This document shows positions 1 to 57,227 of a DNA stretch of 57,227 nt, piece after piece (within the stretch, counting starts at the first letter, position 1; every line of letters begins with the position of its first letter). Origin of the DNA: Nitrospinota bacterium. Lineage in GTDB: Bacteria; 2-12-FULL-45-22; JACOWJ01. Location of the stretch: positions 1 through 57,227 of the forward strand of contig JACOWJ010000028.1 of NCBI GenBank assembly GCA_016176845.1, written 5' to 3'. Made by a program: the position numbers and the translations under genes. The notes beneath the pieces were generated by a model. That model made no database searches. It worked only from the letters and a program-made list of their open reading frames with translations, and was not told where the DNA came from.

Positions 1-45
1 TGTCATTGCGAGCGAAGCGAAGCAATCTCCACCTGAGGGGAATCT
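1..45. repeat. REP-like repeat, copy at window edge
   Basis: The stretch contains TGTCATTGCGAGCGAAGCGA followed by AGCAATCTCC. The same word recurs near 55.8-55.9 kb, and a variant (TGTCATTCCGAGCGAAGCGA) occurs near 37.15 kb. It is an intergenic dispersed repeat with no coding function. Confidence 0.7.
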
Positions 46-114
46 AACATTGTTAAGATATATAGCATTCGATCATGTCTAACGATTTCGACCCTGGAGA
101 GGCGCCAAGATTCA

Positions 115-816
115 ATGAAAAAAAGGAGGAGGTTGGTTTTTCCCTTAAGCTTGATCGTGATGCTGTCCTGTCTTCCCTGGTTGGGGTGGGCCGAGGCCCT
201 CTCTCTCGAAGAGATCGTGGACCGGGTCCAAAAGAAATACGAGGGAACCCAAGGGTTCACCGCCGATTTCGAACAGACCACCAGGCTGGCCGCCTTCAAA
301 AAAGAGCAGGTATCCTCGGGCAAGGTCTTCATGAAAAAGCCTGGCAGGATGCGCTGGGAATATCAAAGTCCGGAAAAACAGCTGATCGTTTCGGATGGAG
401 ACACGCTCTGGATTTACAACGCGAGCCTCCACCAGGTGATCGAGAATAAATTGAGCAAGGCCTACGACTCCAAGACGCCAGGCCTTTTTTTAACCGGCAT
501 GGGGAAACTAACGGAGGACTTCCAGGTCCGCTTCAGTCCGGATCTTCCCCAGGCCTTGGGGGGGGGAACCCCTTCGGGGGCAGGTCCTTATACCCTGGAG
601 CTCAGCCCCAAGGACCCTCAGCTCCAGCAAAACCTATCTCGGCTGGTGATTACCGTCAATCCCAAAGATTATTTGGTGGAGAAAAGCGTGGCCTATGATC
701 CCTTGGGGAATGTGACGGCTTTGCATTTCTCCAATATTCGGGTAAACGTTGGATTGCCGCTTTCTCTGTTTAAGTTTCAGGTCCCCAAGGGCGCTGAGAG
801 GATCAAAGTCCCGTAG
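115..816 (+). CDS. lolA: Outer-membrane lipoprotein carrier protein LolA
   Basis: A 233-residue periplasmic chaperone that would ferry lipoproteins from the LolCDE transporter to the outer membrane. The start MKKRRRLVFPLSLIVMLSCL is a basic n-region plus hydrophobic core, a Sec signal peptide probably cleaved after GWA near residue 26. The mature part has the LolA pattern: GFTADFEQTT near residue 48, SGKVFMKKPGRMRWEY, then KQLIVSDGDTLWIYN, and a C-terminal half ending VPKGAERIKVP. Length fits the family. The ATG at 115 is preceded at some distance by GGAGAGG. It is followed by a heptad repeat and then truncated rseP, so cotranscription is uncertain. The family call is firm; the substrate set cannot be seen. 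Confidence 0.9.
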   Translation: MKKRRRLVFPLSLIVMLSCLPWLGWAEALSLEEIVDRVQKKYEGTQGFTADFEQTTRLAAFKKEQVSSGKVFMKKPGRMRWEYQSPEKQLIVSDGDTLWIYNASLHQVIENKLSKAYDSKTPGLFLTGMGKLTEDFQVRFSPDLPQALGGGTPSGAGPYTLELSPKDPQLQQNLSRLVITVNPKDYLVEKSVAYDPLGNVTALHFSNIRVNVGLPLSLFKFQVPKGAERIKVP

Positions 817-865
817 AGCTTAGGACTGGCGACCAAATAACTTTCCCATGGTCGAATGGGATAAT

Positions 866-916
866 AGGTTTTAAGTTTTAAGTTTTAGGTTTTAGGGCTT
901 AAAACTTAAAACCTAA
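866..916. repeat. Heptad repeat, inverted pair (TTTTAAG type)
   Basis: Left arm has units TTTTAAG, TTTTAAG, TTTTAGG, TTTTAGG; right arm has CTTAAAA, CTTAAAA, CCTAAG. The arms can pair into a long hairpin. The right arm abuts residual rseP codons directly. Confidence 0.85.
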
Positions 917-937
917 GCCAAATGGGGTGGAGTCGGG

Positions 938-1906
938 GTGGAGAGGTTCTCCCTGGGCTTCCCCCCGAAGCTTTGGGGGAAGAAGTGGGGAGATACGGAA
1001 TATGCCATCTCGGCAATTCCTTTTGGGGGCTACGTGAAGCTCTCCGGGCAGGACCCGAAGGAAGAAGTGGTCGATGACGCGAAATCCTTTTCGGCCAAGC
1101 CTGTCCTCATCCGGATGCAGGTGGTGGTGGCCGGCCCTTTGTTTAATCTGCTTTGTGCGGTCCTGATCTTCACGGTGGTTCACCTGAGCGGGGTGCCGTC
1201 CCTGATCTCGAAGGTGGGAGAGGTGAAGGCAGGCTCTCCCGCCATAAAGGCGGGCCTGAAGCAAGGGGACCGGATCGTGGCCATCGAGGGCGAGCGGGTG
1301 GCAGAATGGGATCAACTCACGAAGTTCATCCATAACAATCCCGGAAAACGCTTGCATTTGGTGATCCAGAGGGGATCGAAAGAGTTCTCCGTTCAGGTAA
1401 CTCCAGAGGCCCAAACCGTAGAAGACCCCATTCGTGGGAGGAAAACACAAATAGGCCTGATCGGCATCGCCCCGGCCGAGGAGTACATCTACAAGCGATA
1501 CAACCCGATCGTCGCCCTTTATAAGGGGTTTGAAAAGACCTGGCAGGTTACGGAGTTTACCTTCATCAGCATCCTTCGGATCTTTCAAAAGGTCATTCCT
1601 GCTCATTCGATTGGCGGACCCATTATGATCCTGCAGATGGCGGGACAGCAAGCGCAGCAGGGCGCCCTTAACCTGGTCTTTTTCGTGGCCCTGTTGAGCG
1701 TCAACCTGGCCGTGCTGAACCTGTTGCCTGTCCCGCTCTTGGACGGGTGGCACCTCTTCCTGCTCTCGATCGAAGGCCTAATCGGACGCCCTATCAGCCT
1801 GGGAAAGCAAGAGATCGCCCAAAGGGTGGGGCTCCTGCTGCTGATCTCCCTGATGTTGTTTGCCTTCTACAACGACCTTATGAGGATCTTCGGGGGCTTG
1901 AAATAG
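938..1906 (+). CDS. rseP: Site-2 protease RseP, 5'-truncated (HExxH missing)
   Basis: Intramembrane zinc metalloprotease family that cleaves anti-sigma factors and signal-peptide remnants in the inner membrane. The visible 322 residues start VERFSLGFPPKLWG, which in full-length RseP follows the first membrane helix and the HELGH zinc motif. A PDZ domain spans roughly residues 90-170 (VGEVKAGSPAIKAGLKQGDR). The second catalytic motif is present as LLPVPLLDGWH near residue 265, followed by C-terminal membrane segments. Reading upstream in frame gives only AKWGG before a TAA at 914-916, so about 30 N-terminal residues are replaced by the heptad repeat at 866-916. As it stands the protein cannot bind catalytic zinc. 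Deletion or assembly collapse are both possible. Confidence 0.85.
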   Translation: MERFSLGFPPKLWGKKWGDTEYAISAIPFGGYVKLSGQDPKEEVVDDAKSFSAKPVLIRMQVVVAGPLFNLLCAVLIFTVVHLSGVPSLISKVGEVKAGSPAIKAGLKQGDRIVAIEGERVAEWDQLTKFIHNNPGKRLHLVIQRGSKEFSVQVTPEAQTVEDPIRGRKTQIGLIGIAPAEEYIYKRYNPIVALYKGFEKTWQVTEFTFISILRIFQKVIPAHSIGGPIMILQMAGQQAQQGALNLVFFVALLSVNLAVLNLLPVPLLDGWHLFLLSIEGLIGRPISLGKQEIAQRVGLLLLISLMLFAFYNDLMRIFGGLK

Positions 1907-1957
1907 GGGATAGGGAACAGGGGATAGGGAACAGGGAACAGGGAACAGGGAACAGGA
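1904..1957. repeat. Heptad repeat, left arm (GATAGGG/AACAGGG)
   Basis: Tandem 7-bp units GATAGGG and AACAGGG directly after the rseP stop. The approximate reverse complement lies at 2047-2100, making a wide inverted pair upstream of ispG. Confidence 0.8.
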
Positions 1958-1999
1958 GCTCCCTCCCCCTATCCTTTGCTCATGGTGCCCCATTCATCG

Positions 2000-2029
2000 G
2001 AAAAGGGAATTCCAATGCGACTAAATTTA
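2000..2029. repeat. AGGAAATTCCT-type element, degenerate copy
   Basis: Contains GGGAATTCCAATGCGACTAA, a diverged copy of the element seen ten more times in this window (best form GGAAATTCCTATGCGATTAA). Confidence 0.55.
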
Positions 2030-2046
2030 GCAGTATCGCGGAGAAT

Positions 2047-2100
2047 CCCTGTAACCTGTCCCCTGTCCCCTGTCCCCTGTAACCTATAACCTGTAACCTG
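2047..2100. repeat. Heptad repeat, right arm (CCCTGTC/CCTGTAA)
   Basis: 7-bp units CCTGTAA, CCTGTCC (three times), CCTGTAA, CCTATAA, CCTGTAA ending at the ispG ribosome-binding region. Roughly the reverse complement of 1904-1957. Confidence 0.8.
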
Positions 2101-2105
2101 GAGCT

Positions 2106-3206
2106 ATGCTGAACGTGCAACCCATTGCTGCGAGCGGGACACAGATTGAGCGGCGCCCATCCAGGGCCATCGCCGTGGGGAAAGTCATCGTGGGAGGAAG
2201 CGCCCCCGTGGTGGTTCAGTCCATGACCAAGACGGACACTCGGGATGTAGTCGCCACCGTCGGGCAGATCCGGGAGATGGAAAAGGCGGGGTGCGAACTG
2301 GTTCGGCTGGCCATCCCGGACATGAAGGCCGCCGACGCCTTGGGGGAGATCCGGAGGCAAGTGGAGGTCCCACTCGTTGCGGATATCCATTTCGACTACC
2401 GACTCGCCCTGAAAGCCATCGAGAAAGGAGCCGATGGTTTGAGGATCAATCCGGGCAACATCGGCGGGCAGGACAAGTTGGAGAGGGTGGTGCGGGCCTC
2501 CCAAGAGAGGCGGGTGCCCATACGGATCGGAGTGAACGCCGGTTCGCTGGAGCGGGAGCTGCTGCAGAAGGCCCGCCGAGGGGATCCTTCCGCCATGGTC
2601 GAGAGCGCATTGCGCTATATCGAGATCTTCGAGGGGTGGGGATTCTCCGAGATCAAGCTTTCCCTGAAGAGCTCGGATCCCTGGCAGACCATCCAGGCTT
2701 ACCGGATGATCGCCCGGCAGACGGATTATCCTTTGCACCTGGGGATCACGGAGGCGGGTACCCTGTTCTCCGGGCTGATCAAATCGGCCGTGGGGATCGG
2801 GGTCTTGCTGGCGGAGGGGATCGGCGATACCGTCCGCGTCTCTCTGAGCGAGGACCCGGTGATGGAGGTCCGGGCGGCCTATGCCATCCTGGGCTCTCTG
2901 GGACTGAGGCGCAGAGGCGTGGAGGTCATCTCATGCCCCACTTGTGGCCGGTGCCAGCTGGAGGTCATCTCGCTGGCCAAAAGGGCAGAGGCAGAGCTAA
3001 GCTCCCTGGCCGCCCCCCTGAAGGTAGCCATCATGGGCTGCGAGGTCAATGGTCCCGGGGAGGCCCGGGAGGCCGATGTGGGGATTACCGGGGGGAAAGG
3101 ACGAGGGCTCCTGTTCAAAAAGGGGGAGGTCATCCGGAAGGTCGAAAAGGGGGAGCTCTATGCGGCCTTGATGGAAGAGGTGAAGAAGCTGACCGGTCAT
3201 TTGTAA
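2106..3206 (+). CDS. ispG: 4-hydroxy-3-methylbut-2-en-1-yl diphosphate synthase (IspG/GcpE)
   Basis: A [4Fe-4S] enzyme of the methylerythritol-phosphate isoprenoid pathway, converting methylerythritol cyclodiphosphate to HMBPP. The 366 residues match the short two-domain bacterial form. The TIM-barrel part carries VVVQSMTKTDTRDV near residue 35 and ADGLRINPGNIG near 110. The C-terminal cluster domain carries CPTCGRCQLEV near 279 and MGCEVNGPGEARE near 312, giving three cysteines plus the conserved Glu as cluster ligands. The ATG at 2106 follows CTGGAGCT, which is the tail of the heptad repeat, so repeat DNA appears to provide the ribosome-binding site. In relatives it usually sits after rseP, as here, and before proS, which is absent. 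Confidence 0.96.
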   Translation: MLNVQPIAASGTQIERRPSRAIAVGKVIVGGSAPVVVQSMTKTDTRDVVATVGQIREMEKAGCELVRLAIPDMKAADALGEIRRQVEVPLVADIHFDYRLALKAIEKGADGLRINPGNIGGQDKLERVVRASQERRVPIRIGVNAGSLERELLQKARRGDPSAMVESALRYIEIFEGWGFSEIKLSLKSSDPWQTIQAYRMIARQTDYPLHLGITEAGTLFSGLIKSAVGIGVLLAEGIGDTVRVSLSEDPVMEVRAAYAILGSLGLRRRGVEVISCPTCGRCQLEVISLAKRAEAELSSLAAPLKVAIMGCEVNGPGEAREADVGITGGKGRGLLFKKGEVIRKVEKGELYAALMEEVKKLTGHL

Positions 3207-3248
3207 TTCTGGCCATTTTGTGTTATATTTGTTGCACAAAATGGGTTC

Positions 3249-3284
3249 AAGAAAAAGTGGGCCTTGAGCCCACTTTTTCTTTTG
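3249..3284 (+). terminator. Intrinsic terminator/attenuator ahead of rimP-nusA
   Basis: A perfect 14-bp inverted repeat (AAGAAAAAGTGGGC at 3249-3262, its complement at 3268-3281) with a 5-nt loop CTTGA and a T-rich 3' arm. It lies 57 nt before the rimP start. Its GTGGGC-loop-GCCCAC core and position resemble the rimP leader found upstream of rimP-nusA operons in many proteobacteria. An attenuator role is inferred from position. Confidence 0.75.
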
Positions 3285-3341
3285 TGCTTCATTTACGAGG
3301 GTTTGAGAACTAAGCCTTTGAGAGCTTGATGAAAGACCGTC

Positions 3342-3806
3342 ATGGGAAAGGAAGGCCTTTTAATCCGGATCGAGAGGCTCATCAAGCCGATCCTCCTCTC
3401 TGAAGGGATGGAGCTGGTGGATCTGGAGTTTAGCCGACAGGGGAAACGGTGGTATCTGAGGATTTACATGGACAAGAAGGGAGGCGTAAACCTGAGGGAC
3501 TGCGAGCATATCAGCCATCAGGTCGAACGGGTCTTGGATGTAGAAGACCTGATTCCTCAGAGTTACGTTTTAGAGGTCTCTTCTCCTGGCTTAGATAGAC
3601 CCCTGAAGAAGAGGGAGGATTACCTGAGGTATCGGGGCAGGTTGATCAAATTCTCGACCTCGACCGCCATTCAAGGCAGGAAGAACTTTGTGGGCACTCT
3701 GAAGGAAATGAAGGAGGATGTGGTCTGGGTCGAACTGAAGGGAGGAGAGCTCCTGCAGGTACCTTGGCCTGAAATTGTGAAGGCCAGGCTGGAGGTAGAT
3801 TTTTAG
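3342..3806 (+). CDS. rimP: Ribosome maturation factor RimP
   Basis: A 154-residue cytoplasmic factor for 30S subunit maturation. The N-terminal alpha/beta domain includes RIERLIKPILLSEGMELVDLEF and DCEHISHQVERVLDVEDLI. The family signature YVLEVSSPGLDRPLKKREDY lies near residues 65-86, followed by the C-terminal SH3-like domain (FVGTLKEMKEDVVWVEL) ending at LEVDF. Length is normal. It heads the classical rimP-nusA-ylxR-infB operon, with nusA starting 38 nt downstream and an attenuator-like hairpin upstream. No internal lesion is seen. Confidence 0.95.
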   Translation: MGKEGLLIRIERLIKPILLSEGMELVDLEFSRQGKRWYLRIYMDKKGGVNLRDCEHISHQVERVLDVEDLIPQSYVLEVSSPGLDRPLKKREDYLRYRGRLIKFSTSTAIQGRKNFVGTLKEMKEDVVWVELKGGELLQVPWPEIVKARLEVDF

Positions 3807-3844
3807 AGGAGGAATCCCAAGGTACGGGAAAAGGGCTTGGCACG

Positions 3845-5134
3845 ATGAATCAAGAGCTTATTCGTATTATTGACCAGATCGAAAGGGAAAAGGGGATCGG
3901 GAAAGAGGTCCTCATAGAGGCCATCGAAGCGGCCATCGTTTCTGCTTCTAAGAAACATCTGGGGCACATAGAAAACCTCACTTCCAAGTTCGACCGAGAA
4001 AGCGGGACGGTGAAACTGCTCAGCCCGAAAAGGGTCGTTGAGGTGGTGAAGGATGCGAACGCGGAGATCGCTTTGAGCGATGCCATCAAGATCGATCCGG
4101 CTGCCCGGAGCGGCGACTTGCTGGAGGTCCCCCTGGAAGCGGGCGGCCTCGGAAGGATCGCGGCCCAAACGGCCAAGCAGATCATCTTCCAGAAGCTGAG
4201 AGAGGCGGAGCGAGACAAGATCTACCAAGACTTCAAGGGACGGCAAGGGGATCTGGTTACCGGCATCGTGCAGCGCCAAGAGAAAGGCAACTTGATCGTG
4301 GATTTGGGGAAGACCGAAGGGCTTCTCCCTCGCCGGGAGCAATCCTTTCGGGAAAACTTAAAGCGAAACGACCGGATTAAGGCTTATATTCTGGAGGTAA
4401 AGAAGACCGCCAAAGGCCAACAGGTCATCCTGTCTCGGACCCATCCCGGCCTCCTGACCCGATTATTTGAAATGGAGGTTCCGGAGGTCGCCGAAGGGAT
4501 TGTGGAAATCAAGGGGGCCGTCCGGGAGCCCACCGGCCGATCCAAGATTGCCGTGATTTCTCACCAAAAGGACGTAGATCCCATAGGGGCCTGCGTAGGG
4601 GTAAGGGGCAGCCGGGTCCAGGCGATCATACAAGAGCTGCGGGGAGAGAAGATCGACATCGTCCAATGGACCGCGGATCTTATTGCTTACGTTTGCAATG
4701 CCTTGAGCCCGGCCAAGATCACCAAGGTGGAAGCCAGCGAAAAGGAGCGGACGATGACCGTGGTGGTGCAGGAAGATCAGCTCCCCCTGGCCATCGGGAA
4801 GAAAGGGCAGAACGTGAGGCTGGCCTCCAAACTGACCCGCTGTAAGATTGATATTTACAGCGACTCCGAATATAGTAAGAAGTTGAAGGGGCAAGGGATG
4901 AAGGCCTTCGAGGAGATGAGAGAGCCCATGGAGCTCTTTGCCCAAGAGGCGGGACTGGCCGATGAGCTGCTGCAATCGCTCCTGGGGAACGGAGTCAATT
5001 CCGTGGAAGACATGGCCCGTGCAGATGCTGATTGGTTAGCTTCTTTGTCCGGGCTCGACGTACACCGGGCGGAGGAGCTGAGGCAAAGGGCGGAGGAATA
5101 TCTAAAGGGCCTCACGTCCCCTCTGCAGCTCTGA
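3845..5134 (+). CDS. nusA: Transcription termination/antitermination factor NusA
   Basis: RNA polymerase-bound elongation factor controlling pausing, termination and antitermination. The 429 residues show the N-terminal polymerase-binding domain (1-125), an S1 domain (about 130-200, GDLVTGIVQRQEKGNLIVDL), KH1 (about 230-280, VDPIGACVGVRGSRVQAI) and KH2 (about 300-350, LPLAIGKKGQNVRLASKLT). A C-terminal helix-hairpin-helix segment of about 60 residues follows (LLQSLLGNGVNSVEDMA), as common outside gammaproteobacteria. It follows rimP closely and precedes ylxR after a heptad repeat. All domains look intact. Confidence 0.97.
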   Translation: MNQELIRIIDQIEREKGIGKEVLIEAIEAAIVSASKKHLGHIENLTSKFDRESGTVKLLSPKRVVEVVKDANAEIALSDAIKIDPAARSGDLLEVPLEAGGLGRIAAQTAKQIIFQKLREAERDKIYQDFKGRQGDLVTGIVQRQEKGNLIVDLGKTEGLLPRREQSFRENLKRNDRIKAYILEVKKTAKGQQVILSRTHPGLLTRLFEMEVPEVAEGIVEIKGAVREPTGRSKIAVISHQKDVDPIGACVGVRGSRVQAIIQELRGEKIDIVQWTADLIAYVCNALSPAKITKVEASEKERTMTVVVQEDQLPLAIGKKGQNVRLASKLTRCKIDIYSDSEYSKKLKGQGMKAFEEMREPMELFAQEAGLADELLQSLLGNGVNSVEDMARADADWLASLSGLDVHRAEELRQRAEEYLKGLTSPLQL

Positions 5135-5159
5135 TAAGGATCCTATACGATTCAAGATA

Positions 5160-5226
5160 AGTTTTAGGTTTTAAGTTTTAGGTCTTAGGTCTTAAAACTT
5201 GAAACTTGAAACTTGAAACTTGAAAA
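5160..5226. repeat. Heptad repeat, inverted pair (TTTTAGG / CTTGAAA)
   Basis: Left arm has TTTTAGG, TTTTAAG, TTTTAGG and TCTTAGG; right arm has five units of the TTGAAAC type. The arms are imperfect complements. It lies between nusA and ylxR inside the operon. Confidence 0.85.
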
Positions 5227-5241
5227 TGGAAATTCCTATAC
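5223..5241. repeat. AGGAAATTCCT-type element
   Basis: Reads AAAATGGAAATTCCTATAC, one of eleven copies in the window, immediately after the heptad tract and just upstream of the probable ylxR start. Confidence 0.7.
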
Positions 5242-5267
5242 ATTCAAATGAGCCAATATTCGCGACC

Positions 5268-5864
5268 ATGATGTACCCCCAAAGGACCTGCATCGGCTGC
5301 AGGCAGACTCGAACCAAAAGCGAATTGATTCGATGGAGCTGGTCACCTTCCCTGGGGGTAAAGATCGACCTGGAGGGCAGGCTACCCGGAAGGGGAGGGT
5401 ATACCTGCCTTTCTCTTTCCTGTTGGGAACAAGCCCTAAAAGGACACCGACTGAACCGGGTCTTTCGCAAACCGATCCCAATCCCGTCGCTTGATGAGCT
5501 TGCCGAACAGTTCCTCCATCAAAGCCATCGCAAGATCGGCTCGCTCCTGCGCGCGGCCCAGGAGGCGGGCCAAGGCATATCCGGCAAAAAGGTCCTGTCG
5601 GAACAGCTAAAGGCCGGCCAAGTCAGGCTGTTATTGATGGCTCGGGATATCGCGGAGGATCTAAAAGGGCAATATTTAGATCTCTGTCGGAAAGAAGGGA
5701 TAAGAGTTCGGTTCCTTCCTGCGAGTAAAAGAGAGCTGGGGACTCTCCTGGGAGATGGATGGCGGAGCGCCTTGGGCATTTTAGGACCTCATCTACCTCC
5801 GAAAATAGAGGGGATCCTGGAGGGGATAAAGAATTTTACCGTGAAAATGCCCGGGTCCTTCTGA
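5268..5864 (+). CDS. YlxR (DUF448) fused to an L7Ae-like domain
   Basis: A probable RNA-binding protein of the nusA-infB operon. The N-terminal YlxR domain has RTCIGCRQTRTKSELIRW within its first 20 residues and GRLPGRGGYTC near residue 43. A second domain from about residue 85 (KIGSLLRAAQEAGQGISGKK...VRLLLMARDIAEDL) resembles the L7Ae/YlxQ fold, so the two proteins encoded separately in Firmicutes are one chain here. An in-frame TTG at 5220 lies inside repeats, so ATG 5268 (or 5271) is preferred. The last residues, NFTVKMPGSF, are encoded by the two-hairpin repeat at 5834-5916, so the original C-terminus may have been altered by its insertion. Confidence 0.85.
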   Translation: MMYPQRTCIGCRQTRTKSELIRWSWSPSLGVKIDLEGRLPGRGGYTCLSLSCWEQALKGHRLNRVFRKPIPIPSLDELAEQFLHQSHRKIGSLLRAAQEAGQGISGKKVLSEQLKAGQVRLLLMARDIAEDLKGQYLDLCRKEGIRVRFLPASKRELGTLLGDGWRSALGILGPHLPPKIEGILEGIKNFTVKMPGSF

Positions 5865-5916
5865 AGGACATTTTCATCCGCGGGGGCGGCAAACCCTGCT
5901 AGGCCATGTCGGTTTT
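5834..5916 (+). repeat. Two-hairpin dispersed repeat, copy A
   Basis: Begins TTTTACCGTGAAAATGCCCG and ends GGCCATGTCGGTTTT. Hairpin 1 pairs GAAAATG with CATTTTC and also GTCCTT with AAGGAC around the loop CTG. The copy overlaps the 3' end of ylxR and lies about 150 nt before infB. Other copies are at 13310, 44044 and 47972. Confidence 0.85.
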
Positions 5917-6065
5917 GGGTATTCGAGCCTTCCCCAGAGCTGAGAGGCGAAAGTAAGATCGAGCTCCGATCAAAAAGAGAACTTGGACGAGTTGGAGGTT
6001 GCTCGTTGGGAGCCGAGCTGCAACCCAACCCGCAACGCGAAACTTAAGGGGATGGGGGTGATTGG

Positions 6066-8108
6066 ATGGGGAGTGTCAGAATTTATTCTTTAGCGAAAGA
6101 GCTAAAGGTTGACAGCAAGAAATTGATCCAAGAGCTCGAGCGGCAGGGTATTCAGGTGAAGAGCCATATGAGTACCATCGATCAGGAGACTGCTGACCTG
6201 ATCTTGGAGATCTTCGGGACGCCCAAGGAAAAGCCTCGCGAATCCCTATTGGGGGGGGGCGATGGCGCCAGCAGGCCTATTATTAAGGAGACAGAAGAAA
6301 TGGCGATGACCGCTGTTGCCCCTGTGCTGACTCCGGTCAGTGCGCCGCCTCTGGCCAGAAAGATCAGGGTAAGCGAGACCGTTACGGTCAAAGAGCTGGC
6401 CGAAAAGCTCAATTGCAAGGCTAAGGATTTGATTCGAGACCTGATGGGGATCGGGATCATATCCCATATCAACCAGATCCTGGACCTGGAGATCGCCGCG
6501 AACCTGGCAAAGAAATACGGTTACCTGGCGGAGATCGTTTCGGTCTATTCCGATGAGCTCCTCCAGGAGGAAGAGGAGGAAGGCTCGCGGGGGGCCTTGG
6601 AATTCAAGTCCCCGGTGGTGACCGTGATGGGACATGTGGACCACGGGAAGACCTCCCTCCTGGATGCCATCCGCCAAACGAACGTTATCGGCCAGGAGGT
6701 GGGAGGGATCACCCAGCACATCGGGGCCTACGAGGTCGAGGTGAACAAGGGCAAGATCGTCTTCCTGGATACCCCAGGTCACGAGGCCTTTGCCGCGATG
6801 CGGGCCCGGGGGGCCAAGGTCACGGATATCGTGGTGCTGGTGGTAGCGGCCGACGACGGCGTAATGCCCCAAACCCGGGAGGCGATCGCCCATGCCCGGG
6901 CGGCCAAAGTGCCGATCGTGGTGGCCGTTAACAAGATCGACAAACCCAACGCCAACCCGGACAAGGTCAAGAGGGATCTGGCAGAGTTGGGATTAAATCC
7001 GGAAGAATGGGGTGGAGAGTCCATCTTTGTGGAGGTCTCGGCCAAAAAGCGCGTCGGGATTGAGGAGCTTTTGGAGATGATCCTGCTGCAGGCCGAGGTC
7101 TTGGAGCTAAAGGCCAACCGTAAAAAGTTGGCCAGGGGGGTCATCATCGAGGCTCGATTGGATAAAGCCCGGGGTCCGGTGGCCACGGTTTTGATCCAGG
7201 AGGGCACGTTGCGGGTCGGGGACCCCTTTGTGGCGGGGGTTCAATACGGGAAGGTGCGGGCCATGATCAACAGCAAGGGCAAGAAGGTGAAGGAGGCCAG
7301 CCCTGCTACCCCAGTGGAGGTCCTGGGATTATCCGGGGTTCCTCAGGCGGGAGATACGTTCATGGTCGTCAGCGAGGACAAACGGGCCCGGCAGATCGGC
7401 ACTATCCGACTGCAAAAGCAGCGAGAGGAAGACCTCTCCAAGGTGAGCCGAATCACCTTAAGCGATCTGTTCAAGCAGATCCAAAAGGGGGCCGTCAAGG
7501 AGCTCAATCTGGTCATCAAGGCCGACGTGCAGGGATCGGCGGAGGCCCTAAGCCAATCCATGGAAAAGCTCAGCACGGAGGAGGTCAAGCTCAAGGTCGT
7601 TCACAGTGCTGTGGGTGGGATCACCGAGACGGATGTGCTCCTGGCCTCGGCGGCTAACGCCGTGATCATCGGATTCAATGTCCGGCCCACGCCGAAGGCC
7701 CAGGAGTTAGTGGAATTAGAAAAAGTGGACTTGCGGCTGTACAATGTCATCTACGACATCATCGCGGATATCAAGGCAGCCATGGAAGGCATGCTGGAGC
7801 CCACTTATCGGGAGAAGACCTTGGGAAGGGTCGAGGTGAGGGCCCTGTTCCATATCCCCAAGGTCGGTGTGGTGGCGGGTGCCTATGTGACCGACGGGAA
7901 CATCCCCCGGAGCGCCGAAATCCGGGTGATCCGCGATAATATTGTGGTCCATCTGGGGCGCCTGAGCTCCTTGAGGCGTTTCAAGGAAGACGTAAGCGAG
8001 GTTCACACAGGCTATGAATGCGGCATCGGCATCGACAGGTTTTCCGACCTTAAGGAAGGAGACATCATCGAGGCCTTCCTCATGGAAAAGGTAGCCCGGA
8101 AATCATAG
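6066..8108 (+). CDS. infB: Translation initiation factor IF-2
   Basis: The GTPase that places initiator tRNA on the 30S subunit. The 680 residues are short for the family because the charged linker after the first IF2-N domain is brief. IF2-N modules occur near residues 4-50 ([20 protein letters not shown]) and 102-150 ([20 protein letters not shown]). The G domain has [12 protein letters not shown] (G1), [12 protein letters not shown] (switch I), DTPGHEAF (G3), [10 protein letters not shown] (G4) and SAKKRVG (G5), followed by domains II, III and the C-terminal fMet-tRNA-binding domain. ATG 6066 follows GGGGGTGATT. Gene order is canonical, with DUF503 and rbfA following. Confidence 0.97.
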
Positions 8109-8126
8109 CGCCTCCGCAGGAGGCGA

Positions 8127-8156
8127 ATTGGAAATTGGAAATTGGAAATTGGAAAA
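8127..8156. repeat. Heptad repeat, direct (ATTGGAA x4)
   Basis: Four tandem ATTGGAA units right after infB. Confidence 0.8.
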
Positions 8157-8180
8157 TTAAGGTATAAAAATTTCCTTTTT
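8155..8180. repeat. AGGAAATTCCT-type element, degenerate, reverse orientation
   Basis: On the minus strand it reads AAAAAGGAAATTTTTATACC, a diverged copy adjoining the heptad tract. Confidence 0.45.
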
Positions 8181-8250
8181 GACAGGACGGGCAGGATGAA
8201 AAGATGAATGCGATACAAGAAGCAAAGGACAAGGGGAACGAGTGATTACC

Positions 8251-8286
8251 CCTCCTGTTCCCTGTCCCCTGTAACCTGTCCCCTAA
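8251..8286. repeat. Heptad repeat (CCTGTCC/CCTGTAA)
   Basis: Units TTCCCTG, TCCCCTG, TAACCTG, TCCCCTA between infB and the DUF503 gene; same sequence class as 2047-2100. Confidence 0.75.
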
Positions 8287-8322
8287 TTTAACAATGTCCT
8301 GCCATGATCAGCAGGTAACAAG

Positions 8323-8604
8323 ATGAAAATAGGCATCTGCGTGGTGGATCTATATATTCCAAACAACCATTCCCTGAAGGGAAAAAGGCAGGTTTTGAAG
8401 AGCATCAAAGATCGAGTCAAAAACCGTTTTAACGTTTCGCTTGCTGAGTTGGATGAACATGATAAATGGCAGAGGTCCAGCTTGGGCATCGTTACCATCA
8501 GCAACGAAAGTAAACAGGTGGACAGTGTCTTGAATAATGTAATGAACTTTATCCAAAGTTCTTACGAGGTTCAGGTGCTGGACTACCGTATAGAACTGCT
8601 ATAG
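8323..8604 (+). CDS. DUF503 (YlxP-like) family protein
   Basis: A 93-residue protein of the DUF503/YlxP family, whose members lie between infB and rbfA in many bacteria. Its biochemical role is not established; the context suggests ribosome assembly or translation. The signature is visible: start MKIGICVVDLYIPNNHSLKG, then KRQVLKSIKDRVKNRFNVSLAELDEHDKWQ, GIVTISNE near residue 64, and the closing strand VQVLDYRIELL. Length is typical. ATG 8323 follows AGCAGGTAACAAG, a weak ribosome-binding match. Heptad tracts flank the gene on both sides. Confidence 0.9.
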   Translation: MKIGICVVDLYIPNNHSLKGKRQVLKSIKDRVKNRFNVSLAELDEHDKWQRSSLGIVTISNESKQVDSVLNNVMNFIQSSYEVQVLDYRIELL

Positions 8605-8628
8605 GCCCGCCTCGCTGCGCGAGAATTG

Positions 8629-8713
8629 TAAAATGCAAAATGAAAAATGCAAATTGGAAGTGCAATTAATTAAAATTTGCACTTTGCATTTTACATTCTG
8701 CATTTTTCATTTG
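8629..8713. repeat. Heptad repeat, inverted pair (AAAATGC / TTTGCAT)
   Basis: Left arm units AAAATGC, AAAATGA, AAAATGC; right arm units TTTGCAC, TTTGCAT, TTTACAT, TCTGCAT, TTTTCAT. A hairpin-capable tract between DUF503 and rbfA. Confidence 0.8.
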
Positions 8714-8733
8714 TCTCAAAGGGGGGTTCTCCG

Positions 8734-9084
8734 ATGGAAAGGCCCAGACAGTTTAAGAGGACAGACAGGCTGAATGAGGTCATCAAGAAGGAGATCTGGG
8801 AACTGATCTTGCGAGAGATCAAGGACCCCAGGATCGGCTTCATCACCTTGACCCGAGTTGTGCTCTCCGACGACCTGAGACAAGCCAAGGTCTATGTGAG
8901 CATTTACGGGAAAGAGGAGGAGAAAAAAGAGACCTGCAACGGACTGAAGAGCGCATCGGGCTTTATCCGGGGGGAATTGGGGAAAAGGCTGAACCTGCGG
9001 TATACTCCGAAGATCGATTTCATCATGGATTCTTCGATCGAGTATGGGAGCCATATCAGCCAGATCCTGGACAATTTAAAATAA
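8734..9084 (+). CDS. rbfA: 30S ribosome-binding factor RbfA
   Basis: A late 30S assembly factor that binds near the 16S rRNA 5' helix. The 116 residues from ATG 8734 (MERPRQFKRTDRLNEVIKKE) form the single KH-like domain: REIKDPRIGFITLTRVVLSD near 32-51, then DLRQAKVYVSIYG, and the C-terminal FIRGELGKRLNLRYTPKIDF. AAAGGGGGG lies 7 nt before this ATG. An upstream in-frame ATG at 8677 would add 19 residues encoded by repeat DNA and is rejected. In relatives a DHH phosphoesterase gene often follows; here a heptad repeat leads straight to truB. Confidence 0.95.
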   Translation: MERPRQFKRTDRLNEVIKKEIWELILREIKDPRIGFITLTRVVLSDDLRQAKVYVSIYGKEEEKKETCNGLKSASGFIRGELGKRLNLRYTPKIDFIMDSSIEYGSHISQILDNLK

Positions 9085-9143
9085 GTTTTAAGTTTTAAGA
9101 TTTAAGTTTTAAGTCCTAAAACCTAACACCTAAAACTTAAAAC
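9083..9143. repeat. Heptad repeat, inverted pair (TTTTAAG / CCTAAAA)
   Basis: Left arm units TTTTAAG, TTTTAAG, ATTTAAG, TTTTAAG; right arm units CCTAAAA, CCTAACA, CCTAAAA, CTTAAAA. It starts in the rbfA stop codon and lies between rbfA and truB. Confidence 0.85.
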
Positions 9144-9185
9144 TTTGAAGTAGTCGTCAAAAAGGGGAATGGTCGCGGTTCGCTT

Positions 9186-9875
9186 ATGGATGGAATCCTG
9201 AACATCAACAAGCCCAGAGGGCTGACCTCTCATGATGTAGTGAAAAGGGTCCGGAGGATCCTGAACATCAAAAAGGTGGGGCACGCGGGCACGCTTGATC
9301 CCGAGGCCAGGGGCGTCTTGCTGGTCTGCGTGGGCAGGGGCACTAAACTGGTGGAACACCTGATGAATCTCCCCAAGCTCTATCGGGGCACGATGAGGCT
9401 GGGGATTAAGACGGATACGCAGGATGCGTGGGGACAGGTGATCTTCCAGGGCGCGGAGCCTCAGTTCACCCGGGAGCAGCTGCTGGGAGTCTTCTCCGAG
9501 TTTACGGGCGTGATCCAACAGATCCCTCCCATGTTCTCCGCTCTGAAACACCAGGGGAGGCGGTTGTACGACCTGGCCCGTCAAGGCATCCAGGTGGAGA
9601 GGCAACCGAGGCAGGTCCAGATCCGGGCCCTCCGGTTGCTGGAGGTCTCGGGATCCCTGGTGGACTTCGAAGTGGAATGCTCGCGAGGGACATACGTCAG
9701 GACCCTATGCAGCGACATCGGCGACCGGCTAGGCTGTGGGGCTCACCTGAGCCGATTGGAGAGGATTCGGGTGGGCCCTTTTGCCTTGGAAGAGGCCCTA
9801 ACGCTGGAAGATCTGAAGGGGTTGAAGGAGAACCCTCAGCAGTTGGCCCAACATGTCAACAACTCGATCCCTTGA
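9186..9875 (+). CDS. truB: tRNA pseudouridine(55) synthase TruB
   Basis: Makes pseudouridine 55 in the T-loop of tRNAs. The start MDGILNINKPRGLTSHDVV is followed by KKVGHAGTLDPEARGVLLVC near residues 33-52, with the catalytic Asp in GTLDP. Further family signatures are YRGTMRLGIKTDTQDAWGQ near 63, QIPPMFSALKHQGRRLYDLAR near 111 and SRGTYVRTLCSDIGDRLGCG near 165. The 229 residues make a compact TruB without an obvious C-terminal PUA domain. It lies in the standard place before rpsO. Confidence 0.96.
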   Translation: MDGILNINKPRGLTSHDVVKRVRRILNIKKVGHAGTLDPEARGVLLVCVGRGTKLVEHLMNLPKLYRGTMRLGIKTDTQDAWGQVIFQGAEPQFTREQLLGVFSEFTGVIQQIPPMFSALKHQGRRLYDLARQGIQVERQPRQVQIRALRLLEVSGSLVDFEVECSRGTYVRTLCSDIGDRLGCGAHLSRLERIRVGPFALEEALTLEDLKGLKENPQQLAQHVNNSIP

Positions 9876-9919
9876 AGGGAAAGGCCATAGGACATAGATT
9901 TTCATCGCTGCCATTAAAT

Positions 9920-9952
9920 TAGGGGATAGGGAACAGGGAATAGGGAACAGGG
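9920..9952. repeat. Heptad repeat (GATAGGG/AACAGGG/AATAGGG)
   Basis: Units GATAGGG, AACAGGG, AATAGGG and AACAGGG in tandem between truB and rpsO; same class as 1904-1957. Confidence 0.8.
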
Positions 9953-9974
9953 TCCCAATAATCTGTACCTTAAC

Positions 9975-9996
9975 AATGGAAATTCCTATGCGATTT
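9975..9996. repeat. AGGAAATTCCT-type element
   Basis: AATGGAAATTCCTATGCGAT, an intact copy just upstream of the rpsO leader. Confidence 0.75.
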
Positions 9997-10017
9997 CAAG
10001 ATCAGAAAGGAGGGGAA

Positions 10018-10064
10018 GGTTCCTCAGCGAGCGGGTAAAGCAGCTCGAGCCCGTTTGAGGAACC
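10018..10064 (+). promoter_or_regulatory. Structured rpsO leader (probable S15 autoregulatory site)
   Basis: GGTTCCTCA (10018-10026) and TGAGGAACC (10056-10064) are perfect complements enclosing a smaller nested stem (CGAGC pairing GCTCG). The right arm contains GAGGA, the only ribosome-binding candidate near the rpsO ATG at 10073, so folding would hide it. S15 is known to repress its own mRNA through leader structures in several bacterial groups. The site here is inferred from position and folding. Confidence 0.65.
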
Positions 10065-10072
10065 GGAAACGA

Positions 10073-10348
10073 ATGCCTATGCCGATGACCAAAGAGAAAA
10101 AACAGACCTTGATCGAGAAGTATCGCGTTCACGAAAAGGATACCGGATCGTCGGAGGTTCAGATTGCCCTGCTATCCGAAAGGATCACCTATCTGACCGA
10201 GCATTTCAAGACGCATACCAAGGACCATCATTCGCGTCGCGGACTGCTGATGTTGGTCGGTCAAAGAAGAAGATTGCTGGACTACCTAAAAAGGGAGGAT
10301 ATCGATCAATATCGAGAAATTATCAAGAAATTGGGCATCAGGAGATAA
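10073..10348 (+). CDS. rpsO: 30S ribosomal protein S15
   Basis: Primary 16S rRNA-binding protein of the 30S platform. The diagnostic segments are [26 protein letters not shown] and [20 protein letters not shown], then [22 protein letters not shown]. Three in-frame ATGs occur at 10073, 10079 and 10085. The family length of 89 residues favours 10073 or 10079, while a longer TTG start at 10055 falls inside the leader hairpin and is unlikely. The structured leader at 10018-10064 suggests autogenous translational control. pnp follows after 34 nt, the usual rpsO-pnp pair. Confidence 0.95.
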
Positions 10349-10382
10349 ACGAGAGCAAGACATGGTGGTTGGAGGAAATAAT

Positions 10383-12527
10383 TTGAAGAGGGAATCTGTA
10401 GAGATAGACATCAGGGGAACAGCGCTCTCGTTGAGCACGGGAGAGATGGCCAGACAGGCTAATGGCGCGGTGCTGGTTTCCCATGGCGATACCATGGTCC
10501 TGGCCACTGTGGTGGCTTCAGAAGAGCCGATCAGAGAGGAGGTAGACTTCTTCCCTCTGACGGTGGAATACCGGGAGAAGTTTTACGCCGCCGGCCGGAT
10601 ACCGGGTGGTTTTTTCAAAAGGGAGGGCAGGCCCAGCGACAAAGAGGTGATCACGGCACGGCTGATCGATCGACCCCTGAGGCCTTTGTTCCCCAAGGGT
10701 TTTAGAAACGAGGTACAGGTCATGGTCCTGGTGCTCTCCTCGGACCGCGAGAATGACTCGGGCCTGCTGGGGATCATCGGTTCTTCGGCGGCCCTGACCC
10801 TCTCCGGGGTCCCCTTTGCCGGCCCGATTGGGGCGGTGCGTGTGGGATGTCTCCATGGGGAGCTGGTCATCAATCCGACCGCCACGGAGTTAAAGGAGAG
10901 CGCCCTGAACCTGGTGGTCGCCGGGACCCGGGATGGGGTGGTCATGGTGGAGAGCGGGGCCAACGAACTGCCAGAGCAGATCATGGCTGAGGCGATCGAT
11001 TACGGCCATGGCTATATCCGAAAGATCGTGGAGTTGCAAGAGGACCTTCGAGAGGCGGCAGGCAAGGAGAAATGGCCGGTCCCAGAGGTCCTTCGGATGC
11101 CAGGGTTGGAGGGGTTGGTTCGGCAGACCGCCACGGAGAGAATGAGGCAGCGCCTGATCAATCGGAACAAGCTCCAGCGGCAGAAGGCCTTGAAGGAGTT
11201 GCAGAAAGAGGTCACCGCCGAGGTCAAATCCCAGATGCCGGAGGCCTCCGAGCACCAGATTGCTTCGATCATCGAGGAGATCGAAAAGGAAGAGGTGCGG
11301 GCGCTGATCATCGAGAAGGGGATGCGGGTGGATGGCCGGGGCCTGAAGGAGATCCGGACCATTACCCCCAAGGTGGGCGTCCTTCCCCGGACGCACGGAT
11401 CGGCCCTCTTTACCCGCGGAGAGACGCAGGCCATGGTGGTTACGACCTTGGGCACTTCCGATGATGAGCAGCTCATCGATGAGATGGAAGGCAAATACGA
11501 CAAGACCTTCCTGCTGCATTACAACTTCCCCCCCTTCAGCGTGGGAGAGGTCAAGCCCCTTCGGGGTCCAGGCCGGCGAGAGGTCGGCCACGGCTTTCTT
11601 GCCGAGCGGGCGATTACGCCCGTGATCCCTCCTTATGAGGAGTTTCCTTATACCATCCGGGTGGTCTCGGAGATCCTGGAGTCGAACGGCTCTTCCTCCA
11701 TGGCTACGGTCTGCGGGGCCAGCCTCGCCCTGATGGATGCGGGCGTGCCCATCAAGGCCCCGGTGGCCGGGATCGCCATGGGGCTGATCAAGGAGGAGAA
11801 AGAGGGCCGGGTGATCGTGCTCTCAGACATCCTGGGAACCGAAGATCATCTGGGGGACATGGACTTTAAGGTAGCAGGCACCGCAAACGGCGTGACCGCC
11901 CTGCAGATGGACATCAAGACCCAAGGGATCACCGCCGAGGTGATGAAGGTTGCCCTGGAACAGGCCAGGGAGGGACGCCTGCATGTCCTGGAGGCGATGC
12001 GGCAAGTGCTGGATCGGCCGCGGCGGGAGCTCTCAGTCTATGCTCCTCGGATCGTCACCCTCAAGATCAAGACCGACAAGATCCGAGAGGTGATCGGGCC
12101 TGGGGGCAAGACCATCAAGGGCATCATCGAGAAGACCGGCGTGAGCATCGACGTCTCCGACGACGGCACCATTGCCATTGCCTCGGTGGATAGCGAGGCC
12201 GTCAAAAAGGCGATCGAGATCATCAAAGGCCTGACCGAAGAGGCCGAGATCGGAAAGCTCTACCTGGGGAAAGTGAGGCGGGTTATGGAGTTTGGCGCCT
12301 TCGTGGAGATCCTTCCTGGCACGGATGGGCTGGTTCACGTCTCTCAGTTCATGGACAAGCAAATGAGCACCAATGTCCGGGAGGGAGATGAGTTCTGGGT
12401 CAAGGTCCTGGACATTGACCCCCAGGGAAAGATCCGGCTGAGCCAGAAGGAGGCCATGAAGGATAGAGGAGAAGCACCGGAAGGATATCCCAGACCGGAA
12501 AAGGAGGACGGAAGAAAGAGAAGGTAG
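10383..12527 (+). CDS. pnp: Polyribonucleotide nucleotidyltransferase (PNPase)
   Basis: Trimeric 3'-5' phosphorolytic exoribonuclease. Two RNase PH-like domains are visible (about residues 10-210 and 310-540), with RPLRPLFPKGFRNEVQVM near 97 and GHGFLAERAITPVIPPYEEF near 400. An all-helical linker lies between them. The KH domain (IREVIGPGGKTIKGIIEKTG near 565) and S1 domain (GKVRRVMEFGAFVEILPGTD near 630) follow. TTG 10383 is chosen because GGAGG lies 6 nt upstream and the N-terminus then matches the family. An ATG at 10362 gives a 7-residue-longer protein. An intrinsic terminator at 12581-12607 closes the operon. Confidence 0.96.
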   Translation: MKRESVEIDIRGTALSLSTGEMARQANGAVLVSHGDTMVLATVVASEEPIREEVDFFPLTVEYREKFYAAGRIPGGFFKREGRPSDKEVITARLIDRPLRPLFPKGFRNEVQVMVLVLSSDRENDSGLLGIIGSSAALTLSGVPFAGPIGAVRVGCLHGELVINPTATELKESALNLVVAGTRDGVVMVESGANELPEQIMAEAIDYGHGYIRKIVELQEDLREAAGKEKWPVPEVLRMPGLEGLVRQTATERMRQRLINRNKLQRQKALKELQKEVTAEVKSQMPEASEHQIASIIEEIEKEEVRALIIEKGMRVDGRGLKEIRTITPKVGVLPRTHGSALFTRGETQAMVVTTLGTSDDEQLIDEMEGKYDKTFLLHYNFPPFSVGEVKPLRGPGRREVGHGFLAERAITPVIPPYEEFPYTIRVVSEILESNGSSSMATVCGASLALMDAGVPIKAPVAGIAMGLIKEEKEGRVIVLSDILGTEDHLGDMDFKVAGTANGVTALQMDIKTQGITAEVMKVALEQAREGRLHVLEAMRQVLDRPRRELSVYAPRIVTLKIKTDKIREVIGPGGKTIKGIIEKTGVSIDVSDDGTIAIASVDSEAVKKAIEIIKGLTEEAEIGKLYLGKVRRVMEFGAFVEILPGTDGLVHVSQFMDKQMSTNVREGDEFWVKVLDIDPQGKIRLSQKEAMKDRGEAPEGYPRPEKEDGRKRR

Positions 12528-12580
12528 CCGGGCATCCGCTGCTTTCTGGTGGGGCGATGTCCTGAGAACGAGGCGTGCGG

Positions 12581-12607
12581 GCGAGGGAGTATCCCTCCGC
12601 GTTTTTT
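12581..12607 (+). terminator. Intrinsic terminator of the infB-pnp operon
   Basis: GAGGGA and TCCCTC pair around a GTA loop, extended by GCG/CGC with a bulge, then six T residues at 12602-12607. It lies about 55 nt after the pnp stop. Confidence 0.8.
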
Positions 12608-12762
12608 GCGGTGGGGCTCCCTACGCGGTTCAGTCCTCTCTTCTCATCACACCCGTATGATCTATACTCCATATCTCTCCCAAAACGGGGGATTTTATTC
12701 CTCTTGCCTTGGCAATGAATCCACCTTCAAACGTAAAGATTCGAACCTCCCACATGCTCGAG

Positions 12763-13098
12763 CTAGCTCCTCAGAAGCTGGCTCTCCTGTAAGAAGGATT
12801 GCAGGAGGCTGTTGGCCACCTGTTCCCCCTCGACGTGATAGCGCCCTTGCGCAACTTGAGCCTGGAGGGGGGCAACCTTCTCTGGGCGGAAGTCGGCCTC
12901 GCTCTGGGCGATGACTTCTTTGACCCTGGATAGCTCTCTGGCCCTGGAAGAGAGCTGAACGTTATCCACAGCAGGGGAAGAAGCCGCTTCGGGGGGTTCC
13001 TGACGCTCTTTAGGTCGTGAGAGGTTTTCGCTTCGATCGATCCTTCCCGGCCCCATTTGCCCGGGGGGTAGACCGGATATTTTCACGTTGTCTTCCAT
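12763..13098 (-). CDS. flgM: Anti-sigma-28 factor FlgM
   Basis: Cytoplasmic inhibitor of the flagellar sigma factor FliA, exported when the hook is complete. The 111 residues begin MEDNVKISGLPPGQ, the family N-terminal motif. The sigma-binding half reads VDNVQLSSRARELSRVKEVI near residues 44-65, then VAQGRYHVEGEQVANSLLQSFL near 84-104. An AGAGGAG ribosome-binding site lies 8 nt before the ATG at 13098. It forms a pair with the upstream 123-residue gene. No other flagellar structural gene lies in the window, so motility is suggested rather than shown. Confidence 0.9.
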   Translation of the reverse strand: MEDNVKISGLPPGQMGPGRIDRSENLSRPKERQEPPEAASSPAVDNVQLSSRARELSRVKEVIAQSEADFRPEKVAPLQAQVAQGRYHVEGEQVANSLLQSFLQESQLLRS

Positions 13099-13111
13099 TT
13101 TTCATCTCCTC

Positions 13112-13483
13112 TTAAGTCCGAGTTTCTATTCTTTTCGGATAATTCCCTTCTTTCTCAATCTTAGGGAGCTCCTCGACCTGTTCTTGCCCCTTCTGTGGTC
13201 CCGAGCTGGTCAGATTTTCTCTCAACTGCGAGGAGATCTGACGAAAGATTTGAAGCTTCTTGGCTGCCGGTGATATCTGGACCATATCGGTTGGACCCGG
13301 GGTAGAAGGTTTTACCGTGGGAATGCCCGAGTCTTTCTGGAGCCCATTTTCATTCTCGGGGGCGGCCAACTCAGCCTGGCCATGGCGGTTTAGGGGGTCT
13401 AACGGTGGGGTCCTCTTCTCTCCTCGGATCGATTGTCCATAAAGGCGAAAGAGATTACCAATGCCCAAGATGGAATTACTCAT
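13112..13483 (-). CDS. Small FlgM-neighbour protein carrying a repeat-encoded insert
   Basis: A 123-residue protein of no recognised family, 13 nt upstream of flgM and probably cotranscribed. A good ribosome-binding site (AAGGAGG, 8 nt before ATG 13483) supports translation. Its middle has DMVQISPAAKKLQIFRQI, which resembles the 'VxISxxAKxL' motif of FlgM-like flagellar regulators, so a related role is possible. Residues from about 31 to 58 (including NRHGQAELAAPENENGLQK) are encoded by copy B of the two-hairpin repeat, read in frame on the opposite strand. This suggests insertion of the repeat into a gene without breaking it. It has no signal peptide or membrane segment. Confidence 0.6.
   Translation of the reverse strand: MSNSILGIGNLFRLYGQSIRGEKRTPPLDPLNRHGQAELAAPENENGLQKDSGIPTVKPSTPGPTDMVQISPAAKKLQIFRQISSQLRENLTSSGPQKGQEQVEELPKIEKEGNYPKRIETRT
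13310..13391 (+). repeat. Two-hairpin dispersed repeat, copy B (inside a coding frame)
   Basis: Begins TTTTACCGTGGGAATGCCCG and ends GGCCATGGCGGTTT, matching copies A, C and D. It lies wholly inside the 13112-13483 minus-strand frame, which stays open through it. Confidence 0.85.
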
Positions 13484-13486
13484 GGA

Positions 13487-15025
13487 TCACCCCTCCTTCT
13501 CCCCATAATGCACCCCTGCTTTAGCACAGATAGTAACCCATCGGTCACCCATAAACCAAAGGGATTTCCCAACCTGGAAATAGGATCCCTTGGAGACCAC
13601 CTCATCCTTTGTAAAATCTATCGGCCAAGAGGGCTCAAACTTTAGCGCAAAAATGAGGGGGGGGACTCTATGCCCCCCCTCCCCGATTAAGTTTACATAA
13701 TGTTCCTTATCAGAAGTTGAGGGCCGGCAGGGAAGGGTAAACTCCCGACAGATTTCGGCCCAACACCACCCCCAGTCGTCACTCAAACTTAAACCCCTTT
13801 TCGGCAAAAAGCTTTGAACAGGCCTCCACGCCTCCAGGATGATCTCCCCTAAAGAGAGCCCTCCAGGATAGCCGGATCCATTCAGCCGCTCATGATGCTG
13901 AAGCGCGGCTTGGGCCACGGGCCAGGGAAATTCCAACCCTTTTAAAAGGTCATAGCCCACCTGGGCATGGGTCTTAATGAAGTCAAACTCATGCACGTTG
14001 ATCCTGCCAGACTTGCTGAGAATCTCCGCCGGCACTCCGATCTTGCCGATATCGTGAATGTCGCCCTGATGGCGCTGCATCACGCCATAGACCATCGCCA
14101 GCCCCAGGCCCGTCCCGCGTTCGCCTTTCGTCGAAAAAAACGGCTCCAGGCAGTGTTGGCGCGTCTCTTCGTCCATGCCCGCGCCCGTGTCGCTCACTTC
14201 GAGGACGACCTGGGGCGGCGCTCCTTCTTCCTGGCCCCCATGCCCCCCCGCGCCCTCACGGGTGCGGATTGTGACCACCCCACCCTGGGGCATCGCATCC
14301 ATCGCATTGAAAATCAGGTTGGTCAGCGCCTCGCGGATCTCGCTTTCGATGCCCGACACCGAAGGCAAGCCCGGATCCAATTCGGTGTGCATTTCCATCA
14401 CGACGCCCCTCTCCTGGGGGATATCTCTCCAGCACGGGCGCGTCAGTTCAAGGACCTGCCGTACCAGAGGGTTCAGGCTGACGGGAAACAGAAGTTCCCT
14501 CCCCTCGCGCTGCCGATAGAACTCTCTCATCCGCGCCACGATGTGGCTGATGTCCGTGCCGGCCGTTTGGATGTTTCTCAGATACCGTTTCGTGCGCTCG
14601 CTCAAGTTCGGTTCGCTCGTCAGCAGCAGATTCGTGTAGACGACGATGGGAGAGAGCGTGTTGTTGATATCATGGACGATGCCGCTTGCCATCTGCCCCA
14701 ACGCACGCAGCCGCTCCTGCTGCATAACCATCTGCTGGGTCTGGCGCAGGTCGTCGTAGGCCTGTCGCAGCGCATCCTCCGACCGTTTAAGAGCAGCGGT
14801 TCTCTCTTTCACCTTTTCTTCGAGTTGTTCGTTGAACGTTTTTAGTTCTAACTGCATTTTAATCAGTTCACGGCCTTGTTGGACAGCATGCTCAAACGTG
14901 GACATCAGCATATCCAAAATCTGGTGCTGCTCAGAGTCGATGATATAGCTTTTCCCAGCGTAGTAAATCTCCACTCCCAAGTGTTTTCCTGAGTAGTTCA
15001 GCCTAGATTGGACTATCTTCCACAA
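13487..15025 (-). CDS. Histidine kinase joined to a partial HD-GYP domain (decayed chimera)
   Basis: A 512-residue frame with an N-terminal coiled region (LEEKVKERTAALKRSEDAL near residue 74), a HisKA dimerisation helix with the phospho-His in MASGIVHDINNTLSP near 118, and an ATPase domain with NLIFNAMDAMP (N box), DTGAGMDEET, EPFFSTK and RGTGLGLAMVYG. At QRHQGDI, where an ATPase domain normally runs on, the chain jumps to HDIGKIGVPAEILSKSG and HHERLNGSGYPGGL, the second part of an HD-GYP cyclic-di-GMP phosphodiesterase. After GEIILEA the HD-GYP pattern is lost. The true start (ATG 15071) is cut off by a TAG at 15003-15005. It is last in the che operon. Function is doubtful. Confidence 0.7.
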   Translation of the reverse strand: MWKIVQSRLNYSGKHLGVEIYYAGKSYIIDSEQHQILDMLMSTFEHAVQQGRELIKMQLELKTFNEQLEEKVKERTAALKRSEDALRQAYDDLRQTQQMVMQQERLRALGQMASGIVHDINNTLSPIVVYTNLLLTSEPNLSERTKRYLRNIQTAGTDISHIVARMREFYRQREGRELLFPVSLNPLVRQVLELTRPCWRDIPQERGVVMEMHTELDPGLPSVSGIESEIREALTNLIFNAMDAMPQGGVVTIRTREGAGGHGGQEEGAPPQVVLEVSDTGAGMDEETRQHCLEPFFSTKGERGTGLGLAMVYGVMQRHQGDIHDIGKIGVPAEILSKSGRINVHEFDFIKTHAQVGYDLLKGLEFPWPVAQAALQHHERLNGSGYPGGLSLGEIILEAWRPVQSFLPKRGLSLSDDWGWCWAEICREFTLPCRPSTSDKEHYVNLIGEGGHRVPPLIFALKFEPSWPIDFTKDEVVSKGSYFQVGKSLWFMGDRWVTICAKAGVHYGEKEG

Positions 15026-15071
15026 CGAGAATTTCTATTTTGTCGTTACCTGGTATTTTGGGGGCGGTCAT
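15003..15071 (-). pseudogene. Receiver-domain start interrupted by a nonsense codon
   Basis: A strong ribosome-binding site (AAAGGAGG, 7 nt before ATG 15071) leads into MTAPKIPGNDKIEILVVEDS, the first strand and acidic pocket of a response-regulator receiver. After codon 22 (SPI) comes TAG, where families of this type usually have a Gln codon (CAG). Past the stop the same frame continues AELLRKTL, as expected for a receiver helix. The rest of the receiver is missing before the kinase frame begins. This is the broken 5' end of the downstream kinase gene. Confidence 0.75.
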
Positions 15072-15084
15072 GCGCTCGCCTCCT

Positions 15085-16146
15085 TTATCTCTTCTTTGGG
15101 AATATCTTTTCTAATAGCATCGGAACTATTTCTCTTATATCAAGAATATACCGCGCTGCTCCAAGTTCAATCGCTTGCTTTGGCATACCAAAGACAACGC
15201 AACTGTCCTCATCCTGCGCTATCGTAATTCCACCCGCTTGAGAAATTGTCTGCATTCCTTCTGCCCCATCCCTTCCCATTCCCGTCAACAGAACCCCGAC
15301 GGCAGCGCTTCCATAAAAATTAGCCACTGCTTTAAAGGTTATCGTAACTGAGGGACAATGACCCTCGAACGGTGGAGAGAGGGAAGAGGTAAATCTGCCT
15401 TCTCGATCAAATTCTAAATGAGCTTTCTCTTGCGGAAAATAGACCGTTCCCGGCGATGGAAGCTCACCGGGCTCGGCCATCACGACCTTCATCTTGCACT
15501 GTGAGGCCAACCAATCCAGAAGTCCCTGCAAGAATCCGTCACTGATATGCTGGACACATATGACCGGTACAGGAAAATCGGCGGGCAACTGCGTGAGGAT
15601 GGTTTGCAGGGCTTGCGGGCCGCCGGTGGAAGCTCCGATAGCAACGATGCGCACGCAGGTCGGTTCTTTGATCCCCGCGCAGATGCCCGAAGGAGCGGAA
15701 GAGGCCGGAGTTTTTCCCCCTGGCCTTCGAAAGACGACGACTCCGGAGAGCACCTTGATCTTGCGGATGAGCTCCTGGGCCATTTGGTTATAGTCCGACT
15801 CCAGTCCACCGCGGGGCTTGGGAAAAATATCCATCGCTCCCGCCTCGAGCAGACGAAAAACATTATGGGTATCCTCTTTCTGGACATAGTCGCTGACCAC
15901 CAGGATCGATCGAGGGTACCTCGCCATGATCTGTCGGGTCAGTTCGATCCCATCCATGTCTGGCATGTGGAGGTCCGTACAAACGACGGCCGGCTGTAAT
16001 CGGGGGATCAGCCCCAATGCCTCCCTCCCGTTCCGGGCAGTCCCCACCACTTCAATCTCGGGTGATGAGGAGAGCATCCTTCTCAGGATGGCAAGGACCA
16101 CCGGCGAGTCATCTACTAAAAGGACGCGGACGGGGGACAAAGACAT
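15085..16146 (-). CDS. cheB: CheB-type protein-glutamate methylesterase
   Basis: Removes methyl groups from chemoreceptors when phosphorylated by CheA. The 353 residues comprise a receiver domain (1-125: VDDSP at 11-15, phospho-acceptor Asp58 in CTDLHMPDMDG) and a linker. The methylesterase domain (165-353) has the catalytic Ser in GASTGGPQAL, His in VQHISDGF and Asp in GMGRDGAEGM. Its ATG overlaps the cheA stop by one base (TAATG), so the two are translationally coupled. No cheD or separate cheY lies in the operon; CheA's own receiver may serve instead. Confidence 0.94.
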   Translation of the reverse strand: MSLSPVRVLLVDDSPVVLAILRRMLSSSPEIEVVGTARNGREALGLIPRLQPAVVCTDLHMPDMDGIELTRQIMARYPRSILVVSDYVQKEDTHNVFRLLEAGAMDIFPKPRGGLESDYNQMAQELIRKIKVLSGVVVFRRPGGKTPASSAPSGICAGIKEPTCVRIVAIGASTGGPQALQTILTQLPADFPVPVICVQHISDGFLQGLLDWLASQCKMKVVMAEPGELPSPGTVYFPQEKAHLEFDREGRFTSSLSPPFEGHCPSVTITFKAVANFYGSAAVGVLLTGMGRDGAEGMQTISQAGGITIAQDEDSCVVFGMPKQAIELGAARYILDIREIVPMLLEKIFPKKR

Positions 16147-18530
16147 TAAACCAGTCTCCTTAAGGTGTCCAAGAGCACCTTCTGTTCAAATGTGGGCTTG
16201 GTTATATATGCGTTTGCTCCCACTTCAATCCCTCTTTTTTTGTCCTCTTCCGATGACAATGTCGTGACAAGGATGATGGGTAGTTCTTTATATCTCTTAT
16301 CTCGACGAATTTTTTCAGTGAGAGTTAAACCATCCATATTTGGCATTTGAATATCCGACACTACAGCATCAAAGGAGCGGATACTGAGCTTATTGAAGGC
16401 ATCTACGCCATCTATTGCTATAATTACTTCATATCCGGCACTTTCGAGAATACGCTTCTCTTGCGTTCGGGTTGTAATGGAGTCATCCACGAGCAAGATG
16501 TGTTTTTTCCTCTCTACTTCCTCAGCCGGTTTCTCAGGGGATACCGACGCTACCCGCTTCCGTATGGTCTTCAATAAATCCTGGGGATTTAAAATCATAC
16601 AGATCTCGCCCGTGGCGAGAATAGTTGCACCGGAAACGTTACGCACACGCTTCAGCATTCCGCCAAGCGATTTCAGTAAAACCTCCTGCTCTTCCAGCAA
16701 CGAATCCACCAGAAGTCCGAGCCGTTCTTCGCCGATTGAGAGAACAATACACGGCAGTTCTTTTTCCGTTTCCGACACCTTTTCCTCCTTGGAGGGAGCC
16801 ATCGAGTGGATGGCCCGTAACTCAAGGAGATCTGAAAGCCGGGCAACAGACACCGGCCGGCCATCGAGGGCGATGGTTTGGCGCCCTTCAACGGAAAAAA
16901 TATCCTGGGGCGATACCCAACGACTTGTTTGAACAAACTCTACCGGCAGGGCATAGTTTTGACCCTTCACCGCAGCAATGAGTACGCGGGCTGTAGTCAG
17001 AGTAATCGGCAGCTGCACCCGAAATATGCAGCCCGCACGGAAAGCGGATTCCAGCTGGATGGTTCCCTTGAGACGTTCCACGTTCGCTCGAACTACATCG
17101 AGACCCACGCCTCTGCCTGAGACATCGGTGACAAATGAGCTTGTTGAGAATCCATAGGCGAAAATAAGGGATTGTATCTGCGCGGGCGTCATTGCAGCAA
17201 CTTTTTCCTCGGGATAGATTTCCCTTTTTACAGCAGTGCGCTTAATTGTTTCGATATCCAACCCACGTCCATCGTCCATGAGCTCAATCACGATGTTTGT
17301 TGCAGTCTGGTATGCCCTGAGGCGGATCGTTCCACTGCGAGACTTGCCGCTCCGTTTGCGCTCCTCTGGTGATTCAATGCCGTGATCGATGGCGTTCCGG
17401 ATCATGTGCATCAGCGGGTCTTTTATCTCTTCGAGGATGCGCTTGTCCGCCGTTGTCTCTCCTCCTTCAATAAGCAGTTGAATCTCTTTAGATTGGTCTC
17501 TTGAGATGTCACGCACCATTCGGGGAAAGAGATTGAAGATGGTTGATAGCGGAAGGAGACGAACGGCCCGAATTCCTTCTTCCAATTCGCTTACAATAAA
17601 TTGAAGTCTTGCATTGTCTTCGGATGCTTCAATTTTCATCCGGTTGAGAAGAATCCCCAAACGTTCGAGACGTTCTCGTTCCCTTTCGTGAAAATGGATC
17701 AATTTCCTCCCATCATCATGATTGCGAGCGCCACGTTCAAAAATCCGGTTCCGCTCGGTGCCGATTTCGCTGAGCAAAGAGCGATGGGCAAATGCATCCC
17801 TGTTCCACTCCTCCCATAGCCCAACGGCTTCCTCGATCCCGATAAGGCGACGGACGATCCGGGTCTTCGTCACGGTCAGTTCCCCCGCTTGGGTGATCAA
17901 CCCATCCAACTTCTGAGGTGCAACTCGAATCGTCTCGATAGGCGATCCCCTGGGTCCGATTGGGGAGGGCGGAAAATTCGAGGGCTGACTCTGAAACGGC
18001 CCGATTGCGGATGGCAGGTCCCGATTTGCGGAATTTCCGAGATCCGGCATCGGTTGAGTGCTTGAGGATGGCGAAGGCGTACGCAGAGGGATCGAATCGT
18101 CGATCTCGGCATCGCCATGGGCGGTCTCGCCGGTCTCTTCGGGCTCGGTCGCAGGGGCATCGACGGGAAACGCGGCCAAGATGCTCGAGACACTGACATC
18201 AGAAGGTTCTCCGGTCACCGCCTGGCACACCAGCTTTCGGATCTCATCCAGCTTCTGATACAGATAATCGATAATTTTTGGCGAGAGAACGGTTTCCCCA
18301 CGCTTCGCCGAACCCAACATATCCTCAAACCGATGCGCGATTATTTCAACATCCGTCACGCCAAGCATCTTCGAAGCGCCCTTCAGGCTGTGGGCCTCAC
18401 GAAACACATCCTCCAAAGTTACCCGGTCGTTGGGGTTGGCTTCCAACCGAAGTAAACCCTCGTCGAGGCGCTGTAAGTGTTCCTCGCTCTCTGTTTTAAA
18501 GAGTACACGGAGCTCTTCATCTTCAATCAT
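16146..18530 (-). CDS. cheA: Hybrid chemotaxis kinase CheA with C-terminal receiver
   Basis: The signal-transducing kinase of the che cluster, 794 residues. Domains in order: Hpt (1-105, phospho-His47 in REAHSLKGAS), a Pro/Ser-rich linker without an obvious P2 domain, P3 dimerisation (about 200-330), ATPase (about 335-505: MIRNAIDHGIESPEERK, DDGRGLDIETI, SGRGVGLDVVRANVE), CheW-like P5 (about 510-640) and a receiver (about 665-794: LLVDDSITTRT, phospho-Asp in VVSDIQMPNMDG, Lys in YITKPTF). The CheA-REC layout is typical of Frz/Wsp-like or alternative-function systems more than classical flagellar chemotaxis. It follows the MCP gene and overlaps cheB. Confidence 0.95.
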   Translation of the reverse strand: MIEDEELRVLFKTESEEHLQRLDEGLLRLEANPNDRVTLEDVFREAHSLKGASKMLGVTDVEIIAHRFEDMLGSAKRGETVLSPKIIDYLYQKLDEIRKLVCQAVTGEPSDVSVSSILAAFPVDAPATEPEETGETAHGDAEIDDSIPLRTPSPSSSTQPMPDLGNSANRDLPSAIGPFQSQPSNFPPSPIGPRGSPIETIRVAPQKLDGLITQAGELTVTKTRIVRRLIGIEEAVGLWEEWNRDAFAHRSLLSEIGTERNRIFERGARNHDDGRKLIHFHERERERLERLGILLNRMKIEASEDNARLQFIVSELEEGIRAVRLLPLSTIFNLFPRMVRDISRDQSKEIQLLIEGGETTADKRILEEIKDPLMHMIRNAIDHGIESPEERKRSGKSRSGTIRLRAYQTATNIVIELMDDGRGLDIETIKRTAVKREIYPEEKVAAMTPAQIQSLIFAYGFSTSSFVTDVSGRGVGLDVVRANVERLKGTIQLESAFRAGCIFRVQLPITLTTARVLIAAVKGQNYALPVEFVQTSRWVSPQDIFSVEGRQTIALDGRPVSVARLSDLLELRAIHSMAPSKEEKVSETEKELPCIVLSIGEERLGLLVDSLLEEQEVLLKSLGGMLKRVRNVSGATILATGEICMILNPQDLLKTIRKRVASVSPEKPAEEVERKKHILLVDDSITTRTQEKRILESAGYEVIIAIDGVDAFNKLSIRSFDAVVSDIQMPNMDGLTLTEKIRRDKRYKELPIILVTTLSSEEDKKRGIEVGANAYITKPTFEQKVLLDTLRRLV

Positions 18531-18595
18531 GGTTCCAAATCCCTGAAATCAAGCGAAACCCCAGCCTGACGGATCCTGTCGGAGGAAATCGATTT

Positions 18596-20008
18596 CTACA
18601 TCATCGCCTTGAGCTTTTGAGCCGCTTCGTTCAGTTTCTGGATGCCCAGTCGCGTTTGCGTAATTCCAGCAGCTGTTTCCTTGGCACCGGCGTTGATGGA
18701 GTCCATCGCCCCAACAACCTGTCGGATGGCTGCTGCCTGCTGTCTTACATTCAGCGAGATTTGTTGTACGCTCTCAAATGCACTGGTGATGGAAACTGCT
18801 AAACCTTCTACAGCTCTGGCCCCCTCTTCTGTCACCATCACGGTAGAATTGGTAGCCTTCTGGTTGTCTGTTACGAGAGCACTAATTCTTTCGGCCGACT
18901 TTTTGCTTTGGTCGGCCAGTTTGCGAATCTCTGCTGCGACGATAGAGAACCCCTTGCCGTGCTCCCCGGCGCGGGCCGCCTCGACCGCTGCGTTCAGCGC
19001 CAGCATATTGGTCTGGTTCGCCAAATCACTGACAAAGTTTGTGATGTTTCCAATTTGACCGGTTTGCTCACTCAGATAAAGGATCTGCTCAGAAATGACT
19101 TTCATTTTTTCCCTGACGCTGGATGTGTCTCCAAGCGACGGCTTATCCGGATGGATTCCTCCCAAAGCAAGTGATAATGCCTGACGTGTCGCTGCCGCCG
19201 CCGATTCCGCCTGTTCAGCCGCTCGACTAGACGATACATCCAACTCTTCCATCGTGGTGGTTGTTTCATTGACCGAAGCAGCCTGTTGCATCGCCGTTCG
19301 TGCGTGCTCCTCGGCGGTAGAAGCAATTTCCGTTGAAGTAGTGGAGATATCAGTTACTGCATCATTAATTAATCTGGCAACGCCTGACGAGGTAATAAGA
19401 GCGGTAATTATGGAGAGAATTATAGATAACAATATGCCGAACGTAGCCACCTTCGTGAGAAATCTCAGTGCTCTACCTGCCTCCTCTTGTCGTGTTGCAA
19501 GCGTTACTTTCTCTCTTACTCTGAATCCTGCCACCAGATCGTTTATCGTATCAATAAGCCTCTCTGTTTCTCCTGATGCAACTAAAGCGCTTGCCTCTTT
19601 TATTTTGTCTTTTTGTACTAATGATATTTCTTTTTTAGCAAGATCATCAAATTGGTTTCCCAACAATACCAGTTGGGTCAAACGTTTTCGCTGCTCTGGG
19701 TTTTGAATTGCTTCCTCTCTATATATAGATGCTGCTTCACGAAACAGCTTGAGCCTTTTCTCATACGACTTTAAGTGATCTATTTTGTTCGTAATAACAT
19801 ACCCCTGGACATCAGACACCATCCTGGAAATGCCAAGAGCAATATCACTCGCTCCTTGAACTGTGTTGACTGAAATGGTTACCTGTTCCGATAGGTTAAA
19901 AAACGTCTTGGTGTTCAAGTACACCATCACCGCCAACGCAACGAAGAAAAGAACGAACACTCCGTATCCGAACAACATTCGATATCTCAGTTTTAATTGG
20001 TTAAACAT
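18596..20008 (-). CDS. Methyl-accepting chemotaxis protein
   Basis: Transmembrane chemoreceptor of 470 residues. A first membrane helix spans about residues 13-32, followed by a periplasmic four-helix-bundle-like sensor (about 33-185) and a second helix near 186-208 ([19 protein letters not shown]). No clear HAMP domain separates the second helix from the signalling bundle. The kinase-contact tip is well conserved: [20 protein letters not shown] then [21 protein letters not shown]. The ATG at 20008 follows AGGGAGAGGTTGGC. It lies between the double CheW and cheA genes, so it is the likely dedicated receptor of this cluster. The ligand cannot be deduced. Confidence 0.93.
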
Positions 20009-20033
20009 GCCAACCTCTCCCTTTCAGAAAATG

Positions 20034-21059
20034 TCACGCCTCCTCATTGACCACCAAATCCCCTTGGGTGAGGATTTTCGGCAAATCCAGAATGCTCAGC
20101 ATCTTCCCCCCATAGGGAGCTGTGCCCTTGAGGAACTCCTCATTCAGGGATTGCACGGCTTCAGGAACCGGGATGATGTTCGTCGGCTGGAGGTAGATGA
20201 CCTCCAGCACCTCGTCGGCCATCACACCGGCGCAAAGGTCGTCGATCTGGACAACGACACCCTTTCCTGGAGCGCGTTTGCCACCGAAAGGCATCTTTAA
20301 CGCCCTTCGAATGTCCACCAGCGTTAAGAGATCGCCGCGGAGATTCGTGACCCCGACAATATGTTCCGGACAGCAGGGAACGGGTGTCACATGGGGGATA
20401 TCGACAAACTCGCGCACGATATCGAGAGCTATTCCAAAGTACTCGCCACTTAATCCGATAACGGCAAGGGGTGTCCCTCCCGTTAAATCCTGATTCTCGA
20501 TGGGTCGCATCAAATTCCGGGCCCGCTCACGAAAGATGGCTTTCTCTTCCGAAGCCGCTTCCGGACAGAAGGAGCGTTCCTCTAACGGAGGGGGAATCTT
20601 TCCCTCTTCGCTCATCTCTTCGATCCCCTCTGGAAGGCGCATCAGGTTCTCTAAATGCAAAAGCATGATGAGATCTTCTTCAACCTTTGCCACGCTGGCA
20701 ATAAAACGTGAGCGGGTCTCTCCTTCTTGTCCGTAGGTTGTCACCGCTTCGATCTCTTCTGTTGAAATGCTCTGCACATCATGGACATCGTTTACGATAA
20801 TTCCCATCAAAAGCCCTGCATGCTCCAGCACGACGACACGATTTGTCAGGCGATAGCGCTGCGGCGCATGCCCGAACCGAATATGGAGGTCCATCACGGG
20901 GACAATTTTACCACGAAAATTGAAGACGCCAACGATGTAACCCGGTGCTTCCTCGATCGGCGTGAGCTCCGGGAGCCAGAGAATCTCCCGCACCACGTGA
21001 GCCTCCACGGCATAGAGCGAGCTTTGCAGGCTGAAAACAAGCCGCGATGTACGCATCAT
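20034..21059 (-). CDS. Tandem double CheW coupling protein
   Basis: Adaptor linking receptors to CheA. The 341 residues hold two CheW domains. The first (about 5-145) has IVGVFNFRGKIVPVMDLHIR; the second (about 195-340) has HIVGVTNLRGDLLTLVDIRR and GVMADEVLEVIYLQP. They are joined by an acidic linker (EGIEEMSEEGKIPPPLEE). Fusions of two CheW units are known in alternative chemosensory operons. The start may be the first or second Met; neither has a textbook ribosome-binding site beyond a G-rich run. It is followed by the MCP gene after 25 nt and preceded by a TTAGGGG heptad tract. Confidence 0.92.
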   Translation of the reverse strand: MMRTSRLVFSLQSSLYAVEAHVVREILWLPELTPIEEAPGYIVGVFNFRGKIVPVMDLHIRFGHAPQRYRLTNRVVVLEHAGLLMGIIVNDVHDVQSISTEEIEAVTTYGQEGETRSRFIASVAKVEEDLIMLLHLENLMRLPEGIEEMSEEGKIPPPLEERSFCPEAASEEKAIFRERARNLMRPIENQDLTGGTPLAVIGLSGEYFGIALDIVREFVDIPHVTPVPCCPEHIVGVTNLRGDLLTLVDIRRALKMPFGGKRAPGKGVVVQIDDLCAGVMADEVLEVIYLQPTNIIPVPEAVQSLNEEFLKGTAPYGGKMLSILDLPKILTQGDLVVNEEA

Positions 21060-21090
21060 GTTATGGTCCCCCCCTCACCCCTACCGGGGG

Positions 21091-21123
21091 GTTAGGGGTT
21101 AGGGATTAGGGGTTAGGGGTTAG
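21091..21123. repeat. Heptad repeat (TTAGGGG)
   Basis: Units TTAGGGG, TTAGGGA, TTAGGGG, TTAGGGG, TTAG between cheR and the CheW gene. Confidence 0.8.
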
Positions 21124-21154
21124 TAAAGAAGAGGTTTCGCCTATCCCATCGAGT

Positions 21155-22660
21155 TTATGAGTTCCCTTTGCCCAGCATCTTTTGGACGTAGAGAGACAAT
21201 TCGCCAACCGTCAGCTCTTCATAAGGTTCCACGGTAAAATGCGGCGGCATTGCCTTGAGAAACTCTAAAGCGGTAGCACGCATCTTCCTTGCTCTCGCGG
21301 AGTCCTCCTCTCTCTCGTACAGGGCGCCGAGATCGAGGTATGCCGGGATGAACGAGGGCGAAAGGTAGAGCGCCTTTTTCAAAAAACTCTTCGCTTGCTC
21401 AGTGTCCCCCTGCTCTTCGGCAACGTGCGCCAACAAGTAGTATGGCTGCACAGCGAAGGGATTGACCGCGAGTGCCTGCTTGCAATAGCGCGCTGCCCTT
21501 TCGCTCTCGCCCAGGTTCGCGCATGCCCGAGCCATCAGATCGAGTGCCTGGAAATTTTGAGGTTCATCCTGCAGCAGAGGTTCCAGCTTCTTCATGGCCC
21601 CACCGTAAGCACCATCTCGGAAAAAGACCTCGGCTTCGGTCAGGAGCGTTTGGGAGTGCACCATTTCAGAACGCGGCTGGTGACGGGTGGATTCTGGGGC
21701 TTCGGTATTCTGCGCTCCGGATCCCGAAACATGAGTCGGAACGGGGCTTGGTAGCGCGACCAAACTTTGTACGACCGGTCTTCTCCGAGCCCTTCCATTC
21801 GTTTCAACGGGTACGTCTCCGCCGCGTTGATAAACAACGGATTCTGGAAAGCATCTTACCCGCAATAAACCTGCACTCTGGGCGTGTATCTCTGTATGTC
21901 CAGTGATCAGATACCCTCCCTCATTCAGCACGTTGACCACCTTTTCTAACACCACAGAGATCACACTAAAGTCAAAGTATATGAAAACGTTCCGACAGAG
22001 AATAAGATCCATATCGTGAATGTCTGTTGTATTGCTGGGATACGAATCGTTAAACAAATTTCCATAGTAAAATGTCACCATCGTTCGAATCCGCTCATCG
22101 ATCTCCCATTCATTTTTTCGTTTGTGAAAGTAGCGTTTCTGGAGATCGGGCTCCATAGTACGGAACGACCATGATCTGTAAATACCTCGTCTGGACTTTC
22201 CAATAGCCTCCTCATTCATATCGATTCCCAGAATAAAAATATTCCAATCATCTCGATATGGAAGCAGCTCATCGATCACCATAGCCAGCGAGTATGGCTC
22301 CTCACCGGTCGAGCATCCTGCGCTCCAGATTCGCAGGGTGCGTTTGCTCTTATTCCGTTCGATCAACTCCGGCAGAATCCAATTTTTCATCAGGTTGAAC
22401 TGCCCCTTGTCCCGAAAGAAATAGCTCTCTCCTGTGGCGAGGTGAGCTGCCAACTCCTTCCATTCGAGGTCGCTCTCGGCGCTATCGGCCTTTAAAAATT
22501 GATAATATTCCTCCGGCTCAGTCAGCTTGAGAAGCTTCATCCGCAACCCTATTGCTTTGCGGAATGTTTTGTTATCTTGGGGTCGAATGTGCAGTCCTGT
22601 CTGTGCTGTGACCAATTCAGCAAGTTGAGAAAAAGACATGTCTGAAATCGTGTTGTTCAT
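21155..22660 (-). CDS. cheR: CheR methyltransferase with C-terminal TPR domain
   Basis: S-adenosylmethionine-dependent chemoreceptor glutamate methyltransferase. The CheR N-domain (about 1-75) is followed by the catalytic domain (about 80-275) with ATGESYFFRDKGQF, the SAM-binding LRIWSAGCSTGEEPYSLAM, LGIDMNEEAI and DLILCRNVFIYFD. After a low-complexity linker come several TPR units (about 340-470: RAARYCKQALAVNPFAVQPY), as in the CheR-TPR class used by Wsp-like systems. ATG 22660 gives 501 residues; a GTG at 22672 adds four. It is the first intact gene of the che operon. Confidence 0.93.
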   Translation of the reverse strand: MNNTISDMSFSQLAELVTAQTGLHIRPQDNKTFRKAIGLRMKLLKLTEPEEYYQFLKADSAESDLEWKELAAHLATGESYFFRDKGQFNLMKNWILPELIERNKSKRTLRIWSAGCSTGEEPYSLAMVIDELLPYRDDWNIFILGIDMNEEAIGKSRRGIYRSWSFRTMEPDLQKRYFHKRKNEWEIDERIRTMVTFYYGNLFNDSYPSNTTDIHDMDLILCRNVFIYFDFSVISVVLEKVVNVLNEGGYLITGHTEIHAQSAGLLRVRCFPESVVYQRGGDVPVETNGRARRRPVVQSLVALPSPVPTHVSGSGAQNTEAPESTRHQPRSEMVHSQTLLTEAEVFFRDGAYGGAMKKLEPLLQDEPQNFQALDLMARACANLGESERAARYCKQALAVNPFAVQPYYLLAHVAEEQGDTEQAKSFLKKALYLSPSFIPAYLDLGALYEREEDSARARKMRATALEFLKAMPPHFTVEPYEELTVGELSLYVQKMLGKGNS

Positions 22661-22674
22661 TGGTATAACCACAA

Positions 22675-23349
22675 TTAGGTTAATATCGAGGAAGCCACTC
22701 CATTTAAGGTCCCCGCAGATGCTGGAGATAACCCTCCAGCATCTGCTCTGAAACTCACAAGGGTGCCATCATCGACCGGCTCCCCTTTTCTATTAAACTC
22801 CATTACCTCACTGATACAGGTTCTGCCGAAGTATCCCATATTTTCACATAAATTACATCCTTTTCCACGGTAAAATTTTATTGGAAGGTTTTTATAATTC
22901 ATTTTAAGTCTACTGATCCATTGATCAGAAGGGATGTAGGACTCTTTACATTTGTTACAAATTAAAGGACACAAACGTTGGGCAATAATACCGATGATTG
23001 AAGAGACTACCAGGTATGGAGGGATACCCATGTTTAGGAGACGAGTCACAGTTGCAGGAGCATTGTTGGTATGGAGAGTACTTAAAACCAGGTGGCCTGT
23101 TTGAGCAGCTAGAATCGCAATTTCGGCAGTATCTCGATCTCTTATTTCTCCTATCATTATCACATCTGGATCCTGGCGTAAAATTGACCTTAATGCATTA
23201 GCAAAAATCAAATTAACCCTCTCATTTATTTGAACCTGGTTTACTCCCTCCAGGTCATATTCTATAGGGTCGTCAATGGTTATTATATTAATCTTACTAG
23301 ATCGGTCTTTCCACGTGAATGTCGTTGGATAAATCGATATATGAAATCC
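22675..23349 (-). pseudogene. gspE/pilB fragment joined to a bacterial Ig-like (Big_1) fragment
   Basis: The frame opens after a TAG at 23350-23352 and reads [20 protein letters not shown], then [33 protein letters not shown] and the metal-binding CPLICNKC...CNLC, all from the C-terminal half of a GspE/PilB secretion ATPase. The Walker A region is missing. After EVMEFN the chain becomes [18 protein letters not shown] then [18 protein letters not shown], which matches a Big_1 immunoglobulin-like repeat, not an ATPase. Both pieces are incomplete, so this is a chimeric remnant. It is AT-richer than the genes on either side. Confidence 0.75.
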
Positions 23350-23830
23350 CTAAAGACCCTAACTGTGAGGCCATTGCTAGTGCTAAACTTTTTTGGGATA
23401 AATTTAAAGATAAATCCTTGAAATTACTCGCCTTGTCCAAATTCATCCACTCAGGAGGCCAGCATTCCCAAGCAATTGTGTTGAATGATTTCTCGTCAAA
23501 TTATGGTTAGTGCTGAGGGATCGAAGCTGAACGAGGTTGATCGGGTGAGGCTACTCGGGTACCTTGAAAGGGCAAGCTCCTATCGGCTCATAATAGTTCC
23601 TCCTAGAAAACAGTTATAAGGCCGAAATTCGGTTCGGAGCAGGCAACCCCCTCTTCTCATTTCTCAAAAGGGCTGCCGACGTGAGAATATGATTTCTTTG
23701 CCGTCGATTTATTCATCGGGTTCCAGGCGAATTTTCTTTAAATTTTTTTTTCACGTGGATCCCCCAAAAAACAAGGGTCCTTCAGGGCCAGCCCCTCCCT
23801 AAAGGACCCTGGACCTTTATTCCGCCTCTA
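23350..23830. other. AT-rich intergenic region with a terminator
   Basis: A short AT-rich plus-strand frame (23319-23510, 63 codons, no family match, no ribosome-binding site) may be a gene fragment. The rest holds no recognisable gene, only the terminator at 23764-23810 serving the cytochrome operon. Confidence 0.5.
23764..23810 (-). terminator. Intrinsic terminator of the cytochrome/bc operon
   Basis: AGGGTCCTT (23774-23782) pairs with AAGGACCCT (23802-23810), extended by AGGG/CCCT. Read on the minus strand the stem is followed by a T-run (complement of 23766-23773). It lies 20-70 nt past the tetraheme stop codon. Confidence 0.85.
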
Positions 23831-24478
23831 TTATTCCTCCTCATCCTCTTCCTCCTTCTCCGTCTTCACCTTCTTCTTGTACTCCTCGGGCGTCGGATGG
23901 GCGATCTTCTTCTTCGCCTGCTCGAAGTCAAACCCGACCTTCTTTCCCCCGGCGACCGTATACTGGTTGGGGTCCCAGGATGGGCTCTCGCTGTTATGAC
24001 AGGTGGTGCAGTTCTTTTCCGTCGGGAGGATCAGGCCGTTCTTCTTGGCCTCCTCCTTGTCGATCATGATCTTCTTCTTGCGGTAGCCACTGCCCGGCCC
24101 GTGACAGGACTCGCACTGGATCCCATCCTCCATCTTGAAGGTCTTAGCCAGCAATTTGGGATCCACCCCATAGGCGGTGACATGGCACTTCAGGCACTTG
24201 GGCTCCTTCTGCGGGTCTCCGCTTACCCCTTTCTTTTGAGCAAACTCCTTCGCCTTAGGAGTCGCCAGGGTCTTGTAAGTCTTGGCATGAGGGCCCTCCT
24301 CCCATTTTTGGAAGGCCTCTCCGGAGCCCTTTTTCCGGTGGCAGTTCTTGCACTTGGAAACCCCCACGTATTTGTACTCCGCCGCGAAGGTCCCGCTGCC
24401 AAAAACCCAAAGCCCCACCAAGAGCAACCCCACTATTCCTGTCCCCAACGACCACATCCATCCCTTGCCCCGTTTCAT
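23831..24478 (-). CDS. Tetraheme cytochrome c (c554-type)
   Basis: A 215-residue periplasmic electron carrier. An N-terminal hydrophobic helix (about residues 8-32, ending GTFAA) is a signal peptide or anchor. Four CXXCH motifs follow: CKNCH, CLKCH, CESCH and CTTCH. The pattern GVSKCKNCH...KWEEGPHAKTYKTL resembles the cytochrome c554 family, and CESCHGPGSGY is typical of such proteins. The C-terminus is a Lys/Glu-rich tail (KKKVKTEKEEEDEEE). It is the last gene of the operon, just before a strong terminator. It could shuttle electrons between the quinol-oxidising complex and the outer-membrane conduit; this is inference. Confidence 0.88.
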   Translation of the reverse strand: MKRGKGWMWSLGTGIVGLLLVGLWVFGSGTFAAEYKYVGVSKCKNCHRKKGSGEAFQKWEEGPHAKTYKTLATPKAKEFAQKKGVSGDPQKEPKCLKCHVTAYGVDPKLLAKTFKMEDGIQCESCHGPGSGYRKKKIMIDKEEAKKNGLILPTEKNCTTCHNSESPSWDPNQYTVAGGKKVGFDFEQAKKKIAHPTPEEYKKKVKTEKEEEDEEE

Positions 24479-24503
24479 CTTTTCCTTTCCTCCTCTTAAA
24501 AGC

Positions 24504-24527
24504 AGGGGTTAGGGGTTAGGGGTTAGT
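24504..24527. repeat. Heptad repeat, left arm (TTAGGGG x3)
   Basis: Three TTAGGGG-type units forming an inverted pair with 24555-24600, between two cytochrome genes. Confidence 0.8.
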
Positions 24528-24554
24528 AGAGAAACGCACTATTTACATCGATCT

Positions 24555-24600
24555 GCTAACCCCTAATCCCTAACCCCTAACCTCTAATCCCTAGTCCCTG
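24555..24600. repeat. Heptad repeat, right arm (CCCCTAA)
   Basis: Units CTAACCC, CTAATCC, CTAACCC, CTAACCT, CTAATCC, CTAGTCC. The tract supplies the stop codon (TAG) of the adjoining pentaheme gene. Confidence 0.8.
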
Positions 24601-25418
24601 TGAACGAGGGTCCTCCGATAGCCGATCGCGATCACCAGAGCCACCAGCAGGAACCCGATGGAAATCATACCGACGAACCTTCGGTGGTTCGCCTCTCGAT
24701 CCAACCGAGATAGATCGTCCCCGATCTTCTCCATCACCGATGTGAGCTGCTGTTCCTTTCGGATTGTCCGGTTCACCGCCATCTCGTGGACCAGCTTCTC
24801 CACCTCTTCCTTGACCCCCCCCAACTCTCTCCGCATCGGGTCTACGCTCATCCCTTTGTTCCAAACCTCGGCCAGCAGGAGGTTGGCCTTCTTAACCTGG
24901 TCGTTAATCCGCATCAGGCCCTGCTTGACCTTTTTGGAATCGGCGAAATCATGGCAGTCGGAACAATCGTCCTCCGTAATGATCCTTTTCAAAGAGGGAG
25001 GCCTGATGTTGTGGACCCCATGGCAGGCCGTACAGGTCGGGGCATCCGTCCCCGCCCTCAGCGCCTCCCCGTGAGGGCCTTGGAGGAAGCTCTCCCTTTC
25101 CGTCCCGTGACACTGGCCGCAAAAGTCCGGGATTTGCTCCTCTTCGGGCTTTCCCAGATAGCCGGCCTTGCTCGATTTAGCGGCCTTCTTCGTATGGGCT
25201 TTGGGATTCCCCCCGTGGCAGCCATCACAGGAGACCTGGTGGAGCGCATGGACGCTCTTCTGCCAGTCCCGGACTGGATCGCGCAGCTTCTTTTCCCTCT
25301 CCTCGAGGTGGCACTCCTGGCAGGAGCCGGTCTCGACCTCCTGGGCCCAAAGCCCTCTGCTCCCTCCTCCACCCAGGATCGCCAGGACCAAAAAAAGACC
25401 CCAGACCCACCTGCTCAA
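24591..25418 (-). CDS. Membrane-anchored pentaheme cytochrome c
   Basis: A 275-residue protein with a signal peptide (VWGLFLVLAILGGGG...LWAQ), five CXXCH motifs (CQECH, CDGCH, CGQCH, CTACH, CSDCH) within residues 33-155, then a helical stretch and a C-terminal membrane helix (FVGMISIGFLLVALVIAIGY, about 246-265). It would sit on the outer face of the inner membrane. The TTG start at 25418 is supported by GGAGG 10 nt upstream. It follows the subunit IV gene by 65 nt, so it is a candidate replacement for the missing cytochrome c1/f of this bc-type complex. Partner assignment is inference. Confidence 0.87.
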   Translation of the reverse strand: MSRWVWGLFLVLAILGGGGSRGLWAQEVETGSCQECHLEEREKKLRDPVRDWQKSVHALHQVSCDGCHGGNPKAHTKKAAKSSKAGYLGKPEEEQIPDFCGQCHGTERESFLQGPHGEALRAGTDAPTCTACHGVHNIRPPSLKRIITEDDCSDCHDFADSKKVKQGLMRINDQVKKANLLLAEVWNKGMSVDPMRRELGGVKEEVEKLVHEMAVNRTIRKEQQLTSVMEKIGDDLSRLDREANHRRFVGMISIGFLLVALVIAIGYRRTLVHRD

Positions 25419-25483
25419 CGCTCTTTATCCTCCATGAAGCCCCCTGCTTTTAGTAGAGAGAGCGGCACACGCATTCTCCCCCA

Positions 25484-25885
25484 TTACTCGGAATAGAACC
25501 CCCATACCGATAGTCCGACAACCGACAGCAGGCCCAAGACCGCCAGGAGCGTGAAGAGCGGCCTCCTGAGGGGGTGTCTCTCGGGGCCGCGGTCGATCAA
25601 GGGAAGAATGAAAAGGAAGACCATTGCCAGGATCTGCAGCGAGACCCCAAGGATTTTGTTGGGGACCACCTTTAGGAGCTGGTAGGAGGCCAAAAAGTAC
25701 CACTCCGGCTTGATGTGTGCCGGGGTCACGAAGGGATCCGCTCGCTCGAAGGCCTCCGGCGGGAAGAAGAGCAAGGGAAGAAAGAAGATGATCCCAAGGA
25801 ACATGATCAAATAAACCAGAATGACAACCACATCCTCGATGATGAAATGGGGATAGAAGGGAATCCCTTTCTCTCTTTTGGCCAT
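25484..25885 (-). CDS. Cytochrome b C-terminal / subunit IV-like protein
   Basis: The 133-residue second half of a split cytochrome b, as in b6f complexes. Three membrane helices are visible: VVVILVYLIMFLGIIFFLPL, ILGVSLQILAMVFLFILPL and LFTLLAVLGLLSVVGLSVW. The quinol-oxidation site motif is KPEWYFLASYQLLKVVPNKI, containing the PEWY residues. ATG 25885 is chosen because AAAGGAGG lies 5 nt upstream; an ATG a few codons earlier would overlap that site. The cytochrome b6-like gene lies 17 nt upstream, and the Rieske gene precedes that. Confidence 0.92.
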   Translation of the reverse strand: MAKREKGIPFYPHFIIEDVVVILVYLIMFLGIIFFLPLLFFPPEAFERADPFVTPAHIKPEWYFLASYQLLKVVPNKILGVSLQILAMVFLFILPLIDRGPERHPLRRPLFTLLAVLGLLSVVGLSVWGFYSE

Positions 25886-25902
25886 TATGCCTCCTTTATC
25901 AC

Positions 25903-26556
25903 TCATCTCCCGGGCGGGTCCGAGATCCCGGTCCTTCGAATCAGGAAGAGGTGCAGGGCAACCAGGAGCACCATCGTCGCCGGGATCAAGGCCACGTGCA
26001 TGGCGTAAAACCGGCTCAGGGTAGGCCCCCCCACGATCTCCTGGCCCCGCAAGAATCGGTTCAGCTCGGGGCCGATCCAGGGGACGGTCCCCGCCGCATT
26101 GGTGGCCACGGTCGTTCCCCAATAGGAGAGCTGGCTCCAGGGCAAAAGATAGCCGGATAAGGCAATCCCAAGGGTCAACAGCATCAGGAGGAAGCCGCTC
26201 ATCCAGTGAAGCTCTCGGGGCTTCTTATAGGAGCCCATGAAAAGGACGCTTACCATATGGAGCGTCACCGCCGCGATCATCATGGTGGCGCCCACAGCGT
26301 GAACCAGCCGGATAAGCCAGCCGTAAGGGACCTGGGTCATGATTCGCTGGATGCTGTCATAGGCGAAATCGGTGTGCGGGATGTAATAGACCAACAGGAG
26401 GATCCCCGTCAAGACCTGGACGATGAAAATGAACAGGGCGAGCCCCCCCAGGGAATACCAGAGGTTAATCTCTTCGGGCACATAATATTCGGTCAGTTGA
26501 CCCTTGATCAGCTCCTTAAGATGAATCCGTTCGTCGATCCAATCCATCAGCGACAT
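25903..26556 (-). CDS. Cytochrome b6-like protein
   Basis: The 217-residue membrane core of a quinol:cytochrome oxidoreductase. Four helices carry the two b-heme ligand pairs: His-x13-His in LVHAVGATMMIAAVTLHMVS and His-x14-His in MHVALIPATMVLLVALHLF; the x14 spacing is the b6-type arrangement. The quinone-site region reads SYWGTTVATNAAGTVPWIG. In plant and cyanobacterial b6 a Cys35 binds an extra heme covalently; the matching place here is Ser35 (NLWYSLGG), so that bond is absent. It starts 4 nt after the Rieske stop and precedes the subunit IV gene. Confidence 0.94.
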   Translation of the reverse strand: MSLMDWIDERIHLKELIKGQLTEYYVPEEINLWYSLGGLALFIFIVQVLTGILLLVYYIPHTDFAYDSIQRIMTQVPYGWLIRLVHAVGATMMIAAVTLHMVSVLFMGSYKKPRELHWMSGFLLMLLTLGIALSGYLLPWSQLSYWGTTVATNAAGTVPWIGPELNRFLRGQEIVGGPTLSRFYAMHVALIPATMVLLVALHLFLIRRTGISDPPGR

Positions 26557-26560
26557 CGCA

Positions 26561-27028
26561 TCATGCCCCCAACATAACCTTTCCTCCTGCCACGGTCACC
26601 GGATGGACCTCCAGCGGCGCAGGAGCTGGTCCTCCCAGCACCCTCCCATCCAAAGCAAAGCGAGCCGCATGACATGGGCAGAAGAGCATCTTTCGCTCCT
26701 CCTGCCATTTAACGATGCATCCCAAATGAGTGCAGACTGCCGATATGGCCACCACGCCTTCCGTCGCGTTGATGACCAGCGTGGGCAAGCCCCGATACAG
26801 GATCGTCTTGGCTGTCCCCATGGGGATCTCCCCCAGGTCCACCTCCACCTTCCGGGCCGCCTTGTCGGCCTCCAAGGGCCGCAGGTACTGAACCACGGGG
26901 TAGAGGGCCCCCCCCAGGGCCGTTGCCCCCAGCACCGCCAGGCATTGGCCCAGAAATTTCCTCCGGCTCTCTAATAAGATCTCCTGCTCACTCCGACCTT
27001 CCCCCATGAGAATCCTTGGGTTTTTCAT
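26561..27028 (-). CDS. Rieske [2Fe-2S] protein
   Basis: High-potential iron-sulfur subunit of the bc-type complex. The 155 residues begin with a cytoplasmic stretch, then a twin-arginine motif (SRRKFL near residue 21) and one membrane helix (CLAVLGATALGGALYPVV), so it is probably Tat-inserted with an uncleaved anchor. The cluster-binding motifs are CTHLGC near 97 and CPCHAARF near 116. The start is uncertain: ATG 27028 has no strong ribosome-binding site and Met8 (27007) is an alternative. It is directly coupled to the cytochrome b6-like gene. Confidence 0.94.
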   Translation of the reverse strand: MKNPRILMGEGRSEQEILLESRRKFLGQCLAVLGATALGGALYPVVQYLRPLEADKAARKVEVDLGEIPMGTAKTILYRGLPTLVINATEGVVAISAVCTHLGCIVKWQEERKMLFCPCHAARFALDGRVLGGPAPAPLEVHPVTVAGGKVMLGA

Positions 27029-27058
27029 CGTCTTCTTCGATTCACCTTGTTCTTCGAT

Positions 27059-28285
27059 TTACCTTGCGTTAAAGACCCGCTCATCTCGAGCCAGGTCCAC
27101 GACCGTATCGACCTGGTCGATCACTCGAGGTTTGTATTCATAAACGACTTGAGCGTTGATCACCACCTCTGTCCCGCGAGGAACGAAGAAGAAAAACTCC
27201 TCCCGTCGCGTCTCCTTGGGCTCGATCCGGTTATCGGAAGAGAGCCTGGCAGCATTCAGGAATGCATCGACGTCCCGGGTGATCTCTTCGCCCCGCTCAT
27301 TCAGTAGGACCTTACGATAGGAACGCTCCGCCACGAAGCTCTTTCCCTGGGCAGTGGTGGCCTTTAACGTCAATACCAACCGCTTGGTGGGCAGGCCGGT
27401 GGGGATCCGATGGCCCGCCCCATGGTTGGTGATCTCCACCACGACCCGAACCCGGCCCCCCAACCGCTCAACGCTGGCGATCCCGACCTTCAGCATCTTC
27501 TTCAGCTGTGGCACCGAGCTGCCGCCGGCGATATCGTGGAGGTTGATCTCCTTCCTGGCGATGAGTCCCCCTTCCGTAAGATAGCCTTCCTCCTGTCGGC
27601 TGATGGGCATGTGGCACCGTTGACAGGGGGTCCCCTGCTTGCGGTAGAAACCGGCCGACCACTCGGAATAGGTGCCCAGCACCACCACCCCTTTCGGGTT
27701 TACATATTCATGGCAGCCCGCACAGATGAGGGAGTCCTCGTAAAGTTTGGAAGCGGCCACCTCGTGGTTTGGGGCCTTCTCCTGTCCGTGTGTACCCCAC
27801 TTCACCAGGCCGGTCTCGATCTTCAGCTCGTGCAGCCCTTGTTTGGCCAACTTAACGTCTTTGAGGGTGTGGCAGAAGTCGCAAGTGATCCCCTCCGACG
27901 TGATCTCCTGCCTGATCTCGAAATCTTTGGTGAACTGGGTCGTGGGAGCATGGCAGGCCAGGCAAAAGGTCTTCGCCTTCCCTTGGGTCATCCTGTAAGC
28001 TTCCAGATAGGCGGTGTCGAAGATCGGGTCCACCAACGAGCGGGCATGGAGGGTATCCTTCCAGCTCTGGTAGATCAGCGTGTGGCAGCGGCCGCAGACC
28101 GCAGCCTTGCTGTAACCCTTTTTCTCCAGCTTCGGGAAGGATGGCTTCCCTTTCCCTTGGCCGAAAACGGTTGCGGCGAGCAGCAGCAAGATGATCCACC
28201 CCCCTCCGATCGCCGCCTCTCTGAGGCCGCTCCGCTTCATCTGCCTGCCCGTTCCTCTGAGCCTCCTCCATCCTCTGCCGATCAT
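27059..28285 (-). CDS. Pentaheme cytochrome c with C-terminal beta domain
   Basis: A 408-residue periplasmic cytochrome. An N-terminal hydrophobic segment (GGGWIILLLLAATVFGQG, about 28-45) acts as signal or anchor. Five CXXCH motifs (CGRCH, CLACH, CDFCH, CAGCH, CQRCH) lie within residues 64-220, in a c554-like arrangement (HTLIYQSWKDTLHARSL). The last 170 residues lack hemes and look like a beta-rich domain (VRVVVEITNHGAGHRIPTGL). ATG 28285 has GAGGAGG 4-5 nt upstream. It sits between the MtrB-like porin and Rieske genes, so it may join the quinol-oxidising complex to the outer-membrane conduit. Confidence 0.87.
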   Translation of the reverse strand: MIGRGWRRLRGTGRQMKRSGLREAAIGGGWIILLLLAATVFGQGKGKPSFPKLEKKGYSKAAVCGRCHTLIYQSWKDTLHARSLVDPIFDTAYLEAYRMTQGKAKTFCLACHAPTTQFTKDFEIRQEITSEGITCDFCHTLKDVKLAKQGLHELKIETGLVKWGTHGQEKAPNHEVAASKLYEDSLICAGCHEYVNPKGVVVLGTYSEWSAGFYRKQGTPCQRCHMPISRQEEGYLTEGGLIARKEINLHDIAGGSSVPQLKKMLKVGIASVERLGGRVRVVVEITNHGAGHRIPTGLPTKRLVLTLKATTAQGKSFVAERSYRKVLLNERGEEITRDVDAFLNAARLSSDNRIEPKETRREEFFFFVPRGTEVVINAQVVYEYKPRVIDQVDTVVDLARDERVFNAR

Positions 28286-28300
28286 CTGCCTCCTCTCATT

Positions 28301-30376
28301 TCAATCCAGATTAACCCTAAGGAGCACAGTCCAAAGGTTCACCTCATATTCGTTGTCCTGCCGGAAGAAAGGAGGCCGCTTCTCGGAGAAGAATTGCTCG
28401 ACCAGCCGGCTCCCCTTCTCGTCCAACCTCATCCGTCGGTATTGGAGATCCAAACCCATCCCCTTTCCCCCAACCTTGAACTTGTAAAGCAACCCCAGGG
28501 AAAAATCGCCGGTATCCAAGGGGAAGCTCCCCTCGGCGTTCGCCAGCCGGTAGTTGAAAGAGGTCGTCAGGAAGGAGGTCAGCTCGTAGGAGAGTCCGGT
28601 CAAAAAGATGTTGTTGTCCTCCGAGAAAACGCTGCTCCCTCCCCGCAGCACGCCATCGGTAAAGAGCTCGGTCTCCGTGTCGAAATCCAGGTCCTGTCGC
28701 ATGTAGGTAGCATTCCACATCAACCCCCGAATCGGCTGGTACCAGAGGGAAACCGCATAATTCTTCTGGTCGATGTCGGAGGAATGCTGATTGAACACCC
28801 CTTGTTCCGTGAGGACGGGGGAGCCAATGTTCGGGGTGCCCCCGGTATTCTTCCGCTGGATGAGGTGATAATCGAGGTTGAGTCCCAGGTTTCTGAAGGG
28901 TTGGTAGCGGACCAGGATCTTGGTCCGGTGTTCATCCGAACTGCTGATCTCGGTAAAAGGATTATCGACCGCGAGGTTCTCATACTCTCCGACGATGCTC
29001 AGCCCGCGGAAGGGGCGATAATCGAACCCGAAGATGAAGTTGTTGTCCCGGGTCGTCATGTCGCGCAAGACCGCGCGGCGCTGCTCGGGGTTATCCCGGA
29101 CCCGGCGGGCCTGACGGCTCTGCCAGAGGTAGCCGAAGCGCAGGGCCAGGTTCTCCAAGGGGAGGTATTCGAAGAAGCTCCGGAGGGTATGGCTCTTGAT
29201 ATCGTCGTCCACTTGGGTGACGACGTTTCCCTCCTCCTCCAGGCCCAGAAAGTCGATGACCCCATCGTTGCCCCGGGGAATGGTGGAGCCGGATGATTCG
29301 CTGTCGTAAAGTCGGTAGGTGTTGTGGAAAAAGAGGTTCTCCAAGATCTTGACCGAGAAGCCCAGATCGAAGAGGTGGATGTCCCGCTCCCCATCCCCGC
29401 GGCCGAACAGGGTTCCCGCCACGGGATCGCCGTTGAAAGCGGTGGCCGCGATTGAGCTGACGAAGGAGTGGTTCTGTCGGGTCTTGCTGAAGATATAGGC
29501 CGCATTCATCTCCAGCCAATCCAGGGGGGTGGCGTGCAGGCCGAGACGGGTCAGCGGGTTCTTGGTGCTCTCGCTCTGCCTCCAATCGAATGCGCTCAAG
29601 GCGGTCAGGAAGCGAGGGTTGCCCCCCAGCTCCCCCGGGGAGGTTGGCTGGGTGCGAGGACGAAAGAAATTGATCTCGTTGTTCCAAAGGCGCAGGCTCT
29701 GCTCGAAGGAGAGGTCCACGAAGCCAAGGCGATAGCTCAGGCCCATCCCGTAGTCGTTGGTGGCCTTGTCCACCGGCTCGAACAGGGAGAAGTGGGCCCG
29801 GGATAGGTGGCGAGAGGTGATGGAATCGCCGATCTGTTCCTGTCGGCGATAGAAGAGGTTCAGCCTGGGCCAGCCCTCGGGATTGATCACCAGATCGACA
29901 TTCCCGAACTTCCGATCCCACTCGAAGGCATGGGGATCGCCCACGAAGAAGGGGGCCCCGAGGCCTTCCTGTACGCTGCTGAAGGCCCGGGTCTCATCCC
30001 GGTTGGTGTAGCGATATTCGCTCTTGCGGGCCGACATCTTGAGGTCGTAGAGGCCCCTCTTTCCCAGGCGGACGGACCCAAAGGGGTAAGGGTCCCCGCC
30101 CAGGCTGCTTCCTTCCAACTTGAAGTAATCGAAGGGGCGTCCAGCCCCTTCTTCTGCCTCCCCTCTGAGGGAGAAATCGAAGAGCCGCAGGCCGCTGAAG
30201 AGATTGTAATCTTCCCGGTATTTCCGCTGGTTCTTGTCCACATCGACGACCCGGGGGCCCACGCCCAGGGTCCCCTGCAGGTCGTATCCCCACAGCTCGG
30301 TCTTGGCCCAAGCCGATCCACTCCATCCCATCACTATCCCCAGGATCCCCGCCATGATCGCGATGATCTTCCTCAT
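28301..30376 (-). CDS. MtrB/PioB-like outer-membrane beta-barrel porin
   Basis: A 691-residue exported protein. The signal peptide is MRKIIAIMAGILGIVMGWSG with cleavage after SAWA. The rest is a run of alternating-polarity strands ending in aromatic residues (for example NLALRFGYLWQSRQ and LTSFLTTSFNYRLANAEG), closing with VNLWTVLLRVNLD, a typical barrel end. Size and position directly after a decaheme gene match the decaheme-associated MtrB/PioB group, whose barrels sheathe a multiheme cytochrome across the outer membrane. ATG 30376 is chosen because GAGGAG lies 9 nt upstream; an earlier in-frame start at 30409 lies in heptad DNA. The first genes of the unit are thus cytochrome plus porin. 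Confidence 0.82.
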   Translation of the reverse strand: MRKIIAIMAGILGIVMGWSGSAWAKTELWGYDLQGTLGVGPRVVDVDKNQRKYREDYNLFSGLRLFDFSLRGEAEEGAGRPFDYFKLEGSSLGGDPYPFGSVRLGKRGLYDLKMSARKSEYRYTNRDETRAFSSVQEGLGAPFFVGDPHAFEWDRKFGNVDLVINPEGWPRLNLFYRRQEQIGDSITSRHLSRAHFSLFEPVDKATNDYGMGLSYRLGFVDLSFEQSLRLWNNEINFFRPRTQPTSPGELGGNPRFLTALSAFDWRQSESTKNPLTRLGLHATPLDWLEMNAAYIFSKTRQNHSFVSSIAATAFNGDPVAGTLFGRGDGERDIHLFDLGFSVKILENLFFHNTYRLYDSESSGSTIPRGNDGVIDFLGLEEEGNVVTQVDDDIKSHTLRSFFEYLPLENLALRFGYLWQSRQARRVRDNPEQRRAVLRDMTTRDNNFIFGFDYRPFRGLSIVGEYENLAVDNPFTEISSSDEHRTKILVRYQPFRNLGLNLDYHLIQRKNTGGTPNIGSPVLTEQGVFNQHSSDIDQKNYAVSLWYQPIRGLMWNATYMRQDLDFDTETELFTDGVLRGGSSVFSEDNNIFLTGLSYELTSFLTTSFNYRLANAEGSFPLDTGDFSLGLLYKFKVGGKGMGLDLQYRRMRLDEKGSRLVEQFFSEKRPPFFRQDNEYEVNLWTVLLRVNLD

Positions 30377-30395
30377 CGACCGGATCTCCTCAATT

Positions 30396-30430
30396 AGCTC
30401 ATAGCTCATAGCTCATGGCTCATAGCTCAC
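30396..30430. repeat. Heptad repeat (AGCTCAT x4)
   Basis: Units AGCTCAT, AGCTCAT, AGCTCAT, GGCTCAT, AGCTCAC just upstream of the porin gene. Confidence 0.8.
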
Positions 30431-30435
30431 ACCGG

Positions 30436-30465
30436 AAAAAGGAAATTCCTATACCATTCAATTGG
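30436..30465. repeat. AGGAAATTCCT-type element
   Basis: AAAAAGGAAATTCCTATACC followed by ATTCAATTGG, adjoining the AGCTCAT heptads. Confidence 0.7.
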
Positions 30466-30509
30466 CTTATCCCTCTCGCTTCCCGCTAGTGAACCGATTG
30501 CCCCACTCT

Positions 30510-31430
30510 CTACTCGAAAAAGGCATGGTTGACGTTCGACCCATGGATGTTCACATGACAGAAGGTACAATTCCGAAAGTTCCCGGCGACTGCCCGCTGG
30601 TTATGAAAGGCCGGGGTATTGGGATGACACTGGAGGCAGAGGCTCGCCACCTCCTGATAGGCCAGGAGGTGGCGGTTGTTGGAGCCATGGGGCTGATGGC
30701 AGGTGCTGCACCCTTCCACATAGACCGACAGGTGCTCGAAGACCCAAGGCCCTCGCAATTCGCTGTGGCAATTGAAGCAGACCTCGTCTCGGGCCTGCCG
30801 CAACTGCCTCCGATTGGCCGCGCTGTGGGAGGTGTGACAGTCCGGACAGTTGACGACCCCCTCGGGGACCTTGTGCCGTTCGGGCAAGGCGAATTCGGCC
30901 TGGATCCGGACGTGGCAGGAGTAACAAAGCTCGGGAGCCGGCCTCTTGAGGGAGGCCTCTCGCACGCCCCCCTTGTGGATCTGATGGCACTCGTCGCAGG
31001 GAACCTGGCTTACGGCGTGTTGGCTTCTCCGAAAATCCTCCCGCTCCCGGTCCCGACGGTGGCATTGTAAACAGATGCCCATCCGGCCTTTGGGGTGCTC
31101 CTCCTTGAAGCGGATGATCTGCTTGGGGGTCTTGCTCGTTTCGGCCTCATTGGAGTGGGCGCTGCCGGGGCCATGGCAGCCCTCGCACCCCTTGCCTGCT
31201 ATCCCCCATTTCTCGAATTCTACCTTGCCATGGAGCGTCCGGGGGAAGGCATCCGCCACTTTCTCATGGCAGTCAGTGCACTCCTCACCCCCGATGTAGG
31301 TGGCCCCGGGAATAACGGGAAGGGGAACAAATTTCTGATAAGGCTGACAGGAATAACAAAAGCAAAGGAAAGCGATCATGAGTCCCGCCGATAGAAACGT
31401 TCGGATTGGGGTGTTTCCTCTCGATGACAT
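30510..31430 (-). CDS. Decaheme cytochrome c, MtrA/DmsE-like
   Basis: A 306-residue exported protein with ten CXXCH motifs (CTDCH, CEGCH, CLQCH, CDECH, CYSCH, CPDCH, CFNCH, CSTCH, CLQCH, CTFCH) between about residues 50 and 290. Heme number, length and the following MtrB-like gene match the MtrA/DmsE family that fills the porin and conducts electrons through the outer membrane. The signal region (FLSAGLMIAFLCFCYSC) could end in a lipidated Cys, though the lipobox is weak. ATG 31430 is favoured because AGGAG lies 8 nt upstream; a start at 31514 would add 28 residues of no export character. It is first in its transcription unit. Confidence 0.88.
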   Translation of the reverse strand: MSSRGNTPIRTFLSAGLMIAFLCFCYSCQPYQKFVPLPVIPGATYIGGEECTDCHEKVADAFPRTLHGKVEFEKWGIAGKGCEGCHGPGSAHSNEAETSKTPKQIIRFKEEHPKGRMGICLQCHRRDREREDFRRSQHAVSQVPCDECHQIHKGGVREASLKRPAPELCYSCHVRIQAEFALPERHKVPEGVVNCPDCHTSHSAANRRQLRQARDEVCFNCHSELRGPWVFEHLSVYVEGCSTCHQPHGSNNRHLLAYQEVASLCLQCHPNTPAFHNQRAVAGNFRNCTFCHVNIHGSNVNHAFFE

Positions 31431-31778
31431 CCCGTTTATCTCCTGACTTGAGGATGTGGGTAATATCAAATCTATATAAGACAAGAATTGCCCATACTCT
31501 AACTTTAGAAGCATAAAATTGTCAAGGACAACTGAAGAAAATTCAAGGATAAAAATTTGCCAGATTGATTGTTAAACCGCTGCACAGCATAAAACAATCT
31601 GTGGAAAATCGCGATTCTCTCAATAAAATCATTAGGATAACTTCAATTCTTTAAGGTTTTAGATAAACAGTTAGATAAACAGATCGACAACAAAGACGAG
31701 AAAAAAAGTTCAGCGGGTCAATCAATGCGATATCTGACTGACCCGCTGAAGGTTCTCGGCACCATAGGCCTTCGCGTG
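31431..31778. other. AT-rich intergenic region, probable promoter of the decaheme unit
   Basis: AT-rich DNA upstream of the decaheme gene, bounded by a strong terminator (31700-31750) for the nonaheme gene. Transcription of the decaheme-porin-bc unit probably starts here. No confident -35/-10 pair was identified by eye. Confidence 0.5.
31700..31750 (-). terminator. Intrinsic terminator after the first nonaheme gene
   Basis: TTCAGCGGGTCA (31709-31720) and TGACCCGCTGAA (31739-31750) are perfect 12-bp complements. On the minus strand the stem is followed by a run of seven T (complement of 31701-31707). Confidence 0.88.
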
Positions 31779-34247
31779 CTATTTCAGGCGAAGCACCCGC
31801 CGGCTGGACTTATAAGCCTCCCGCTTGGAGACGATGCTGGCCCCCGGGACCTCGTTCCCGGTGAGCTTTTTGTAAGACCTCTGGAGCAAGGTAACGGCAT
31901 AGGCCGTGTTATGAATCCCGGCGCTTATATCGCGCTCGACGAAGCCCACATTCCAGCGGGCGGCGGCCTGCGCCAGCGTCGAGCTCCGGGTGATGGTGTT
32001 GCTAAAGCCGGGCGCGGATCTGACCAACGCGATCAGGCCGGCGACCTCATCCTGGACGCCCTCCACCCGACCGTCCCCATCATAATCCCCCCGGGCCCTC
32101 CGGTTGAGCCTATCCAGGCCGGGATGGCACTGCTGGCAGGCGGCCACGTTCTCCACCCGCTCCCCGGCTTCCTCGCCATGCCGGACGCCGACCAATTCCG
32201 CGGGAGTGCGCACGTTGAAGGTGTGGCCGCCCACCCGGTTGTGGCCCGGCTCGCCTTCGGCCGGGGTCTTGAACATGTGGCAGGTCACGCAGGTGTCCGG
32301 GTTCTCGAAGTGGAAGGAGCGGGCATACTTCTCATCGGTGAACTCGTAGCCCCCCGTCCCGGCCAGCATCTCGGTGTTGGTGGGCATCTGGGAGCTGGGG
32401 GGGATGAAGGTATTGCTGATGGCGATCTCCGTCCCGGGGATCTTCGTCTCCCCGGCGAGATAGGCATCAATATACCCATTGACGCCCTTGGGATTCTTGA
32501 TAGAAGTCAAGGCCAGGTTGTGGCAGGTCATGCAGACGGTCCCCTTCCCTCCCTCCACCAGGGAGCCATCGGGGAGCTCGACCATATCCTCAGGGCCCTT
32601 TCTCCGGAGCTGATGCTCCTTCCCCGCGCTATGGGGATCATGACAGGTGGCGCATCCGATCCGATTGGGGCTGGGGATCGCGATCGGGTCGCCGCCCTCG
32701 ATCACTGCCCGTAGCCATCCCTCGGAGCTATGGCAGCGCTGGCAAACATCGACGCCCGGGAGGGGCGAGGTCTGCTGGGCGAGGATGTGGACATCATAGC
32801 CATGCCGGTGGTTTCTCCATTGCTGGAAGATAGCCCCCTCGGGCGCGGCATCGTGGCACTGGGCGCAGACCCGGGGGTCCAGGGTATGGGAGATCTTCTC
32901 CGGGTCGCCCACGTGCTGGCTGCCCGGGCCGTGGCAGTTCTCGCACTGGACGTTGGCCCGCTGGGCCAGGGCGGGAAATCGATCCAGCAGGCGGTTGAAG
33001 AGACCCGGGGCCGGCTTCTTGAAGCGGAATCCCCTGGCCAGGTCGTCCCACCCGCCGTTCCTGGCGCTCCGGCTCTTATCGAACCCCAGCGTGTGGCAGG
33101 GCAGGCAGCTCTCCTGATAGGCGGGGCCCAGGAGCCCGTTGAGCCCCCTCTGGAGGATAGTGGCATGCCCCGTCCCCTGCCAATCCTCGAGGATGGCCGG
33201 CAACGTTCCCCCGTCCGACGTTGTGACGGGCTGATCATGGCAGGCGCCGCAATGCCCCTCGGAGAATTTGGCCGTCCTCCCGCCGATGGTCCCCACGCCG
33301 ACCCATTTGGCCGCGATGAGGGTCAGGGGCGGGGGAAGCTTTTCGGGGGTGTCGGTGATCAGGCCGTCCCCTCCCCTTCTGCCGTTGTTGTCCACGTCCA
33401 GGTAGTCCTCGGGGATATCTCCCACGGCGGTGATCTCAAAGCTGATCTGGTACTCTCCCTCCACATCGGGGATGAGGAAGGGGGTCTGGGAGGTCGCGTC
33501 CTGCAGGACGACCTGGGAGCCAGGGGGCCTCGAGGTCAGGGTCCACTTCCAACCGGTGATGCGATCGTTGGTCCCCTGCCGGTGCGTGCCGGGCTGTGCG
33601 CTGCCGGCCACCCAGTCGGTCCCGGTAGCCTCCGAGGTCGCGCCGCTCATAAAGGTCCGGACCCCGACCGGCACCACATTTTGTCCCGTAGAGACCTCCA
33701 CGCCCTCCTTCGGATCGATAAAGACCGTCACCCGATCGGTGGCGCGGCCTCCTCCATCATCCGTGACGGTCAGGTCGAACTCCAGCACCTTGTGCTGTCG
33801 CCCGAAGGGGATCACCCGCCAGATCTTCAGGTCGGGTCCCCGCCGGGCCCGATTTGCCACTCCCGGTGTCCCCGGGATTCCCGGCCCTTCCACGTACCAG
33901 TAGTTCTCCAGATAGCCGCTGGGAGGCGGCGTTATGAAGCTGGGCGTGGCGGTATTCGCCCCTGTAAGGGTCACCGGCACCCCGGAGACCTGTTGCCATT
34001 GAAAGTGCAGCGCGCCCCCGCCCTTGGAAGGGCGGCTCCGGCTCCCATCCAGCTTGACCGGTGCGTTAAAGCCCACGTTCTCCAGGTCCTTCCCCGCATT
34101 CGCGACGATGCTGCCGGGCGCCCTGCGGCCACCCTGGGCCATTGCCCACTCTCCCCCCAAGAGAGCGGCGACGGCCAGCCCCACAGCCACCCACAGGGTG
34201 CCCCGCCAGGAAATCGGACTTTCCTTCCACGGTCCTCTCACAGTCAT
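31779..34247 (-). CDS. Nonaheme cytochrome c with N-terminal PKD-like region (paralog 1)
   Basis: An 822-residue exported cytochrome. A signal peptide (VAVGLAVAALLGGEWAMAQ) precedes a PKD/Ig-like region (NVGFNAPVKLDGSRSR, HFQWQQVSGVPVTLTG) and a further beta-rich part. Nine CXXCH motifs follow between about residues 333 and 706: CGACH, CLPCH, CENCH, CAQCH, CQRCH, CATCH, CMTCH, CVTCH, CQQCH. The C-terminus has GIHNTAYAVTLLQRSYKKLTG, shared almost word for word with the paralog at 34510. PKD domains are common on secreted proteins, so a surface or extracellular role beside the MtrAB-like conduit is likely but inferred. AAAGGAGAG precedes ATG 34247. It ends at a strong terminator. Confidence 0.87.
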   Translation of the reverse strand: MTVRGPWKESPISWRGTLWVAVGLAVAALLGGEWAMAQGGRRAPGSIVANAGKDLENVGFNAPVKLDGSRSRPSKGGGALHFQWQQVSGVPVTLTGANTATPSFITPPPSGYLENYWYVEGPGIPGTPGVANRARRGPDLKIWRVIPFGRQHKVLEFDLTVTDDGGGRATDRVTVFIDPKEGVEVSTGQNVVPVGVRTFMSGATSEATGTDWVAGSAQPGTHRQGTNDRITGWKWTLTSRPPGSQVVLQDATSQTPFLIPDVEGEYQISFEITAVGDIPEDYLDVDNNGRRGGDGLITDTPEKLPPPLTLIAAKWVGVGTIGGRTAKFSEGHCGACHDQPVTTSDGGTLPAILEDWQGTGHATILQRGLNGLLGPAYQESCLPCHTLGFDKSRSARNGGWDDLARGFRFKKPAPGLFNRLLDRFPALAQRANVQCENCHGPGSQHVGDPEKISHTLDPRVCAQCHDAAPEGAIFQQWRNHRHGYDVHILAQQTSPLPGVDVCQRCHSSEGWLRAVIEGGDPIAIPSPNRIGCATCHDPHSAGKEHQLRRKGPEDMVELPDGSLVEGGKGTVCMTCHNLALTSIKNPKGVNGYIDAYLAGETKIPGTEIAISNTFIPPSSQMPTNTEMLAGTGGYEFTDEKYARSFHFENPDTCVTCHMFKTPAEGEPGHNRVGGHTFNVRTPAELVGVRHGEEAGERVENVAACQQCHPGLDRLNRRARGDYDGDGRVEGVQDEVAGLIALVRSAPGFSNTITRSSTLAQAAARWNVGFVERDISAGIHNTAYAVTLLQRSYKKLTGNEVPGASIVSKREAYKSSRRVLRLK

Positions 34248-34283
34248 CTCTCCTTTCTCTTTGCCACTCCTCTGCAGTAAGTT

Positions 34284-34308
34284 GGCTCATAGCTCATAGC
34301 TCATAGCA
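34284..34308. repeat. Heptad repeat (AGCTCAT x3)
   Basis: Units GGCTCAT, AGCTCAT, AGCTCAT, AGC upstream of the nonaheme gene; same unit as 30396-30430. Confidence 0.75.
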
Positions 34309-34356
34309 GCCGGAGCTTCGAGCTATAGATGTTGCCGTTTGCTTTTGGAATTCTTA

Positions 34357-34385
34357 GTAGGGGCGACCGGGCCGGTCGCCCCTAC
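34357..34385. repeat. Perfect hairpin GTAGGGGCGACC
   Basis: GTAGGGGCGACC (34357-34368) and GGTCGCCCCTAC (34374-34385) pair perfectly with a 5-nt loop. No T-run follows on either strand, so it is more likely a dispersed repeat than a terminator. Confidence 0.7.
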
Positions 34386-34428
34386 CTCTGCCGCGGCAAA
34401 ATTCCAAATTGTTTTTCCAATATCTATA

Positions 34429-34456
34429 GAAAAGGAAATTCCTATGCGATTAAATT
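34429..34456. repeat. AGGAAATTCCT-type element
   Basis: AAAAGGAAATTCCTATGCGA then TTAAATTA, one of the most intact copies. Confidence 0.75.
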
Positions 34457-34509
34457 AGATTCTTCGCTTTGCTCAGAGTAACATGGAGGGCTGTCATTCA
34501 GCCCCTTCT

Positions 34510-36642
34510 TTACCTCAGCGCTGCCCCTGGAATGTCCTGCCCGGTCAGGTTTCTGTAAGATCGTTGGAGCAGCTGGAGCGCGTAAGCCGTGTTGTGGATT
34601 CCGTGGCTGCCATCGTTCCTCACGAAGTGGTGGTTGTAGGCCGCCTTGTACTGGGCGTCGGTGGGGGTTGCCTCCTGGCCGGCGCTATTCTTGAAGATGA
34701 ACCTCCCCTCTTCCTCTACAAAGGAACCAGAGAGGCCGTCCCCGATCCCCCCCGCCAGGCTATCCGCGATCGCCCCGGCCAGGATATCCAGCAAGTGGTC
34801 CACCTCCGTCTGGACGCCCTCCCGGACCCCATCGCCATCGTAGTCGGCCGCAGCGGGCCGGTTGAAGCCGGCGAGTCCACGATGGCACTGCCGGCAGATG
34901 GCCACGTTCTGGACTTCCTCGGACTCATCCTCCCCCTCATCCTCCCCCTCCTCCGAGCCATCGTCCGGCTCCGGGGTGTGCATGTTGAAGGAGTGACCGC
35001 CCACTTGATGATGGCCCGGCTCGCCCTCGGCCGGCCCCGGGGCCATGTGGCAGGTCACGCACTTCTCGCTGCGCGACTGTGCGCTCCTGAGCTCCGGCAA
35101 GACGAAGGCCTCGCTGCCGTGGAAGGAGCTGTCATAGCGCTGGTTACCCACCTCGAAGGCCCCCGTGCCCTCCAACATCTCCCCCTGGGGGCCGAAGTGG
35201 GGGGCCAGGCGACCGCTGGCCGCCAGGGTGGCGGGGTTCCGGCGGGAGTTGTGGCAGGCATAGCAAATGGCGGCGACATCCGCCTCCACCCGGGTCCCGT
35301 CAGGCAACGCGATCTTCCCCGCGATCCTGAGCTGATGCTCGTTCCTGGCGGAATGGGGGTCGTGGCAGGCCGCGCAGGTCTGGGGCTGGGGATCGTCCAG
35401 ACGGGTCAGGAGTTTACCCTTCACCCGCCGGACAAAGCCCTGGGCCGTGTGGCAGGGGATGCACTCGCCCCGGAAGGCCGGGTTCTCCACCAGAACCGAA
35501 TGTTTGGAGTTTTCCCATTCCACCCCACGATTGAGGTCGCGATTGAGGTAAGGGGCCCCTGCGTGGCATTGCTGGCAGACCCCGGACCGGAGGCTGACGG
35601 AGATCGCCTCCTTCCGTCCGCCATGCTCGCTCCCCGGGCCGTGGCAGCTCTCGCACTGGATGTTGGCCAGGTTCTGGAGCCTGGGGGGCGCCTTCCTGAA
35701 GTTCCCGGGCAACAGCCTCTCCGGGAACCGCCAGCCCAGCAAAAGCTGCACGTCATCGAACCCGCCATTGTCCGCCTTCTTTTCGTGGCCTATGGTATGG
35801 CAGCGGATGCATTCCTCGTCGTAAGGAAGGGACAGCCTTCCATCCACCCCGCGGGCGAAGAAGCCGGCATGGCCCGTCTTCAACCAGGGGGTGACCAGAT
35901 CCGGCCGGCGTTTTCCATTGTGGCAGCGCCGGCAGTCGAAGCGCTCGCCCGACCAGAGGCTGGCAACCAGCCGGATGACGGACCCCGAGTTGATCTCCTC
36001 GATCACATACACCCCCGGGACATCCGGGATGAAGACCGGGGTTCGGATCTCGCTCGCTTCGCACTCCGCAGGATCATCGGACTGCGAGGGGCACGTCAGC
36101 TCACCTCCTCCAGAATCGAAGGGTTTTTCGGAGACCGTCCAATTATAGCCTTCCTGCTCCTTGCCGGTCAGGAAGACCTCCGTCCCGACCCCCACGGTGC
36201 TCAAACCACCGGTTGCTGTGCTGGTCATGGATACGATCACCTGATCGATGGCGGTCTCCCCCTGCGAGTCCGTCACGGTCAGCTCGAGCACCACCTCCTT
36301 TTCGTCGGGCGAGAGGGCGACGATCGTGAAGGCCTTCCGCTCGGCGGGCGTCAGGACCTGCTCCAGGGTGGGGGTCGTGAATCTCGGGTTGGGGAGATTG
36401 GGGTCGGATAGGATCATGCTGGGGCCATGGAGCTGCCTCCAATGGAAGGTCAGATCGCCCTCGCCTCCGCTGCCTCCCCCCGCTAACTGGACCAGTTGGT
36501 CGAATCCCACGTCCTCCTGGTTGGGGCCGGCGTTCGCCTTCAAGGGGGCCTGGGTGTGGCCTCGGGCTGTCAAGGTCAGGAGCAAGGCCAGGGTCAAAAG
36601 GAATAGCAGCGTTGCCATTTTAGGCTTGTGGTTCCCATCCAA
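34510..36642 (-). CDS. Nonaheme cytochrome c with N-terminal PKD-like region (paralog 2)
   Basis: A 710-residue exported cytochrome with the same layout as the gene at 31779. It has a signal peptide (ATLLFLLTLALLLTLTARG), a PKD-like part (EDVGFDQLVQLAGG, LTFHWRQLHGPSMILSD), then nine CXXCH motifs between about residues 237 and 584 (CRRCH, CIRCH, CESCH, CQQCH, CIPCH, CAACH, CYACH, CVTCH, CRQCH). An acidic insert (DDGSEEGEDEGEDESEE) precedes the last heme. The C-terminus reads GIHNTAYALQLLQRSYRNLTG. A TTG start at 36642 is supported by GGAGG 7 nt upstream; ATG 36618 lacks a site. Probably a surface electron carrier; partner unknown. Confidence 0.87.
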   Translation of the reverse strand: MDGNHKPKMATLLFLLTLALLLTLTARGHTQAPLKANAGPNQEDVGFDQLVQLAGGGSGGEGDLTFHWRQLHGPSMILSDPNLPNPRFTTPTLEQVLTPAERKAFTIVALSPDEKEVVLELTVTDSQGETAIDQVIVSMTSTATGGLSTVGVGTEVFLTGKEQEGYNWTVSEKPFDSGGGELTCPSQSDDPAECEASEIRTPVFIPDVPGVYVIEEINSGSVIRLVASLWSGERFDCRRCHNGKRRPDLVTPWLKTGHAGFFARGVDGRLSLPYDEECIRCHTIGHEKKADNGGFDDVQLLLGWRFPERLLPGNFRKAPPRLQNLANIQCESCHGPGSEHGGRKEAISVSLRSGVCQQCHAGAPYLNRDLNRGVEWENSKHSVLVENPAFRGECIPCHTAQGFVRRVKGKLLTRLDDPQPQTCAACHDPHSARNEHQLRIAGKIALPDGTRVEADVAAICYACHNSRRNPATLAASGRLAPHFGPQGEMLEGTGAFEVGNQRYDSSFHGSEAFVLPELRSAQSRSEKCVTCHMAPGPAEGEPGHHQVGGHSFNMHTPEPDDGSEEGEDEGEDESEEVQNVAICRQCHRGLAGFNRPAAADYDGDGVREGVQTEVDHLLDILAGAIADSLAGGIGDGLSGSFVEEEGRFIFKNSAGQEATPTDAQYKAAYNHHFVRNDGSHGIHNTAYALQLLQRSYRNLTGQDIPGAALR

Positions 36643-36972
36643 AGCGATTCCTCCTTACCAAAAGGCCATCGCAGCTTCTAACGGCCTATTTGGGAGCTCC
36701 TTTCTCTCCTCTGCTTTTTCAGTCGAGAAAGTCCCCTCAGCAAAGGTTTTCGGATAAGCTCTAAGAACCTGCCACATCGAGGACCCTACAGGAGAGAGGT
36801 CCTTCGCACCGAAAATTAAGTTTCTAAATGTAGCTCAAAAAAGCCCCCCCGTCAAGAATTGGTCCCGTCCATAATCCACGAACGGGAAGATTTCTGCCTC
36901 CTATATCGGCTCATCCCAAAGAAAAATAACGAATTTATGTACTGCCACCAAACATAGTGAACACATCCTGGC

Positions 36973-37020
36973 CGGGCGGGGACGCCCGACCCACTGGTGG
37001 GACAGGCCTCTCGCCTGTCC
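36973..37020. repeat. Three successive small hairpins
   Basis: GGGCG/CGCCC, CCCACTGGTGGG (self-complementary) and CAGGC...GCCTG follow each other without gaps. No T-run follows; a dispersed repeat is likelier than a terminator. Confidence 0.65.
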
Positions 37021-37071
37021 AAGGCAGAGCCTGAAACGGTAAATACTTGACAAGAAGGAAAGCATCCAGAA

Positions 37072-37104
37072 TAATTTAAACGTATGGGGAATTTCATTTT
37101 TTTC
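37072..37104. repeat. AGGAAATTCCT-type element, reverse orientation, degenerate
   Basis: On the minus strand reads AAATGAAATTCCCCATACGT, then TTAAATTAT. Confidence 0.55.
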
Positions 37105-37179
37105 AGATTCCTCAGTCGCTATCGCTCCTTCGGAATGACAGATTCTGTGGCTGTCATTCCGAGCGAAGCGAGGAATCTA
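37104..37179. repeat. REP-like inverted pair
   Basis: CGGAATGACAG and CTGTCATTCCG are perfect complements around ATTCTGTGG, flanked by AGATTCCTC and GAGGAATCT. Same family as the 1-45 and 55.8-kb repeats. Confidence 0.75.
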
Positions 37180-37290
37180 AGTTCCCGGGTGGATTTGTTT
37201 ACTGGGTTCTCTTTCGATCTCAGTTGGCTTTCCTGATTTCGACGCGCCACAAACGGATAAGCTTCTGAAATTGTGTAGAGGAATCGCGGA

Positions 37291-38073
37291 ATGACCAGAT
37301 TCGCGAGGGAGGGAATTGTCTTCATTGCCCAGATGCTCTGTGTGGTTTGGATGACCTTATACGCTCCGTCTCAGGCTGCTTCGAAGGGGACCGATGGATG
37401 CGTGAATTGCCACAAGGTCACCGCCGTAAAGACCTATGATCGCCACCTTTTCTCGGATTGGGCGGGTTCCGTCCATGCCAAAAGAGGCGTAAGCTGCGAG
37501 GCCTGCCACGCCGGAGATCCCTCCCAGACGGCCAAGGAGGCGGCCCATGTGGGCGTCTATCGCAGCGGCGACCCCAAGAGCACGGTCTATTTCAAAAATG
37601 TCCCCCAGACCTGCGGAGAGAAATGCCACCCGAAGGAATATCTCAACTTCATCAAAAGCAACCACTTCCACAAATTGGAGGCCGAGGGGAAGGGACCCAA
37701 TTGCGTGACCTGCCATGGCTCTATGGCCATCTCCATCATCAGCGAGAAGAAGATGGAGGGCCTTTGCGCCAACTGTCATAACCTGCGCATGGGCATCTCT
37801 CCTACCCGCCCGTCGGAGGCCCGCGACATCCTGCTCTTGATGGAGCAGACCCGGACCGTGATCCATTGGGCGCAAGAATTCACAAATTTGGCCCGGGCCG
37901 CCAGCCATAAGAAGCGGGCAGATGCCTCAGAGAGGCTGCTGCAAAAGGCCCGGGTGGAGTACAACCTTGCCCAGGCCGGATGGCATACCTTCGAGGTGGA
38001 GAAACTGCGGGATTCCTTACGGGAGGCCTATCGGTTGGCCCGCTCTGCCCGGGAAGCTCTCAAGTTGCAGTAG
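37291..38073 (+). CDS. Pentaheme-type cytochrome c with one CX3CH site
   Basis: A 260-residue exported cytochrome, divergent from the nonaheme genes. The signal segment (IVFIAQMLCVVWMTLYAPSQA) is followed by CVNCH, CEACH, CGEKCH, CVTCH and CANCH between about residues 36 and 165. The third site has three residues between the cysteines instead of two, an unusual heme-binding spacing. The last 90 residues are helical and heme-free (AQEFTNLARAASHKKRADAS), with no membrane anchor. GAGG lies 9 nt before ATG 37291. It is probably a periplasmic carrier of the same respiratory system. A heptad tract separates it from the downstream synthetase gene. Confidence 0.85.
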   Translation: MTRFAREGIVFIAQMLCVVWMTLYAPSQAASKGTDGCVNCHKVTAVKTYDRHLFSDWAGSVHAKRGVSCEACHAGDPSQTAKEAAHVGVYRSGDPKSTVYFKNVPQTCGEKCHPKEYLNFIKSNHFHKLEAEGKGPNCVTCHGSMAISIISEKKMEGLCANCHNLRMGISPTRPSEARDILLLMEQTRTVIHWAQEFTNLARAASHKKRADASERLLQKARVEYNLAQAGWHTFEVEKLRDSLREAYRLARSAREALKLQ

Positions 38074-38080
38074 CACAATG

Positions 38081-38146
38081 AGCTAGGGATTAGTTCCTCG
38101 CCCCTGCTTTTACTAGCCCCTAACCCCTAATCCCTAAACCCTAACT
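38081..38146. repeat. Heptad repeat, inverted pair (CTAGGGA / CCCTAAC)
   Basis: CTAGGGATTAG on the left and five units of the TAACCCC/TAATCCC type on the right, ending at the ribosome-binding site of the next gene. Confidence 0.75.
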
Positions 38147-38161
38147 TGAGGAGGTAGATCC

Positions 38162-40306
38162 ATGAGCGAAAGGCCCCTGTCAGCTATTGAAGCCCTGGTT
38201 CGTCCCCGTTCGATCGCCATCGTGGGCTGTTCACCCGAGGAAGAGAAGATCCAGGGGCTCCCCTTGAGGTTTTTGCTGCACAATGGCTACCCCGGCAAGA
38301 TCTTTCCGATCAACCCCAGCCGCGCGGAGATTCGGGGGTTGACCTGCTACCCCTCGATCCTGGAGATCCCCCAGGAGGAGGAGATCGACCAGGCCTTCAT
38401 CCTGGTTCCCTTCCGTGCGGCCCTCAGGACCTTGGAGGAGTGCGGATCACGAGGGGTCAAGAGCGCTATCTTGGGCACCTCCGGATTTGCTGAGGTAGGC
38501 GGGGATGGCATCGCGCGCCAGGAGGAGGTCCGGCGGATCGTCCGGGAGACGGGGATCCGGGTGATGGGGCCCAACTGTCTGGGAATGATCAATGTCCCCG
38601 ACCGGGTAGCGAGCACCTTCACCCCAGTGGCCGGCCTACCCCTCATCCCGGGAAAGGTGGCCCTGGTATCCCAGAGCGGCTCCGTGGGGGGCTCTATCTT
38701 GAACCGCTTACTGGATCGGGGGGTTGGGGTCAATTACTTTTTCTCCAGCGGGAACGAGGCCGATCTGGAAGCCTCCGACTTCATGGAGCTGCTCCTGGAG
38801 GACCCCTCGATCGAGATCATCGCCGCCTTCATCGAGAGCTTCAAGGATGCCCATAAGTTCCTGCGGGTGGCCGACCGGGCCCTGGAGTTGAGAAAGCCCC
38901 TGGTGATCCTGAGGACGGGCAACACGGAAAAGGGGGCCCGGACAATCCAGGCCCACACCGGGGCCCTGGCCGGCTCAGCCCGGGTCTACAAGGCGACCTT
39001 CCATCAGAAAGGGGTCCTGCAGGCCGAGGATTACGATGACTTCGTGGGGATGATCTCCCTCTTGGCCAAGAGCGGAGTCCCTCATGGGAACCGGCTGGGT
39101 GTGATCTCCTTCTCCGGAGGGGCCGCCGGCGTGGTGGCGGACAAGTGCGGTTTCATGGGCATACCCCTGCCAGAGCTCTCCCCGCATGTTCGCGACGAGA
39201 TCGCCCAAATGCAATCCTTCGGCACGGCCCAGAACCCCCTGGACCTGACCGGGCAGCTCGCCTCAGACCCGAACCTCTTCAAGGCCTGTCTGCGGCTCCT
39301 GCTGAAGGATGAGAATCTGGACTCGCTGCTGGTTATCCTCACCAACATCTTCGGAGGACTGGGCAAGAGGCTGGTCGGCGACCTGGTGGAGGTAGCCGGG
39401 GAGGTCCAGGATAAGCCCCTCATCCCCTTCTGCACTGCCGGGAGCGTAGCTGCCGAGTGCACCAAGGAGCTGGATGAGGGTCCGCTGCCGCTCTTCCGCA
39501 ACTACCACGAATGCCTGCGCTCCATCCGGGCCGTCGCGGGCTACGCCGAATTCCTCAAGGGAAAGAAGGGTCGGGGATGGGCCCCCAAAGGTTCCCAGAC
39601 GTCGGATGCCCTGGAAGAGATTCGGGCCAAGCTGCGAGGGAAGAAGGCCTTGACGGAAGAGGAGAGCAAGGCCCTGCTGGCCCGCTACGGGATCCCGGTC
39701 ACTCGAGAATCTCTGGCCACTTCTCCGGAAGAGGCCCGAGGGATGGCGCGGAAGATCGGCTATCCGGTGGCCCTGAAGGTCATCTCCCCTCAGATCCTCC
39801 ATAAGACCGAGGCCGGAGTCGTCCGGCTCCATGTGCGGGACGAGGCGGAACTGAGGCCGGCCTATGTCCAGCTCCTGGAGCAGGCCCGATCGTACGGTCC
39901 CCGGGCCCAGATCAAGGGGATCCTGGTCCAGGAGATGGTGGAGGGGGGAATCGAGGCGATCGCGGGAACGATTCGAGACGATCTCTTCGGCCCCACGCTC
40001 CTCTTCGGTCTAGGCGGGATCTTTGTGGAGATCCTCCAGGACATCTCTCTCCGGCTGGCTCCCATTGGGCCGGAGGAGGCCCGGGAAATGATCCGGGAGA
40101 TCCAGGGCTACGAGATCCTGGACGGGGCGCGGGGGAGGAAGAAGGGAGACATCGAGGGGGCAGTGGACGTCCTGGTAAAGCTCTCAAACCTGGCCCAGGA
40201 TCTGGGCGACCTGGTCGAACAGATCGACATCAACCCCCTGATCATCCTGCCAGAGGGCAGAGGGGTCAAGGCCGTGGATGCCCTGGTGGTTCTCAAGGAG
40301 GTTTAA
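38162..40306 (+). CDS. ADP-forming acyl-CoA (acetate-CoA) synthetase, fused alpha-beta
   Basis: Interconverts acyl-CoA plus ADP plus phosphate with the acid, CoA and ATP, saving energy by substrate-level phosphorylation. The 714 residues hold a CoA-binding domain (about 8-140, start LVRPRSIAIVGCSPE), a succinyl-CoA-ligase-like domain (about 150-460, VALVSQSGSVGGSILNRLL) with the probable phospho-His in IQAHTGALAGSARV near residue 265, and an ATP-grasp domain (about 480-714, KIGYPVALKVISPQILHKTE and DLVEQIDINPLIILPEGRG). GGAGG lies 7 nt before ATG 38162. The acyl substrate cannot be told from sequence. A 23-bp perfect hairpin follows. Confidence 0.93.
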   Translation: MSERPLSAIEALVRPRSIAIVGCSPEEEKIQGLPLRFLLHNGYPGKIFPINPSRAEIRGLTCYPSILEIPQEEEIDQAFILVPFRAALRTLEECGSRGVKSAILGTSGFAEVGGDGIARQEEVRRIVRETGIRVMGPNCLGMINVPDRVASTFTPVAGLPLIPGKVALVSQSGSVGGSILNRLLDRGVGVNYFFSSGNEADLEASDFMELLLEDPSIEIIAAFIESFKDAHKFLRVADRALELRKPLVILRTGNTEKGARTIQAHTGALAGSARVYKATFHQKGVLQAEDYDDFVGMISLLAKSGVPHGNRLGVISFSGGAAGVVADKCGFMGIPLPELSPHVRDEIAQMQSFGTAQNPLDLTGQLASDPNLFKACLRLLLKDENLDSLLVILTNIFGGLGKRLVGDLVEVAGEVQDKPLIPFCTAGSVAAECTKELDEGPLPLFRNYHECLRSIRAVAGYAEFLKGKKGRGWAPKGSQTSDALEEIRAKLRGKKALTEEESKALLARYGIPVTRESLATSPEEARGMARKIGYPVALKVISPQILHKTEAGVVRLHVRDEAELRPAYVQLLEQARSYGPRAQIKGILVQEMVEGGIEAIAGTIRDDLFGPTLLFGLGGIFVEILQDISLRLAPIGPEEAREMIREIQGYEILDGARGRKKGDIEGAVDVLVKLSNLAQDLGDLVEQIDINPLIILPEGRGVKAVDALVVLKEV

Positions 40307-40363
40307 CTGCTTGGGAATCACCGTTTGGGGAGGTTTTCGGATAGCCGTTAACTGCCCATGGAG

Positions 40364-40414
40364 AAGAGGAGGAGGCCCTAACCTTTTCGGTAAAGGTTAG
40401 GGCCTCCTCCTCTT
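40364..40414. terminator. Perfect 23-bp inverted repeat, probable bidirectional terminator
   Basis: Arms 40364-40386 and 40392-40414 are perfectly complementary with loop TCGGT (core CCTAACCTTT/AAAGGTTAGG). It lies between the synthetase gene and the convergent microprotein gene. The 3' flank is pyrimidine-rich but has no clean T-run, so the terminator role is inferred from place and stability. Confidence 0.75.
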
Positions 40415-40530
40415 CCTCTTCCTGCTTCTTGGTTGAAGATTTTACCCGAGGTGATCGTTGTCGGTTTTGTGGATATCGGTTAGGACATCCGGTCTCACCG
40501 CCTGGCGTGGGCCGTCCGGGTGGTTACAGG

Positions 40531-40617
40531 TTACTTCTTCTTACCCCCACCCTTAGAGCCTTTGGTGTTCTTCTTGGGTTCCTCTTTCTTCTTAGACGTC
40601 TTGGCTTTTGCTGCCAT
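40531..40617 (-). CDS. 28-residue lysine-rich microprotein
   Basis: ATG 40617 is preceded at 6 nt by AGAGGAG, and the frame ends at a TAA at 40531-40533. The product starts MAAKAKTSKKKEEPKKNTKG and ends SKGGGKKK: nearly half Lys, plus Gly, Glu and Pro, with no aromatic residues. Such composition resembles the basic tails of histone-like or RNA-binding proteins, so nucleic-acid binding is a reasonable guess, but no family is recognised. It stands alone between a 23-bp hairpin and the zinc-ribbon gene on the same strand. The clean ribosome-binding site and low-complexity codons support a real gene; translation is unproven. Confidence 0.6.
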   Translation of the reverse strand: MAAKAKTSKKKEEPKKNTKGSKGGGKKK

Positions 40618-40887
40618 AGCCGCTCCTCTTTTATTCCCAGGAGTTCGGGGGAAAGGTTAAAGGGTTAGCAGGTTCTCCGTTACCTCGGGTAAAATTCGGA
40701 AAGCCGACCATGCCCAGGCCGGCAGGATTTTTAACGGTTTACTGGGAAACTCCCCCCTCTTGCCCTTTGTTTTTCATCCGGGGAAAGCCTTCCCCCAAGG
40801 TCTTTGGATGGGGCCGATAAATAGGGCTAAATCAACCAATTTTCATAACAAACATAACAATAAAATAAATTACCTGTCAAGCAAAAT

Positions 40888-41523
40888 TTAGAATTTTCCT
40901 GTCTCCCGCATGCATTCCATAAAGCTCTGATAAAATCTGGTATGGTCCTCGATTCCCTTCTTGAGAATCGCCTGGATGTTTCTCACGTCATTCAAGTGGA
41001 CTACCAAATTGGCACTCTTGGCGAAGGCGGCCATCCGGTCAGCGGTCTTGTAGTTTGGGCTGAGGAAGATGAGAAAGATCCTCCGGCGGACCGACATGGG
41101 CAGGAGCCGGAGATGGTCGAGCACGGGGTTATCCCCGGGCGAGCCACCCGCATACCCCTCGCTCAGGACGATCACCTCGTACTGGGTGAATTTCATCTTT
41201 TCCCGAATCTCCTCCAGGCTCAAGCCGGAAACGGTCCAATAGCCCAATTTCTCCAGAGCGTGGGAGAGGAGATTCCGTCGATGGGGGTCATCCTCACAGA
41301 TCAGGGCCTGGGCCACCTCCTCCTCGTACGGGCTTTCCTCGACGGACTCCTTCGCCAACTCCGAGGAGAACCTCTGGGGAGGCGCCTCCCGACCCCGGCC
41401 ATCCACATCCACCGTAATGCGGCCCTTACAGGAGGGGCAAGAAAGCTGCAAGACCCCTCGGGAAGGCAGCTTCTCCTCCGGCAAAACGAACCGTTTTTTG
41501 CAATTGGAACAGATGATCTCCAT
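40888..41523 (-). CDS. Zinc-ribbon protein with a pseudo-receiver domain
   Basis: A 211-residue cytoplasmic protein. The N-terminus is an MJ0042-type zinc ribbon, with CSNC at residues 5-8 and CPSC near 29-32. From about residue 70 a receiver-like fold follows: acidic pocket in LICEDDPHRRNLLSHALEKL, but the usual phospho-acceptor Asp is replaced (YEVIVLSEGYAGG), so it is probably not phosphorylated. The end is helical (ILKKGIEDHTRFYQSFMECM). It lies 74 nt after the PilU-like gene on the same strand, so it may regulate or assist type IV pilus retraction; this is inference. Confidence 0.7.
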   Translation of the reverse strand: MEIICSNCKKRFVLPEEKLPSRGVLQLSCPSCKGRITVDVDGRGREAPPQRFSSELAKESVEESPYEEEVAQALICEDDPHRRNLLSHALEKLGYWTVSGLSLEEIREKMKFTQYEVIVLSEGYAGGSPGDNPVLDHLRLLPMSVRRRIFLIFLSPNYKTADRMAAFAKSANLVVHLNDVRNIQAILKKGIEDHTRFYQSFMECMRETGKF

Positions 41524-41597
41524 GGCAATCTTTCCCGTTCCCCACGGCCACAGCTCCTTCGTGGGCGAAAGGTGGAAATGCGGATCTCCCGCGTCTC

Positions 41598-42779
41598 TCA
41601 GGCCCCTTTCTTAAGGCTTGTCTCCTTACCGTAATCCATGTCTATGGACAGCCCCTCGATCGGGGTGGTCTTCTCCCCTTTGAGACTCTTCTCCTTGTCG
41701 ATGCCCCGGCCCACCACCGCCTTTTGAGATGCATAGGCCAGGGCGGTCTCCTCGGTAATCAATCTCTCTTCATAACGGCTCAGGAGAGACTGATCGAAGG
41801 TCTGCCATCCGAAGGGATAGCTCGCCTCGATGATCTCGTAGAAGGTCTTCCCCTCCGATTCCCCGTTGAGGATGGCGTCCCGGACCCGGAGACTGGAGCC
41901 CATGATCTCTAACGCCACCACCCGCCCTCCTCCCACCTTGGGGATGAGCCGCTGGCAGGCGATCCAGCGGATGGTATCGGCCAGCCGGATCCGCATGTGA
42001 CGCTCCTCCTCCGGCTGGAACATTCCCAGGATCCGGTTGATGGTTTGGCCGGCATTGACGGTGTGCAGGGTGCTCATGACCAGATGGCCGGTCTCGGCTG
42101 CCTTCAGGCCGATCTCTACGGTCTCCCGGTCCCTCATTTCTCCCAACAGGATCACCTTGGGGGCCTGGCGCAGGGCGGCCCTCAGGCCGTTGGCGAAGGT
42201 ATCAAAGTCGCTGCCCAGCTCCCGCTGATTGATGGTGGCCTCCTTGTGAGCGTGGATAAACTCCACCGGATCCTCCAGGGTGATGATATGGATGGGTTGG
42301 GTCTCGTTGAAGATATCCAGCACGGCTGCCAAGGTCGATGTCTTGCCGCTGCCGGTGGCGCCAGTGACCAGGATCAGGCCGTTCTTCTCCCTGGTGAGGC
42401 TTTCCATGACCGGGGGCAACATCAGGTCCTGCAGGCCGGGGATGCGGGTCTCCAGCTTGCGCAGCACGATCGAATAGGACCCCCGCTGGGAGAAAATATT
42501 AACCCGGAAACGGGCCTTCCCGGGCAGGGAATACGAGAGGTCACACGAGCCTTGCTCCAGCAAGAGATTGAGGTTGCGGCGGTTCTGGACCAGGTTCAGG
42601 GCGATGATTTCCGTCTGAAAGGGCGTCAGCTTCTCCAGGGGGGGTGAGATCGGCACCGGGACCAGTTCCCCCGACGACTCCACCTGGGGCGGTTTGCCCA
42701 CAGTGAAGTTGAGGTCCGACACGTTGGGATAGGTCTCCAACATGGTGGTCAAGATATGATCGATCTCTGCCCTTCGCAT
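41598..42779 (-). CDS. PilT/PilU-family twitching motility ATPase
   Basis: Hexameric type IV pilus retraction ATPase family, 393 residues. The N-terminal PAS-like domain (1-110) precedes the ATPase core: Walker A GATGSGKTSTLAAVLD near 141, the Asp box LEDPVEFIHAHKE, Walker B KVILLGEMRDRET near 210 and the His box GHLVMSTLHTVN. The C-terminal AIRNLIRE motif of PilT is poorly kept (SLRVRDAILNGE), and the tail is long, both more like PilU or other PilT paralogs. A true PilT lies just upstream on the same strand, separated by a heptad pair. Confidence 0.9.
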   Translation of the reverse strand: MRRAEIDHILTTMLETYPNVSDLNFTVGKPPQVESSGELVPVPISPPLEKLTPFQTEIIALNLVQNRRNLNLLLEQGSCDLSYSLPGKARFRVNIFSQRGSYSIVLRKLETRIPGLQDLMLPPVMESLTREKNGLILVTGATGSGKTSTLAAVLDIFNETQPIHIITLEDPVEFIHAHKEATINQRELGSDFDTFANGLRAALRQAPKVILLGEMRDRETVEIGLKAAETGHLVMSTLHTVNAGQTINRILGMFQPEEERHMRIRLADTIRWIACQRLIPKVGGGRVVALEIMGSSLRVRDAILNGESEGKTFYEIIEASYPFGWQTFDQSLLSRYEERLITEETALAYASQKAVVGRGIDKEKSLKGEKTTPIEGLSIDMDYGKETSLKKGA

Positions 42780-42793
42780 CCTGTACCTCTGAT

Positions 42794-42855
42794 GAGGGGC
42801 TAGGGGCTAGTAAAAACCCTTTACTAATCCCTAACCCCTAACCCCTCATCCCTAA
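42794..42855. repeat. Heptad repeat, inverted pair (CTAGGGG / CCCCTAA)
   Basis: Left arm GGGGCTAGGGGCTAG; right arm units CTAATCC, CTAACCC, CTAACCC, CTCATCC, CTA; between the two PilT-type genes. Confidence 0.8.
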
Positions 42856-43928
42856 AATGGTTCCTCCGGGGGTTTTCTGAGAAAGGAAAGGAACTTGGAT
42901 TTATCGCTCGCCTTGTCGTAGGCCTCCTCCCCGCTGATCCACCTCTTCTCCAGCAGGTTCAAGATCGCCATGTCCAAGGTTTGCATGCCGAACTTGGCCC
43001 CCGTCTGGATGGACGATGGGATCTGAAAGGTCTTCGCCTCCCGGATCAGGTTGGAGATGGCCGGAGTGCCGACCAGGATCTCCAGGGCAGCGCAACGTCC
43101 CTTGACATCGATCCGTTTGAAGAGGTTCTGGGCGATCACGCCCTTGAGGGAATCGGCCAGGCTGGAACGGATTTGAGCCTGCTGGTGGGAGGGAAAGACC
43201 TCAATCACCCGGTCCACGGTGCGAGCGGCGCTTGAGGTGTGCAGGGTCCCAAAGACCAGGTGGCCCGTATTGGCTGCCTCGATTGCCAGGGCGATCGTCT
43301 CCAGGTCTCGCATTTCGCCCACCAGGATAATGTCGGGGTCCTCTCGCAATGCCCCCCTCAAGGCCGCCGTAAAGGAATGGGTATGGAGTCCCACCTCCCG
43401 GTGATTCACGACGCAGCTTTGGCTCTTGTGGACGAACTCAATGGGGTCTTCCACGGTGATGATATGGTGCTTTCGGCTCCGATTGGAATAATCCACTATG
43501 GCCGCCAGGGTGGTGGACTTCCCGCTGCCGGTGGGCCCGGTGACCAGGACCAATCCCCGCTCCAACATGGCGAACTTCTTCACCACTGGGGGTAACCCCA
43601 GTTGATCGGCCGTCAGGATCTGGCTGGGGATCAAGCGGAAGACCGCCCCTATCCCGTTCTTTTGGTTGAAGAAATTTGCCCGGTAGCGGGCCGCGCCCGG
43701 GATCTCGTAAGCGAAGTCCACGTCGCCCGTCTCTTCGAAGATCTTGATCTTGTACTCCGGGGCGATCTCGTAGAGCATGGTCTTTAGCTCATCGTTATCC
43801 AACTCCTTGTATTTGACCCGCTCCATATCCCCCCGAATTCGGAGGACCGGCTGAGAGCCGGCCACCATGTGCAAGTCCGAGGCGCCCTGGTCATTCATCA
43901 ACTTGAAAAAGGCATCAATCTTGGCCAT
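42852..43928 (-). CDS. pilT: Type IV pilus retraction ATPase PilT
   Basis: A 358-residue ATPase that disassembles pili for twitching or surface sensing. The start MAKIDAFFKLMNDQGASDLH is the classic PilT N-terminus. The core has Walker A GPTGSGKSTTLAAIVDYSN near 130, EDPIEFVHKSQSCVVNHREV, Walker B DPDIILVGEMRDLET near 197 and GHLVFGTLHTSSAARTVDRV. The C-terminal retraction motif reads PAISNLIREAKTFQI, close to AIRNLIREGK. The stop codon lies in the last units of the heptad tract. No pilin or assembly genes lie in the window apart from the gspE/pilB remnant at 22.7 kb. Confidence 0.94.
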   Translation of the reverse strand: MAKIDAFFKLMNDQGASDLHMVAGSQPVLRIRGDMERVKYKELDNDELKTMLYEIAPEYKIKIFEETGDVDFAYEIPGAARYRANFFNQKNGIGAVFRLIPSQILTADQLGLPPVVKKFAMLERGLVLVTGPTGSGKSTTLAAIVDYSNRSRKHHIITVEDPIEFVHKSQSCVVNHREVGLHTHSFTAALRGALREDPDIILVGEMRDLETIALAIEAANTGHLVFGTLHTSSAARTVDRVIEVFPSHQQAQIRSSLADSLKGVIAQNLFKRIDVKGRCAALEILVGTPAISNLIREAKTFQIPSSIQTGAKFGMQTLDMAILNLLEKRWISGEEAYDKASDKSKFLSFLRKPPEEPF

Positions 43929-44383
43929 CCTAACCTCTCTATCGCACGGTTCGCTTTACCCCAAATTTCCCTTCCCATTGACGTGATCCCTGTTGATCTG
44001 ATTTATCGGAAAGCCCAGGCGAGAGCTTAAGGGCAAAAAATAGTTTTACCGTGAAATTGCCCGAGTCTCTTTGGAGCTCAGTTTCATTCTCGGGGACGGC
44101 CAACTTTGCTTGGCCATGGCGGTTTGTTAAGGAACTGGTATGCTTTATACCCTGATCGCCCTGCCCTTGTCAAGTGTTGTTCGCCCCAGCAGTCCTTTCC
44201 CCCTCTCTTCTCTTCTCCTTGAGTTGCCTTCGCCATCGAGCCAGGCCTCTCCCCGAAAGGTCTGGGTCCAGAGGACGGAGTAAATCCCCTTCTCGCCCCT
44301 TCACAAATTTCGTAGATTTTCCTTGAAAAAAGGCTCGCAAGTCTGTATCTTTCCAAGAAAACCACTCAGAGCAAAGGGGGAAA
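43929..44383. other. Intergenic region between divergent pilT and PHP genes
   Basis: Holds copy C of the two-hairpin repeat (44044-44125). A 93-codon minus-strand frame here overlaps the repeat and has no family match or ribosome-binding site, so it is not called. Nothing else was recognised. Confidence 0.5.
44044..44125 (+). repeat. Two-hairpin dispersed repeat, copy C
   Basis: Begins TTTTACCGTGAAATTGCCCG and ends GGCCATGGCGGTTT. The second hairpin is GGCCAA...TTGGCC with loop CTTTGC. Confidence 0.85.
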
Positions 44384-45037
44384 ATGATCGATCTTCATAC
44401 CCATTCCCTGTTCAGCGATGGCTGCCTTCTCCCATCGGAGCTTGCCCGGAGAGCGGCGGTGAAGGGGGTCCGCTACCTGGCCATTACCGACCACGTAGAC
44501 CCCTCCAACCTGGAATTCGTCTTGCCCCGAGTGAAGGAGGCCTGCCGGGAGATTAACCGCCATTGGTCGATCCGTGTCCTGGCCGGGGTAGAGCTCACCC
44601 ACTTGCCCCCCGAGATCATTGGGGAGCTGGCCGCCCGGGCTCGCCAGTTGGGGGCCCAGATCATCGTGGTGCACGGGGAGACTTTGGTCGAACCGGTCCC
44701 TTCTGGGACCAATCGGGCCGCCCTGCAGGCCGACGTCGATATCCTGGCCCATCCCGGCCTGCTCACCGAGGAGGAGGCCCGGCTAGCCCGGGAGCGGGGA
44801 ATCCTCCTGGAGATCAGCGGCCGATCAGGCCATTGCTATGCCAATGGCCATGTGGCCGCCCTGGCCCGAAAGCTCGGAGCGGAGGTCATCCTTGACACGG
44901 ACTCCCATGCCCCAGGGGACTTGATGGACCGACAACAGGCGGAGAGGATCCTCCTCGGGGCCGGGTTGGGGCCGGTGGAGGTACAGCGGGCCCTGGAAAA
45001 TGGGGAACAACTGGCCAGAAAATCCTTGATGAGATAA
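44384..45037 (+). CDS. PHP-domain metal-dependent phosphoesterase
   Basis: A 217-residue PHP-superfamily hydrolase. Metal-ligand motifs appear in order: HTHSLFSDG at residues 4-12, ITDHVD near 34, the Glu in AGVELTH near 68, VVHGE near 94, ILAHPGLL near 119, and DTDSHAPGD near 165. The short single-domain form resembles histidinol-phosphatase-like PHP proteins and also 3',5'-nucleoside phosphatases; the substrate cannot be decided. ATG 44384 follows AAAGGGGGAAA. A TPR protein gene starts 6 nt after the stop, so the pair is probably cotranscribed. Confidence 0.85.
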   Translation: MIDLHTHSLFSDGCLLPSELARRAAVKGVRYLAITDHVDPSNLEFVLPRVKEACREINRHWSIRVLAGVELTHLPPEIIGELAARARQLGAQIIVVHGETLVEPVPSGTNRAALQADVDILAHPGLLTEEEARLARERGILLEISGRSGHCYANGHVAALARKLGAEVILDTDSHAPGDLMDRQQAERILLGAGLGPVEVQRALENGEQLARKSLMR

Positions 45038-45043
45038 AAGAAC

Positions 45044-45733
45044 ATGGCTACGAAACGAAGGAAATACACCAAGAGGTGGCTCAAAGGGCCCGATGAGTTC
45101 ATCAGCACCGTGGACGTGGCCCTCGACTGGTCTTCGCATCACTGGCCACTCCTGATCGGGGTCGCGCTCGCGCTGATCGCGGTTGGATTGTTGGGTGCCG
45201 GCCTAATCCATCACAAGAGAGGAATAGAAAGGGAGCTCGATACGAAGCTCTCCCGAGCAAACAGCCTTTACCGGCAGGCAGATGAGGCCCAGAAGGGAAA
45301 TTATGCCCAGGCGACCCGTCAGTACCGTGCCTTGATCCAGGAGTTTCCCGACCACCCAAAGGTTAAATGGGCTTACCTCCACCTGGGCAACATCTACTTC
45401 AAGACCAGGGCCTTCCCCCAGGCCAGCCAGATGTACACACAAGCCTTGGAGCGCTCTCGAGAGGGGGAGCTGGCTTGGGAGGTCGCCCTGCTGGGCCTGG
45501 GCTCCTCTCAGGAGGCCATGGGGAGATTGAAAGAGGCCATCCCCACTTACCAGCGAATCCTGTCTCTCAAGGAGGCCTCTCTCACGGCTCAGGCCCACCT
45601 GGCCTTGGGTCGCTGCTACGAACAACTGAAAAATCCCAAACAGGCCTTCTCCCATTACTCCCGCTACCTCGAGCGGACTCGAGGGGATGAGCTGATTCGG
45701 GAAAAAGTGGAGGCCCTTAAGGCCCGGAGGTAA
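45044..45733 (+). CDS. Membrane-anchored TPR protein
   Basis: A 229-residue protein with a basic N-terminus, one membrane helix (HWPLLIGVALALIAVGLLGAGL, about 33-54) and a periplasmic tetratricopeptide domain from about residue 68. TPR units are visible as ANSLYRQADEAQKGNYAQAT, WAYLHLGNIYFKTRAFPQAS, ALLGLGSSQEAMGRLKEAIP and HLALGRCYEQLKNPKQAFSH. The layout resembles YfgM-like or Tol-Pal-associated scaffold proteins. No catalytic motif is seen. It is directly downstream of the PHP gene; a heptad inverted pair lies between it and the convergent ferritin-like gene. Confidence 0.82.
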   Translation: MATKRRKYTKRWLKGPDEFISTVDVALDWSSHHWPLLIGVALALIAVGLLGAGLIHHKRGIERELDTKLSRANSLYRQADEAQKGNYAQATRQYRALIQEFPDHPKVKWAYLHLGNIYFKTRAFPQASQMYTQALERSREGELAWEVALLGLGSSQEAMGRLKEAIPTYQRILSLKEASLTAQAHLALGRCYEQLKNPKQAFSHYSRYLERTRGDELIREKVEALKARR

Positions 45734-45742
45734 TTGATGTTT

Positions 45743-45770
45743 AACTTGATCATATAGGAATCTCCTTTTT
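45743..45770. repeat. AGGAAATTCCT-type element, degenerate, reverse orientation
   Basis: Contains TTGATCATATAGGAATCTCC then TTTTT; a diverged copy beside the heptad pair. Confidence 0.5.
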
Positions 45771-45788
45771 AGACAGGATTTACGGGAA

Positions 45789-45857
45789 AGTTTTAAGTTT
45801 CAGGTTTTAAGTGTTAAGCAAGAAACCTAAAACTTAACACCTAAAACTTAAAACTTA
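45789..45857. repeat. Heptad repeat, inverted pair (TTTTAAG / CCTAAAA)
   Basis: Left arm units TTTTAAG, TTTCAGG, TTTTAAG, TGTTAAG; right arm units CCTAAAA, CTTAACA, CCTAAAA, CTTAAAA, CTTA. It lies between convergent genes and could act as a bidirectional stem. Confidence 0.85.
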
Positions 45858-45877
45858 GCTTCCATCTTAGCAACTGC

Positions 45878-46309
45878 TCATCCGCCTGCCGCCCTTCTCC
45901 CCAAGAGGGTCTCCCATAGATCGGCGTGGTGCTCCTCGTCGGAGAGGACCTCTTCCAACAACAGGCGGGAGGCGGGGTCGCCTTCCTCAGCACAGATCTT
46001 GATCTTTTCCCTCAGGCCTGCGATAGCGCCGTTCTCCAGGTCCATGTCGTCCTGAATCATCTGCCGCAAATCCCCACCCCGCTTGAACGGAGCCGGGTTC
46101 TGGACGGGAATTCCCCCCAGGTAGACGATCCTTTCAGCCAGCTTCTCGGCATGTCGCATTTCGCTGATGGCCGCATCCTTGAAGGCCTCGCGGATTTCCG
46201 GGCTTTCCATGCCCTCAGCCTCGTAATGATGTCCCATGTACTGCATGATAGCTGCCAGCTCCCTCTCCCGGACCTCATTGAGCAGCGCTGCGATCCGATT
46301 TCGATCCAT
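45878..46309 (-). CDS. Ferritin-like/bacterioferritin-type di-iron protein
   Basis: A 143-residue four-helix protein of the ferritin-like superfamily. The likely iron ligands are Glu in NEVRERELAAIMQYMGHHYE (helix A), ExxH in AISEMRHAEKLAERI (helix B), and Glu plus ExxH in LLEEVLSDEEHHADLW (helices C/D). It is shorter than classic bacterioferritin and lacks the heme-ligand Met region, so it may be an encapsulin-like or bacterioferritin-like storage protein. ATG 46309 is chosen for its AAAGGAGG 5 nt upstream; an earlier start at 46345 would add 12 residues. Iron storage suits a cytochrome-rich cell. Confidence 0.82.
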   Translation of the reverse strand: MDRNRIAALLNEVRERELAAIMQYMGHHYEAEGMESPEIREAFKDAAISEMRHAEKLAERIVYLGGIPVQNPAPFKRGGDLRQMIQDDMDLENGAIAGLREKIKICAEEGDPASRLLLEEVLSDEEHHADLWETLLGRRAAGG

Positions 46310-46443
46310 GTCGCCTCCTTTCTCTAAGCAGATCCAATCGATCATTTCCCTTTGGCCGGCCGGGCGAAGAACCGGCCGACCACGCTAGCGGGAGGGTTTC
46401 TGCTCTCCGCGGCACAGAGTTTGGACCGATTTTCATCCAGATG

Positions 46444-46698
46444 TCATCGGATCTCCATGGGGTCGCACAGCTTGTCCTTCCGATCGGAGATCCTGCCACA
46501 GGACTTGCATGTGTAGTCTACCTTGAGGGCCATCGGTTTGCAAACATGGCGGGGGTCATTGACCACCTTGCCGCAGTAATCGCAGGCGAAGGCCTCCTCC
46601 GGGGGGATGGTGGCCGGGTTGCACAGGTGCCCCAGGGGGGTGGTAGCGATGCCACAAGTCTTACAGAAAATGACGCTGCCTTCTTTTACGGCTGCCAT
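46444..46698 (-). CDS. Small cysteine-rich zinc-ribbon protein
   Basis: An 84-residue protein with three CxxC pairs (CKTC, CDYC, CKSC), each followed about 12-15 residues later by an HxC or LC (GHLC, HVC, LC). This could form three small treble-clef or rubredoxin-like metal sites. No family name is recognised. AAGGAGATCGTC precedes ATG 46698. The next gene on the strand is the ferritin-like gene, about 135 nt away, and cotranscription is possible. An 8-bp palindrome lies 45 nt upstream of the start. Confidence 0.7.
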   Translation of the reverse strand: MAAVKEGSVIFCKTCGIATTPLGHLCNPATIPPEEAFACDYCGKVVNDPRHVCKPMALKVDYTCKSCGRISDRKDKLCDPMEIR

Positions 46699-46742
46699 GA
46701 CGATCTCCTTTTTTCCTAATCATTTTCGTTCTGCTCTCATCC

Positions 46743-46763
46743 TCCTCAAGGCAGACTTGAGGA
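46743..46763. repeat. 8-bp inverted repeat upstream of the zinc-ribbon gene
   Basis: TCCTCAAG and CTTGAGGA separated by GCAGA. It may be an operator or a leader hairpin of the zinc-ribbon gene; no protein or ligand can be assigned. Confidence 0.45.
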
Positions 46764-46917
46764 TAACAGACTAAAAATATCTTTAATGTGCTATATAAGA
46801 TCGGCCCTGGAACCCTGTCAAGAAGCAATGGAGGCGAAGCCCCCAAAAAAAGAGGCGGTTTTGACAAAGTTCCCACAACATCCCATATATACCATGGATA
46901 AGTGGTCCCCCAGGATA

Positions 46918-46945
46918 ATTCAATCGCATAGGAATTTCCATTTTC
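46918..46945. repeat. AGGAAATTCCT-type element, reverse orientation
   Basis: ATTCAATCGCATAGGAATTT then CCATTTTC, an intact copy. Confidence 0.75.
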
Positions 46946-46962
46946 AGCAAAGAACCCCCCCA

Positions 46963-46983
46963 CCCCCCCTTCCGAAGGGGGGG
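46963..46983. repeat. C7/G7 hairpin
   Basis: CCCCCCCTT pairs with AAGGGGGGG around CCG, followed by a second G-run. Looks like a dispersed G-rich repeat. Confidence 0.6.
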
Positions 46984-47093
46984 AAAGGGGGGGTAATTTA
47001 TAGGATGAGAGGTAAATTCAAAACGGGCAGCAATGCCCATTTGGCTAATCGGGTTGGAATCGGAATTCCCGCCCGATGAAAGAGAGGAGTAAA

Positions 47094-47585
47094 ATGCGAA
47101 AGTTCTCTAGGATCATCAAGATCGCCCTGGCTGTTCCCATCGCGTCGATGCTGGTTCTGGCCGCTTTGGCAGTCCCGGCGAGCGCTCAGAACATAAAGAC
47201 GCTCATCGCCGTCCTGAATGCGGGTCAGGAATTCTTCCCCCCGACGAACGAGCCCCCTGACAATCCCAGCAATTCCTTCGGGGTCGCGTTCATGACTTTC
47301 AACGAGAGGACGAAAGAGCTTTGTTACTCGATCAGCTACACCAGCTTGGTGGCATCGGAGACTGCCGCGCACTTCCACAGATCCCCTGGGGCGGGCGTGG
47401 CCGGGGGGGTCATCTTCCCCATTAGCCCAAGTCCCAGTCCATTGGGTAGCCCGAAAACGGGGTGTGTCGGTCCATTCAATCGAACCCAGCGGGGCGATCT
47501 GCTCAAGGGATTATTCTATATCAACATCCATAGTACGAGCTTCCCGGGTGGAGAGATCCGGGGACAGGTCCTGGTAATCAAATAG
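47094..47585 (+). CDS. CHRD-domain exported protein
   Basis: A 163-residue secreted protein. The signal peptide (IIKIALAVPIASMLVLAALA, cleavage near ASA-QN) is followed by a single CHRD domain: LIAVLNAGQEFFPPTNEPP, GVAFMTFNERTKELCYSISY, AAHFHRSPGAGVAGG, and the closing YINIHSTSFPGGEIRGQVLV. CHRD proteins are mostly uncharacterised envelope or secreted proteins; the conserved His residues may bind metal. ATG 47094 is chosen because AGAGGAG lies 4-5 nt upstream; ATG 47076 lacks a site. The gene stands alone. Confidence 0.88.
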   Translation: MRKFSRIIKIALAVPIASMLVLAALAVPASAQNIKTLIAVLNAGQEFFPPTNEPPDNPSNSFGVAFMTFNERTKELCYSISYTSLVASETAAHFHRSPGAGVAGGVIFPISPSPSPLGSPKTGCVGPFNRTQRGDLLKGLFYINIHSTSFPGGEIRGQVLVIK

Positions 47586-47971
47586 GCAATGAAATGCGCG
47601 TGTGAGGGAATAATCCCGCTGGTTGCTGCAGGGTTTCAGAACGATTGACGCACCATTGAACAGGTTCTAACGGGGATAAAATTTCTGGATCTCTGCATGA
47701 GCCGAATGAATTGGATGCTGGGGGTGAAAAAGCGGAGGTCGTGCATGTCTTGTTAACTCTTCTCCGCCACCCCCAGCATAAAGGTTCTCTCTTTCCCCCT
47801 TCACCCCCGGAGAGCGTTCCGGGGAAAAAACCGCTTGACTTTTCCTGCTTGCCGGATGTAATCTCGCCAAAAGGCAGATTCCGAGAGAGAAGGAAGCGCC
47901 GGGGAAATCCGGCTTGATATTTCGGGTGCCTCCGCGGTCTCGGGCTGCTCCGCGGCAAGTTTTCGGACAGG

Positions 47972-48053
47972 TTTACCGTGAAAATGCCCGAATCTTCCGC
48001 GGGCCATTTTCATCCCCGGGGGCGGCCAACTTCGGTCGGCCATGTCGGTTTTG
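47972..48053 (+). repeat. Two-hairpin dispersed repeat, copy D
   Basis: Begins TTTACCGTGAAAATGCCCG. Hairpin 1 pairs GAAAATG-CCCG with CGGG-C-CATTTTC. Hairpin 2 is GGCCAACTTCGGTCGGCC, whose loop is C(TTCG)G, the very stable tetraloop type in RNA. Confidence 0.85.
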
Positions 48054-48057
48054 CAAT

Positions 48058-48086
48058 CTTAATCGCATAGGAATTTCCATTTTTTG
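48058..48086. repeat. AGGAAATTCCT-type element, reverse orientation
   Basis: CTTAATCGCATAGGAATTTC then CATTTTTTG, directly after repeat copy D. Confidence 0.75.
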
Positions 48087-48151
48087 AGGGGCTAGAGGCT
48101 TGGGGTTATCAAAAATTCTTCTTCACTAGTCCCTAATCCCTAATCCCTAAC
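48086..48151. repeat. Heptad repeat, inverted pair (GGGGCTA / TCCCTAA)
   Basis: Left arm GGGGCTAGAGGCTTGGGGTT; right arm TAGTCCC, TAATCCC, TAATCCC, TAAC; upstream of the CoA transferase gene. Confidence 0.7.
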
Positions 48152-48165
48152 TTGAGGAGGGCGTT

Positions 48166-49407
48166 ATGAGGAAAGAGGAATTCTTCAAGGATGCTGTTCC
48201 CAACTCCAATGGCCCCCTGGAAGGCATCCGGGTCATGGAAGCCACCACGGCCGTCGCCGGGCCCCTCGTCGGGACGCTCCTGGCCGACCTGGGGGCCGAG
48301 AACATCAAGATCGAGCAGCCCGGAACCGGTGACATGTGCCGGCGCACGGGACCCTTCGTGGAGAGCAGCTCCCCCCTGGACTCCAGCAGCCTCTTCCTCT
48401 CCGTCAATCGCAACAAGAAGAACATCACCCTGAACCTGAAGTCCCCCAAAGGGCAGGAGCTCTTCAAGGAGCTGGCCAGGCGGATGGACATCCTCGTCGA
48501 GAACTTCAAGCCCGGGACCCTGTCCGGATGGGGCCTGGGCTACGAGGAGATCAAGCAGGTCAAGCCCGACATCATCTATACCTCCGTCTCCGGCTACGGC
48601 CAGTTTGGCCCCCGAAGCCCGAAGCCCAGCTACGATGCGGTGGGACAGGCCATGGGGGGGCTGATGGGCGTCACGGGCTACGAGGACGGCCCTCCCTTGC
48701 GGGCCGGCTTTGGCCTGGGGGACGACCTTGCGGGCTGGCAGGGGGCCTTCGGGAGCATCGCTGCCCTGGTCTACCGGATGAAAACGGGAAAAGGCCAGCA
48801 CGTGGACATCTCCCAGCAGGACACCATCCTTTACTGCAGCGATTGGGGTGTCATGTCCGCCGCCAACGCCAACTACCAATGGAAGCGCATGGGAAGTCGC
48901 GTCCCCGGCGCATCCCCCTACAACACTTACCGTTGTAAGGACGACTACGTCTTCATCGCCATCACCCTGGACAGCCATTGGGCCCGCTTCTGCAAGATCA
49001 TCGGTCGAGAGGAGCTCATCGACGACCCTCGGACCCACTCCCGGCCGACCCGGGCCGAGAACTGGCAGCTCGTGGAGGAGGTGGTCAACGGCTGGGTCAA
49101 GGAGCGCACCGCCGCCGAGGTGGTCGATACTCTGGACGAGGCCCAGCTGGTCTGCGTCCCCATCATGAGCTTTCAGCAGCTCATCCGGGATGAGCACGTT
49201 CTGCAGCGGGATATGGTGGTCGAGGTGGAGCATCCCCTCGCCGGTCCCCTAAAGCTTTATGGGGTCGGGCCCAAGTTCTCGGTGAGCCCCGGCCGGGTAC
49301 GGATGCCGGCCCCCATGCTGGGCCAGCATAACGAGGAGGTCTATGGAGGACTGCTGGGCCTGGGATCGAAGGAGATGACGGCCCTGCGGGAGGAAGGGGT
49401 CGTCTAG
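48166..49407 (+). CDS. CaiB/BaiF (family III) CoA transferase
   Basis: Moves CoA between acyl donors and acids through an enzyme-bound anhydride. The 413 residues show the family start GIRVMEATTAVAGPLVGTLL, LADLGAENIKIEQPGTGD, then NRNKKNITLNLKSPKGQELF and the region of the catalytic Asp (SYDAVGQAMGGLMGVTG, near residue 160). The second domain includes PYNTYRCKDDYVFIAITLDS. ATG 48166 follows GAGGAGGGCGTT. The substrate is unknown. It is convergent with a UroD-family gene only 24 nt away, with a short palindrome (TTGAAAAATTTTTCAA) across the gap that may end both transcripts. Confidence 0.93.
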   Translation: MRKEEFFKDAVPNSNGPLEGIRVMEATTAVAGPLVGTLLADLGAENIKIEQPGTGDMCRRTGPFVESSSPLDSSSLFLSVNRNKKNITLNLKSPKGQELFKELARRMDILVENFKPGTLSGWGLGYEEIKQVKPDIIYTSVSGYGQFGPRSPKPSYDAVGQAMGGLMGVTGYEDGPPLRAGFGLGDDLAGWQGAFGSIAALVYRMKTGKGQHVDISQQDTILYCSDWGVMSAANANYQWKRMGSRVPGASPYNTYRCKDDYVFIAITLDSHWARFCKIIGREELIDDPRTHSRPTRAENWQLVEEVVNGWVKERTAAEVVDTLDEAQLVCVPIMSFQQLIRDEHVLQRDMVVEVEHPLAGPLKLYGVGPKFSVSPGRVRMPAPMLGQHNEEVYGGLLGLGSKEMTALREEGVV

Positions 49408-49431
49408 GACTGAAAGGAATTGAAAAATTTT

Positions 49432-50628
49432 TCAACGGTAGGCTTTGACCGTCTCGATGAAGGCCTCTACGTTCTCTCCGGACGCGGCCGGCGGGATCTC
49501 GCAGCCGCTCATCACGATGTAGTTGGGGACCTCCCGCATGTGATCCAGCATCTCCCGAGTGTCCCGGCGGACCTCCTCCGGGGTGCCGGTGAAGAGGGCC
49601 TTCAAGGGCGAGAGGTTGCCCATGACCGCCACCGTGGGGGGGACCTGGGAGGCCACGGCGGCCAGATCGACGTAAGCGTCCAGGCTCAGTCCCTGGACCC
49701 CCGTGGCGGCCATCTGCCCTATGAGGTGGCCCGTGTTTCCGCAAACGTGGAGTACGAGGAGCGCCCCCCGAACCCCCTCGACCACCCGCCGGACACAGGG
49801 GGCCACGAACTCCTGGTAGGCCTTGGCGGAGAGGAGGCTCGAGGTGGGGTCGCCGACCATCACCAGGTTGGCCCCCGCCTTCACGTGGGCATTGGCGTCG
49901 GCGATGATGATCTCGGTGGCGTAGTCCAGGACCCTTTTCACCAGGGCGGGATCCTTGAAGGTCTTCTTGGTGATGTCCTCGACCCCCATGAGCATGCCGG
50001 CCAGGGAGAAGGGGCCGACGGTCAGGGCACATCGGAGCAGGGTGAAGCCCTGTGCGAAGAGGCGGGTGGTGTGGATGAAATCGGGCCAGCGGCCATCCTG
50101 AGCCGGGTCCAGGGGGCGTAGCCTCTCCAGATCCTCCCAGGATTTGATAGGATGGCTCACCACCATGGGGGGGGAATCGTCGGGCAAGGAGACTTTGCAT
50201 CCCATCGAGCTGAGGGGGATGCCACCGAAGTTGCACATGGCGATATCGGGCTTGAGCCGGGAGACGCCTTGGGAAATGACCTCGAACTGCTTGCGGCTCC
50301 CGCCGATGATGGTCTCACGGATGGTGGCCCCCGCCAGGCGGGCATACTGGTTGATCATCAGGGGAAAGACGATCCGGCGTCCGGCGATCCGGGCCAGCTC
50401 GACCAGGGTCAGCCGGTGCAGCTCCTCTTGAAGCTCCAGCCCCAACGGGCGCAACTCGGGGGTGAGTCCGATCCACCCCAGCAGATCCATCAGGGGCTCG
50501 GTCTTCCGATCGCCTTCCGTCCCTTCCAACCATCGACAGATCCTCTCCCGGCCGGGAAGAGGGTCCCCTCCCCTATTCCATTCCTGTAAGATTCCAACGA
50601 TCCCCTGAGCCTCTTTCGGCAGCGGCAT
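49432..50628 (-). CDS. Uroporphyrinogen decarboxylase-family protein (corrinoid methyltransferase-like)
   Basis: A 398-residue TIM-barrel protein of the UroD superfamily. Features include RIVFPLMINQYARLAGATIR near residue 85, KPDIAMCNFGGIPLSS, ILMGVEDI-type helix LAGMLMGVEDITKKTF, DANAHVKAGANLVMVGDPTS near 235, and the zinc-site-like LHVCGNTGHLIGQMAATG near 292 with GLSLDAYVDL. The His-x-Cys pattern is seen in MtaA/MtbA-type methylcobamide:CoM methyltransferases, so this is likelier a methyl-transfer protein than the heme-pathway HemE. Ribosome-binding site AAGGAGGAG precedes ATG 50628. No corrinoid protein gene is adjacent. Confidence 0.82.
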   Translation of the reverse strand: MPLPKEAQGIVGILQEWNRGGDPLPGRERICRWLEGTEGDRKTEPLMDLLGWIGLTPELRPLGLELQEELHRLTLVELARIAGRRIVFPLMINQYARLAGATIRETIIGGSRKQFEVISQGVSRLKPDIAMCNFGGIPLSSMGCKVSLPDDSPPMVVSHPIKSWEDLERLRPLDPAQDGRWPDFIHTTRLFAQGFTLLRCALTVGPFSLAGMLMGVEDITKKTFKDPALVKRVLDYATEIIIADANAHVKAGANLVMVGDPTSSLLSAKAYQEFVAPCVRRVVEGVRGALLVLHVCGNTGHLIGQMAATGVQGLSLDAYVDLAAVASQVPPTVAVMGNLSPLKALFTGTPEEVRRDTREMLDHMREVPNYIVMSGCEIPPAASGENVEAFIETVKAYR

Positions 50629-50657
50629 CCATTCTCCTCCTTCATTCAGGGACTTTG

Positions 50658-52250
50658 TTAAGAGGGTTTAAGAAGAACGCGGCCTTGGCGGGTCGCGCGC
50701 CGCAACAACGACTCCGTCCGCGCTTTCAAAGCTGGATCGGCCCAAAGCTCGTGCATCTTCCAAGGGAGCCGGTACGTCCAGTTCTCGGCGATCGTGGTTC
50801 CTGGGACATTGATGCGGTCGCGTGTTCCGAACAGATCCTGGATGGGAAGGATCACCAGGTCGGACCCGGCGCCGTAGAGCGCCTCCAGCAGGGCATCGTG
50901 GACGAGGGGATTGAACCTCCGCGCCTGGGATTCGCCAAGGTGCGCCAGCGCGGAGACCTTCAGAACTTCGGCGCGTTCCTCTTCCTTCATCGCATCCCAC
51001 CAGACGGCGAGCGTTTCGGTATCGTGGGTGCCCGAGGTAGCGACCGAGAGCGGCGGATAACTTCGCGGATCGCGGAAGGGCTGGCCCTCTTGGTGCCACT
51101 CCTTTTCCCAGCGGAACACCCGATAGCCCGGTATCCCCAGGCGCGTGAGAGACCCCCGCACGAAATCGGGCACGATTCCCAAATCCTCGGCGACGACGCG
51201 TCGTGCGGCCCCGGCCTGGAAGATCCGCATGATCGTCTCGCCAAGCTTCAGCTGTTCCGGCTCCTCCTGGGGCATGAAGTACGGTTTGGCCCCCGATCTC
51301 GGGCGAACGTACGTCCGGTAGAAGCCGACCACATGGTCAACCCGGTAGTAGTCGAACAGCTCCGCGCTTCGGGCGGCGCGCTGGCGCAGCCATTCATAAC
51401 CATTGCGGGCCATGGCCTCCCAGTCGCAGGGAGGCAATCCCCAGTCTTGTCCCTCGGCGCTGAAGGCGTCGGGCGGCGCGCCTACGTTAGCGTCGAGGCG
51501 CATCTCGGACTGGCGCACCCAGACGTCGGCGCTATCGCGAGCGACCATGAACGGGAGGTCTCCCATCAGCCGGACCTCCACGGTGGACGCGGTACGACGA
51601 GCCTGATGCCACTGCCGGTTCGCGTGCCATTGTACAAATTGGTAGAACAGGATCTCCTCTGCGAGCGATTGTCTGGCCGCCTCGAGGGCCTTCGTTCGTC
51701 GTTCGCGCAACGGCTTCTCCCACCTTCCCCACGAGGTTTTGCGATGGAGATGGAGCGTGCGATAAAGAGCACAATCCGCCAGCCAGTGCTGGTTTTCGCA
51801 ACAGAAGCGCTCGAGCTCGGCGGCGCGCGCCGATGAGGTGTTCCACTCACACTGATAGAAGTGCGCGAAGGAGGCCCTCAAGGCCCTCTCTTTCAGCGGG
51901 CGAATCAGATCATAGGCCACTGCGGGCGCCCGGCGCGCTTTTTCCAGGCGGTTACGGTCAGCCCTGCTGAGCGCGGCCTCTCCTCCGGCCGCGTGAAAGT
52001 CCTCAATCTCCTCCATGCTCAAGTAAAGCGGATCTAAGGCGAAAGCGCTGAAAGGAGAGTAGGGGCTATTCTGCCCCATCGCCGGCTCCCCGATCGGAAG
52101 GAGTTGAAGCACAGAATGGCCGGCTTCGAAAAGCCATCGTGCAAACTCGCCCACCTCGGGGATCTCCCCCACTCCCCAATCGCGAGAGCTACGCAGCGAG
52201 AATAGTGGGACGAGTACTCCCGCCATGCGTTCGGAGAAACGGTTCGTCAT
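50658..52250 (-). CDS. malQ: 4-alpha-glucanotransferase (GH77)
   Basis: Cytoplasmic amylomaltase that rearranges alpha-1,4-glucans. The 530 residues match the usual GH77 length. The start RMAGVLVPLFSLRSSRDWGV with FARWLFEAGHSVLQLLPIGE is characteristic, as is YSPFSAFALDPLYLSM. Catalytic residues are visible: the nucleophile Asp in YYRVDHVVGF near 304, the acid/base Glu in VVAEDLGIVPDF near 358, and the transition-state Asp in TSGTHDTETLAVWW near 412. No strong ribosome-binding site precedes ATG 52250. It lies downstream of the hydrogenase genes on the same strand; a metabolic link is not evident. Confidence 0.95.
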   Translation of the reverse strand: MTNRFSERMAGVLVPLFSLRSSRDWGVGEIPEVGEFARWLFEAGHSVLQLLPIGEPAMGQNSPYSPFSAFALDPLYLSMEEIEDFHAAGGEAALSRADRNRLEKARRAPAVAYDLIRPLKERALRASFAHFYQCEWNTSSARAAELERFCCENQHWLADCALYRTLHLHRKTSWGRWEKPLRERRTKALEAARQSLAEEILFYQFVQWHANRQWHQARRTASTVEVRLMGDLPFMVARDSADVWVRQSEMRLDANVGAPPDAFSAEGQDWGLPPCDWEAMARNGYEWLRQRAARSAELFDYYRVDHVVGFYRTYVRPRSGAKPYFMPQEEPEQLKLGETIMRIFQAGAARRVVAEDLGIVPDFVRGSLTRLGIPGYRVFRWEKEWHQEGQPFRDPRSYPPLSVATSGTHDTETLAVWWDAMKEEERAEVLKVSALAHLGESQARRFNPLVHDALLEALYGAGSDLVILPIQDLFGTRDRINVPGTTIAENWTYRLPWKMHELWADPALKARTESLLRRATRQGRVLLKPS

Positions 52251-52336
52251 GGTTTCAGGTCTGCCTCATCCCCCCGTTCCATGAAGCCGTCCCATGACCC
52301 CCACGCTGGCCGGACTGGCCGGCGTCAGCCCGTTCA

Positions 52337-52699
52337 TCAGCCTCCCACCGTCTTCTGGAGTCGCTCCATGGCCTCCGAGAAGTGCTGCCGTCGGTGCTCT
52401 TCTGCAGCACGGGAATCCTCGGCCTTTTTGGCTAAGCGGCCCTGGCTGCTCTTCTCCATCAGGCCCAGGAAATGCTCGAAGTACTTCACCGCCTCCGAGT
52501 CGGGCGAGAGCTCCTTCATCTTCTCGAAGAGCGGGAGAACCGTGATCCGACCACAGGCATTCAGAATGCCATGCTCCTTATGGCTGGCGGTACAATCGCA
52601 GCAGACTCCATGGCGGGCACACTCGTAATTGGTACAGGGACAGGTGGACTGGATCTTATGCTCGCTACAATAACGAAGCTCGGTTTGAGTTAAAGGCAT
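52337..52699 (-). CDS. Cys-rich DUF6485-like protein beside the hydrogenase
   Basis: A 120-residue cytoplasmic protein. The N-terminal half is cysteine-rich: CSEHKIQSTCPCTNYECARH then GVCCDCTASHKEHGILNACG, seven or more Cys that could hold an Fe-S or zinc centre and match the DUF6485 pattern as I remember it. The C-terminal half is helical and charged (AEDSRAAEEHRRQHFSEAME). ATG 52699 is chosen because GGAGG lies 7-8 nt upstream; a longer frame from 52894 begins in repeat DNA. It is downstream of the [NiFe] hydrogenase large-subunit gene, so a redox role is plausible but unproven. Confidence 0.7.
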   Translation of the reverse strand: MPLTQTELRYCSEHKIQSTCPCTNYECARHGVCCDCTASHKEHGILNACGRITVLPLFEKMKELSPDSEAVKYFEHFLGLMEKSSQGRLAKKAEDSRAAEEHRRQHFSEAMERLQKTVGG

Positions 52700-52872
52700 C
52701 TCTTTTCCTCCGTGTTTCCGGGGGACCAAAGGATCCCCGCTGTTGCTCATGTCGGCCAGCGACTCTGCTCCTTCAGAAGGCGCAGACACACAGCCTCCTT
52801 TTCCAAACGTCCATCGTGGCTCACGACAAGCCGAGAAAGCTCCTTGAATTTCCTTGCCCTTGAGGGGATAAA

Positions 52873-52911
52873 TTTTGCAATTTTCATTTTGCATTTTGCA
52901 CTTTGCATTTC
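52873..52911. repeat. Heptad repeat (TTTGCAT)
   Basis: Units TTTGCAA, TTTTCAT, TTTGCAT, TTTGCAC, TTTGCAT, TTCGTAT between the Cys-rich gene and the hydrogenase large-subunit gene. Confidence 0.75.
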
Positions 52912-52921
52912 GTATTGTCCG

Positions 52922-54421
52922 TTAAACCTCCAGGGCCTTGAGCTCCTTCGAGCCCCGGATCAGGTGGACGGTGCAGGCGATACAGGGATCGAAGGAACGG
53001 ATGACGTGCTGGACCTCGACGGGATTGGCTTCATCCGGCACCGGGGTCCCGATAACCGCCTGCTCGATCGCCCCGGGCTGGTCCATAAAATCCCGGGGGG
53101 AGACGTTCCATGCCGTCGGGGTGATCACTTGATAGGACTCGATGACCCCTTTCTTGATCTGAACCCAATGGCCCAGGGCCCCCCGGGCCGCCTCGGTCAT
53201 CCCAGTGCCGATGGCCTCCTTGGGATGCCGGGGCTTGTGATAGAAGGGCTTGGAGACGTCGATCTGGTGGAGCCACTTCTCGACCTGTGCCAGGGTGCGG
53301 ACCGCCTCGTGGAGCCGCGCCAGGACCCGTGTATAGACGTTGGGCCCCAGCTTTTGGGCCAGATCCAGGACCAGCGGGTCTTGGTCGTTGATCATCCGGG
53401 CCAGCGGCCCCACCTCGGCCACATGATCCCGATAGCGGGGCGACTTGGCGAAGGAGTATTTCTGCGAGTTGGACCGATCCAGGTGGGGGCGGGTCTCCCC
53501 CTGGCCGGGGTGCTTGCCCCCGTCGTAATCCTGGTACCAGGAATGCTTGACGTGCTCGGTGATCCGGGCCTGGTCGAGCTCATGAAATTGCCCATCGAAA
53601 AATCCACGCTTCAGCCAGGGCTGGCCATCGGACTGGTCGTAAACCCCATAGGCGACGAAATTTCCCGGCCCCCGGCCCAGCTTGTCCATGCCCAGCTGCG
53701 GGCCCAGCTGGATGAAAAGCCCCAGGTCGCTCTGAGCATGCCTCCCCTCCCCCATCCATTGATCCACGTCGGCCAGGCTCTTGACCTCCAGCCAGCGATC
53801 CACCTTCCCCCCCAGGATCGTCTCCTCCACGAACTCCCGGGCCTCCATCAAGATGACGAGGGCCTTGGTGATGTGGGCCAGGTCGGGCTTGAAGGTGATC
53901 CCTCCTGGCACAAAGCAGTTGCCATGAGGGTGTTGCCCCCCCAGCAGGGCGAAGATCTCGTCCAGCTTGACTCGGGCCTTGACCGCCCCCAGGTAAGAGG
54001 TGCCCGAGAGGGGAGCCAGGCGTTGGTTCAGTTCGCCGTAAGCCGGATGGTTGGCGTACTTGGGGTTGACCAGGTCGGGGCCAAACAGGGCGTAAAATGC
54101 CGTGGCATGGCTCATGGTGTTCTCGACCCCCAACAGGACGCTCCGCATCAGGTGGGCATTGGGGGGAACCTCGGCCTGGAAGGCATCATCCAGGGCCTTG
54201 GTTGCCGCGATGGAATGGGAGGTAGGACAGACCCCGCAAATCCGTGGGGTGAAAGCCAGCGCATCCATCGGATGTCGCCCCTTGAGCATCAGCTCGAACC
54301 CCCGGAAAAGGGCCCCGGAAGCATAAGCCTCCTGGACGGCTCCCCCTTCCACCTCCACCTTGAACTCCAGATGCCCCTCGATGCGCGTGACGGGGCTCAG
54401 TTCGATCGTACGAATGGCCAT
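52922..54421 (-). CDS. [NiFe] hydrogenase large subunit
   Basis: Carries the NiFe(CN)2CO site for H2 oxidation or evolution. The 499 residues have the N-terminal ligand motif RICGVCPTSH near 61 and the C-terminal DPCIACTVH near 478, supplying the four Ni/Fe cysteines. A 13-residue tail (LIRGSKELKALEV) follows the final His and would be removed by a maturation protease after metal insertion. No signal peptide is seen, and the partner small subunit has none either. ATG 54421 follows GAGAGGAGATCCACC. The small-subunit gene is immediately upstream; no cytochrome b partner or hyp genes lie in the window. The subgroup is inferred to be near the group 1h/1f types. Confidence 0.94.
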   Translation of the reverse strand: MAIRTIELSPVTRIEGHLEFKVEVEGGAVQEAYASGALFRGFELMLKGRHPMDALAFTPRICGVCPTSHSIAATKALDDAFQAEVPPNAHLMRSVLLGVENTMSHATAFYALFGPDLVNPKYANHPAYGELNQRLAPLSGTSYLGAVKARVKLDEIFALLGGQHPHGNCFVPGGITFKPDLAHITKALVILMEAREFVEETILGGKVDRWLEVKSLADVDQWMGEGRHAQSDLGLFIQLGPQLGMDKLGRGPGNFVAYGVYDQSDGQPWLKRGFFDGQFHELDQARITEHVKHSWYQDYDGGKHPGQGETRPHLDRSNSQKYSFAKSPRYRDHVAEVGPLARMINDQDPLVLDLAQKLGPNVYTRVLARLHEAVRTLAQVEKWLHQIDVSKPFYHKPRHPKEAIGTGMTEAARGALGHWVQIKKGVIESYQVITPTAWNVSPRDFMDQPGAIEQAVIGTPVPDEANPVEVQHVIRSFDPCIACTVHLIRGSKELKALEV

Positions 54422-54566
54422 GGTGGATCTCCTCTCGACCTTTTTATAGGCACGAAAAACCGTTGGGATGGAGGCGGACGGGATAAATCCCGCCCCTACA
54501 TTGCCATTGGTCGTCCCAACACTTATTCGTGCTAACGACTTTTTTACCGTGACGGCCTATGGGGTT

Positions 54567-55523
54567 CTATTTCTTCTTATTCTTCCCTGACTTCAGCCGA
54601 TCCGGACAGGCCAGCTTGGCGCTGGCAGCCATGGCCATGTAAGTGGTGCGGCTGGTCCCCAGGGGGAGCTTGCGGGGAAACCCCGCCCGGGTCTTGACGG
54701 TCTCGAAGAAAGGGACATATTCGTCGGGGAAGCCGGGCTCGGTGCAACCCATGCAGGGCGAGCCGGCCCGGGTCTTGCTCGAATGGAGGTTCCACAGGCG
54801 ACGGTTGCAGTCGGAATGCGTCAGGGGCCCTTTGCAGCCCAGCTCCTCGAAAAGACAGCCCTTGTCGGTGAAATGCTCGGCCGATTGCTTGTACTCGAAG
54901 TACTCGTTGTTGGGGCAGGCATCATGGGTGAGGGAGCCGTAAAAATCGAGGGGACGTTGGTACTCGTCCAACTGAATGGCCCCCCCCTTGCCCAGCAGGA
55001 CGGCTGCCAGGGTATGGACCAGCCGGTCGGGGTGGGCCGGGCAACCGGAGATGTTCACCACGGGCAGGCCCGCTTTGGAACGATAATCAGCCCCCAAGAA
55101 CCCCCCTCTCTGGTCCCGGTGGAACTGGAGTCCGGTGGCTTCCGTGGGGTTGGGCTCAGCAGCGGCGATCCCCCCGAAGGAGGCGCAGGTGCCGATGGCC
55201 ACGACGTAATGGGCAGCCCGGGCCAGCTCCTGGACGAGCTCCTTGAATGGCCTCTCTCCTACGATGCAGTACTCCCCGGTCCCGTTGGGGCCGGTCTGAA
55301 CCGCTCCCTCCACGATCAGGACGTCCAGGGGCTTCTCCCCCTGGGCATAGGGCTCCAGCGAGCGCATCGCCTCCGGGCCGCTGGTGGGGTTGATGGTGGG
55401 GTGAAAGGCGATGTTGACCTCGAACCTCCTGATCAGCTGAGCCACGTCCGGCTCATGCGTATTCAGGAAAGAGATGCTGCAGCCATTGTCAGTGGCCCCT
55501 TGGAGCCATACCAGGTTCGCCAT
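54567..55523 (-). CDS. [NiFe] hydrogenase small subunit, signal-less, Asp at a cluster-ligand position
   Basis: Electron-transferring subunit with Fe-S clusters, 318 residues. It starts directly with MANLVWLQGATDNGCSISFL, so it lacks the Tat signal of periplasmic uptake enzymes. In that segment the first proximal-cluster Cys of the CxxC motif is Asp (DNGC). Other cluster motifs are GTCASFGGIAAAEPNP, SGCPAHPDRLV, CLFEELGCKGPLTHSDCNRR and SPCMGCTEPGFPD. A 3-Cys/1-Asp proximal cluster is reported for actinobacterial-type (group 1h) hydrogenases, and the FLGADYRSKAGLP and FEYKQSAEHF segments also look like that group from memory. GGAGG lies 7 nt before ATG 55523. Confidence 0.93.
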   Translation of the reverse strand: MANLVWLQGATDNGCSISFLNTHEPDVAQLIRRFEVNIAFHPTINPTSGPEAMRSLEPYAQGEKPLDVLIVEGAVQTGPNGTGEYCIVGERPFKELVQELARAAHYVVAIGTCASFGGIAAAEPNPTEATGLQFHRDQRGGFLGADYRSKAGLPVVNISGCPAHPDRLVHTLAAVLLGKGGAIQLDEYQRPLDFYGSLTHDACPNNEYFEYKQSAEHFTDKGCLFEELGCKGPLTHSDCNRRLWNLHSSKTRAGSPCMGCTEPGFPDEYVPFFETVKTRAGFPRKLPLGTSRTTYMAMAASAKLACPDRLKSGKNKKK

Positions 55524-55756
55524 ATCGGTTCCTCCCCCATTTGGAGCTCATCCGCAAACCTCTCGAAAGGCTTCCCTCTAAACATTCACGCGAAGAAATG
55601 TCATTTGGATCGTTTGACCCAAACCGATTATAACATACCCGCTTTGCCGGGTGATACAAAATCTGCCTGGGGACTTAGAGCCTATCCGAAAACCTCCCAA
55701 AAGGGCCTGCATTGACCGAAAAAACAAAGGAAGAAGGAGGGTTCCCGGATAGACAG

Positions 55757-55912
55757 TTAGATTGCTTCGTCGCTGGCGCTCCTCGCAATGACACGTAACC
55801 AACCTTGTCATTGCGAGCCCATCGCCGATGGCATTGTCGCCCGGGGAGAAGCTACCTCGCAATGACACGTAACCAACCTTGTCATTGCGAGCGTAGCGAA
55901 GCAATCTCCCAC
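55757..55912. repeat. REP-like inverted array
   Basis: AGATTGCTTCGTCGCTGGCG then CTCCTCGCAATGACA is followed by inverted copies TGTCATTGCGAGC, CTCGCAATGACACGTAACCA and TGTCATTGCGAGCGTAGCGA. The CGTAACCAACCT spacer is repeated twice. Confidence 0.8.
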
Positions 55913-55932
55913 AAGGAAATTCCTATACCTTG
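55912..55932. repeat. AGGAAATTCCT-type element
   Basis: CAAGGAAATTCCTATACCTT, right after the REP-like array. Confidence 0.7.
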
Positions 55933-56014
55933 GACTTAACGAAGAGAGGCTGGGGAAAAGGATCGCAGAAAACCCCGAGGACAGCCCGATGGGTTGAAAA
56001 GTCAGATTTGACTC

Positions 56015-57103
56015 CTATTTGCCGGCCTCCCAGAGCCGGATGAACATTCTCCCACACAGATGGTCCCTGAGCTTGACCTCCACCACGTAGCGATTGCCCT
56101 TCCGATCCACGGAATAACGCGGCATCAGGTCGGTCGCGGTATCGATCAGGTATCCCCGGTCCTCTCCCCGGTTGGCACCCTTTTTATCGCCCACATATCC
56201 CACAATGTTCACCTTGATTCCATCCCTGCCTCCTGGGTCCAGAAGTGCATCCACGATCCGAAGCTTATCGCCCCTGACCACCTCGAGATCCTCCTCATCG
56301 GTCACCGCCCTCCGGATGCCGTTGAGCTCCAGGATGAAATAGCTCAGGCGAGGGCGAGCTGACCGGGTCTCTGTTGGGCCCGAGTCGGGCGATTTCAACA
56401 GGACTTGTACCTGGCCACACCTATATTTGTCCTTGATGACTGTGGGTGTCTCTCTCAGCCGAATGTACCTGGAGAGGTCCAGCAGGTCATTATTGCTAAC
56501 GACCACGCAGCCTTTGGTGTCGGTGCTAGGAAGGTTGACCTTGTTGGTGCCATGCAGCCAAATGCCGTTGCCGTCCTTGCCCTTGCCCCGATCGATGGGA
56601 TTGGGATAATCCAGAGGAAAGGCCCCGGCACCATATTCCGGAGCCAGATCCTTGTCCCGTTTGAAGTCGACGAGGAAATAGACCCCCTCGGGGGTCCTGC
56701 GGTCGCCTACCCGCCGTTTGTCCCCTTCCTTCTGGCCAGTGGAACAGCGATAGGACTTCACGACCTGGCAGTTGGCGTTCTGGCATTTATAGAGCCGCAA
56801 CCTCTGGTCGCGCTTCTCCACCAGCAGGATATGCGAGCTTTGCTCCCCCTCCATGCCGACCAGGAAGTCGGGCAAGACAAGCTGATCTGTGCCCTTCTCC
56901 CGCAGGGGAACGGGGACAGGCTTCAGCGGGGGGGTCGGGACGGGTGGCTGAGCGACGACAATGGGTGGCTGACCTTGGCCTTCAGCTCCTCCAGTCGGGC
57001 TCCCACTTCCTGGTTGTTGTGCTCCAGCCTGGCCACTTCCCGATATTCTCTCTCTGCCGCGGCATAGTCGTTCATCCGCTCGTACACCTGGCCCAGCACC
57101 CAA
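56015..57103 (-). CDS. L,D-transpeptidase (YkuD) protein, N-terminus frameshifted
   Basis: Peptidoglycan-modifying enzyme family. The YkuD domain spans about residues 90-225 of this frame: SSHILLVEKRDQRLRLYKC, RRTPEGVYFLVDFKRDK, the catalytic HGTNKVNLPSTDTKGCVVVS with His and nucleophile Cys near 203, then NDLLDLSRYI. A C-terminal beta-rich domain follows. A Pro-rich linker (PPVPTPPLKPVPVP) precedes it. The first 45 residues of this frame are not protein-like, because the true upstream sequence is a TPR region in another frame (56923-57227). A frameshift must lie at about 56955-56985. The start at 57103 is therefore an artefact of the open frame. Confidence 0.8.
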   Translation of the reverse strand: MGAGPGVRADERLCRGRERISGSGQAGAQQPGSGSPTGGAEGQGQPPIVVAQPPVPTPPLKPVPVPLREKGTDQLVLPDFLVGMEGEQSSHILLVEKRDQRLRLYKCQNANCQVVKSYRCSTGQKEGDKRRVGDRRTPEGVYFLVDFKRDKDLAPEYGAGAFPLDYPNPIDRGKGKDGNGIWLHGTNKVNLPSTDTKGCVVVSNNDLLDLSRYIRLRETPTVIKDKYRCGQVQVLLKSPDSGPTETRSARPRLSYFILELNGIRRAVTDEEDLEVVRGDKLRIVDALLDPGGRDGIKVNIVGYVGDKKGANRGEDRGYLIDTATDLMPRYSVDRKGNRYVVEVKLRDHLCGRMFIRLWEAGK

Positions 57104-57227
57104 TGAGATTGTGGGGCATCCTTCAGCGCCAGGGCCTTCCGGAGATGGATGATGGCCTGATCCTCATTTGCCCAACTTACTGTAAATATGACCCAGGTAA
57201 TGGTGGGTCTCTGCCTGGTCGACCCCC
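56923..57227 (-). pseudogene. TPR N-terminal part of the L,D-transpeptidase gene, two frameshifts
   Basis: From the window edge the minus strand reads VDQAETHHYLGHIYSKLG, then shifts frame at the TTT run 57167-57169 (extra base) and continues NEDQAIIHLRKALALKDAPQ and DYAAAEREYREVARLEHNNQ, clear TPR helices, before LEELKAKV. It then loses frame again just before the Pro-rich linker of the YkuD protein. Together these pieces form one TPR-linker-YkuD protein cut by the window edge. Either the gene is inactivated or the assembly has two single-base errors here. Confidence 0.65.

Follow-up and report, generated by a model that had tools for sequence, protein, structure and literature searches.

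Why should the gaps between the genes of one bacterial genome hold, again and again, tandem units of exactly 7 bp whose sequence changes from place to place? The stretch analysed here (the window) comprises 57,227 nucleotides of contig JACOWJ010000028.1 (assembly GCA_016176845.1), and an initial annotation had proposed that a constant period with a changing unit reflects a mechanism that makes heptads rather than the spread of one element. Tracts with a 7-bp period are indeed present at every place that it had named (Table 1). With a threshold of 18/21 matches at a given lag, the window contains 16 runs at lag 7, a single run at lag 12 and none at lags 2-6, 8-11 and 13, while lags 14 and 21 are harmonics of 7. 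Genome-wide, 272 real lag-7 runs were found in 1.50 of 1.53 Mb (5 runs of N removed), so the excess that the initial annotation had expected elsewhere in the genome is there. After subtraction of N runs most other lags yield 0-3 runs, lag 7 being the sole short period in excess, and a Markov-2 simulation of the genome returned the N runs only.

The tracts are intergenic, as claimed: 86% lie outside called genes, against about 18% of the sequence that is situated between called genes, and they occupy almost all gaps of the nusA-infB-rbfA-truB-rpsO cluster. The unit sequence does differ among tracts, with about five unit families covering the lag-7 tracts of the genome. As mainly intergenic tandem repeats in which the 7-bp unit is clearly more frequent than units of other lengths, the tracts qualify as heptameric simple sequence repeats (SSRs). 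Many tracts do pair into hairpins, as proposed. An inverted partner lies within 150 bp of 153 of the 272 tracts (56%), and several folds are strong, with DNA fold z of -3.3 to -6.7 for 862-922, 5158-5230, 8618-8716, 9078-9146, 24500-24602, 42790-42858 and 45786-45860. Other pairs in the window are weak (38081, z -1.2; 48086, z +1.1), the tracts at 21091 and 30396 are single arms with no significant DNA fold, and those at 8127, 8251, 9920, 34284 and 52873 look like single arms too.

Table 1. Heptad tracts and associated elements in the window
Position	Strand	Feature	Fold z
822..916	+	Y element: terminal repeat AGGACTGGCGACCAAATAACTTTCCCAT 822-849, then TTTTAAG heptad hairpin 864-916	-5.0
1903..2021	+	X element: AACAGGG/ATAGGGG heptad arm 1903-1956, right end X 2005-2021 (3 mismatches)	
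2047..2100	.	CCTGTAA/CCTGTCC heptads, complementary unit family, directly past X end of 1903..2021 element	
5158..5244	+	X element: GTTTTAG/CTTGAAA heptad hairpin, X end 5228-5244	-3.3
8122..8160	+	AATTGGA heptads (B family) immediately after GC hairpin 3' of infB	
8159..8291	-	X element, reversed: X end 8159-8175 (4 mismatches), CCTGTCC heptads 8254-8284, terminal TAATTTA (= TAAATTA); adjoins B tract 8122..8160	
8623..8715	.	AAAATGC/GCATTTT inverted pair (B family) after CTCGCTGCGCGAG hairpin, DUF503-rbfA gap	-4.9
9078..9146	.	TTTTAAG/CTTAAAA inverted pair, rbfA-truB gap; no X/Y end seen	-4.0
9918..9994	+	X element: TAAATTA, GGGAACA heptads, TCCCAATAATCTGTACC, X end 9978-9994 (0 mismatches), truB-rpsO gap	
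21087..21140	+	TTAGGGG heptads, loop of family type (GTAAAGAAGAGGTTTCGC), no right arm left; apparently a decayed copy	
24504..24599	.	TTAGGGG/CCCCTAA inverted pair	-6.7
30393..30457	+	X element: CAATTA, GCTCATA heptads (single arm), X end 30441-30457	
34284..34450	+	AGTTGGCTCATA heptads, another palindrome, X end 34434-34450 (0 mismatches)	
38081..38148	.	TAGGGAT/CTAACCC weak pair, end TAACTTG (CAAGTTA on the other strand); apparently a decayed member of the X family that lacks its X end	-1.2
42790..42858	.	AGGGGCT/CTAACCC heptad hairpin, core TTAGTAAA...TTTACTAA	-5.3
45749..45860	-	X element, reversed: X end 45749-45765, GTTTTAAG heptad hairpin 45788-45857	-4.7
46923..46939	-	X end adjoining non-heptad CCCCCC-type palindrome 46954-46993	
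48062..48158	-	X element, reversed: X end 48062-48078 (0 mismatches), TTAGGGG heptads 48086-48151, terminal TAACTTG	
52872..52912	-	ATTTTGC heptads (B family), single arm	
55759..55931	+	X element, non-heptad centre: GATTGCTTCG...GCAATGACA palindrome, X end 55915-55931	

Many tracts turned out to lie between conserved sequences that are not heptads. The commonest right end, X (AAAAwGGAAATTCCTATrCGAT), has 175 copies in the genome (<=3 mismatches). The left end of X elements is yAArTTA (GAACTTA in one payload class), a terminal heptamer in phase with the heptads; conservation reaches yAAnTTA and past it the sequence is random. This left end could be parsed for 113 X copies, and most of the others also terminate a palindrome. 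Between the ends lies either a heptad hairpin, which may belong to any of several families, or an unrelated palindrome. The two ends are not inverted repeats of each other, unlike those of a miniature inverted-repeat transposable element (MITE), and X elements often sit side by side in the same orientation. A second end, Y (AGGAyyGksGACyAAATAACTTkCCCAT), has 38 copies in the genome, most with a TTTTAAG-type heptad hairpin and the rest with other palindromes; in complete copies the AGGA...CCCAT ends face each other, as in a MITE, and there is no coding capacity. Copies of the TTAGGG X elements have a common loop core but differ in the heptad counts of their arms, which vary independently of each other (0-8 units in one arm, 0-7 in the other; r = -0.07); this leaves unsupported the idea that the arms are held equal by hairpin correction.

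Fixed non-heptad ends and shared loop cores therefore indicate spread within the genome by element copying, not tract-by-tract making, and here the preference of the initial annotation for a heptad-making mechanism did not hold. Judged from sequence, the tracts of this genome appear to be mostly parts of dispersed elements with conserved ends and exchangeable centres. The link between tracts and elements is incomplete, because no non-heptad flank is repeated at 36% of tracts (in the window these include 9081, 21087, 24555, 38113 and 52878), and because a repeated flank, seen at 64% of tracts, also occurs at 32% of control intergenic spots.

How X elements enter a site can be partly read from their boundaries. 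Left and right heptamers agree at 4.66 of 7 positions within a copy and at 4.53 +- 0.08 between copies; as the former is barely above the latter, X elements make no target duplication, and the terminal heptamers were ruled out as target site duplications. For empty sites we relied on the stricter comparison only (L090 and L012), a first, looser list having consisted mostly of trivial matches (elements chained together, heptad self-similarity). At L090, removing TAAATTA..GAT leaves an uninterrupted B array that matches L048 at 84.5% over 71 bp, and the boundary scores 76.1 bits with TAAATTA removed versus 67.1 bits with TAAATTA left behind. For L012, the second nested case, the alignment is equally good with either boundary. 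Insertion of X directly 5' of an nAAnTTA-like heptamer is thus a placement that one clean and one ambiguous empty site would support, but not prove. In G001, a genome from a different family of the order, 15 X ends were counted; TAAATTA is found there as well, the centres being other ones, and one degenerate X end lies beside the RAYT-like gene L243. No member of the Y1 transposase family was found in the window genome (68% complete), and none of the five Y1 transposase copies in G001 is located between X ends. A link of X to Y1 transposases was accordingly dropped, no tie being seen past that degenerate X end. X ends searched in viral contigs gave no match.

We consider it probable (roughly 0.6) that the tracts are hairpin arms of small, non-coding dispersed elements, resembling MITEs or palindromic repeats, that were copied round the genome and whose arms were altered by slippage. 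Each element would combine a conserved end pair with an exchangeable palindromic centre, either a heptad hairpin or a palindrome of another kind. A transposing enzyme that acts in trans would spread the elements, possibly as one strand in the manner of IS200/IS605, which the insertion mode of X resembles: X would be placed immediately 5' of an nAAnTTA-like heptamer, without target duplication. Slippage would then change the number of heptads in each arm independently.

Could the heptads instead form and lengthen at each site through replication slippage, with a unit length suited to the polymerase (the Mrazek 2007 idea), with no mobile element needed? Period 7 does occur with unrelated units in several phyla. 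Unrelated genomes (NPL-UPA2 Unc8, Nitrospinota) have period-7 tracts made of other units; in Unc8, 38 units were counted in 400 kb, and they drift in register along the array. Unit identity falls with in-register distance (0.79, 0.71, 0.63 and 0.53 at lags 7, 14, 21 and 28), following nearly the same curve in the window genome and Unc8, although the lag-7 value of 0.79 is conditioned by the tract-finding threshold. Two further arguments were set aside: the absence of perfect tracts, since tract limits take in mismatched edges by construction, and a single-linkage unit network in Unc8, which had no chance comparison. Slippage in place is nevertheless an unlikely account of this genome, where complete elements recur whose non-heptad ends and loops are identical, and where lags 5 and 6, contrary to simple slippage, show no excess.

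The heptads do not depend on X/Y-type elements, because in Unc8 an inverted partner was found for only 3/69 tracts and the Nitrospinota hairpins inspected have no obvious common ends. Given the drift in register in Unc8 and the unrelated units across lineages, some 7-bp-specific copying does seem to exist, and to this extent the heptad-making mechanism of the initial annotation stands. A speculative and unlikely extension is that several phyla share a copying process with a built-in 7-nt step that could act on any sequence. Heptads would be added serially, each copied with errors from its neighbour (hence the register drift), and the products might then be captured by mobile palindromic elements as exchangeable centres.

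Selection for a role of the hairpins as signals in RNA or DNA (in termination, mRNA stability, binding of cold-shock proteins or as all-frame stops) would fit their intergenic, hairpin-forming character, their presence in nearly every gap of the nusA cluster and the ability of CspB to bind heptamer repeats (PMC4679880). We regard it as improbable: X elements are oriented 49:55 relative to co-directional genes, with no bias, no Rfam families were found in the window, and centres are swapped between unrelated sequences. Moreover, gaps in relatives lack tracts; the infB-DUF503 gap, 214 bp here, is about 6-52 bp in six other genomes, none of which has tracts at this locus. All-frame stop cassettes were dropped as a general reason for the number 7, because neither strand of units such as GGGAATC has a stop. 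Very improbable is an origin as footprints, as raised for TAACTGA (PMC4679880), in which a transposon would duplicate 7 bp of target per insertion and leave a copy per excision. The terminal yAArTTA of X elements is in phase with the heptads, but the two terminal heptamers of a copy do not duplicate each other, and no duplication is seen at the clean empty site L090. Equally remote is retroelement-like copying, in which the heptad end would be an RNA 3' tail on whose repeats a reverse transcriptase slips, as in some eukaryotic SINEs: one end is indeed fixed and the other carries a variable number of short units, but heptad number varies also in the arm adjoining the fixed end.

Reports of heptamer repeats in bacteria go back to before 2007, and the 7-bp habit is known from other bacteria. 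In this genome many heptads are tied to elements whose ends, target and copy number are defined, and their spread is therefore traceable. The element frame offers a possible home for palindromic repeats without a known transposase, and with a matching decay curve in a second phylum, the 7-bp step becomes open to test in its own right.

Like bacterial MITEs, the elements are short, non-coding and dispersed, and Y has inverted ends; X differs in that its ends are not inverted, it makes no target duplication and its centres vary between copies. X resembles IS200/IS605-type non-autonomous elements and REP/REPIN sequences in its hairpins, the lack of target duplication and the apparent insertion beside a short target, yet it has no linked transposase, and heptad arms are not part of REPs. 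The GATTGCTTCG...GCAATGACA palindromes, often with a TGTC tag, an AT-first stem and facing pairs, are by description similar to CGTC-tagged REP dimers (PMC3733652). This likeness concerns a companion centre in the same slot and not the heptads, the TGTC tag having been counted on GATTGC-type palindromes. In Geobacter metallireducens, the relevant part of PMC2700814 describes 49 dispersed copies with four GGGACCG heptads, and five MTYCTGA heptads in folded pairs, as predicted regulatory elements or RNAs; unlike here, that part reports no exchangeable centre or common end. The heptameric SSRs of prokaryotes are likewise intergenic tandem heptamers of few units, sporadic across phyla, and inverted pairs are noted among them (PMC4692102). 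Polymerase slippage favouring 7-mers was proposed together with a heptamer excess by Mrazek et al. in 2007, as cited in PMC4679880 and PMC4692102. GGGNATC heptamers, with inverted heptad pairs noted, are known from Xanthomonas and Nostoc (PMC4692102), and TAACTGA heptamers from Beggiatoaceae, cyanobacteria and Bacteroidetes (PMC4679880). Each of these reports concerns one unit family, whereas here about five families share one genome as centres of fixed-end elements; what is new is that heptad hairpins serve as exchangeable centres in several element families.

The heptad tracts of this genome are joined to non-heptad sequence, visible as over-represented words, and the overall picture is one of fixed ends and exchangeable centres. 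The commonest right end, X (AAAAwGGAAATTCCTATrCGAT), occurs in 175 copies at ≤3 mismatches. Reading from right to left, X is followed by a palindromic centre and then by a terminal heptamer, which in the 113 parsed copies is CAAGTTA, TAAATTA or GAACTTA, depending on the centre. Four families of heptad hairpin or arm serve as X centres, as do unrelated palindromes, and most of the 62 copies outside the automatic parse likewise terminate a palindrome. In a second chassis, Y, ends of the sequence AGGAyyGksGACyAAATAACTTkCCCAT (38 in number) face each other across either a TTTTAAG heptad hairpin or some other palindrome. At four loci (L014, L023, L025 and L053), the metagenome-assembled genome breaks off or has N gaps within Y heptad elements, whose tract lengths there may be assembly-limited. 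Genome-wide, the GATTGC-type palindrome was found as the centre of at least four different end pairs. The B family (AATTG/ATGCAAA) lies behind variable GC hairpins, often shortly after a stop codon.

Locations of elements, tracts and related features (window positions unless a locus or contig is named)
Feature	Location	Description
Unrelated palindromic centres of X elements		GATTGCTTCG...GCAATGACA; GATTCCTCG...GGAATGACA; CCCCCC...
GATTGC-type palindrome (GATTGCTTCG...GCAATGACA), window example	55759-55931	
Y elements	L084 9962; L086 7980	Centre is a palindrome of CGATCACGATTGCGAGTACGATTAC-like repeats, not heptads
Chained X elements	Contig C22, 17067-17682	Single orientation
Unlinked tract	38081	TAACTTG end
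Unlinked tract	21091	Family-like loop retained
RAYT-like Y1 gene of G001	L243 1342-1998	Flanked by GTAG hairpins; degenerate X end immediately downstream

Every place at which the initial annotation had reported a 7-bp period indeed holds such sequence. Counting runs with at least 18/21 matches at a given lag, we found 16 in the window at lag 7, with lags 2-6, 8-11 and 13 empty; the remainder comprised one at lag 12 and a few at longer lags, with lags 14 and 21 being harmonics. The predicted excess elsewhere in the genome is also present, with 272 lag-7 runs in the 1.50 of 1.53 Mb scanned. Every lag's genome count includes five runs of N, and after correction for these the other lags mostly gave 0-3 runs, except for lag 8 (about 15), lags 16 and 24 (about 12) and the harmonics 14, 21 and 28; a Markov-2 simulation produced no runs apart from those of N. 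The most frequent units were AAAACCT/AAAACTT, AAAATTG/AAAATGC, AACCCCT/AATCCCT, AACAGGG/ACAGGGG and AGCTATG, and 86% of the tracts fell outside genes called by a simple caller made for this analysis. Inverted pairing proved common as well: 153 of the 272 tracts have a partner within 150 bp, and folding supports seven of nine heptad pairs tested in the window, two being weak.

The observation of the initial annotation is confirmed; its suggestion of a heptad-making mechanism instead of the spread of one element is supported in part. Within this genome, the repeats are best explained by element spread. With heptads masked, sequence flanking the tracts is repeated elsewhere for 174/272, versus 88/272 control intergenic spots; thus, recognisable elements hold many tracts, but not all, in a genome rich in dispersed repeats in any case. 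Some unlinked window tracts look like decayed members (see table). TTAGGG-type X elements share a loop core, while their arms of 0-8 and 0-7 units are uncorrelated in length (r = -0.07), which fits element copying followed by slippage. In the conserved cluster nusA-infB-DUF503-rbfA-truB-rpsO, the infB-DUF503 gap measures 214 bp here versus about 6-52 bp, with no tracts, in G001 (the nearest genome, same order but another family) and five others. G001 has 15 X ends with different centres and the same TAAATTA, and just four lag-7 tracts in 339 kb. Since X shows no preferred orientation relative to genes (49:55) and an Rfam search of the window gave no hit, the data offer no hint of a function at the transcript level.

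Across lineages, the preference for 7 is nevertheless real. Among 109 loci (1.40 Mb) from other lineages, all 16 lag-7 runs, some of them inverted pairs, were confined to six genomes: three Nitrospinota, NPL-UPA2 Unc8, a Nitrospira and one further bacterium. In 400 kb of Unc8 (L297-L316), 69 runs with 38 units give roughly the density of this genome; only 3/69 have an inverted partner, and units drift in register along arrays. The same 400 kb holds 18 period-8 tracts of GGCACAAA type. Unit identity at lags 7, 14, 21, 28 and 35 (0.79, 0.71, 0.63, 0.53 and 0.43-0.47; the first conditioned by tract-finding, the longer lags not directly so) exceeds off-register values and declines nearly identically in both genomes, so that a 7-bp-specific copying step may exist. 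In Mrazek 2007, as cited in PMC4679880 and PMC4692102, most genomes are said to have heptamers as their most frequent long simple repeat, with polymerase slippage put forward as the cause. PMC4692102 also mentions inverted heptad pairs in Xanthomonas and Nostoc, and PMC2700814 folded ones in Geobacter; in a search lying mostly outside subscription journals, no published case turned up of elements with conserved ends in which heptad hairpins serve as exchangeable centres.

No mobilising enzyme is assignable. The incomplete genome studied here yielded no member of the Y1 transposase family; five are present in G001, including one that is RAYT-like. Three X-like ends in G059 (L233-L235), a distant 5.0 Mb single-contig genome, adjoin a different conserved palindrome. 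In their TGTC tag and AT-first stem, the GATTGCTTCG...GCAATGACA palindromes are similar to CGTC-tagged REP dimers, which have no known transposase (PMC3733652). X elements chain in a single orientation, and the terminal heptamer and the heptamer after X are scarcely more alike within a copy (4.66/7) than between copies (4.53 ± 0.08), so target duplication is absent. An earlier, looser search for empty sites gave mostly trivial hits. For 96 unchained X elements, the flanks were joined and uninterrupted copies sought elsewhere, which gave a single clean site: L090 minus TAAATTA..GAT restores an array 84.5% identical over 71 bp to L048, and the boundary removing TAAATTA outscores the one leaving it behind. 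In a second nested case, L012, both boundaries fit equally well. These data suit, without proving, duplication-free insertion beside an nAAnTTA-like sequence, of the kind seen in IS200/IS605-type transposition.

Follow-up and report, generated by a model that had tools for sequence, protein, structure and literature searches.

CymA-type enzymes are regarded as non-conserving, and the question raised by the locus described here is whether electron transfer to the cell surface can be paired with a quinol oxidase that conserves energy. The DNA analysed (the window) is a 57,227 nt stretch from a little-known, uncultured Nitrospinota bacterium (GCA_016176845.1, contig JACOWJ010000028.1, positions 1 to 57,227). 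Eight intact minus-strand genes, all co-directional, occupy positions 31430-23831 in the order DmsE/MtrA decaheme, MtrB porin, ExtKL-like pentaheme, Rieske, cytochrome b6, subunit IV, anchored pentaheme and tetraheme, with 10, 0, 5, 0, 0, 0, 5 and 4 CXXCH motifs, respectively. We read the locus, with a probability of roughly 0.6, as a dedicated quinol-to-surface chain in which an electrogenic menaquinol oxidase feeds an outer-membrane conduit.

An earlier note on this DNA had proposed the eight-gene run, and both its gene identities and its single reading direction are borne out by intact open reading frames and profile matches. The genome is a draft, and its contig may be misassembled at this locus. 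Intergenic gaps are, in gene order, 133, 15, 30, 4, 17, 65 and 112 nt; the description of them as mostly below 70 nt, the largest being about 130 nt, is right about the largest, but a second gap also exceeds 100 nt. The same note described one transcription unit bounded by terminators at both ends, to be doubted if a terminator separated the MtrAB genes from the Rieske/b genes. Fold and sequence scans found none there, and this, together with co-direction, is consistent with the eight genes forming a presumed single transcript, but a strong hairpin absent from that account precedes the tetraheme gene. It consists of two opposed heptad (TTAGGGR-type) arrays, ends in GCUUUU, and could be a terminator or attenuator that ends or weakens the transcript before the tetraheme gene; it lies outside the stretch from MtrAB to Rieske/b and does not split them. 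We rejected it as proof of termination because heptad arrays of this kind are scattered over many gaps of the genome, with 23, this one included, in the window. As to the boundaries, the upstream terminator is strong (-33.1 kcal/mol, z -6.8), and the hairpin at the end, with its long stem and T run, has a fold z of -1.3. A search of Rfam gave no match in the window. All features are collected in Table 1.

Table 1. Coordinates of genes and transcription-related features at the locus.
Feature	Position	Strand	Details
Second 9-heme cytochrome	34510..36642	-	candidate outward-facing partner
9-heme cytochrome, separate unit	31779..34247	-	PKD/Ig-like N-terminus; PF22352, PF22113
Intrinsic terminator between upstream 9-heme gene and mtrA	31709..31750	-	17-pair stem then T7
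Sigma-70-like promoter site before mtrA	31496..31525	-	TTGACA-18-TAGAGT, 10/12, consensus match only
MtrA/DmsE-type decaheme cytochrome c	30510..31430	-	10 CXXCH, RBS AGGAG, signal peptide
MtrB-type outer-membrane porin	28301..30376	-	691 aa, cysteine-free, 26 predicted beta strands
ExtKL-like pentaheme cytochrome c	27059..28285	-	C-terminal beta-sandwich
Rieske [2Fe-2S] protein	26561..27028	-	twin-arginine N-terminus; PF00355, TIGR01416; motifs CTHLGC and CPCHAARF
Cytochrome b6-like	25903..26556	-	PF00033, 189 bits
Subunit IV-like protein	25484..25885	-	PF00032, 78 bits; PEWY quinol-site motif
Anchored pentaheme cytochrome c	24591..25418	-	CXXCH count, signal peptide, C-terminal membrane helix
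Very stable hairpin, anchored pentaheme/tetraheme gap (112 nt)	24495..24592	-	-54.3 kcal/mol, z -7.6
Tetraheme cytochrome c (c554 family)	23831..24478	-	PF13435, 71 bits
End terminator-like hairpin	23745..23830, near 23764	-	long stem then T run

The conduit half is recognisable from both of its components, a decaheme of the MtrA/DmsE family and an MtrB-family porin of about 26 strands. The decaheme scores 229 bits against TIGR03508 (DmsE decaheme; cut-off 192) and has a possible non-canonical lipobox (CYSC) in its signal peptide. Its best PDB match is 6R2Q chain A (117 bits, E 8e-33), which is MtrA of the Mtr complex, the match list carrying another label. The porin matches PF11854 MtrB_PioB (37.9 bits, cut-off 23), a profile comparison ties it to MtrA-adjacent porins, and its AlphaFold2 model (pLDDT 82, 26 strands) finds 6r2q_B, MtrB of the solved Mtr complex, as its top Foldseek match (E 6e-17, TM 0.65-0.69). 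A barrel unfit for the decaheme had been named as grounds for abandoning the proposed joint unit; the predicted strand number and the best structural match both argue for a barrel of the MtrB kind.

The other half has the ligands and motifs of a bc complex, with His86/100/187/202 for two bis-His b hemes, the PEWY motif, and the Rieske ligands CTHLGC and CPCH (PF00355, 44 bits). The best PDB match of the b6-like protein is 6RQF cytochrome b6 (E 8e-55), but Ser stands at the Cys35 (heme c_n) position and a profile scan of the eight genes gave no match to cytochrome f, so that the complex resembles b6f in its subunit split only. The anchored pentaheme is a candidate substitute for cytochrome f/c1; the same type occupies the same position in five other loci (L054, L057, L058, L060, L068), and a longer 9-heme form occurs elsewhere. 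The model of the ExtKL-like pentaheme (pLDDT 83) has penta-heme c552 (5ZE8, TM 0.68) as its best fold, and homologs share up to 45% identity. Homologs of the tetraheme adjoin MtrAB in one locus (L159, 138 bits) and ExtKL in another (L039, 156 bits).

The Rieske protein bears on where electrons could go after quinol oxidation. Its second motif, CPCHAARF, has lost both the Ser and the Tyr of CPCHGSxY; the Ser is absent from 35 of the 36 Rieske proteins sampled from these loci, and it is retained in a second bc complex of the same genome. In yeast, loss of the Ser or the Tyr drops the potential by about 130 or 65 mV, respectively, and an anammox Rieske protein without the Tyr still has a potential of +335 mV (PMC12954380), so a potential read from the motif is uncertain. 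Loss of both residues here, with the Ser kept in the second bc complex, nonetheless suggests, as far as a motif can, a Rieske centre tuned to low-potential multiheme acceptors.

In the chain that we infer, from protein contacts and carrier order to Q-cycle activity, Rieske potential, menaquinone use and outward direction, the Rieske/b6/subunit IV core would oxidise menaquinol at the PEWY-type site and bifurcate its electrons. One electron would return via the two b hemes in a proton-motive Q cycle, and the other would reach the anchored pentaheme by way of the Rieske centre, whose potential is probably low. The ExtKL-like pentaheme, and perhaps also the tetraheme, would then carry it across the periplasm to the MtrA decaheme, which would hand it on through the MtrB barrel to cytochromes at the surface; the two upstream 9-heme proteins are candidates for these. 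Electrons might run the other way: a mineral, a partner cell or Fe(II) would supply them to MtrB and MtrA, and a reversed bc complex would use them to reduce quinone. Conduits of the MtrAB type function in Fe(II) oxidation as well as in Fe(III) reduction (PMC6295460, PMC10654088), and sequence leaves the direction unfixed, but a reversed bc complex needs proton-motive force from another high-potential acceptor, COX1 was not found in the 68%-complete genome, and the Rieske motif suggests a low potential. We consider inward flow unlikely.

How much of an outward chain of this kind is new can be judged against known systems. The pentaheme, Rieske, b6 and IV genes adjoin as an ExtKL-ExtO-ExtP-ExtQ-type set, and by gene set the module is of the ext bc type, with scores under the equivalog cut-offs for ExtKL (NF040886, 88 of 250 bits) and ExtP (NF040969, 213 of 290 bits) and a porin of MtrB type. 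In Geobacter (GSU2937-2930; extHIJKLMNOPQS), an ExtKL-type pentaheme, the Rieske protein ExtO, the b-type cytochrome ExtP, the small membrane protein ExtQ, multihemes and a porin are likewise clustered (PMC2825233, PMC5877670), and in 2010 the bc cluster was put forward as a possible proton-pumping site (PMC2825233). Linkage of a bc core to multihemes and a porin is thus not wholly new. The Geobacter porin ExtI, however, is about 45 kDa without reported significant similarity to MtrB; MtrA and MtrB here replace ExtI and the 12- and 10-heme ExtM and ExtN, and the pentaheme has Leu, by alignment to 9WT8, at the Sec position of the solved selenoprotein MccSep. Mtr/Mto conduits also adjoin a presumed quinol enzyme, and the earlier view of CymA as the usual partner is too narrow, since mtrAB is known beside CbcL, MtrH and MtoC as well (PMC6295460). 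Those enzymes belong to the NapC/NirT type or are b/c fusions resembling HydC/FdnI, and they lack a Rieske protein, whereas here the partner is a Rieske/b6/IV complex. Anammox complexes (Kuste4569-4574, Kustd1480-1485) similarly combine b6, subunit IV and Rieske proteins with multiheme c substituting for cytochrome f (PMC12954380), but have a high-potential Rieske with Ser, NAD(P) oxidoreductase subunits and no outer-membrane conduit. In Campylobacter, a Qcr bc complex makes menaquinol-driven Nap/Tor respiration electrogenic (PMC6195509); its acceptors, however, are periplasmic and reached without such a conduit. The bc half is therefore a known ext-type module, and its coupling to MtrAB is the part that looks undescribed: a literature search covering few subscription papers and no preprints found no paper that describes MtrAB together with Rieske/b genes.

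A search for the same eight-gene order had been proposed as a check. The exact order was not found in the surroundings of best matches in 386 sampled genomes and 79 GTDB-contig loci, but the MtrAB-Rieske/b pairing recurs in unrelated genomes. Rieske/cytochrome b genes lie within 10 kb of 5 of 40 sampled MtrA loci against 0.28 expected (P about 6e-6, presuming random cytochrome b placement and with two of the genomes sharing a genus), and chance co-location was rejected on this enrichment. Three acidobacterial loci add further cases beyond that sample. The halves occur together in L138, L139, L144, L148, L172, L098, L133 and L102, on the same strand with short gaps in the first three and divergently in L148. 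The linkage spans at least two cytochrome b lineages; as a label on the cytochrome b tree it requires six changes, at least three of them forced by well-supported branches. It is weakly clustered, since 53 of 500 shufflings do as well, and gains are indistinguishable from losses; a single origin is not favoured. The comparison within the phylum comprised one other genome. An order-level relative (G001, fragmented contigs) has, at the end of a contig, MtrA-MtrB with an MtrC-like gene (681 aa, 9 CXXCH) next to mtrB; ExtKL in that genome adjoins an ACIII/Qrc-like set without Rieske/b beside it.

These surroundings also bear on whether the two halves work together. The ExtKL-bc module could serve a periplasmic acceptor, as in the selenite/tellurite proposal for Geobacter, while MtrAB draws on another quinol dehydrogenase. 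The pentaheme-Rieske-b6-IV-pentaheme part recurs in Nitrospirota and other phyla, in many genomes without MtrAB; ExtKL can adjoin ACIII/Qrc-like sets; and deletion of ExtI in G. sulfurreducens left Fe(III) citrate reduction without significant change (PMC5877670). Repeated linkage on separate cytochrome b lineages, however, far exceeds chance, and co-direction with short gaps is seen at several of the loci, including this one, so that independence seems less probable even than inward flow. Returning to a coupled, outward chain, we tentatively suggest, with rather less confidence than for the locus itself, a distinct, recurring class of extracellular respiration: a Rieske/cytochrome b complex of low potential would be linked to MtrAB through its genes, and perhaps also physically, so that extracellular electron transfer itself would drive a Q cycle, and such linkages would have arisen repeatedly in uncultured phyla. 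None of the MtrAB-linked cytochromes b examined has the heme c_n cysteine. Because the pairing recurs in other bacteria, microbes that earn energy from extracellular 'breathing' may exist; a unit with both halves, repeated across lineages, provides concrete organisms and genes in which to look for a Q cycle linked to the cell surface. A Rieske protein without Ser/Tyr together with a cytochrome b without Cys35 provides a sequence rule for finding more.

A DmsEF-type role, in which decaheme and porin would supply a DMSO-like molybdenum reductase outside the cell instead of minerals or partners, is very improbable: the decaheme clears the DmsE cut-off, but that profile also takes in MtrA-like proteins, inspection of the gene map revealed no DmsA/B-like gene beside the cluster, and 9-heme cytochromes lie upstream instead. 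A scan of nine proteins and the gene map of the window showed no OmcA/MtrC-family gene beside mtrAB. Both upstream 9-heme cytochromes, missed by the earlier note, may face outward as surface partners. Genes similar to the one nearer mtrA adjoin MtrAB in L163, L164 and L170, and genes similar to the second do so in L159 and L151.

All eight minus-strand genes of the run are intact, and family scans agree with the identities under which the earlier note had joined a b6f-like quinol oxidase to an MtrAB conduit in one transcription unit. The decaheme (mtrA) and porin (mtrB) products scored above cut-off for TIGR03508 and PF11854, respectively; Rieske, cytochrome b6 and subunit IV were confirmed, and the other three products, two pentahemes and a tetraheme, belong among the multiheme cytochromes. 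The nearest solved proteins are MtrA in 6R2Q for the decaheme and cytochrome b6 for its counterpart here. Gaps measure, in order, 133, 15, 30, 4, 17, 65 and 112 nt, and most starts are preceded by Shine-Dalgarno-like sequences. The putative unit is bounded, as had been proposed, by a terminator upstream and by a terminator-like stem at its end, and no terminator was found between mtrB and the Rieske/b genes. A further hairpin, overlooked in that reading, lies in the gap preceding the tetraheme gene (-54 kcal/mol, z -7.6) and is built from two opposed arrays of 7-nt repeats. Because such arrays recur, with 23 in the window versus 0.3 in mononucleotide shuffles and 9 within 20 kb of contig C34 of the same genome, this hairpin may represent a dispersed element instead of marking a transcript end. 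The arrays are mostly intergenic, often occur as inverted pairs with predicted long hairpins, and have units such as TTAGGGR, AAAACTT, TGCATTTT-like, CTATGAG and CCTGTCC.

Coordinates of features in the window and in compared loci
Feature	Location	Details
Eight intact genes	31430 (mtrA start) to 23831 (tetraheme gene end)	minus strand
Upstream terminator	31750-31709	17-pair stem
End of unit	near 23764	stem + T run
Two 9-heme cytochromes upstream of mtrA	31779-36642	candidate surface partners
7-nt arrays, window examples	5158-5227, 21088-21122, 24503-24597, 45788-45857	
7-nt arrays, L055 (stretch of C34)	4327-4402, 10286-10349, 18774-18849	
Second bc complex	L055 (G000:C34) 6694-11786	Rieske with CPCHGS, b6, subunit IV-like, 8-heme protein
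Large membrane multihemes	L144 16421-20000; L138 16541-18718; L139 16733-18943	13 to 19 CXXCH, 3-4 helices
Chemosensory-looking cluster	13112-22672	CheR-like, CheA-like, CheB-like
PilB-like ATPase fragment	22675-23211	
Two PilT-like genes	41598-43928	
Tetraheme gene; acyl-CoA synthetase-like neighbor	37291-38073; 38162-40306	tetraheme on plus strand

The expectation that the porin could house the decaheme held at the level of fold for the porin modelled alone. AlphaFold2, given an alignment of 34 porins, predicts a 26-strand barrel (mean pLDDT 82), for which Foldseek ranks MtrB from the Mtr complex first (E 6e-17, TM 0.65-0.69); the remaining barrels in the list reach TM ≤0.48. In an order-level relative, the end of one contig carries MtrA-MtrB together with a 9-heme gene resembling MtrC (L056, G001:C64); the porin there is 42-45% identical to that of the window.

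MtrAB is linked to Rieske/b genes in other genomes too. Of 40 loci surrounding the top DmsE-family matches, drawn from 33 of 386 genomes, five contain Rieske/cytochrome b genes (L138, L139, L144, L148, L172), against a chance expectation, derived from cytochrome b counts per genome, of 0.28 (P about 6e-6; 1.4e-4 for four or more, with one of two same-genus loci dropped). L138 and L139, from one genus, and L144 share the single-strand order MtrA-MtrB-(monoheme)-Rieske-b-9-heme, the Rieske frame of L138 being hidden by a longer cytochrome b ORF; at L148 the two sets are divergent, and at L172 Rieske/b lies nearby. Three further linked loci are acidobacterial (L098, L133, L102): L098 reads MtrCAB-tetraheme-Rieske-b-9-heme-ExtKL on one strand, and L133 has MtrAB and Rieske/b as facing units. 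In the cytochrome b tree the window groups with L070, L076, L046 and L049 (100/98) and the other linked sequences fall in a separate clade (100/99). Six changes are required to explain the linkage label on this tree, three or more of them forced. Large membrane multihemes that follow three Mtr-bc clusters may be additional electron carriers.

The pentaheme-Rieske-b6-IV-pentaheme module is of a kind known from Geobacter (GSU2937-2930/extKLMNOPQ; PMC2825233; PMC5877670). Its order is also found in Nitrospirota (L057, L058, L068 and L060, the last counted although ORF choice hides its b6 frame), and related modules occur in Nitrospinota, one Dadabacteria MAG and Acidobacteriota. The best fold for the ExtKL-like pentaheme is penta-heme c552, and in alignment it has Leu where the solved selenoprotein MccSep has Sec. 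ExtKL-like genes also adjoin ACIII/Qrc-like sets, recognised by sizes, heme counts and helices only, for example in the order-level relative G001; the pentaheme therefore seems to accept electrons from quinol oxidases in general.

The window Rieske motif is CPCHAARF. The Ser of CPCHGS is absent from 35 of the 36 Rieske proteins of the examined loci, this one included; the exception, L085, groups with the other bc type, and the genome's second bc complex retains Ser. In yeast, loss of the Ser and of the Tyr lowers the potential by about 130 and 65 mV, and one anammox Rieske without Tyr is still at +335 mV (PMC12954380). All full-length cytochrome b sequences keep the four His ligands. Cys35, the heme c_n residue known from b6f, is present in Nitrospirota/Nitrospinota modules; the window has Ser in its place, and all other MtrAB-linked sequences have Tyr or Leu. 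Kinship may account for part of this, as the residue is also missing from unlinked members of these clades. The second bc complex has Cys at the c_n position of b6, and its 8-heme protein (913 aa) begins with a long stretch that is charged and probably helical; the whole is reminiscent of the anammox Kustd1480-1485 complex (PMC12954380).

On the simplest reading, the bc complex would oxidize menaquinol with a Q cycle, and electrons would exit via the multihemes and then MtrAB. There is precedent for a bc complex that makes anaerobic respiration with periplasmic acceptors electrogenic (PMC6195509). A survey covering the quinol enzymes of extracellular electron transfer places CymA and CbcL/MtrH/MtoC beside mtrAB and nowhere mentions Rieske (PMC6295460), and we found no report of an MtrAB-Rieske/b unit in the open-access papers searched. 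The two upstream 9-heme cytochromes are put forward as surface partners because similar genes flank MtrAB elsewhere, and only tentatively, since multiheme proteins match one another easily. No COX1 was found in the source genome (1.53 Mb, 68% complete), of which the window is an entire contig; comparison within its phylum covered one other genome.

Judged from ORF translations, a chemosensory-looking cluster lies directly downstream of the eight genes, and PilB-like and PilT-like genes are also present. Elsewhere in the window, a separate tetraheme gene sits beside one whose product starts like an ADP-forming acyl-CoA synthetase.
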